From a virus, in the IMG/VR virus record IMGVR_UViG_3300021416_000008, positions 1-28,695 of that record: DNA of 28,695 bases. One strand, 5' to 3'. Below are positions 1 to 28,695 of the stretch, in pieces. The notes under the pieces are model-generated. The model had not been told where the DNA came from and searched no databases. It saw nothing but the letters and a program-made list of their open reading frames with translations. The position numbers and the translations under genes were made by a program. Numbering within the stretch: position 1 is the first letter of the stretch; each line of letters opens with the position of its first letter.

Positions 1-1758
1 TGCCCCCAGTTCGCCGATCGCGTCGACGACAAGTGGAGTGACTTCAACGACCTGTACATGGCTGAGTCGCTGGATGCGGTGCGCCTGCAGGTGCTGGCCG
101 CGCGTTCCCGTGCCCTCACAGTGGAAACCGCCAGCGAGGCGGCTGCCGACGATGTGCCAGCGTATTTCGATGATGCGTCGGCCACCGATTTGCCTGAGGC
201 GTCCACTGCGCCCCTTCCAGGCAAGGGCACCCAGGCAGCTCCCCGAGCCCCCTCGGAGTCGGAAGCGCCGGTGATGACGAACGTCTTCACCCTGCAGTGG
301 GCAATTGCGCATTGCGCCCTGGTGCAAGGCTCTACCGACGTTTGGGACTCACTGAACAAGCTGCGCATGAAGCGTCCGGCGTTCGTCGACATGCTCGGCA
401 AGGAAGGCGCGCTCGCATGGGCATCGCATCCCGATCGCCGCGCCATCAGCCCGCGCAACATCCCGAAGACGATCCGCGGCGTAGCCGTCGACGAAGGGGG
501 GGCGGGGGCGGACAACCACATTGTCATGATGCTGGACCGGTACACCCTGCTGTACGGGACCAAGACGGTATGGGACGCCGACAAGCGAACCGTCATCGCC
601 TATGATGCGATGACCCTGGCGCGCGGCTCTGACCTGGCGACGCGCTGGCTCGGCCACCCCATGCGGCGCGAGATCGACCTCGACAAGCTGGTGTTCGACC
701 CGACCCAGCGCGTCGACCTGGACACGCACATCAACATGTTCGAGGGATTCCCCCTCGCCCCGAAGAAGGACGAGGCAAAGGCGCAGCTTGCCTTGGGCCT
801 GCTGCACAGCCTGTGCAGCAGCGAAGCGAACTGCGACGAGATCTTCCACTGGGTGCTGTGCTGGCTGGCCTATCCGCTGCAAAACAAAGGCGCCAAGATG
901 CAGACCGCGCTTTTGTTCTTCGGTGAGAAGCAGGGCACGGGCAAGAGCCTTTTCTTCGAAGGCATCGTCAAACCAATCTACGGCGCGCACGGCGCTACCG
1001 GCGGCCAGCATCAGCTCGAGGCCCAGTACACGCACTGGCGGTCGCAGAAGCTGTTCGTGCTGTTCGAGGAGATCCTTTCACGCCAGGACAAGTACTCGCA
1101 CTTCGGCCTGATCAAACACATGATCACTGGACGCGACATGCCCATCAGCCAGAAGTTCAAGGACGACCGGACCGAGGCGAACCACATGAACGTGGTGATG
1201 CTGTCGAACGAATTCCAGGCGGTGCCGATCGAGCCCGAGGACCGGCGCTTCCAGGTGGCCGAGGCGCGCAATCCCCTCGACCCCTCATTGCTGGCACAGA
1301 TCCAAGATGCGCTCGGCAACGGGCTGAGCGAGGCGTTCTATGCCTTCCTGCTTGAATATCCTTTGGGCGACTTCACGCCGCACACCAAGCCGGTCATGAC
1401 GTCCTCGAAGGAACGCATGATCAACTTCGGCCGGCCGGACTGGGAGGCGTTCTACCTGGCCTGGCAGGCCGGCGACCTGAGCGTGCCGTATTGCTCTTGC
1501 CAGTCCGAGCACCTGTACGTGATCTACGTGCGCTACTGCAGCCGGTTCGGATTCAAGGCGCTCTCCCTGACGAAGTTCTCCGAGCTGATTGCGCAGCGGG
1601 TGCCGAAGAGTCGGCAGTGGATCACGCCTGAAGGCGAGAGCAGGAAGCGGCTGCTGACCGTATTCCAGGTCCCCCAGCCCCCCGAGGCGGAAGAAGAAAC
1701 GCTGACCGACCTGTGCAATACGTTCTACAAGATGGCCGCGATCAAGGGCACGACATGA
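1..1758 (+). CDS. Phage replication primase/helicase (DUF5906/SF3-like), 5' partial
   Basis: The reading frame is open at base 1, so the gene starts before the window. An ATG at 58 is internal. The first visible residues (DFNDLY near position 18, then a helix) look like the end of a Toprim primase domain. An Ala/Pro-rich linker follows. The C-terminal half is a P-loop helicase: Walker A GEKQGTGKS at 922-948, a Walker B-like LFVLFEEI near 1050-1075, a sensor-like VVMLSNE near 1195, and a DRRF arginine near 1242. This is the domain order of phage and plasmid primase-helicases carrying DUF5906, which prime and unwind DNA at the phage origin. It is the only replication gene in the window and is followed by a repeat-rich spacer that could be its target. 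Family assignment comes from motifs. The exact family (DUF5906 versus P4 alpha-like) is uncertain. Confidence 0.85.
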   Translation, partial: CPQFADRVDDKWSDFNDLYMAESLDAVRLQVLAARSRALTVETASEAAADDVPAYFDDASATDLPEASTAPLPGKGTQAAPRAPSESEAPVMTNVFTLQWAIAHCALVQGSTDVWDSLNKLRMKRPAFVDMLGKEGALAWASHPDRRAISPRNIPKTIRGVAVDEGGAGADNHIVMMLDRYTLLYGTKTVWDADKRTVIAYDAMTLARGSDLATRWLGHPMRREIDLDKLVFDPTQRVDLDTHINMFEGFPLAPKKDEAKAQLALGLLHSLCSSEANCDEIFHWVLCWLAYPLQNKGAKMQTALLFFGEKQGTGKSLFFEGIVKPIYGAHGATGGQHQLEAQYTHWRSQKLFVLFEEILSRQDKYSHFGLIKHMITGRDMPISQKFKDDRTEANHMNVVMLSNEFQAVPIEPEDRRFQVAEARNPLDPSLLAQIQDALGNGLSEAFYAFLLEYPLGDFTPHTKPVMTSSKERMINFGRPDWEAFYLAWQAGDLSVPYCSCQSEHLYVIYVRYCSRFGFKALSLTKFSELIAQRVPKSRQWITPEGESRKRLLTVFQVPQPPEAEEETLTDLCNTFYKMAAIKGTT

Positions 1759-1813
1759 AACTCGCTCATTCGATAACACGGTCTAACGTACAAGCGGCCT
1801 CGGCTGTAAAGCC

Positions 1814-1836
1814 AAGAGCCAGTATCCATGCGGGTT
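1814..1836 (+). repeat. Direct repeat copy 1 (with 1962-1984)
   Basis: The 18-bp core CCAGTATCCATGCGGGTT at 1819-1836 recurs exactly at 1967-1984. Five more upstream bases match except for one position. The copies are 148 bp apart and flank the inverted GTTAACCCTG-type repeats. The function is unknown; binding of a replication protein is possible. Confidence 0.85.
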
Positions 1837-1838
1837 CT

Positions 1839-1960
1839 ACAGGGTTAACAGGGTTAACAGGGGTCGAGCGCGCGCACGTGTCGAATTCAATCCAACAGAG
1901 CCAAGCACTAAAGAATTCTCATGTGTGTAGTCACTACCACGTTAACCCTGATAACCCTGT
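1839..1960. repeat. Inverted repeat of AGGGTTAAC units
   Basis: Bases 1839-1858 read ACAGGGTTAACAGGGTTAAC. The reverse complement of 1941-1960 matches them with one mismatch. Each arm contains the HpaI-type palindrome GTTAAC. The loop is about 82 bp, so this is more likely a pair of oppositely oriented protein-binding sites than a hairpin. The arms lie between the two direct-repeat copies. Confidence 0.8.
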
Positions 1961-1961
1961 T

Positions 1962-1984
1962 AAGAACCAGTATCCATGCGGGTT
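1962..1984 (+). repeat. Direct repeat copy 2 (with 1814-1836)
   Basis: Second copy of the 18-bp core (1967-1984), directly after the second arm of the inverted repeat and 53 bp before the next start codon. Confidence 0.85.
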
Positions 1985-2036
1985 TCAACGTAACACGGTT
2001 TCAATTTCTAACTGATAACCCCTGTAAAGGTCGCCA

Positions 2037-2792
2037 ATGAGAATCAGCATCGAGCATAACTTCCCCCAAGTAGCCGCCCGCATCCAGGCCTTCGGGCGCC
2101 AGGGCCAGTACGCTGCGGCCGTGGCTCTCACCCGCACGGCGCAGGATGTGCAGCCAGCGATAAAGAACGAAATGCGGCGTGCCTTTGACCGTCCGACCAA
2201 CTACACGCTCAACAGCACCTTCCTCAAGCGCGCCACGCGCGAAAACCTGGAGGCCCGGGTCTGGTTGAAGGACAACCCATCAGGCAAGGGCACGCCAGCT
2301 GACCGCTACCTGGCACCCCAGATCTTCGGTGGCGAGCGTCGCCAGAAAGGGATGGAGCGCCTGCTGCAGTCGGCCCGCCTCATGCCTGCCGGTTATGTAG
2401 CCGTCCCGGCCGTCGGTGCCCAGCTCGACGCGAACGGCAACGTCAAGCGCAGTCAGATCGTTCAGATCCTCTCGCAGCTTCGCCTGCAGCGGGGCGCCGG
2501 CTATGAATCCCGGGCATCGGGCAGCGCGGCATCGAATCGCACGATCGCGCGCCAGGGCGTGACCTACTTCGCACTGGCGAAAGCCCGCCGCGGGTTGCAG
2601 CCTGGGGTCTACGTGAAGCGGAAGGCCGGGATGGGCACGACCGTCAAGCCTGTCTTCATCTTCGCGTCGCGCGCGATGTACCGCCCGATCCTGAAGTTCT
2701 TCGAAGTGGGCGAGGCCACAGCGCGTGCGCGCTTCCCTGGGCACTTCAATGTCGAGCTGGCGAAGGCAAGGACGACGGCGCGCCTGAGGTAG
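2037..2792 (+). CDS. Minor tail protein Z-like / tail completion protein
   Basis: 251 residues. The N-terminal half has the pattern of lambda gpZ-type tail completion proteins: a short beta start, an Ala-rich helix in which many residues fall at AVALTRTAQDV, a basic stretch, then a domain that discusses no catalytic motif. The C-terminus (KPVFIFASRAMYRPILKFF) has the hydrophobic/basic end typical of that family. Such proteins act at the head-proximal end of the tail tube. The start ATG is preceded by AAAGG at about 8 bp. The position is odd: it lies upstream of terminase, apart from the other tail genes, beside the replication gene. The assignment is by general resemblance and I cannot exclude another virion or morphogenesis role. 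Confidence 0.5.
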   Translation: MRISIEHNFPQVAARIQAFGRQGQYAAAVALTRTAQDVQPAIKNEMRRAFDRPTNYTLNSTFLKRATRENLEARVWLKDNPSGKGTPADRYLAPQIFGGERRQKGMERLLQSARLMPAGYVAVPAVGAQLDANGNVKRSQIVQILSQLRLQRGAGYESRASGSAASNRTIARQGVTYFALAKARRGLQPGVYVKRKAGMGTTVKPVFIFASRAMYRPILKFFEVGEATARARFPGHFNVELAKARTTARLR

Positions 2793-2807
2793 CAAGGTAT
2801 CGGCCAC

Positions 2808-2829
2808 GCCGCCCGGCCATGAGGGCGGC
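2808..2829 (+). promoter_or_regulatory. GC-rich hairpin upstream of small gene
   Basis: A perfect 7-bp stem (GCCGCCC at 2808-2814, GGGCGGC at 2823-2829) with an 8-base loop lies between the gpZ-like gene and the next small gene. No T-tract follows, so it is not a canonical intrinsic terminator. It may protect the mRNA end or modulate translation of the next gene. Confidence 0.4.
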
Positions 2830-2857
2830 AATCATGAAATATCACAAGGGAAACACA

Positions 2858-3151
2858 ATGAGCTATTCGTTCACTACCAAAGCAGCAAACAAAGCAGCTG
2901 CGAAAGATGCGGTCGCCAGCGAGTTCGACAAGGTCGTCAGCAGCCAGCCGATCCATGCCCGTGACCGCGCTGCTGTACTGGCCAATGCGAACGCAGTCAT
3001 CGACCAGCTGGCCGACGACGACACGAAAGATGTAACCGTGTCGTGCAATGGTTATCTGTCGTGGAACGGCGTGGGCACCTTTGCTCCGGAGACCGCGCCG
3101 GTCTCGACCGTGTCAGTCGGCTGTTCGGCTGGATACACGACGCGCACGTAA
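2858..3151 (+). CDS. Small conserved phage protein of unknown function
   Basis: 97 residues from the ATG at 2858, which has AAGGG about 6 bp upstream. In-frame ATGs at 2819 and 2834 lie in or just after the hairpin and lack a ribosome-binding site. The protein starts with a Lys/Ala-rich amphipathic stretch (TTKAANKAAAKDAVASEF) and ends with a short beta-rich segment (DVTVSCNGYLSWNG). It has no signal peptide or membrane segment. Small proteins of this build are found in phages of Burkholderiales, but I know no function. It may be expressed with the upstream gpZ-like gene; the spacing is 65 bp. Confidence 0.65.
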   Translation: MSYSFTTKAANKAAAKDAVASEFDKVVSSQPIHARDRAAVLANANAVIDQLADDDTKDVTVSCNGYLSWNGVGTFAPETAPVSTVSVGCSAGYTTRT

Positions 3152-3349
3152 CCAGATCAACACCGTGCCGTCCGGGCCCAGCTCGTTGCCAGACGGCATG
3201 GTGGCGATAGGGGTTGCCGTGGAGCACCCCCCCCCGGGGGTTAGGTTCTTCCTAAGCAACAGTCGGTAAGGGTAATTCAGGCCCCGACGGCGCACTAGCA
3301 GAACCCCAAAACATTTCCTGACAAACAGCCTTACAACGTACCGAAACAC
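3152..3349 (+). other. Non-coding spacer with C9G5 tract; candidate cos region
   Basis: 198 bp without a convincing gene, directly upstream of the terminase small subunit, where cos lies in lambda-type phages. It contains a 7-bp inverted repeat (TGCCGTC 3166-3172, GACGGCA 3192-3198), nine C followed by five G at 3227-3240 (CCCCCGGGGG palindrome at 3231-3240), and an immediately adjacent small hairpin, TTAGG/CCTAA with a TTCTT loop, at 3241-3255. Wider arms GTTGC (3213-3217) and GCAAC (3256-3260) enclose this. The packing of symmetric elements and the position suggest cosN/cosB, but no cleavage site can be proved from sequence. The last 60 bp before terS are AT-richer with no clear promoter. 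Confidence 0.45.
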
Positions 3350-3916
3350 ATGCCGAACCTGACAACCATTGCCGAGTGGGCCAAGCTGGTAGGAATTTCC
3401 CGCCAGTCCGGATATGAGGCAATCACCCGCTGCGAGATCCCCGTCGTCGACGGTAAGGTCGACGTCGAGTACGCCACCTATCGGTACGAGACGAACACCC
3501 GCAAGCGCGCGAACGGCCAACGTCCTGACCCATCGGCAAAAGGGGCGCAGCCCTCGGGCGCGGCGGGTGCGGGAGGTGCCGGAGGTCCGGAGGCTGCCGC
3601 CAAGATTCCCGGGTACGATTCGAGCCGCGCGCGCAGGGAGGCGGCGGAGGCAACGGTCGCCGAGATCAAGCTGGCCGAGATGGCCGGCCTGTACCTGGTC
3701 AAGAACGACGTCGACGCCGTAGTGTTCGAAGTGGCGCGCGCGCTGCGCGATGGGCTGATGAACTGTGCCCGCCGCATCGCCGCCGACGTAGCGCCGCTGC
3801 CTACCGCCGACGAGTGCGAAGCGATCATCGATCGCGAACACCGGGCCCTGCTCGAAAGCATGATGCACACCTTCGACGAGAAGTTGGCGGTCCAGCTGGA
3901 GGGCTTGCTTCAATGA
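3350..3916 (+). CDS. terS: Terminase small subunit (Nu1/DUF1441-like)
   Basis: 188 residues. The N-terminus (about 1-30) is a winged helix-turn-helix-like segment, TTIAEWAKLVGISRQSGYEAI, as in lambda Nu1, which binds cos DNA. A Gly/Ala/Pro-rich linker spans about 55-85. The C-terminal half (about 90-188) is helical (ARREAAEATVAEIKLAEMAG onward) and should contact the large subunit. This matches the DUF1441/Nu1-type small terminase. The stop overlaps the start of the large subunit gene as ATGA (3913-3916), so the two are translationally coupled. No strong Shine-Dalgarno precedes its ATG. Confidence 0.85.
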   Translation: MPNLTTIAEWAKLVGISRQSGYEAITRCEIPVVDGKVDVEYATYRYETNTRKRANGQRPDPSAKGAQPSGAAGAGGAGGPEAAAKIPGYDSSRARREAAEATVAEIKLAEMAGLYLVKNDVDAVVFEVARALRDGLMNCARRIAADVAPLPTADECEAIIDREHRALLESMMHTFDEKLAVQLEGLLQ

Positions 3917-5913
3917 TCGGACTGGCGCCTGCAACCGAGGTTATCCGGTCCGCGTTCGCGCGCGGCCTAACCCCCGACCCAAACATGATGGTCGACGCCT
4001 GGGCTGATCGCTACATGATCATCCCGAAGGAGTCGGGGGCGAACGAATCAGGCAAGTACCGCACCAGCCGTACGCCCCATGCGCGCGAAGTAATGGTCGC
4101 GCTGTCGGACTCCCACTGGTGCAAGGTGGTCGCGCTGATGGGTGCATCCCAGATGCTCAAGACGCAAGTGGGCCTGAACTGGTTCTGTTCCACGGTGCAC
4201 CAGTCGCCCGCGAACTTCCTGTGGATCCTACCGACCGGGAAGCTGGCCAAGCGAACCAGCGCGCGCGTCAGCAAGACCATCGCCGCGGTACCGGAAGTGC
4301 GCGATCGCGTCGCCGGGCCGCGCTCGCGCGATTCGGTCAACACGCTCGACACGAAGGAATACATCGGCGGCTCGCTGCACATCGTCACCGCCGGCGCCGC
4401 GGCAAACCTGTCCGAGATCCCGGCTCGCCGCGTACTGTTCGACGAGGTCGACCGCGCTGAAGCCAACGTCAACGGCGAGGGCGACCCGGTCGCGCTGGCC
4501 AAGGCCCGCCAGACCACCTTCGAACGCAACCGCAAGAGCTACTTCCCAAGCTCGCCGACAGTCACCGGGCAGTCGATCATTGAATCGCTGTTCCTGCAGG
4601 GCACCCAGCAGGAGGCGCTGGCCGAGTGCGTGCACTGCGGTCATGCCCAGCCGCTGGTGTTCGAGCGCCTACAGCAGGACGACGCCGGCCAGGCCATCTA
4701 CCCCTGCATCGAGTGCGGCGCCTTCATGGTCGAGACCGACAAAAACCGCATGTTCGCGCGCGGCCTGTGGTCCGATGGCGTGCCTGGTGATGGGGAGACG
4801 GTGAGCTTCACGATCAATGCGATGTTCGCGCCTTACGGCTGGATTCCCTGGAGCGCACTGCTGCTCGAATACCGCGCAGCCCGGGCCAAGCTGGACGAGG
4901 GCAGCGAGGAGCTGATGATCACGTTCTACAACACGCGCCTGGCGCGCTGCTGGGAACGCAAGAAAGAGCAGACCAAGGCAGGCGAGCTGCAAGCCCGGGC
5001 TGAGTCGTACAAGATGGGCACGGTGCCGAAGGGTGGCCTGATCCTGACCGGGACCGTCGACACCCAGCCGGACCGTTTTGAGCTGAAGGTCAAGGCCTGG
5101 GGCGAGGGCATGGAAGGCTGGATCGTTGACTACCAGGTGATCATGGGCTCCCCTTCCGACCAGGAGACGCAGGACAAGCTCGACCAGGCGCTGCTGGGCC
5201 GGTACCGCCATGTTGGCGGCCGTATGCTGTCGATCGCTGCGGCGTTCATTGACTCGGGTGGCGCGAATACCCAGGACGTCTACAACTTTACGCGCACCCG
5301 TCAGCATCGGCACATCTATGCGATCAAGGGATCGTCAACCCCGAACAAGCCAATCCTGAGTGCGAAGCCTTCCCTGGTCGACGTGAATTGGCAGGGCAAG
5401 GTCATGCCCCACGGCGCCAAGCTCTGGTTCATCGGTACCGACACCGCCAAGGACTACCTGGCCGCGCGCTACCACCTGACCAGCGGCCCGGGCGCAATTC
5501 ACTTCCCGAGCGACCTACCGAAAGAGTATTACGAGCAGCTGACGGCCGAGTACTGCGTCACCGTGTTCAAGCGCGGGCGCAAGGTCCGGATCTGGGAAAA
5601 GAAAAAGGCCGACCGCAACGAGGCGGGCGACTTGATGGTCTACGGCGTTGCCTGCGCGCAGTACCTGGGCTTGCACAAAAAGACCCCCGCGCAGTGGAAG
5701 GTGCTGCGCGACTTCGTGGATCCGGACACGCCCGACCTGTTCGAGCAGGCGCCCGCGCCGCCTCCCGACGCGGAGGGCCCGCCACCAGCAATAACTGTCG
5801 CACTAGCAGCATCCACTCCAGCAGAAAAAACGAAGAGCGAACCATGGCCGCCAACAACGAAACCCACGTCGACAACCAGCACGCCACGCCGGCCGGCCGG
5901 GAGGCAATGGTAG
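3913..5913 (+). CDS. terL: Terminase large subunit (lambda gpA-like, Terminase_GpA)
   Basis: 666 residues from the ATG that overlaps the terS stop. This is the DNA-packaging ATPase and nuclease. A deviant Walker A, GASQMLKTQ, is at residues 77-85. Walker B is VLFDEVD at 174-180 (D177, E178). Four cysteines at 239, 242, 265 and 268 form a zinc-finger-like insert typical of gpA. The RNase H-like nuclease shows TGTVDTQPDRFE (D383) and FIDSGG (D447). Size and order match lambda gpA. The last 70 residues are Pro/Ala/Thr-rich and of low complexity. The final 70 bp overlap out of frame with the next gene, the Mor-family activator. Confidence 0.95.
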   Translation: MIGLAPATEVIRSAFARGLTPDPNMMVDAWADRYMIIPKESGANESGKYRTSRTPHAREVMVALSDSHWCKVVALMGASQMLKTQVGLNWFCSTVHQSPANFLWILPTGKLAKRTSARVSKTIAAVPEVRDRVAGPRSRDSVNTLDTKEYIGGSLHIVTAGAAANLSEIPARRVLFDEVDRAEANVNGEGDPVALAKARQTTFERNRKSYFPSSPTVTGQSIIESLFLQGTQQEALAECVHCGHAQPLVFERLQQDDAGQAIYPCIECGAFMVETDKNRMFARGLWSDGVPGDGETVSFTINAMFAPYGWIPWSALLLEYRAARAKLDEGSEELMITFYNTRLARCWERKKEQTKAGELQARAESYKMGTVPKGGLILTGTVDTQPDRFELKVKAWGEGMEGWIVDYQVIMGSPSDQETQDKLDQALLGRYRHVGGRMLSIAAAFIDSGGANTQDVYNFTRTRQHRHIYAIKGSSTPNKPILSAKPSLVDVNWQGKVMPHGAKLWFIGTDTAKDYLAARYHLTSGPGAIHFPSDLPKEYYEQLTAEYCVTVFKRGRKVRIWEKKKADRNEAGDLMVYGVACAQYLGLHKKTPAQWKVLRDFVDPDTPDLFEQAPAPPPDAEGPPPAITVALAASTPAEKTKSEPWPPTTKPTSTTSTPRRPAGRQW

Positions 5914-6203
5914 CGAGCGAGGTCTTCAGCAATCCAGACTTAGTCGACGCTATCTTCGCGTTCATCTCGGCAGAATTCCCCGACTTCGCCCCGCGTGCTG
6001 CCGTGCTGAAGGAAGAGGTGCGCCGCGAGTTCAGCGGCATCGAGATCTACATCCCGCAGCGCTCGACGGCGCAGCGCGAGCAGATCACGAAGGAAGTGCT
6101 GGCCATGTTCAACGGCCGCAATGCCGCAGAGGTAGCGCGGCGCCTGAACATCGGCCGTGCCACGGTGTATCGAATTATTAAGCAAGATGGCGGCAAGAAA
6201 TAA
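5844..6203 (+). CDS. Mor-family transcription activator (predicted late-gene activator)
   Basis: 119 residues. The Mor/C family of phage Mu activates middle and late promoters as dimers. The hallmarks are visible: the beta-strand IYIP at residues 68-71 in the dimerisation region, then FNGRN at 89-93 leading into a helix-turn-helix (AAEVARRLNIGRATVYRIIK). I chose the ATG at 5844 (GAAGAG six bases upstream). An in-frame ATG at 5907 would give 98 residues and has GGGAGG only two bases away, which is too close. The gene overlaps terL by 70 bp in another frame. Its stop codon is followed at once by the first of three copies of a 27-bp dyad that sit at late promoters, which makes this protein the obvious candidate to bind them. 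Binding is inference. Confidence 0.85.
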   Translation: MAANNETHVDNQHATPAGREAMVASEVFSNPDLVDAIFAFISAEFPDFAPRAAVLKEEVRREFSGIEIYIPQRSTAQREQITKEVLAMFNGRNAAEVARRLNIGRATVYRIIKQDGGKK

Positions 6204-6254
6204 TGTCTCAGTTTTCCGAGAAGTGAGACAGCTCGGCCGCTACCCTTGGCGGCA
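6204..6254 (+). promoter_or_regulatory. Late promoter 1: 27-bp dyad plus -10, upstream of gpW
   Basis: The dyad occupies 6204-6230, starting on the base after the Mor-family stop codon. Outer arms are TGTCTCA (6204-6210) and TGAGACA (6224-6230), and the inner half-sites TT-N-TC and GA-N-AA are also symmetric, so 22 of 27 positions are palindromic. After exactly 10 bp comes a -10-like hexamer, TACCCT (6241-6246). The gpW ATG begins 7 bp later at 6254, at or next to the predicted transcription start. No -35 box is evident; the dyad centre lies about 36 bp upstream of the start, where an activator could replace it. No Shine-Dalgarno precedes the ATG, so the mRNA would be leaderless. Confidence 0.75.
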
Positions 6255-6466
6255 TGGCCCTCTCACAATCTGACCTCGACGCGCTCGACTCCGCAATCGC
6301 CTCCGGCACGCTGACGGTGGAATTCGACGGGCGCAAACTCACCTACCAGACCACCGCCCAGTTGATCGCGGCACGCAACCACGTTGCGACCGTCGTCAAT
6401 GCCGCCTCGCAGAACCGCGGGCCGCGGGCCTTCCGTTTCAACTTCACTACGTCCAGGGGCGACTGA
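6254..6466 (+). CDS. Head-tail joining protein, gpW family
   Basis: 70 residues, close to lambda gpW (68). The opening is helical (SQSDLDALDSAIASGTLTVEF), followed by a beta pair (FDGRKLTYQTTAQLIAARNHV) and a basic, disordered end, which is the gpW pattern. gpW binds the portal and allows joining of head and tail. The gene lies just before the portal gene as in lambda. Its TGA overlaps the portal ATG by one base. The start has no ribosome-binding site and lies directly at late promoter 1. Confidence 0.85.
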   Translation: MALSQSDLDALDSAIASGTLTVEFDGRKLTYQTTAQLIAARNHVATVVNAASQNRGPRAFRFNFTTSRGD

Positions 6467-7938
6467 TGCCGAACGTTCTTGACCGGATCGTCGGCTGGGT
6501 CAGCCCCCACGCTGGCATCGCTCGGCACTTCGCCCGCCAGCAGCTGGCTCGCGCATACGAGGCGGCCAGCCCGCGCGACACATGGCGTCCACGGCGCGCC
6601 GGCGCAAGCGCGAACGCCGACCACCGCGCCGATGCGCGTACGCTACGCACGAAGGCCCGCGCCCTGGTGCAGAACGTTCCGTACATTCAAGCTGGGCTGG
6701 ACGGCCTGACTGCGGCCACTGTCGGCGCCGGCATCGTCCCGCGCGCGACCGGGCGAGACAAGGATGTCTTGAACAAGCTGTTCGCTGAATGGGCGAAGAA
6801 ATGCGATGCCGACGGGCGCTACGACTTTTACGGCTTGACCAAAGCGGCAGACACCGCAATGGAGCAGGACGGCGAGGTGCTGGTGCGCCTGCGCTGGCGG
6901 CGGGCGTCCGACAATCTGCCGGTACCACTGCAGCTCCAGCTGCTCGAAATTGACTGGCTCGACGATGCCAAATCGGGCGCCTACAACGGGAACACCATCA
7001 TCAACGGCATCGAGTACGACATGCTCGGTGCCGTGGCCGCGTATTGGCTGTTCAATCAGCACCCGGGAGAGGGCATTGCAGCACGGTCGCTGAAGAGCCA
7101 GCGTGTGTCAGCTGAGTTCATCGTCCACCTGTTCGCGCCGGCGCGCCCGGGGCAGGGCCGTGGCTTCACGCGCTTCGCCTCGGTGATCTCGCGCGTGCGC
7201 GACCTGCAGCTGTACGAGGACGCCGAGCTGGCACGAAAAAACCTGGAAACGCGCCTATCGGTGCTGGCCAGCGGCGACATGAGCCAAATGGAAAACCCGG
7301 CATCGCTGGGAGGCGCCGGCGAGCAAGGACAGGGCGCGCGCGACCTGGGCGACCTGGGCGGCGGTACTGTGGTCGGCATGCCTGCCGGGATGAACTTCAC
7401 AGTCGTCGAGCCGAAGGCTGCGCCCGGCTACGTCGAGTACGTCAAGTACCAGCTACACCTGATCGCCGCCGGCATCGGCGTGCCTTACGAGATGCTGACC
7501 GGCGACATGACCGGTGTGAACTTCAGCAGCGCGCGCGTGCGCCTGCTCGACTTCCGCCGCTCGGTGCAGCAGCTGCAGTGGCTGGTCCTGATCCCGAAGT
7601 TGCTTGAGCCGCTTTGGGGGGCATTCGTTGAGGCGGCCTACCTGGCGGGCAAGGTCAAGAGCCGAGACAAGTCGGTGGACTTCAGTCCGCCAAAGTGGGA
7701 CTACGTGAACCCCGAGCAGGATGTGAAAGCCGATTTGGCCGAGATCGGCGCTGGCCTTTCGACCATCAGTGAAAAGCTTCGTCAGCGCGGCTATGACCCT
7801 GACGTCGTGTTCGCCGAGTGGAAGTCCGATTTCGACAAACTGACCGCGGCCGGCATTCTCGACACGATGTTGTTCATGCAGCGCGGGAACATGCCAACCG
7901 AGCAATCCGCACCAGGAAAAGCAGCGAAACAGGATTGA
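6466..7938 (+). CDS. Portal protein (lambda gpB-like, Phage_portal_2)
   Basis: 490 residues forming the dodecameric portal through which DNA enters the head. Family features visible: the N-terminal basic region with RHFARQQLARAYEAA, a DARTLRTKARALVQNVPYIQAGLDG segment typical of lambda-type portals, EQDGEVLVRLRWRR near 130-143, IDWLDD, and a C-terminal MLTGDMTGVNFSSARVRLLDFRR stretch near 343-365. The size fits gpB-like portals without a long extension. It overlaps gpW by one base and ends 66 bp before the next ATG. Late promoter 2 lies in that gap. Confidence 0.93.
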   Translation: MPNVLDRIVGWVSPHAGIARHFARQQLARAYEAASPRDTWRPRRAGASANADHRADARTLRTKARALVQNVPYIQAGLDGLTAATVGAGIVPRATGRDKDVLNKLFAEWAKKCDADGRYDFYGLTKAADTAMEQDGEVLVRLRWRRASDNLPVPLQLQLLEIDWLDDAKSGAYNGNTIINGIEYDMLGAVAAYWLFNQHPGEGIAARSLKSQRVSAEFIVHLFAPARPGQGRGFTRFASVISRVRDLQLYEDAELARKNLETRLSVLASGDMSQMENPASLGGAGEQGQGARDLGDLGGGTVVGMPAGMNFTVVEPKAAPGYVEYVKYQLHLIAAGIGVPYEMLTGDMTGVNFSSARVRLLDFRRSVQQLQWLVLIPKLLEPLWGAFVEAAYLAGKVKSRDKSVDFSPPKWDYVNPEQDVKADLAEIGAGLSTISEKLRQRGYDPDVVFAEWKSDFDKLTAAGILDTMLFMQRGNMPTEQSAPGKAAKQD

Positions 7939-7955
7939 TTGTCGGCTGGAAAAGT

Positions 7956-8005
7956 TGTCTCAGTTTTCCGAGAATTGAGACAACGCAATCCGCACAATGG
8001 GTGCA
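7956..8005 (+). promoter_or_regulatory. Late promoter 2: 27-bp dyad plus -10, upstream of protease-capsid gene
   Basis: Second dyad copy at 7956-7982, differing from the first at one base (T instead of G at position 20). Both TGTCTCA and TGAGACA arms are intact. Exactly 10 bp downstream is CACAAT (7993-7998), and the ATG of the protease-capsid fusion lies 6 bp after that, at 8005. The predicted transcription start therefore falls on the start codon. No Shine-Dalgarno is present. This promoter could drive the whole block to 27677, since I see no other copy in that span. Confidence 0.75.
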
Positions 8006-10071
8006 TGACAACGCCAACCCATCCGCTCACTGCCAGCCGGTCCGCCAGCGATCCACGCACGATGCCCTCGGTAACGCGCGAGGCGACGCTGGTCCCGACC
8101 ACTTTCAACGAAGCAGACAACACCGTAGATGTCGTCTGGACGACCGGTTCGCGCGTGCGCCGATTTGACTGGTGGACCGAGACCACTTATGAGGAAGAAC
8201 TGGCGGTCACACCGGAAGCGGTCGACATGTCGCGCTTCGATGCTGGCACTGTCCAGGTGATCGACTCGCACCGTGTGCACGGCGGCGTTGCCGCCATCCT
8301 CGGCATCGCGATCCGGGGCAGCATCGAGAACGGCGAGGGCCGCGCCACGTTACGCCTGTCAACCCGGGCGGAGATGGCTGGCATCGTCGCCGACATCAAA
8401 GCCGGCATCATTCGCTCGATCAGCTTTGGTTACAACGTCACCAAGTACGAGATCACTCGCGCGATTGATCGTACCGACGGCGTCAATATGCCGCTCTACC
8501 GCGCGGTCAGCTGGCAGCCGTACGAAATCAGTTTTGTCACCGTGCCGGCCGACGCCGATGCGAGCACGCGCAGCCAGCCAGCGAGCGGCGTGCACTGCGA
8601 ATTTACTACCCGGGCGCCCGCCCAATTGTCCGTCCCACCATCCCAGGAAGATCCTATGACCACGACCACGTCGGGCGCCTCGACCCAAGCGCCTACCGAA
8701 GCAAACCGTTCCGGCGCTCCAGCCGCGCCGGCGCCGGCCCCAGCACCGGCCGCCACCACTGCGCCGGCAACGCCGCCGGCAGGTGACGACGCCGCAACCC
8801 GCGCCGCCGAGATCACCGAAATGTGCGTGCGCCACAACGTCAGCCAACTGGCCGCAGGCCTGATCCGCGGCGGCAACTCGGTCGACCAGGCCCGTCAGGC
8901 CGTACTCGATGAACTGGCGCGCGGCGATGTCGCCGGCGGCGGTCAACACAATGTGCGCATCCAGCTAGTCGGCGACGAAATGCAGGTGCGCATGGCCGGC
9001 GTTGAAGAAGCGATGATGCACCGCATCCATGCGGGTACCAAGCTGACCGACAACGGCCGCCAGTACCGTGGCATGAACCTGCTCGAGATCGGCCGCGACT
9101 TCCTGGAATCGCGCGGCATCCAGACCCGGGGCATGGATAAGATGCGCCTGGCCACCGAGATCCTGCACTACCGTTCGGGCGCGCACGGCACCAGCGATTT
9201 CGCGAACCTGTTTGCCAATGTGGCGAACAAGCGCATGCGCGCCGGCTACGAAGAAAGCGCAGGGACCTACACGCAGTGGGCACGCCGCGCGCCGAACGCG
9301 CCGGACTTCAAGAACATCAGCATCGTCCAGCTGTCGGGCGCGCCAGACCTGCTGCAGACCAATGAGCACGGCGAATTCAAGTACGGCACGATGAAGGACG
9401 CGGGCCTGACGTACGCCCTGGTGACCTACGGCCGCATGGTTGCGCTGACCCGCCAGGCGATCGTCAACGATGATCTGCGCGCCTTTGAGCGCTTGGTCTC
9501 CGCCTTCGGTGCAAGTTCGAGCCGCCTGGAAAACCGCTTGGTGTACAGCCAGCTCACCGCCAACCCGCTGATGGGTGACGGCGTCGCACTGTTCGACGCA
9601 GCGCACGGCAACCTCGGTGCCGGCGGTCCCTCGGCCTTGCAGCTGAGCTCGATGAAGGCCGCCCGCACGGCGATGCGCCTGCAAAAGGGCCTGCAAAACG
9701 AAGAGCTGAACCTGGCCCCGAACTTCCTCATCGTCCCGGCCTCGCTCGAGCAGGACGCCTACCAGCTGACCAGCTCGAACTACGTGCCGGCCAAGCAGAG
9801 CGACGTGAACGAATTCCGTGCTGGTGGCCGCACCTCGGTCGAGCCGATCGTCGAGCCGATCCTGGACGCATCGAGCGCGACTGCGTGGTACATGGCCAGC
9901 AACAACAGCCAGATCGACACTGTCGAGTACTGCTACCTGGACGGCGCCGAAGGGCCGGTCATCGAGACCCAGCAGGGCTTCGAGATCGATGGCGTCACTT
10001 TCAAGTGCCGCCTGGACTTCGCGGCCAAGGCAGTCGACCACCGCGGCCTGTACAAAGGCGCCGGCGCGTAA
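8005..10071 (+). CDS. Prohead protease / major capsid protein fusion
   Basis: 688 residues from the ATG at 8005. A TTG at 7939 directly after the portal stop, with AGGA four bases upstream, would extend it by 22 residues but would place promoter 2 inside the gene. Residues about 20-205 form an HK97/U35-type prohead protease: DSHRVHGG (His89 and His92) and RSISFGY with Ser140 as likely nucleophile. Residues 218-262 are a Pro/Ala/Thr-rich linker. About 262-400 is helical and could act as a scaffold. The rest is a capsid domain resembling Mu gpT-type major head proteins (GRMVALTRQAIVNDDLRAFERL near 475; FLIVPASLEQDAYQLT near 574). Protease-capsid fusions are known in such phages. The protein would assemble the shell and cleave the linker or scaffold during maturation. 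A strong internal start lies at 8656. Confidence 0.9.
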   Translation: MTTPTHPLTASRSASDPRTMPSVTREATLVPTTFNEADNTVDVVWTTGSRVRRFDWWTETTYEEELAVTPEAVDMSRFDAGTVQVIDSHRVHGGVAAILGIAIRGSIENGEGRATLRLSTRAEMAGIVADIKAGIIRSISFGYNVTKYEITRAIDRTDGVNMPLYRAVSWQPYEISFVTVPADADASTRSQPASGVHCEFTTRAPAQLSVPPSQEDPMTTTTSGASTQAPTEANRSGAPAAPAPAPAPAATTAPATPPAGDDAATRAAEITEMCVRHNVSQLAAGLIRGGNSVDQARQAVLDELARGDVAGGGQHNVRIQLVGDEMQVRMAGVEEAMMHRIHAGTKLTDNGRQYRGMNLLEIGRDFLESRGIQTRGMDKMRLATEILHYRSGAHGTSDFANLFANVANKRMRAGYEESAGTYTQWARRAPNAPDFKNISIVQLSGAPDLLQTNEHGEFKYGTMKDAGLTYALVTYGRMVALTRQAIVNDDLRAFERLVSAFGASSSRLENRLVYSQLTANPLMGDGVALFDAAHGNLGAGGPSALQLSSMKAARTAMRLQKGLQNEELNLAPNFLIVPASLEQDAYQLTSSNYVPAKQSDVNEFRAGGRTSVEPIVEPILDASSATAWYMASNNSQIDTVEYCYLDGAEGPVIETQQGFEIDGVTFKCRLDFAAKAVDHRGLYKGAGA
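8645..8658 (+). promoter_or_regulatory. Internal ribosome-binding site and in-frame start for capsid-only product
   Basis: AGGAAG (8645-8650) stands 5 bp before an in-frame ATG (8656), at the junction of the protease domain and the Pro/Ala linker. Initiation here would give a 471-residue scaffold-capsid protein without protease. It is a much better ribosome-binding site than that of the full-length start, which has none. This recalls the nested scaffold start within lambda gene C. The use of this start is inferred. Confidence 0.6.
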
Positions 10072-10107
10072 GCGGCCGTCATCGCAACCATTCAATAGGG
10101 AAACAAC

Positions 10108-10440
10108 ATGCGCAACAAAATTCAGAAGGGCCGCGTCATCACCGTCTTCGCTCCATACGCCGTCAGCGGCGGTATGGGTGTCCTGGTCGGCGCACTGTTC
10201 GGCATTGCTGCCGGCGATGCTGCGAATGGCGCGCCGGTCGAGATCGACCGCGAAGGCGTGTTCGATATTGCTGCGGTCACCGCTGACGCAGCGGCCCAGG
10301 GCGCCAAAGTGTACTGGGACAACGCCGCTCGCAAGATCACCACGACCGCAGCCGGCAATACCTTGGTCGGCGCCCTGACCGCAGCCAAGACCGGGGCGGA
10401 AAGCGTCGCGCGTGTCTGCCTCGACGGTGTGATTCGCTAA
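10108..10440 (+). CDS. Capsid decoration/cement protein, DUF2190 family
   Basis: 110 residues. The fold-typical sequence (RVITVFAPYAVSGGMGVLVGALFGIAAGDAANGAPVEIDREGVFDI) is that of DUF2190 proteins, which bind the outside of capsids as cement. It is rich in Gly, Ala and Val, with no cysteine in the core and no membrane helix of convincing length. It follows the capsid gene directly, after a 36-bp gap, and has a clear AGGGA ribosome-binding site. It fills the place of lambda gpD, although gpD lies before the capsid gene in lambda. Confidence 0.85.
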   Translation: MRNKIQKGRVITVFAPYAVSGGMGVLVGALFGIAAGDAANGAPVEIDREGVFDIAAVTADAAAQGAKVYWDNAARKITTTAAGNTLVGALTAAKTGAESVARVCLDGVIR

Positions 10441-10447
10441 GCCGGAC

Positions 10448-10744
10448 ATGAACTTCGCTGCCATCGAAGCCGTTACCAACGCCGCCATCCTGCGGCACCT
10501 GGCGAACGCTCAGGTGCGCATCGCTGGCACGGTCGTGCCTGGAATTTTCCAGCGTCCGTCCGTTGTCGTTGGCGCCGGCCCAGGGGCAGCGGACACCAGT
10601 CCGACCGTAAAAGTTGCCACCGCTGGCTTGCCTGCGAACCTCGTTGACCAGCTGATCGACATTGACGGTGTGCCCTACGTGGTCATCTTGCCCGCTCCGG
10701 ATGGCACGGGCATGACGGTGCTCACCGTCGAGTGCGCCCAATGA
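10448..10744 (+). CDS. Head-tail joining protein (gpFII / PF13856-like)
   Basis: 98 residues. A helical N-terminus (FAAIEAVTNAAILRHLANAQV) precedes a beta-rich domain (VPGIFQRPSVVV, LVDQLIDIDGVPYVVILPAPDG, MTVLTVECA). This matches the Gifsy-2/FII group of head-tail connector proteins that bind the filled head before tail attachment. It starts 7 bp after the decoration gene stop and overlaps the next gene as ATGA. There is a weak ribosome-binding site, so translation probably depends on coupling. Confidence 0.7.
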   Translation: MNFAAIEAVTNAAILRHLANAQVRIAGTVVPGIFQRPSVVVGAGPGAADTSPTVKVATAGLPANLVDQLIDIDGVPYVVILPAPDGTGMTVLTVECAQ

Positions 10745-11178
10745 CGACGGCGTTTTCGGCCATCGTGGCAGCCGTGATCGGCCGGCTTTCGGAAGAGCCT
10801 CCTGTATGCGATGCGATCTACCGCGCCCGGGCGAACGCGATCCCGGAAACGCTGGATCGCGCAATCAGCGTGCAGTTTGACCAGTCGCTGCCGAATCGAG
10901 GCGTGATGGATGGCTCGCCGATCGACTGGAGTTCAAGGGTCACCGTCGAGTGCTTCGCCCGCAGCGTCATCGAGACGGGGGACCTCGCCGTCGACCCACT
11001 GTTGGAAGCGGTATTCGCCCGTCTGGCGGCAGATGCAACGCTCGGTGGCGTAGTGGGCGACCTGGCGATCGCTGGCGTCGAAGCTGAGTACACGTCCGAC
11101 GGAAAGAAAACCGGATGGGTCCGCATCACATACATCGCGGAACACCGGACCGACAACCTCACCCTGGAACAAGTATGA
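10741..11178 (+). CDS. Probable tail terminator/completion protein (gpU-like position)
   Basis: 145 residues, starting at the ATG that overlaps the previous stop. The alternating helix and beta pattern (FSAIVAAVIGRLSEEPPVCDAIYRAR; SSRVTVECFAR; GWVRITYIAEHRT) is that of small tail terminator or HK97 gp10-type proteins, which cap the tail tube at the head-proximal end. The gene order FII-like, this gene, then tail tube supports it. I cannot distinguish terminator from a generic minor tail protein by sequence alone. It overlaps the next small gene as ATGA. Confidence 0.6.
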   Translation: MTTAFSAIVAAVIGRLSEEPPVCDAIYRARANAIPETLDRAISVQFDQSLPNRGVMDGSPIDWSSRVTVECFARSVIETGDLAVDPLLEAVFARLAADATLGGVVGDLAIAGVEAEYTSDGKKTGWVRITYIAEHRTDNLTLEQV

Positions 11179-11324
11179 AAACAAAGAATGAAGAACAAGC
11201 ACCGGCGAGCGAACGACCGATCCCGACGCCGCCCAGCGGCGGTAGCTGGAGCTTCGACCGCGTGAAGTGGGATTGGGTCTCGAAAGAGCCCGCCGAACAA
11301 CCAGCAGAAACCACCAAGGAATAA
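11175..11324 (+). CDS. Small conserved protein between tail terminator and tail tube
   Basis: 49 residues, charged and Pro-rich (PIPTPPSGGSWSF, then DRVKWDWVSKEPAEQ). Its start overlaps the previous stop (ATGA at 11175-11178), and it ends 3 bp before the tail tube start. The position in a coupled operon and the clean reading frame argue for a real gene. No fold or function is recognised. Similar short Pro-rich proteins occur at this place in related phages of Burkholderiales, to my recollection. Confidence 0.6.
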   Translation: MKTKNEEQAPASERPIPTPPSGGSWSFDRVKWDWVSKEPAEQPAETTKE

Positions 11325-11327
11325 GCC

Positions 11328-12299
11328 ATGGGCGCAAATACCCGTCGCATTCGCAACACCGTCATCCTCGTCAAATTGGCGACCAACGCTGGCGAGGATG
11401 CAGCACCGACCGCTGCCGCCAATGCGGTGCTGGTCTCGGAAATGTCGATCACTCCGCTCGAACTGGAAAAGATCGCCAACCCTGCCATGAAAGGCTTCTT
11501 CGGCGCGAGCGCCGACCTGATGGGCGCTGCCAGCGTGAAGATCGAGATCACCGTCGCATTGGCGGGCTCTGGTGCCGCAGCTACGCCGCCGGCCTGGGGC
11601 AAGCTGAACATGGCCTGTGCCATGGCCGAGGGTGAGCTGACCGTGCCCGATCGTGTCGAATACACGCCGATCTCCACTGGCCTGAAGGATGCCACGGTCT
11701 ATTACTACGACGACGGCGTCCTGCACAAAGCGCTGGGCTCGATGGGCAACGTCTCCCTGTCGGCGAAGAAGGGCGGCACGCCGTCTCTGAAGTATGAATT
11801 CACCGGCGTGGCCGGCGCCATCACCGCAACGCCGAACGAGGTTGCCACCCTGACGGCATGGAAAAAGCCGGTGGCGATGATCAAGGAAAACGTGGTCGAC
11901 ATGACCTTCGGCGGCGTGTACGCCGCAGGGGCAATTACTGGTGGCGCCGTTTATCCAAGCACGGGTCTCGACGTCAACCTGGGCAACAAGGTCGAGTTCC
12001 ATTCGAACCTGAGCCTGAACGAGGCCGACATCACCGACCGCGAAGTCACGGGCTCGACCGAGCTGCAGCTAACGGCCGCGCAGGAAGTCGCCATGTTGGC
12101 AAAGGTCCGCGCCGGCGAAGAGATCAGCGTCGCCCTCAAGATCGGCCTCATCACTGGAAACAGCATCCTGATCTACGGCCCGTCGGTGCAACTGTCGAAT
12201 CCGAAGAAGGTCGATGTCCAGGGAATCCGCTACGTCGGCTTCGACCTGAAGTTCATCCCAGTCGTCGGCAACGACGAGATCCGCCTGGTCTGCCTGTAA
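11328..12299 (+). CDS. Major tail tube protein (Phage_tube_2-like)
   Basis: 323 residues. It is beta-rich with a repeated pattern of Gly, Thr and Val and no catalytic motif: VLVSEMSITPLELEKIANPAMKGFFGAS near the N-terminus, DATVYYYDDGVLHKALGSMGNVSLSAKKGG in the middle, and a C-terminal AGEEISVALKIGLITGNSILIYGPSVQLSNPKK. This fits siphovirus tail tube proteins that stack as hexamers around the tape measure. AAGGA lies 6 bp before the ATG. A strong hairpin follows the stop codon and may separate its high expression from that of the next gene. Confidence 0.8.
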   Translation: MGANTRRIRNTVILVKLATNAGEDAAPTAAANAVLVSEMSITPLELEKIANPAMKGFFGASADLMGAASVKIEITVALAGSGAAATPPAWGKLNMACAMAEGELTVPDRVEYTPISTGLKDATVYYYDDGVLHKALGSMGNVSLSAKKGGTPSLKYEFTGVAGAITATPNEVATLTAWKKPVAMIKENVVDMTFGGVYAAGAITGGAVYPSTGLDVNLGNKVEFHSNLSLNEADITDREVTGSTELQLTAAQEVAMLAKVRAGEEISVALKIGLITGNSILIYGPSVQLSNPKKVDVQGIRYVGFDLKFIPVVGNDEIRLVCL

Positions 12300-12305
12300 G
12301 AGAAG

Positions 12306-12331
12306 GGGTGGCGCAGGCGACTGCACCACCT
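12306..12331 (+). promoter_or_regulatory. Intercistronic hairpin with GCGA tetraloop after the tail tube gene
   Basis: Ten possible pairs between 12306-12316 and 12321-12331, interrupted by one C-A mismatch (12312/12325), close on the GNRA tetraloop GCGA (12317-12320). It lies 6 bp after the tail tube stop and 35 bp before the next start. No T-tract follows, so it is more likely an mRNA stabiliser or partial attenuator than a full terminator. Confidence 0.5.
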
Positions 12332-12366
12332 GGTCAGCATCCCCTCACATAACGAAACGAGAACGC

Positions 12367-12726
12367 ATGAGCAAGTACAAACTGGCAGTCGCGAACAAGG
12401 TCCGCGTCCCGATGATTTTCGAGATCCAGGACGGTGAAAAACTCCGTCGTTTCAACTTCTCGCTTACCTGCGAGCGCCTGACGGTCGAGGAATTCCAGGA
12501 CAGCATCAAGAACGGCGACGGCATCCCGACGAACGAGAAGATCCGCGAAACGATGATCCGTATCACCGAAGGCTGGGTCAATCAGACCTTCGTGACCGAC
12601 GACGCTGGCCAGCCCGCGCCGTGCGACCAGGAAGCGAAAGAAGTCATGTTCGGCGCCGCCAACGTCCTGGACATCGCCGTGGCCTCCTACATGAAGGAAA
12701 GCGGCGCAAAAGCAAAAAACTCGTAG
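12367..12726 (+). CDS. Tail assembly chaperone G (zero-frame product)
   Basis: 119 residues. The beta N-terminus (KYKLAVANKVRVPMIFEIQDGEKLRRFNFSLTCERL) and helical C-terminus (EVMFGAANVLDIAVASYMKES) are those of siphovirus G-type chaperones. The place between tail tube and tape measure gene is diagnostic. Near its end the gene carries the slippery heptamer A AAA AAC, after which only Ser and the stop follow. Most ribosomes make this protein. A minority shift -1 and add the T domain. Both products bind the tape measure during tail assembly and are absent from the virion in lambda. Confidence 0.85.
   Translation: MSKYKLAVANKVRVPMIFEIQDGEKLRRFNFSLTCERLTVEEFQDSIKNGDGIPTNEKIRETMIRITEGWVNQTFVTDDAGQPAPCDQEAKEVMFGAANVLDIAVASYMKESGAKAKNS
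12714..12720 (+). other. Programmed -1 frameshift site A AAA AAC
   Basis: The heptamer is in the correct zero-frame register (codons AAA at 12715-12717 and AAC at 12718-12720). After slipping, both tRNAs read AAA and translation continues CTC GTA GAG into the T frame, which stays open to 13082. A possible stimulating stem is GGCTGGCGGG at 12743-12752 with CCCGCCGGCC at 12779-12788 (10 pairs including one G-U). It starts 22 bases after the heptamer, farther than the usual 5-9. The short palindrome GCCGCGCGGC lies closer. Confidence 0.88.
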
Positions 12727-13082
12727 AGGCCGCGCGGCTGTTGGCTGGCGGGCAGTTGCGCTTCCCGACAGCAGACGACCCGCCGGCCGCTGCGCGCCTC
12801 GAGCAGGACGCGGCCGGATTCGGCTTCTATGTGGTTGGTGATGATGTACCGGTCGAGGATGAGTTTTATCTTTGGCCGGAAAACTGCGAAATCTGGGGGC
12901 TTTGGCTGTCGGTTCAAACGCAGTGGTTCACAGATAACGGCATCCGCACCCGTCTGGACTACAGCGGAGTGAAGGAGTGCATGAGTCACCAGACGATCCG
13001 GAAAAAGGACCGGCCGGTGTACTTCGCAACACTGCAGGCGATGGAATTTGCCGCTCTCGACGAGTGGGCCAAACAACGGTAG
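12720..13082 (+). CDS. Tail assembly chaperone T domain, made as GT by -1 frameshift (DUF1799-like)
   Basis: The product is a join of 12367-12720 and 12720-13082, about 238 residues. The T part has 120 residues (KLVEAARLLAGGQL, then FYLWPENCEIWGLWLSVQTQW and RLDYSGVKECM), resembling DUF1799 tail chaperone extensions. No start codon with a ribosome-binding site lies at its head; the first internal ATG is at 12981. The frameshift is therefore its only credible route. In lambda, GT recruits the tape measure and tube subunits. The tape measure gene follows 15 bp downstream, as expected. Confidence 0.82.
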   Translation, partial: LVEAARLLAGGQLRFPTADDPPAAARLEQDAAGFGFYVVGDDVPVEDEFYLWPENCEIWGLWLSVQTQWFTDNGIRTRLDYSGVKECMSHQTIRKKDRPVYFATLQAMEFAALDEWAKQR

Positions 13083-13097
13083 GCAACTTCGAGAAAT

Positions 13098-16000
13098 ATG
13101 GGATACAGCGCGTCACCTGGAGCAATCATCCGAATCGGCGTCGACGGCGCCGCGGAGTCACGCCGTGAGATCGACACCGTCGCTCGGACGATGAGCAACC
13201 TGGCGGCCTCCGTGCAGAGCGCCATGCGCAGCCTGGCCGCCTCGATCGGTATCGGCGCCGGTGTCGCCCAGGTCGTCCAGATGTCGGACGAATACGCCAA
13301 GTTCACGGCCCAGCTGCGCCTCGCCACCCAGTCGCAGCGCGAATATGGGGCGGCCTATGCCGATGTAAGGCGAATCGCCAACGAGTCGCAGCAGGGCCTC
13401 GCCGAGACCGGCGTCCTGTACGCCCGTATCGCGAACGGCACGCGCGAGCTTGGCACCACGCAGAAGCAGGTTGCCGCGATCACCGAGACGGTCAACCTGG
13501 CGCTCAAAGTGTCCGGTGCTACTGCCTCGGAGTCGGCTTCCGCGCAGCTGCAGCTTGCCCAGGCGTTCGCTTCCGGGACGCTGCGCGGCGAAGAATTCAA
13601 TGCGGTCAACGAGGCCGCTCCGCGCCTCATGCTGGCCTTGGCGGATGGCATCGGCGTGCCTGTCGGCGCCTTGAAAAAGATGGCGGAGAACGGCGAGATC
13701 ACGTCGAAAATCATGTCCGACGTACTGCCGAAGGCGCTCGCTACGCTGCGCGAGGAGGCGAAGCAGGTCGAGACCATCGGCGGCGCCTTCACCGTCCTGA
13801 AGAACAACGCCATGGAGTTCTTCGGCGTTCAGGCGCAGGCCAGCGGAGCTGTCGCGGCCATGACTGGGGCAATCGGGCTGCTCGCCAACAACCTGTCCCT
13901 GATTGCCGGCGCGGTTGCTACCGTGGCAACCGCCAAGCTCGCCACCTGGCTGAGCAGTATGGCGACCAGTGCCTACGGCGCCGTCGTCTCCAATCGCGCG
14001 CTGACCGCGTCGACGCTGGCGGCGGGCGTCGCAACGACCGAGGCCGCAGCGGTCGCGTCGGCAGCGAAGCTCGCTGAAGCGCAAGCCAACGTTCGTGCAA
14101 GCGCTTCAGAGATGGCCCTGGCGAATGCCCGGGTCGCCGAGCTGCGCGCGTCCGTCCTGGCTGCCGAGGGCGCTGTCGCACTCGCAATCGCCACCAATGG
14201 CCTGATCCCGGCCCAGGCGCGCGCGATCGCGCTCGCCGAGGCCAATACCGTCGCCCTGGCCGCGCAAGCGGTGGCTGGCAATGCTGCGACCGTGGCGGCA
14301 AACGCTCACACAGGGGCACTTGCTGCCCAAACCGCCGCGGCGACGATTGGCGCGCGCGCCATGGGAATCCTGCGCGGCGCCGTTGCCTTCCTCGGCGGCC
14401 CTATCGGCGCGATCGTCACCCTGCTGGGTGCCGGCGCCTTGGCTTGGCAAATCTGGGGCGACAAGGGCGCAGAGGCGGAAAAGAAAGTCACCAATACGCT
14501 GGCCGACGAGATCGACGACTACCTGGGCAATCTTCAGAAGCAGATCGACAAGCTGAAGGAGCGCAACGAGCTGGCCGCCAAGGGTATGACGACCGGAGCG
14601 GCGCCGACGACCGAGGGCGACAAAAAGCGCGAACAGATCCTGGCCGAGATCAATCGCATCTCGAAGCAAACTGACCTGGATGTCGGGACCAAGACCGAAA
14701 TGCTGCGCGTATGGGGTGCTCGCCTCAACACCGTCACCCTGGAGATGGAACAGTTCAACGCCGCCCAGAAGAAGAGCAAGGACCTGGCCTTTACGACGGA
14801 ATATGCGGAATGGCAGGGCAAGAACGGTACCGCAACCCAAAAAATTGCTTACGAGCTGGAAGAGCTTCGCAAAAAATACGGCCGCATTACCCCTGAGATG
14901 GAAAAATTCGTTCGGGCCAAGTATGCCGACAAGGGTGCAGCCGCCCAGGTCAAGCAGGAAGCCACCGCGTACTCGACCCTGATGACGTCGATCCACGAGA
15001 AGATCGCCGCCAACAAGCTCGAGGCCGCCGGCTACGCGTCCATGACCGACGCACAGAAGATGACGATCCAGCTCGACGCTGCGATCGGCACCGGCAAGAA
15101 CAAGCTGTCGAAGGCGCACATCGACGCCGCGCGCGCGCAGATCGCCGTCGTCGCCGCCCAGGACGCCGAACTGCTGTCGGCTGCTGGCGTGAAAAAGGCT
15201 GTCCAGGAACTGAACGACGACCGCAACACCGCCTACGCCAACGCGATGGCCGAGGTCACGGCAAATGAAGAACTGGTCGCCACCTATGGCATGACCAAGC
15301 TGCAGATCGAGCAGCTGACGCTTGCGCGCCTCGAGGACCGTCTCGCGCAGCGCGCTGCGCTCGAGCTGGACGCGCAGGAGGTGGCGCAGCTGGAGCGGAT
15401 GATCGCCGCCAAGCGCCGCAACGTCGCGGCTGTCGGCAAGCTCGACAAGCTCGAGCAGGGTTCGGACGTCACCAAGGCGAAGGAGCTGCTCGACATCATG
15501 ACGTCGATCGACGAGATCACCCGGTCGGCCGCGGCCGGCATGGCGCAATCGTTCGGCCGGGTAGGCTCAGCGATCGGGGAAATGACAACCTCGCTCAGCG
15601 GATACGGGCGCACCCAGGCAGCGATCGCCGCTCAGTTGGCGGCCGAAAAGAAAGACGCAAAAAACGATCCAGTAAAAATCGCGGCTGCCGAGACCAAGGC
15701 TTCCCAGGCCGCCGCCATGGCCCAAGTGCGTCAATACGGCGACATGGCGAGCGCCGGGAAGAAATTTTTCAAAGAGCACACGGCTGGCTACAAGGTGATG
15801 GAGGGCGCCGAGAGGGCATTCCGCGCCTACGAAATGGCGATGGCCTTGCAGGCGATGGTCAAGAAGATCTTCTTCAAGGAAGGGGAGGTCGCAGCCAATC
15901 TCACGCTGAATGCGACGAAGCTGACCGGGGAGGCCGCCACCACGGCTGCGTCGACCGGGCTTGCTGCGACCGAGGCCAGCGCCTGGGGCGTTACTGCTGT

Positions 16001-18155
16001 GGTTAAGTCGCTCGCGTCCCTGCCATTCCCCTGGAACCTGGCAGCGGGCGCAGCCACGCTGGCCGCGGTTGTCGCGATCGGCGCGTCGATGCTGGGTGGG
16101 CTCGGCGGTGGTGGCGGGGCGATTACGCCATCGTTCGAAGAAAAACAAAAGCTGCAGGGTACCGGCACGGTGCTGGGTGACAGCACGGCCAAGTCGGAAT
16201 CGATGTCGAAGTCGCTCGAGATGCTGGAGAACTATGCTTCGCTCGAGCTGGACTATCAAAACTCGATGCTCACGGCGCTGCGCAATATCGAGACGGCCCT
16301 GGGCGGCGCCGCCAAAGGCATCATGCAGACGACCGGCATCACCGCCGGCAGCGCCTTCGGCACCGTGAACAGCTCGAGTTCGAACTTCTTCGGCTCGGAC
16401 AAGACGACGACCATCGACGACACCGGCGTCAAGTTCAGCGGCACGTTCGGCGCGCTGAGGGCCGGCATGGGCAGCGGCGTCCAGTACGAAGACGTCATCA
16501 AGACTAGCGATGGTGGCTGGTTCCATGGCGACTCGACCACCAAGTCAACCAATACGAAGGCGCTGAGCGCGGAGGCGATGAAGCCGTTCGCCCTCATCTT
16601 CGACAACATGGGCGACCTGCTGGTCGACGCCGGCGTCAAGCTTGGCAAGGACGGCGCCACCCTCACCAACGCGATCAACGGCATCAGCGTCGATTTCGAG
16701 GTGAGCCTGCGCGACCTGAAAGGCCAGGAGCTCACCGACGCCCTCAATGCCGGCATTTCCGTCGCCTTCGACAAGGTGACGAAAGATCTGTTCCCGATGA
16801 TCGCCCAGTTCCAGAAGATGGGTGAGGGAATTGGGGAAACTCTGGTGCGCGTCGCGACCGACGTCAAGGCGGTCGACAGCGTGTTCGCGTCGATGGGAAA
16901 GACCTCGAACGGTCTCTACAGCTCCGCCGGCAAGATGGCGTCGATCTTGAATGGCATGACCGTCGAAGCAAAGGTGCGCCTGGTCGAGCTGTCCGGCGGC
17001 CTGGATGAATTCGCCTCGTCCGCGAAGTCGTTCATGCAGAACTTCTACACCGAGGCAGAGCAGATCCGCGCCCAGAAGGCCAAGCTGAACCCGGTGCTGG
17101 CCCAGTACGGCCTGTCGACCGAGGGCGCCGATGCTCAGGCCATGTTCAAGAAATTCATCCTGAGCCTGGACGTCACCACCGAGGCCGGCGCCAAGACCTA
17201 CGCCATGCTGATGAGCGTGCAGCAGGCATTCAAGGACGTGACCAGTTCGGCCGCCGACGAGCGTGCTGACCTCCTCGCCGAGTGGGACGACTTGACATTG
17301 ACGTCGGCCCAAAAGCTGGCCAAGGCCCGCCTCGCGGTGGATCCGGCCAACCGCGCCCTGTTCGACCAGGTGGCCCTGCAGCGTCAGCTCAAGGAAGCGA
17401 CCAACGGTGGGTCGGACGGGCTTGCGGACATGATCGACCGCCTGACCGCGACGAAGACCAGCACGCTGGCCTATCTGGATTCCCTGATGGTCGGCACCTT
17501 GAGCACGCTGACGCCAATGCAGAAGTACCTGGAGACGCAACGCCAGTACAACGCAGCGGCCGACAAGGCGCTCGCCAACCCGGCCGATTCAGAAGCCGTG
17601 TCGGCCGCCCAGACCGCCGCGACGGCATTCCTCACGGCCAGCCAGGTGATTAACGCCTCAAGCGCGGCATATATCAGCGACAAGTCGAAAGTGCAGGGCG
17701 ACATGGGCCGCCTGGCCGCGATCGCAGGCGCCCAGTTGACGGACGCGCAGCGGCAGCTGTCGGCCCTCGACAAGCAGGTGGTCGGCATTGCCCAGCTGAA
17801 TGACACTGCGGCCTCGATCCAAGAAGCGATCGTCAACCAGGACCAGGGCGCGGCGGTACCGATGGTTGCGCCTGCGTTTGATGTGCAGAGGTATGCCGCC
17901 AATTCGAGCGCCGCTTCGGATGCGCTGGCAAGCGAAGTTCGGGCCCTGCGGGAGGAGAACGCGGAGCAGCGCGCGATCAATGCTGCTGTGCTCGCCGAGC
18001 TGAAGCAGCTGCGCGCCGATGCCAACCACAACGCTGGTGAACAGCTCGACGCTACCGAAAGCATGGGAAAAACCGTTGCAGACGGAGTGGGCGGGGCGAT
18101 GGAGCAGGCTGCGTACCTTGCGCGAAACCCACCTCGGGTAGCGACGCGTTCTTAA
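13098..18155 (+). CDS. Tail tape measure protein
   Basis: 1685 residues. It sets tail length and is ejected ahead of the DNA. The N-terminus (GAIIRIGVDGAAESRREIDTV, then YAKFTAQLRLATQSQREYGAAYADVRRIANESQQGL to about residue 230) matches the tape measure N-terminal domain family. Hydrophobic stretches near residues 266-290, 422-452 and 978-1000 could insert in the host membrane. Long Ala/Glu/Lys-rich helical coiled segments fill the rest, and the C-terminus is helical (ALASEVRALREENAEQRAINAAVLAELKQLR). At about 0.15 nm per residue the tail would be roughly 250 nm, a long flexible siphovirus tail. It is the longest gene here. Confidence 0.95.
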   Translation: MGYSASPGAIIRIGVDGAAESRREIDTVARTMSNLAASVQSAMRSLAASIGIGAGVAQVVQMSDEYAKFTAQLRLATQSQREYGAAYADVRRIANESQQGLAETGVLYARIANGTRELGTTQKQVAAITETVNLALKVSGATASESASAQLQLAQAFASGTLRGEEFNAVNEAAPRLMLALADGIGVPVGALKKMAENGEITSKIMSDVLPKALATLREEAKQVETIGGAFTVLKNNAMEFFGVQAQASGAVAAMTGAIGLLANNLSLIAGAVATVATAKLATWLSSMATSAYGAVVSNRALTASTLAAGVATTEAAAVASAAKLAEAQANVRASASEMALANARVAELRASVLAAEGAVALAIATNGLIPAQARAIALAEANTVALAAQAVAGNAATVAANAHTGALAAQTAAATIGARAMGILRGAVAFLGGPIGAIVTLLGAGALAWQIWGDKGAEAEKKVTNTLADEIDDYLGNLQKQIDKLKERNELAAKGMTTGAAPTTEGDKKREQILAEINRISKQTDLDVGTKTEMLRVWGARLNTVTLEMEQFNAAQKKSKDLAFTTEYAEWQGKNGTATQKIAYELEELRKKYGRITPEMEKFVRAKYADKGAAAQVKQEATAYSTLMTSIHEKIAANKLEAAGYASMTDAQKMTIQLDAAIGTGKNKLSKAHIDAARAQIAVVAAQDAELLSAAGVKKAVQELNDDRNTAYANAMAEVTANEELVATYGMTKLQIEQLTLARLEDRLAQRAALELDAQEVAQLERMIAAKRRNVAAVGKLDKLEQGSDVTKAKELLDIMTSIDEITRSAAAGMAQSFGRVGSAIGEMTTSLSGYGRTQAAIAAQLAAEKKDAKNDPVKIAAAETKASQAAAMAQVRQYGDMASAGKKFFKEHTAGYKVMEGAERAFRAYEMAMALQAMVKKIFFKEGEVAANLTLNATKLTGEAATTAASTGLAATEASAWGVTAVVKSLASLPFPWNLAAGAATLAAVVAIGASMLGGLGGGGGAITPSFEEKQKLQGTGTVLGDSTAKSESMSKSLEMLENYASLELDYQNSMLTALRNIETALGGAAKGIMQTTGITAGSAFGTVNSSSSNFFGSDKTTTIDDTGVKFSGTFGALRAGMGSGVQYEDVIKTSDGGWFHGDSTTKSTNTKALSAEAMKPFALIFDNMGDLLVDAGVKLGKDGATLTNAINGISVDFEVSLRDLKGQELTDALNAGISVAFDKVTKDLFPMIAQFQKMGEGIGETLVRVATDVKAVDSVFASMGKTSNGLYSSAGKMASILNGMTVEAKVRLVELSGGLDEFASSAKSFMQNFYTEAEQIRAQKAKLNPVLAQYGLSTEGADAQAMFKKFILSLDVTTEAGAKTYAMLMSVQQAFKDVTSSAADERADLLAEWDDLTLTSAQKLAKARLAVDPANRALFDQVALQRQLKEATNGGSDGLADMIDRLTATKTSTLAYLDSLMVGTLSTLTPMQKYLETQRQYNAAADKALANPADSEAVSAAQTAATAFLTASQVINASSAAYISDKSKVQGDMGRLAAIAGAQLTDAQRQLSALDKQVVGIAQLNDTAASIQEAIVNQDQGAAVPMVAPAFDVQRYAANSSAASDALASEVRALREENAEQRAINAAVLAELKQLRADANHNAGEQLDATESMGKTVADGVGGAMEQAAYLARNPPRVATRS

Positions 18156-18187
18156 CAAACAATATTCAACATGAGAAGAAGGCCAGC

Positions 18188-19627
18188 ATGAACCGCGTAA
18201 AAACCACGACCACCACGACCGGCACCGGCAATATCACCGTGTCAGCGGGCGCCGCCGCGCGCTGCGCGCCGCTGTCGAGTATCGCCTCCGGCAAACAAGT
18301 TGCCATCGTCATCGAGGACGAGTCCGGCACGGACTGGGAACTGTCGCTTTGCACGATCCTGACGGCAACAACGTTTTCGCGCGATACCGTGCTGAACGGT
18401 TCGGCCGGCGCAGGCAACAAGGTCAACTTCGGCGTGGGCACGAAAACCGTGTTCGTCACGATGGATGCCAACGGTCAAACAATCGCGGACCTGCCCGACG
18501 GCGGCGCCGCGCAGGACAACGACATCGTCGAGATCAGCCGAAATGGCGTCTCCATGCGGCTGACGCGTGCGGCCCTGGTAGCCGGCGGCAGCGCCCCGGC
18601 CGATACCACGGCCCCCACGTTGTCCAGCCCGACAGGAGCGTCGACCGGTACAACGACCGCCAGCGGCTCAGTCACGACCAGCGAAGGCAATGGCACGCTG
18701 TATTTCCTTGCAACGGTGAACGCGACGGAAACGGCTGCCACGGTCAAGGCGAGCGGTGCAACGCAAGCGATCAACAGCACCGGCAGCAAGGCCGTCAGCG
18801 TGACGGGGCTATCGGCAAATACCACGTATTACCTTCATTTTGTACACCGCGATGCTGGCGGCAATGATTCGGCTCGCGTTAGCTCGACTAGCTTCACGAC
18901 ATCAGCCGCTGGCGACACGACCGCACCGACGCTGTCCAGCCCTACTGGCACGCAAACCGGCGAGACAACCGCGACCGGCTCAGTGTCTACCAACGAGGCG
19001 AACGGCACGCTGTATCGCTACATCAGCACGAATGCGGTCGAATCAGTCTCGACCGTGAAAGCAGCGAATCTAACCAGCGCGGTCGCTGCGACCGGTGCAC
19101 AAGCTGTCAACGCCACCGGATTGACGGCAAACACCACGTATTACTGGCACTTTGTCCATCGAGACGCGGCAGGCAATGACTCGGTCGTCGCCAACAGTGC
19201 AGCCTTCACAACTGCCGCAGCGGCAGGCACGAACTACAACATCATCGGATACGGTGGCGTGCAGGGCCCGCCTGCTTCTGTCAATGCCGCATCGTCACAA
19301 GTCTACGGCACAAAAAAGTTGGCGATCGAGAAGCCGGGTGCGTACTACACGTTCTCGCCTGCGCCTGCAAGCGCGGTGTCGGGCTGGGGCACATCGAACA
19401 CCGTTCCTCCGGCAACGCTGGCCGACCCGAACACCAACTACAACGGTGCAAATTCAGTCAACGGCATGGTACCGATGGGCGCCTACGACGGTACGAGCTT
19501 CCGCGATATGTCCTCCTACTGGCCTACGGTAGGGGCGGGTACGGTCACTGTATACCTGTGGATTAAGCCGGTCGACGGCCAGGCGTATTGCTTCAATCCG
19601 TCCGGCACTGTTGTGAGCAATATCTGA
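18188..19627 (+). CDS. Tail fibre/tip protein with two tandem Fn3-like repeats
   Basis: 479 residues, preceded by GAAGG 5 bp before the ATG. Residues 1-138 form a compact Thr/Gly-rich head (GTDWELSLCTILTATTFSRDTVLNGS), as seen at the N-terminus of phage fibre or appendage proteins. Residues 139-242 and 243-346 are a clear tandem repeat of 104 residues, each opening DTTAPTLSSPTG and ending with NTTYY-x-HFVHRDA-GNDS, an Fn3/Big-like fold. The last 130 residues (about 350-479) are unlike the rest and Gly/Tyr/Asn-rich, probably a binding domain. It lies straight after the tape measure. The stop overlaps the next ATG as TGATG. Adhesion to the host surface is inferred. Confidence 0.65.
   Translation: MNRVKTTTTTTGTGNITVSAGAAARCAPLSSIASGKQVAIVIEDESGTDWELSLCTILTATTFSRDTVLNGSAGAGNKVNFGVGTKTVFVTMDANGQTIADLPDGGAAQDNDIVEISRNGVSMRLTRAALVAGGSAPADTTAPTLSSPTGASTGTTTASGSVTTSEGNGTLYFLATVNATETAATVKASGATQAINSTGSKAVSVTGLSANTTYYLHFVHRDAGGNDSARVSSTSFTTSAAGDTTAPTLSSPTGTQTGETTATGSVSTNEANGTLYRYISTNAVESVSTVKAANLTSAVAATGAQAVNATGLTANTTYYWHFVHRDAAGNDSVVANSAAFTTAAAAGTNYNIIGYGGVQGPPASVNAASSQVYGTKKLAIEKPGAYYTFSPAPASAVSGWGTSNTVPPATLADPNTNYNGANSVNGMVPMGAYDGTSFRDMSSYWPTVGAGTVTVYLWIKPVDGQAYCFNPSGTVVSNI
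18602..19225 (+). repeat. Tandem 312-bp in-frame duplication (two Fn3-like units)
   Basis: Unit 1 is 18602-18913 and unit 2 is 18914-19225. Both are exactly 104 codons. Opening and closing protein motifs are shared, while the central part has diverged, so the duplication is not recent. Confidence 0.8.
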
Positions 19628-21117
19628 TGGGAGTGATTCGATTAACCAGCACGGGCAAGCTACGGCTATCGGGCGGGAAGGTTCGCCTCACCGCAAACGA
19701 TCCGGCCCCGGTCATTCCTGGCGCCGCGGCTACCAGCCTGACCGTTAGCGATTACTTGGCCGACCGGATTTTCCAGCGCGTCGGCACGAGCAAGGCAGTA
19801 CCTGTCACCGGAACCAGCAATGGCGACGCCGCGCAGGTTCGCGCGGTCAATATGGACGGCACGCCGGCGACTGCATGGGAAACCATGCCCGTCACCGGAG
19901 GCGCGTACAGCGGCCTGCTGACCGTACCGCAAGGCGGCTTCTACAAACTGCAAGCGCGCGATGCTGTTAACACCGCACTGATCGCCAATGGCACGAACAA
20001 GTTTGCCGTCGGCGTCCTGGTCGGCATGATCGGGCAATCGAACATGGTCCGCCTGTCGGAGCTGCACGGCGGTTACCCGCTCGTCGACTTGAAGACGCGC
20101 CGCTTTGCTAATGGCGCATGGTCGTTTGTCGGCAATTACAACCTGTCGGAACAGTACCCGCCGAACACGACCGTCAACGTCTACGGCGCCAACTACCAGT
20201 TCCCGTCACCGAACGGCGACGGCATCACGTATTTCGTGAACTACCTGCGCGCAGCCCTGGGCGTCCCTGTCGGGACGTTCGAATATGCGGTCAGCGGTTC
20301 GCCGCTCTCTGGCTGGGTTCCCGGGGGGCAGCAGTACAACACGTTCACGTCCGCGATAACGGCGTCAGGAGGGGATTGCGAGGCTGCGATCTTCCTTCAG
20401 GGAGAGCAGGACGCGGTGCTTGGCACCAGCGGCGCGGCATACCAGGCAGGCGTGCAAAGCCTGCTCGACGGGGTGCGCAACCTTGTCGGCCGCGACAGCA
20501 CGAACTTCCATTTCGGCGTCGTCCTGGTCGGTCCTGGCGCTGGCTTCGCTCCGGCTGGCCGCCTGGGTGCTATTCGCAAAGCACAGCTTGACTTCGTGGC
20601 AGCAAACACCGGCGCGTTTGTATGCGGCATCGCGACTGATGCAGATCTGGCGGGCGACTCAATCCACTTCAACACGGAAAGCCAGATCCGCCAGGGCTAC
20701 CGCTACGCGCTCGGTATGGCAAACCGGCTCGGCGCCCTGCCATACGGCGCGCAGGGTCCGCGCATCACCGGAGCGACCCGCTCGGGCGTGACAGTGACCG
20801 TGGCAATCGCGCAGAACGGCGGCACGCAGCTGCTCGACGGCGCGGGCGGCAACGGTTTCGCGCTGACGGGCTTCCGCGTCTTCAATAACGGGGCACCGGT
20901 CACGATCAGCAGCACGGCAATTTCCGGGAACTCGGTCGTGCTGACGCTCGCAAGCGCACCAGGTGGGGCGGTGACGCTGGATTACGCGATGGCTGATGCA
21001 CCGTTCGGCGGCACCTTTGTGCCCGCCGCATCGCTGTACGACAACCGCACCGTGCCGGGTGATTCGCTCGGCTTGCCGCTGCAACCGTGCGCCGCAATCA
21101 CCGTGACGGGGAGCTGA
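19627..21117 (+). CDS. Tail-associated SGNH / sialate O-acetylesterase-like hydrolase
   Basis: 496 residues from the ATG overlapping the previous stop. Residues 1-30 (RLTSTGKLRLSGGKVRLTA) look like a structural attachment segment. The catalytic domain has the SGNH signature: GQSNM with nucleophile Ser138, QGEQD at 258-262, and DSIHF with Asp344 and His347. This is the set of the SASA/carbohydrate-esterase group, which removes acetyl groups from sugars. The C-terminal 130 residues are beta-rich (TGATRSGVTVTVAIAQNGG onward). Lying among tail-tip genes, it probably deacetylates host surface polysaccharide (O-antigen or capsule) during adsorption. The substrate is unknown. All catalytic residues are present, so it is probably active. 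Confidence 0.8.
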   Translation: MGVIRLTSTGKLRLSGGKVRLTANDPAPVIPGAAATSLTVSDYLADRIFQRVGTSKAVPVTGTSNGDAAQVRAVNMDGTPATAWETMPVTGGAYSGLLTVPQGGFYKLQARDAVNTALIANGTNKFAVGVLVGMIGQSNMVRLSELHGGYPLVDLKTRRFANGAWSFVGNYNLSEQYPPNTTVNVYGANYQFPSPNGDGITYFVNYLRAALGVPVGTFEYAVSGSPLSGWVPGGQQYNTFTSAITASGGDCEAAIFLQGEQDAVLGTSGAAYQAGVQSLLDGVRNLVGRDSTNFHFGVVLVGPGAGFAPAGRLGAIRKAQLDFVAANTGAFVCGIATDADLAGDSIHFNTESQIRQGYRYALGMANRLGALPYGAQGPRITGATRSGVTVTVAIAQNGGTQLLDGAGGNGFALTGFRVFNNGAPVTISSTAISGNSVVLTLASAPGGAVTLDYAMADAPFGGTFVPAASLYDNRTVPGDSLGLPLQPCAAITVTGS

Positions 21118-21118
21118 T

Positions 21119-21778
21119 ATGCAAGGATTTTCTCCTAACGCCGGGATGCCAAACGCGTGGGTCGCACCTTCGGGCGGGGGCGTTGTCCCTCAGCCTGACG
21201 GAACGCCTCCTACCTTCACGGGCACGCTCACGCACACGAAAACGTCGTCATCGATCACGGTTGACTGGTCGGGCGCCGCCAGCGGCGATAACGTTGCGGT
21301 AGCACGCCGTGAATACCGAATCGGCGGCAGCGGTCCATACGCGCCGGCCAGCTCGGCGGAGGAGACCAGCAAGCGGCACACGTTCCCGAGCCTGGCGTCG
21401 AGCACGCCCTACAAGATCGAGGTGCGATGCGTCGACACCAGCGAAAACGTCTCGATGCCGCTCACGATTGTCGTCACGACCAGCGCCGCGCCGGCGCCAG
21501 GCGGAGACGGCAGCAACTACATCCGCGGCAAACTGGCGACGCGTGCCGGCGTCCCACATTCAAGCCTCGCCGTTCTGGACTGGTCGTTGTTCTCGCAATC
21601 GTCGGTGAGCAACTTAGGTTCGCCCGTTGATCAGGGAATGCACACGATGTCAGCCGGCTCTGCCGATTTCGAAATCGCAGTGTTGGCCGTGGAAGTTCCA
21701 GCAGGATGGTACTGGCTGGTGATGTCCGACGCTGACGGCACGACCGCGGTAGCTGTCCGCGTACTGGTGGGTCCATGA
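21119..21778 (+). CDS. Fn3-domain tail-tip protein
   Basis: 219 residues. Residues about 30-125 form an Fn3-like domain (TFTGTLTHTKTSSSITVDWSGAASGDNV; TPYKIEVRCVDTSENVS). Residues about 140-219 are a separate beta-rich domain (VLDWSLFSQSSVSNLG, PAGWYWLVMSDADG). It begins one base after the esterase stop and its stop overlaps the next ATG (ATGA at 21775), so it is translated in a coupled chain. No enzyme motif is present. It probably links or decorates the esterase or hub at the tail tip. Confidence 0.6.
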   Translation: MQGFSPNAGMPNAWVAPSGGGVVPQPDGTPPTFTGTLTHTKTSSSITVDWSGAASGDNVAVARREYRIGGSGPYAPASSAEETSKRHTFPSLASSTPYKIEVRCVDTSENVSMPLTIVVTTSAAPAPGGDGSNYIRGKLATRAGVPHSSLAVLDWSLFSQSSVSNLGSPVDQGMHTMSAGSADFEIAVLAVEVPAGWYWLVMSDADGTTAVAVRVLVGP

Positions 21779-23346
21779 CCGCGATTGTTTTCGATACTAC
21801 GCATTCGCCAGACGGCAGCCTCGTATTCGACGCGCCGACGGTCGCCGAGCAGCAGCCGGCGGCGCGCACCATCAGCGATGCCGACTTCGCGGCCTGGCTG
21901 CGCAGTGACAGCGCGATCACGAATATCCTGGTGGAGACTTGGGCGCTCGTCGACGGCGTGCGCACGCCTTTCCACTTCTCGACCAACGGCTATACCACCG
22001 CAGGCACGAACAACCCGGTGTTCTACGCGCCCCTCATCGCGGCCAGCATCCCGTTCACCGAGGAGCTGTCGCTGAAGTCAGCCGCGACTCTGTCGGCCGG
22101 CGACTTCGAGATCGGCAACACGAACGGCGAGAACGAACATTACGCCGGCTACATCTGGGCCGACGAGATAACGGCCTTGGTAGGCGATCAGACTTGGGCG
22201 CGAGCCGACTATCGCGAGATCTTCGTCGGCCACACCGCGGGCCTGGTGCGCAAGGGCACGCGTGCCTTCGCCCTGCGACTGCGCGACATGATGGAAGGGC
22301 TGAACTATCCGCTCAGCGAGCGCAAGTTCGGCGGCGCCGGCACGAACGCCGACCGGCCGATCCCACTGACCTTCGGCGAGCCTTTCAACCCGGCAGGTGA
22401 GTGGAGTGACTTCAACGCTCGCGAGCGGCAGTGGCATGACGGCCCGATCGAAGGCATTCCCGAGACGCGCGCCAACGGGCTGCCGATCACCGAACAGGTG
22501 ATCGTGTCCGAGAGCACCGGCAAAGCGCAGCTGACCGTGGACAACGCGAGCGCCGCCATCACAGCCTGGGTGCAGGGGGACAAGTTCGGCGGCGTGTTCC
22601 GCAAGACGATCGCGCCCCTCGTCCAGCGCTTCATCACCGGCTACGGCAAGTACTCCGATCGCTACTCTTTGGCCAACATCGATGCTGCGAATTTTGCTGC
22701 CTTCGATGCCGCAAATCAGCAGGAAGTCGGGCTGCACGTCCGTGAAAGTCTGAACGTCATCGACGCGTGCGACATGCTGGCCAGCAGCATCGGTGCCCAG
22801 CTCGCACCGTCTCTGAACGGCAAGCTGCAGCTGATCCAGATCGCGTTGCCCGCCGCCGGGACCGCGATTGATATCCGTGCCGAGCACATGGTCGGCGGAA
22901 CCTTGCGTCATGTCGAGCACATCGATCCGGTGGCAGCGGTCAACTTGGGGTATTGCAAAAACTGGACGCCTCAACCTGGCCTGCAGAGCAATCTGCCAGC
23001 TGAGCACCTGGCTTTGCTCGAGAAGGAATGGCCGCTGACCGTGACCCGAACCAGCCCGGACGTGATTCGTGACTACAAGCTTCCTGGCACGGCGACGATG
23101 CGCGCGACGATGCTGCTGCAGGGTGCCGACGCTGCCGCTGAAGCCGACCGCGAGATCGCACTGTGGGGGACAGGCCGGGATATCTACGAGTTCGACGGCG
23201 TGCCTGACCTGCTCCTGCTTGAGAAAGGCGCGCGCCTCATCGTCCACCACCAGCAGGACGGCATGATGGCCGGCGTCGAAGCCCAGGTCCTGTCGGTTAA
23301 ACGCGACTGGTGGACCCGCAAAGTTACTGTGAGATTCCTGAAATGA
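21775..23346 (+). CDS. Probable tail hub/baseplate protein
   Basis: 523 residues. It begins with a beta segment (TAIVFDTTHSPDGSLVFDAP), then a large domain with a conserved-looking core (EEFSL-type ELSLKSAATLSAGDFEIGN, YREIFVGHTAGLVRKGTRAFALRLRDMMEGL) and ends with LIVHHQQDGMMAGVEAQVLSVKRDWWTRKVTVRFL. The end and size are like siphovirus hub proteins that form the ring between tube and central fibre, and the next gene is the J-like fibre. I recognise no exact family. Overlaps of four bases at both ends place it in one translational unit. Confidence 0.5.
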   Translation: MTAIVFDTTHSPDGSLVFDAPTVAEQQPAARTISDADFAAWLRSDSAITNILVETWALVDGVRTPFHFSTNGYTTAGTNNPVFYAPLIAASIPFTEELSLKSAATLSAGDFEIGNTNGENEHYAGYIWADEITALVGDQTWARADYREIFVGHTAGLVRKGTRAFALRLRDMMEGLNYPLSERKFGGAGTNADRPIPLTFGEPFNPAGEWSDFNARERQWHDGPIEGIPETRANGLPITEQVIVSESTGKAQLTVDNASAAITAWVQGDKFGGVFRKTIAPLVQRFITGYGKYSDRYSLANIDAANFAAFDAANQQEVGLHVRESLNVIDACDMLASSIGAQLAPSLNGKLQLIQIALPAAGTAIDIRAEHMVGGTLRHVEHIDPVAAVNLGYCKNWTPQPGLQSNLPAEHLALLEKEWPLTVTRTSPDVIRDYKLPGTATMRATMLLQGADAAAEADREIALWGTGRDIYEFDGVPDLLLLEKGARLIVHHQQDGMMAGVEAQVLSVKRDWWTRKVTVRFLK

Positions 23347-26303
23347 TACAAGCCATCAACGACATCGACCGGTTGCTGCAGGCAGCGCCGTCCCGCTACG
23401 GCGAAGCGTACGCCCGCGACCTGCAGCTCAGTGCCAGCGCGCGCAGCTTCGACGTTGCACTCGACGCCACCGTCGCCCCGTCGGCGATTGTCTTCATTGC
23501 CACCCGCGTAGGCTTCACCGGCGGCACCGTCGAGTTCACGACCAGCAACGGCACGCCGCTCGCGGTCGACGGCGACGTGGCCACCCTGACACCCGCAGCC
23601 CTGATGGGTTCTGGATGCGAGGTCGTGGCCACCGTTACCTACCAGGGCGATACGCACGTCGGCCGCCAGTCGGTGACCAAGTTGCTTGCATTCGATTCGT
23701 CTGTGCCGCCAGCGCCGACAGGCTTGGCCGCCCAGGGCGCACTGGCCAGCATCAACCTGAGCTGGGATCCGACCAACGACACAAACATCGGCGCGGTCGA
23801 GATCTGGCGCGCGCTGACCAATGACCTCTCCGCGGCGGCGCCGGTCGGTGAGACCGCCGGCCTGGCGCGCACCTACCCGGACGTGATCGGCGCCGGCGGC
23901 CGCTTCTATTACTGGATCCGCTACATCTCGAAAGCGAACGTGCTGGGCCCGTTCAATGCCCAGGCAGGGACGCTCGGTACCACCGGCACAGGAGCAGAAC
24001 ACCTGCTCGATCTGCTGAAGGACCAGATCAGCGAGTCCCAGCTGCTGGCGTCTCTGCGCGACCGGATCAATCTGGCCGTCGCTGGATCCGAGGTTGCCGG
24101 CGATGTCGCGGCCGCGCTGCAGGCAGAGACCGACGCCCGGATCGCGGCGATCGACAAGGAGATCGCCGACCGACTGGCAGCGTTGCGCGATGAGGCGGCC
24201 GCCCGGGAAGCGTACGTCCAGGACTACACCTATAACAAAGTCGAAACTGACCAAGCCCTTGCTATCCAGGCGCAAGCGATCGCTGCTGCGTTCACGTCAT
24301 ATACCGACCAGGTTGCACAGCAGGTGGTCACCGTGGCCGCCGCTGACGTCCGGAGTTACGGCTACAGTAGAGCGGACGCTGAGGCGGCGGAAGCGGCGCA
24401 GTCGAATGCCATCACCACTTCGTACAAGAGCTATGCCGACGGCCGGAAAGACGAGGCCGTCAGCACCGCAGCGGCCGATGTCCGCAACTATGCTTACAGC
24501 AAGACAGACACCAACGTGGCGCTGTCCTCGCTGGCCACGACCTTGCGCGGCGAGATGGCCAGCAACGGGGGCGTGTCCGAGGCGTACGTTCAGAACTATG
24601 CGTACAGCAAGGCCGAGGTGACCGCCTCGATCGCGGGCCAGAGCACTGTGCTGACGACCGCGTACAAGCAATACGCTGATGACCGCAAGGCCGAAGCGAT
24701 CAGCACCGCAGCTGCTGATGTGCGCAGTTACGCGTACAGCAAGTCCGACACGAACGGCGCCATCGCGTCGAGTGCCTCGGATCTGCGTGCGGAGTTCTCG
24801 AACAATAACGGTGCGACCGCGGCTTGGGTCCAGGAATACGCGTACAGCAAGGCACAGACAAATACGGCCATTGCTGACCAAACCTCTACGCTACGGACGA
24901 CGGTCGGCGACCACACGACAAGTCTCCAAACGCACGGCAACTCGATCGACGGGCTTTCTGCACAATATACCGTCAAGATCGACAACAACGGTTACGTGAC
25001 CGGCTACGGTTTGGCAAGCAGCTACGTAAATGGTGTTCCAACCTCGGCATTCATCATCAATGCCGCCCGGTTCGCGGTCGTGGCGCCTGGCCTGGCGCCC
25101 AAGGTCATGTTCGTTGTTGGGCAAATCGCAGGGCAAACCGGCGTAGGCGTAAGCGGCGACCTAGTCGTTGACGACACTATCTCCGCGCGCCACCTGAAAG
25201 CGGAATCGGTCTCCGCGCGCCACCTGTCGGTCATGGGCAGCAGCGATAACATCATTCGCGATCCGCAGTTTCGAGATCTGGCGTTTTGGGGGCGCCAGGG
25301 TTGCGCCGTTGGCGAATGGTGGCGCCATGCAGATAACACCCCCTGGAAGGGCGGGGCATCGCTGTACCTCGGTCAAGGGCCGGGCTACATGCGCGAAACC
25401 GACACGCCGTATTTTAATGTCGAGCCGGGCGCAACTTATAGATTGGAATATCAGGTAAGCGTGCCGTTTGGGTTCAATGGGCAAGCGTCTGTGTTTTGGC
25501 TACTGCCTGCGTCGGCATGGTGGCCTATGTCGAGCGCAGTCAACCGGCGCGGGCAATGGGGCGATGGCCTCACCGTCGAATTTAATTCCAACGATGCTGG
25601 CCAGCTATTGACGTTTTCGACGTTGCTGACGGTCCCGAACGATAGCCGCAACTCGCGCGCCCTGATCCGTATCCGCGACCAGTACAGCTCGGGACAGCTC
25701 GAAATCGGAGCCATGAGCATTACCCGCGTGGTGGACGCGACGCTGATCGGGCCTGGTAGCGTGCAAACGAAACACCTGTCTATTTCGCAAGGCGGCGATA
25801 TTAGCAGCGGCCAGTGGGGATTCGACCAGGGCGTTGGATTTTGGCTCGAGGGCGCCGGCAACGGCCACGGTGCGCGCTTTAGTCTCGGCAACTCCAGCGG
25901 CGCGAAAATTATTTGCGACCCCCAGAACGGCATTTTCAAGCTGATAAATCCGGAAATTCAAGGGCAGACCGTCGCACCATTTACCGCGTCGATCAGCGGC
26001 AGCCTTTACGGCGCCGTCGGCAATGGGCGGCAAGGTTACGGCAGCCTGACCGTCAATGCGGCCGGCAATTTTCAGGGGCCGCTGTCCTACCTCTGGAGCG
26101 TGACCTTCGAAACCGCGAACGGCACGACCGCCGACGTTGGCGTCGCAGGTAGCGCAACTGGGTCGACCGCAAGTTTCGTCGGCAACGCCACGAACGAACG
26201 CGTCTATCTTTGGGCAAGCGTGCAAATCATCGACGCCGCTGGCCGCGTGGCGACGGCCGAGCGGTTCCAACAACTCAACCATGGAAATTTCGTCGCACAA
26301 TGA
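23343..26303 (+). CDS. Central tail fibre / tip attachment protein (J-like, DUF1983-type region)
   Basis: 986 residues from the ATG that overlaps the hub stop. An Fn3 domain (PPAPTGLAAQGALASINLSWDP) begins near residue 120. Residues about 215-295 are helical. Residues 295-535 carry six YAYSK-type repeats spaced 44, 44, 36, 44 and 36 residues, probably a trimeric fibre shaft. Residues about 540-620 (SIDGLSAQYTVKIDNNGYVTG; FIINAARFAVVAPG) resemble the DUF1983 region of gpJ-type proteins. The last 350 residues look like a carbohydrate-binding tip (SDNIIRDPQFRDLAFWG onward). From about 25240 the DNA becomes AT-richer; 25441-25500 is 50% GC by my count, against clearly higher values upstream, as expected for an exchanged receptor-binding module. 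Confidence 0.75.
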   Translation: MIQAINDIDRLLQAAPSRYGEAYARDLQLSASARSFDVALDATVAPSAIVFIATRVGFTGGTVEFTTSNGTPLAVDGDVATLTPAALMGSGCEVVATVTYQGDTHVGRQSVTKLLAFDSSVPPAPTGLAAQGALASINLSWDPTNDTNIGAVEIWRALTNDLSAAAPVGETAGLARTYPDVIGAGGRFYYWIRYISKANVLGPFNAQAGTLGTTGTGAEHLLDLLKDQISESQLLASLRDRINLAVAGSEVAGDVAAALQAETDARIAAIDKEIADRLAALRDEAAAREAYVQDYTYNKVETDQALAIQAQAIAAAFTSYTDQVAQQVVTVAAADVRSYGYSRADAEAAEAAQSNAITTSYKSYADGRKDEAVSTAAADVRNYAYSKTDTNVALSSLATTLRGEMASNGGVSEAYVQNYAYSKAEVTASIAGQSTVLTTAYKQYADDRKAEAISTAAADVRSYAYSKSDTNGAIASSASDLRAEFSNNNGATAAWVQEYAYSKAQTNTAIADQTSTLRTTVGDHTTSLQTHGNSIDGLSAQYTVKIDNNGYVTGYGLASSYVNGVPTSAFIINAARFAVVAPGLAPKVMFVVGQIAGQTGVGVSGDLVVDDTISARHLKAESVSARHLSVMGSSDNIIRDPQFRDLAFWGRQGCAVGEWWRHADNTPWKGGASLYLGQGPGYMRETDTPYFNVEPGATYRLEYQVSVPFGFNGQASVFWLLPASAWWPMSSAVNRRGQWGDGLTVEFNSNDAGQLLTFSTLLTVPNDSRNSRALIRIRDQYSSGQLEIGAMSITRVVDATLIGPGSVQTKHLSISQGGDISSGQWGFDQGVGFWLEGAGNGHGARFSLGNSSGAKIICDPQNGIFKLINPEIQGQTVAPFTASISGSLYGAVGNGRQGYGSLTVNAAGNFQGPLSYLWSVTFETANGTTADVGVAGSATGSTASFVGNATNERVYLWASVQIIDAAGRVATAERFQQLNHGNFVAQ
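24225..24851 (+). repeat. In-frame fibre repeats, alternating 44- and 36-residue units
   Basis: YxYSK-like motifs start at residues 295, 339, 383, 419, 463 and 499. Units of 44 contain SYK-x-YAD-x-R and STAAADVR. Units of 36 contain LR-x-E, a short N/G loop and a VQ near the end. The pair 44+36 repeats as a 240-bp period (for example 24489 and 24729). Confidence 0.75.
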
Positions 26304-26854
26304 CCAGCTACGCTGTATCGAACCTCCTGGGCCGGGTATTCGGTTTTCTCGACTCCGCCACTATGCCTGTCATGGCCAACCCGGATTTCATCGCGCACGC
26401 CCTTATCGAGCGGGTCGAAGCCTGGCCGACCGCGCAGTCGCCGACCGCCGAGCTATGGATCGAAAACGGCGTACTGCGCTGGCACGACCCTGCGACACTC
26501 GCCGACGCGAAGGCTAACGCCTGGACAGCAGCTAAGACCGAGCGCGACAAGGCCGAGGCGGCGCCGTTCGAGTTCGAGGGGGGCATGTACGACCCGAATA
26601 AGGAGAACGTCTCAGGTGCCGCGCTGGCCGCCTTACTCGCGCAGCTTGGTGGCGTCGAAGTCTCGCGCACCTGGACCCTCGCTAACAACTCACGCCGCGT
26701 GCTTACGGGCTCCCAGATCATCGCCATGGGCCTGGCCCTCACGGCACGCGTAGATGCCATACACGAACGCGGTCGCACCCTTCGCGACCTGATCGACAAC
26801 TCCGCTACGCCTGCCGAGGCGTACGGCTACACCTGGAATTCTCTCGATGCCTAA
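26300..26854 (+). CDS. DUF4376-type tail protein (fibre-associated)
   Basis: 184 residues, with an ATGA overlap to the fibre gene. The C-terminal 110 residues fit DUF4376 (AAKTERDKAEAAPFEFEGGMYDP, then VLTGSQIIAMGLALTARVDAIHERGRTLRDLIDNS). Such proteins lie next to tail fibre genes and some resemble fibre assembly factors. The N-terminal part (VEAWPTAQSPTAELWIENGVLRWHDP) is a small beta region. It may help assemble or attach the fibre. It overlaps the next gene by 8 bp. Confidence 0.65.
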   Translation: MTSYAVSNLLGRVFGFLDSATMPVMANPDFIAHALIERVEAWPTAQSPTAELWIENGVLRWHDPATLADAKANAWTAAKTERDKAEAAPFEFEGGMYDPNKENVSGAALAALLAQLGGVEVSRTWTLANNSRRVLTGSQIIAMGLALTARVDAIHERGRTLRDLIDNSATPAEAYGYTWNSLDA

Positions 26855-27677
26855 CCTGATCATCATGAACAAAAACGTGGCGTCGCGTGCGGTGCTGTCC
26901 GCGGCGCCAGTCGCACCTGGGATGTCGATCGCGGCGATCCTGAACGATACTAAGTCGCACGTCTGCCGTGCAGTCGGTACCGAGATTGAGGTGATCATGA
27001 CCTGGGACACTGCCGAGCGCATCGGCGGGGTGCACTTCCCATGGTGTAACGGTTCGCCGTCGACGACGATCGAAGTGCTCGGTTATTCCGATGAGGGCGG
27101 CGCGAGCAAGGTGCTTGACACTGGTGTGCGGCTTGCATGCCCGGCTCGGCCACGCGAGCCCCTGCCGCCCTGGACGCCCGTCAGCGCGTCAAGCGCGTAC
27201 GCCTGGGGAGGCGGCGCCCATGCCTTCACCTGGTTCGACAATGTCGCGGTGAAACGCCTGGTCATTCGTCTCAAGGATCCTGGCAGCCTGCAGGGCTACC
27301 TCGAGCTGTCGCGGGTGTTCGTGGGCGAGGCATTTACTCCCGACGAGAACGCATCGTACGACCCCGCTCGCACGCCCGTTAGCACGAGCACCGCGTTCTA
27401 CACCGACGCCGGCGATCGACGATCCGTAAAGGGCACCAAGCGCTGGCAGCTGTCGATTGATCTGGGGAGGATGACCGAGCGCGATCGTTCGTTCATCTGC
27501 GACATGCAGGTGACAAATGACATTGATGGTCCAAGCATCATTGACCTCTACCCTGGCGACCCGTCGCACGAGCGCTCGCGCGACCACCGGATGTACGGCG
27601 GCCTGAAACAGACAGCCGCGATGCGCCGACCGAACTTTGCGCGGCACGCTACCACGCTGGAATGGGAAAGCATGTAG
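26847..27677 (+). CDS. Virion tip protein of unknown function
   Basis: 276 residues. It is beta-rich with many aromatic residues (GGVHFPWCNGSPSTTIEVLGYSDEGG; AYAWGGGAHAFTWFDNVAVKRLVIRLKDPG), a pattern like discoidin-type carbohydrate-binding folds in the first 170 residues. A later part (RSVKGTKRWQLSIDLGRMTERDRSF) resembles structural tail proteins. It has no signal peptide or membrane segment. It is the last gene of the tail chain, starts inside the previous gene, and is followed by late promoter 3. A role in adsorption is inferred from place and composition only. Confidence 0.5.
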   Translation: MPNLIIMNKNVASRAVLSAAPVAPGMSIAAILNDTKSHVCRAVGTEIEVIMTWDTAERIGGVHFPWCNGSPSTTIEVLGYSDEGGASKVLDTGVRLACPARPREPLPPWTPVSASSAYAWGGGAHAFTWFDNVAVKRLVIRLKDPGSLQGYLELSRVFVGEAFTPDENASYDPARTPVSTSTAFYTDAGDRRSVKGTKRWQLSIDLGRMTERDRSFICDMQVTNDIDGPSIIDLYPGDPSHERSRDHRMYGGLKQTAAMRRPNFARHATTLEWESM

Positions 27678-27695
27678 GACACGCGCTCGCATTAT

Positions 27696-27745
27696 TGTCT
27701 CAATTTTCCGAGAATTGAGACGGGGCAATTGTTAACTTGGGGCCA
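27696..27745 (+). promoter_or_regulatory. Late promoter 3: 27-bp dyad plus -10, upstream of lysis genes
   Basis: Third dyad copy at 27696-27722. It differs from copy 2 at two bases (A for G at position 8; G for A at the last base). The -10-like TAACTT (27733-27738) again starts exactly 10 bp after the dyad. The transcription start would be near 27745. Unlike promoters 1 and 2, an untranslated leader of about 80 bases precedes the first gene, the holin. Confidence 0.75.
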
Positions 27746-27804
27746 TTCCTTTTCTAAGGCGTCCCCATTCCTGCTTCACCTGGCGGCGCCTCTTTTCATC
27801 AAGA

Positions 27805-27817
27805 GTGCAATGTGCAC
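27805..27817 (+). promoter_or_regulatory. Hairpin around an upstream holin ATG (possible dual start)
   Basis: GTGCA (27805-27809) and TGCAC (27813-27817) form a 5-bp stem whose 3-base loop holds most of an in-frame ATG (27810-27812) six codons before the main holin start. The AAGG ribosome-binding site of the main start (27818-27821) abuts the stem. The layout resembles the structure that balances holin and antiholin starts in lambda S. Confidence 0.4.
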
Positions 27818-27827
27818 AAGGCTGCCA

Positions 27828-28061
27828 ATGAGCAAATTTACCGTTACTGAACTGACCAGCTATGCCGGCGGTGCAGTATCAATCGGAGCATCCCTGACCC
27901 TTACCCAGTGGGGGGTCATCGCAGGCATCGTAACGGCGTTGCTGACGTTCGTTCTGAACCTTTGGTACACACGCCAGAAGAACGCACGCGAGCAGCGGCA
28001 AGCGGATCTCGCGGAGCGCGAAGTCAAGGCTCGCCTGGCCGCGCTGGGGGTGCATCTGTGA
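27828..28061 (+). CDS. Holin (HP1-like, class II)
   Basis: 77 residues from the ATG at 27828, with AAGG 6 bp upstream. One strong membrane segment, WGVIAGIVTALLTFVLNLWY (28-47), follows a weaker hydrophobic stretch (13-25). The C-terminal tail is highly charged and helical (RQKNAREQRQADLAEREVKARL). Size and layout fit HP1-type holins, which make holes in the inner membrane at the time of lysis. A start at 27810 would add MCTRLP, with one Arg, and may give an inhibitor form. The stop overlaps the endolysin GTG by four bases, and the gene is under late promoter 3. Confidence 0.8.
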   Translation: MSKFTVTELTSYAGGAVSIGASLTLTQWGVIAGIVTALLTFVLNLWYTRQKNAREQRQADLAEREVKARLAALGVHL

Positions 28062-28695
28062 GACTCGAACAGCTCATCGCCATCGGCCAGGTCCGCCCTG
28101 GAACCGCCAAGCTATACATCGACCCGCTGAATAATGCGATGGCACGCTTCAGCATCAGCACAGCGAAGCGCCAGGCTGCGTTCGTGAGCCAGCTGCTGCA
28201 TGAGTCAGCCAACCTGACCAAGGTTATTGAGGACTTGAGTTACCGGCCTGACCGGCTGATGACCGTTTCCGGATTCAAGGGTCGCTTCACCAGGGAGCAG
28301 GCCGATCAACTTGGCTATGTGCCAGGCGTGCAGAAAGCCGATCAGGAAATGATCGCCAACATCGCCTATGGCAGCCGCATGGGCAACGGGCCGATCCATT
28401 CTGGCGACGGCTGGAGGTACCGCGGCCGGGGTCCGATCCAGCTTACCGGCAAGGAGAACTACCGTCGGTGCGGCATGGCCATCGGCTATGACTTGGTCAC
28501 GTCGCCGGATCTGCTCTCGCGGCCTGATGTTGGCTGTCTCGCGGCCGCGTGGTTCTGGAACGAGGGCAATCGAACCGGTGCCAGCCTGAACCCGCTTGCC
28601 GATGCTGGCAAGATCGCCGACATCTCGCGCGTGGTCAACGGGGGCGATACCGGCCTGGCTGAGCGCTGCAGCATCACCGCTCGCTTCATGGAGGC
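28058..28695 (+). CDS. Endolysin, glycoside hydrolase family 19 (3' partial)
   Basis: At least 212 residues, running off the window. The start is the GTG in GTGA overlapping the holin stop. The GH19 fold degrades the glycan strands of peptidoglycan. Glu49 in LLHESANL and Glu58 in VIEDLSYR are the likely catalytic pair. YRGRGPIQLTGKENY near residues 124-138 is the family signature, and VVNGG lies near the end. No signal peptide or anchor is seen, so export through the holin is expected. The length already approaches that of complete phage GH19 lysins. A spanin gene would be expected beyond the window. Confidence 0.92.
   Translation, partial: MRLEQLIAIGQVRPGTAKLYIDPLNNAMARFSISTAKRQAAFVSQLLHESANLTKVIEDLSYRPDRLMTVSGFKGRFTREQADQLGYVPGVQKADQEMIANIAYGSRMGNGPIHSGDGWRYRGRGPIQLTGKENYRRCGMAIGYDLVTSPDLLSRPDVGCLAAAWFWNEGNRTGASLNPLADAGKIADISRVVNGGDTGLAERCSITARFME

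Follow-up and report, generated by a model that had tools for sequence, protein, structure and literature searches.

The late genes of the phage analysed here are very probably switched on by a single Mor-family protein that acts on three promoters through a dyad at each; the messages for gpW and the capsid protein are predicted to be leaderless, and the lysis message to carry a leader. The window examined, the whole stretch of viral DNA, is 28,695 nt long (IMG/VR record IMGVR_UViG_3300021416_000008, positions 1-28,695). The original prediction, made from the letters of the window, was that a Mor-family protein reads three dyads as one late regulon. Such a Mor-type activator switch is now well supported on sequence grounds, because the dyads co-occur with the Mor-family gene, the recognition helix of the protein covaries with the dyad arms, and a -10 element without a -35 lies at invariant spacing from the dyad.

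Three dyads head the late gene blocks

The three proposed dyads are present exactly at their coordinates, and the arm pattern matches only these three places in the window even when up to three mismatches are allowed, so the claim that there are no further copies also holds:

6204-6230, + strand: dyad 1, centred near -36 at the gpW/portal promoter, where it is the predicted operator for the activator
7956-7982, + strand: dyad 2, predicted operator of the protease-capsid/virion promoter
27696-27722, + strand: dyad 3, predicted operator of the lysis promoter; relatives have the same site before holin-type genes

The outer arms in this phage are TGTCTCA and TGAGACA; across sites the dyad is 27-28 bp long, with arm centres ~20 bp apart (half-site spacing about 18-20 bp). 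The arms-only pattern is not itself overwhelming, as 5 of 100 shuffled sequences reach three matches. The full 26-base core matches at all three window sites, the dyad is conserved in 58 IMG/VR stretches, and a reversed control pattern finds no match when 18 whole genomes, each between 2.6 and 8.4 Mb, are scanned; the presence of the core at three places and its conservation in IMG/VR are thus far beyond chance.

Profile matches to the flanking genes confirm that each dyad heads a late block, namely gpW/portal, protease-capsid and holin/endolysin:

6254-6466, + strand: gpW-type head-tail adaptor, predicted to start without a leader at 6254; its alignment to PHROG 2545 begins at residue 1
6466-7938, + strand: portal of the lambda family (PF05136, 1.1e-90)
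8005-10071, + strand: protease-major capsid fusion (PF04586 and PF25209, PHROG 4523), predicted leaderless start at 8005
27828-28060, + strand: holin (PF16080, PHROG 20), predicted to be leadered, not leaderless
28058-28695, + strand: endolysin GH19 (PF00182, PHROG 181), reaching the window end

The dyads recur in dozens of IMG/VR contigs, and most near-complete relatives, like the window phage, have one each at gpW/portal, at protease-capsid and at lysis; the dyad/Mor system, as judged from these genomes, is therefore general and not confined to the window phage. Twelve of 16 records contain the three-site regulon, with the sites on the Mor strand.

The gene beside dyad 1 encodes a Mor/C family protein

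As originally described, the Mor-family gene abuts the first dyad, its last base being 6203 and the dyad beginning at 6204:

5844-6203, + strand: gene of the predicted late activator (Mor family), 119 aa with an HTH at the C-terminus and the recognition helix GRATVYR

The profile PF08765 places the 119-aa protein in the Mor/C family of transcription activators, its score of 37.2 bits (E 3.3e-9) exceeding the curated cut-off of 24.9; it also matches PHROG 532 (late transcriptional activator) and PHROG 836, and BLASTP against Mu Mor gives 5.6e-7. The best fold matches of the modelled activator, a model of moderate confidence (pLDDT 72.8), are Mu Mor (1rr7/9l0y) and Mu C (9l0x). Its HTH could be aligned to Mor/C structures with a Z of 7.1, a value that describes the HTH only, the domain arrangement of this moderate model not being superposed. 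Entries 9l0x and 9l0y are 2025 cryo-EM structures of Mu Mor/C.

The original prediction had suggested looking in relatives for co-occurrence of dyad and activator, and a Mor-family gene is found in 23 of the 23 dyad records searched. Among 294 genomes of one family, the six with the dyad are the same six that have a strong Mor match, and the next Mor-like match has a value of 3e-10. The phages with the dyad and Mor are prophages of Burkholderiales bacteria; in the cultured-phage and plasmid records searched, none has the system, and only a 27%-identical Mu-like Mor was found. Dyad loci without Mor (L080, L083, L094, L110, L138, L144, L274, L279 and L029) are mostly short fragments or have the dyad near a contig end, and so weigh neither against nor for co-occurrence. 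Arms-only matches in viral contigs without Mor, many of them chance or coding matches, have neither the core nor the -10 and were left out of account. One arms-only match recurs in other phages, in a stretch that is conserved and seems to be coding.

Recognition helix and dyad arms vary together

Variants of the recognition helix are paired with particular arms. The helix [SG]R[AS][TS]VYR almost always accompanies GTCTCA/TGAGAC; GRTTVYR is found with GT[CT]CCA/TGGnAC, SRRTVYR with GTGACA/TG[TG]CAC, and NRATVYR with GTCGC[AG]/TGCGAC. Within xRxTVYR, 53 lineages combine alanine at residue 3 with T at the fifth arm base (a further lineage, L266, has one arm changed). Threonine at residue 3 goes with C at that base in 8 of 8, and serine at this residue occurs with either arm type. 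Each of the R and N variants comes with arms of its own, altered in both half-sites and at every detected site of the phage. When DNA was scanned blindly for GTCCCA arms, every Mor-holding locus proved to have a GRTT or GRST Mor gene. The pattern GTGACA...TGTCAC at 27-bp spacing has no match in IMG/VR; real GTGACA-type sites are 28 bp long or end in TGGCAC. The activator is short and its protein tree is poorly resolved, so tree-based independence of the switches is not significant: supported branches force only one independent switch, and the best tree has eight. This covariation of helix and arms is the strongest evidence we have, and it nearly identifies the Mor-family protein as the protein that binds the dyad.

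The dyad could instead be read by another phage or host protein, with the Mor gene a hitchhiker in the cluster; its core is asymmetric, and other regulators could lie outside the window. Against this, single-residue helix changes follow arm changes across lineages, co-occurrence in whole genomes is complete, and close dyad matches in host genomes are confined to prophage-bearing contigs, save one phage-like short contig in G025. We therefore give a hitchhiking Mor gene only a slender chance and take the Mor-family protein as the probable reader of the dyads.

The promoters have a -10 at fixed spacing and no -35

Each dyad had been said to be followed by a -10-like hexamer with no -35 in evidence. 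The three hexamers indeed begin exactly 10 bp past the dyad, and the window's three sites have no TTGACA-like hexamer at 15-19 bp spacing:

6241-6246, + strand: -10 hexamer TACCCT, gpW/portal promoter, predicted +1 at 6253/6254
7993-7998, + strand: -10 hexamer CACAAT, protease-capsid promoter, predicted +1 at 8005
27733-27738, + strand: -10 hexamer TAACTT, lysis promoter, predicted +1 near 27745
7946-7955, + strand: tract rich in A immediately before dyad 2, which the alpha-CTD may contact
6236-6253, + strand: inverted repeat GCCGC...GCGGC, surrounding the -10 and abutting the gpW ATG

Counted from the end of the dyad, position +12 is A and position +16 is T in all 74 non-redundant sites, corresponding to A-11 and T-7 of a sigma70-like -10. 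A -10 without a -35 and with a dyad just upstream is the arrangement of Mu-type Mor/C promoters, and the three late promoters look activator-dependent. On the other side of the dyad, position -4 is A in 66 of the 74 sites and lies within a conserved A-tract that spans -5 to -2.

The fixed distance to the -10 also bears on the idea that the dyad is a terminator or hairpin in transcripts entering the late genes. Example folds give an RNA able to form a long stem with G-U pairs; however, a U-run is absent, and arm changes go with changes in the recognition helix of a protein and are the same at every site of a phage, which makes an RNA element scarcely credible. Alternatively, the Mor-family protein might bind as a repressor over -49 to -23, keeping late genes off in the lysogen. 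Repressors typically overlap the promoter spacer in this way, and the evidence for binding does not in itself tell activation from repression. Yet the -35 is missing while A-11 and T-7 are invariant, as is expected where a promoter depends on an activator; the Mor/C proteins that have been characterised are activators (PMC4390567, PMC4461284); and the gene adjoins terminase genes, outside any immunity region. Repression is accordingly improbable.

In the activator model that we favour, the C-terminal HTH would bind the 27-bp dyad with one recognition helix per outer arm, and the bound protein would bring host sigma70 RNA polymerase to the three promoters. All three blocks (gpW/portal, protease-capsid/virion and lysis) would then be turned on together, presumably late. 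The first two transcripts would begin at the ATG or within 1-2 bases of it and be translated without a Shine-Dalgarno sequence, and the lysis transcript would have a leader.

Predicted leaderless messages

In 54 of the 74 sites an ATG lies at +23 to +27 after the dyad, which is the predicted +1, and no Shine-Dalgarno sequence precedes the gpW- and capsid-type starts, where the Shine-Dalgarno energy is weaker than background. The gpW and capsid mRNAs are thus predicted to be leaderless. The first reading of the window had missed that the gpW ATG (6254) and the protease-capsid ATG (8005) lie on the predicted +1 or one base from it. A codon-position test of the capsid N-terminus is given no weight as evidence, since its sequence pairs were picked by amino-acid identity and the test is biased by this.

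The stem arms of the inverted repeat on the -10 vary between phages yet remain complementary. Sequestration of the start codon by this repeat is not supported, the folding probability that the AUG is unpaired being 0.49 versus 0.516 +/- 0.024 with shuffled arms. One could imagine a two-layer gate, in which the activator sets the start at the ATG and the repeat, present only in read-through RNA, blocks ribosomes from the capsid gene; translation would then be confined to activator-made transcripts. We regard this gate as rather unlikely.

Comparison with Mu and lambda

The label 'Mu-type' suits the family to which the protein belongs and the logic of the regulation, but not the length, half-site spacing or position of the operator, nor the predicted leaderless gpW and capsid mRNAs. 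As with Mu Mor and Pm, a homologous protein (PF08765, FNGRN motif, predicted fold of 1rr7/9l0y) is paired with a dyad at a promoter that has a -10 and no -35. An AT-rich stretch lies just 5' of the dyad here too, like the alpha-CTD element just upstream of the Mor site in Pm (PMC4390567). In contrast, the Pm operator is 16 bp with two 5-bp repeats centred at -43.5 (PMC4390567), whereas the dyads here are 27-28 bp and centred at about -36. Because this centre and the half-site spacing are unlike those of Pm, the mode of RNA polymerase contact may differ. In addition, Pm is a single promoter, belongs to a transposable myophage and gives a transcript that has a leader; here three promoters are found in a lambda-like phage.

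The Mu C late promoters are Plys, PI, PP and Pmom. Like C, the activator here would serve several late promoters, including those of lysis and head/tail blocks, and its gene, like those of Mor and C, sits directly upstream of a promoter that its product activates or is predicted to activate (Plys comes after the C gene). The C system differs in operator sequence and position and in lacking the leaderless gpW and capsid mRNAs predicted here, and Mu uses a Mor-to-C cascade where we find one Mor-family protein.

The phages have a lambda-type terminase, portal and gpW, and the switch would govern the same class of late genes as lambda Q, through three separate, apparently activator-dependent promoters. 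The proposal that it replaces Q-type antitermination is consistent with the absence of the Q families PF06530 and PF03589 from 16 records, some of them perhaps incomplete, in a search whose positive controls worked. Leaderless phage mRNA has a precedent in lambda cI from PRM, which has its ATG at +1 and no Shine-Dalgarno sequence. The messages predicted here share these features but come from major virion genes that a late activator would control.

The proposed switch would extend Mor/C late control from transposable Mu-like phages to a wide lambda-type prophage group of Burkholderiales, one with no close match among cultured phages in the collection searched. The results predict leaderless mRNAs for major virion genes. 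They also point to a natural code of protein-DNA recognition that pairs a single helix residue with a single base pair of the arm and lends itself to direct testing.

The proposed operators and their putative activator

The original prediction had placed three dyads, a Mor-family gene and three -10-like hexamers in the window, and all were re-located where it had them:

5844-6203 (+), gene for the 119-aa Mor-family protein (recognition helix GRATVYR)
6204-6230, 27-bp dyad at gpW/portal, with TACCCT at 6241-6246
7956-7982, 27-bp dyad at protease-capsid, with CACAAT at 7993-7998
27696-27722, 27-bp dyad at the lysis genes, with TAACTT at 27733-27738

A pattern containing only the arms (the outer half-sites, TGTCTCA/TGAGACA) matches three times in the window; because at least three matches were reached by 5 of 100 shuffles, this has modest significance only. 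The full dyad core is no chance match, since it recurs exactly in 58 IMG/VR stretches and a reversed control pattern gave 0 matches across 18 host genomes.

The window's annotation (GpA terminase, lambda-family portal, gpW-type adaptor, protease-capsid fusion, head decoration, tape measure, holin and GH19 endolysin) agrees with a lambda-type phage. A single 688-aa ORF (8005-10071) encodes the prohead protease fused to the major capsid protein. A primase-like gene (58-1758) lies upstream of the terminase genes, so the activator comes after replication and packaging genes that share its orientation.

The activator matches PF08765 above the cut-off, and BLASTP relates it to Mu Mor (5.6e-7) and Mu C (1.1e-6), with FNGRN common to them. 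Both Mu proteins are among the best structural matches to its AlphaFold2 model (pLDDT 72.8); the helix-turn-helix superposes on theirs and the domain orientation does not. Cryo-EM initiation complexes in the PDB contain four copies of C (9l0x) or Mor (9l0y), and by analogy a tetramer is possible on the long operator here.

A search of relatives for co-occurrence of dyad and activator had been proposed, and the two do occur together. Exactly one Mor homolog (42-87% identity) is present in each of the dyad-bearing records searched (23/23), and in the family to which Massilia belongs, six of 294 whole genomes have the dyad pattern, the same six that hold a Mor match below 1e-39 (the next best Mor-like match is 3e-10). 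Relaxing the DNA pattern so that only the outer arms were fixed also recovered distant Mor phages (~37-56% identical), the majority having a dyad ~24 nt ahead of an ATG.

Promoter anatomy and predicted leaderless starts

We compared 74 non-redundant sites, chosen by dyad alone, from loci with a Mor gene or from fragments of phages of this kind, and excluded six loci that lack Mor. The sole invariant downstream positions are an A at +12 and a T at +16 past the dyad (74/74 each), which are the -11A and -7T of a predicted sigma70 -10 element. In two related-phage loci, L183 and L185, the operator is 28 bp, with the extra length in the core only; the distance from right arm to -10 is unchanged in such dyads, which suggests that the right arm sets the position of RNA polymerase. 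An A-tract abuts the dyad on its upstream side (A at -4 in 66/74 sites) and recalls the partial UP element of Mu Pm (PMC4390567). The Mor operator of Mu is a 16-bp element from -51 to -36, centred at -43.5, with protection from -56 to -33 (PMC4390567, PMC4287176), whereas the predicted dyad centre here is ~-36. The operator geometry thus departs from that of Mu, and the proposed "Mu-type" label fits the protein family and the regulatory logic.

An ATG is found +23 to +27 past the dyad, at or near the predicted +1, in 54 of the 74 sites, and the ATGs of gpW (6254) and protease-capsid (8005) in the window are of this kind; the gpW start is fixed by its family profile, whose alignment begins at residue 1. 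Shine-Dalgarno pairing is avoided at these leaderless-type starts: their mean duplex energy is -1.21, and 17-mers taken at random from the window give -2.18. For many of the window's other genes for virion and lysis proteins, the energy is about -4 to -8. The lysis site is leadered, as is gpW in some distant lineages.

At leaderless-type sites the -10 is also the centre of an inverted repeat, as at 6236-6253 in the window and in the related-phage loci L039, L191, L130, L065, L275 and others. The mean longest stem at these sites is 4.50, whereas permuting the flanks between sites gives 3.43 ± 0.12, and stems of at least 6 occur in 15/54 (permutation mean 2.45, maximum 8). The stem arms diverge between phages while complementarity is kept; the repeat was not seen at leadered sites (mean stem 2.9). 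Start-codon sequestration by this repeat was considered, and RNA folding gave no support for it.

Layout of the proposed regulon

A three-promoter regulon replacing Q-type antitermination had been predicted, and both parts are consistent with the 16 records of 28-45 kb: exactly three matched sites occur in 12 and two in 4, all on the Mor strand, and no Q-family antiterminator was found in these 16 records, some of which may be incomplete. In five host genomes the lysis-cassette genes that follow the third site are of holin type or encode small membrane proteins.

In Mu, Pm lies after mor and Plys after C; similarly, the activator gene here is usually directly 5′ of its own first predicted target. 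In some phages the dyad lies within the last codons of the activator gene, and in others cargo genes intervene. Where it overlaps the Mor 3′ end (L143, L042, L172, L176 and L180), the SQFSEK-like C-terminal tail is translated operator. Across relatives (for example, L193, L195 and L231), gpW lies 0 to 2.2 kb from Mor and the second dyad 1.5 to 7.0 kb past it. Cargo genes seem to have been inserted between Mor, gpW and protease while every dyad stays with its own gene.

The recognition helix tracks the operator arms

Comparing non-redundant Mor proteins with their operators, we found that residue X of the helix motif [SGN][RK]X[TS]VYR tracks the arms. When X is A, the arms are GTCTCA/TGAGAC in 53 lineages, the sole exception being the related-phage locus L266, with one arm changed. 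When X is T (8/8), they are GT[CT]CCA/TGGnAC or, in locus L181, GTCCCG/TGGAAC and GTTTCA/TGGGAC; S occurs with either arm type. SRRTVYR accompanies GTGACA/TG[TG]CAC at both sites in two phages, and NRATVYR accompanies GTCGC[AG]/TGCGAC at both sites in one. The A/T contrast alone gives Fisher p ~3e-9 if rows are independent, which they are not; the best tree contains 8 independent contrasts, of which support values force only one, and the sampled pairings are concordant almost throughout.

Two blind tests agree with the proposed helix/arm code: a DNA scan for GTCCCA-type arms found a GRTT or GRST Mor in every locus with a Mor gene, and a fresh genome with an SRAT helix has GTCTCA arms at both sites. 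Another fresh genome, with an SRST helix, has a mixed GTTTCA/TGGAAC dyad.

Sequence comparison thus supports the original proposal well: the Mor-family protein is the probable late activator of the three promoters that bear the dyads. What is new relative to Mu Mor/C control is the predicted operator geometry, the setting in a lambda-type phage and the predicted leaderless virion mRNAs.
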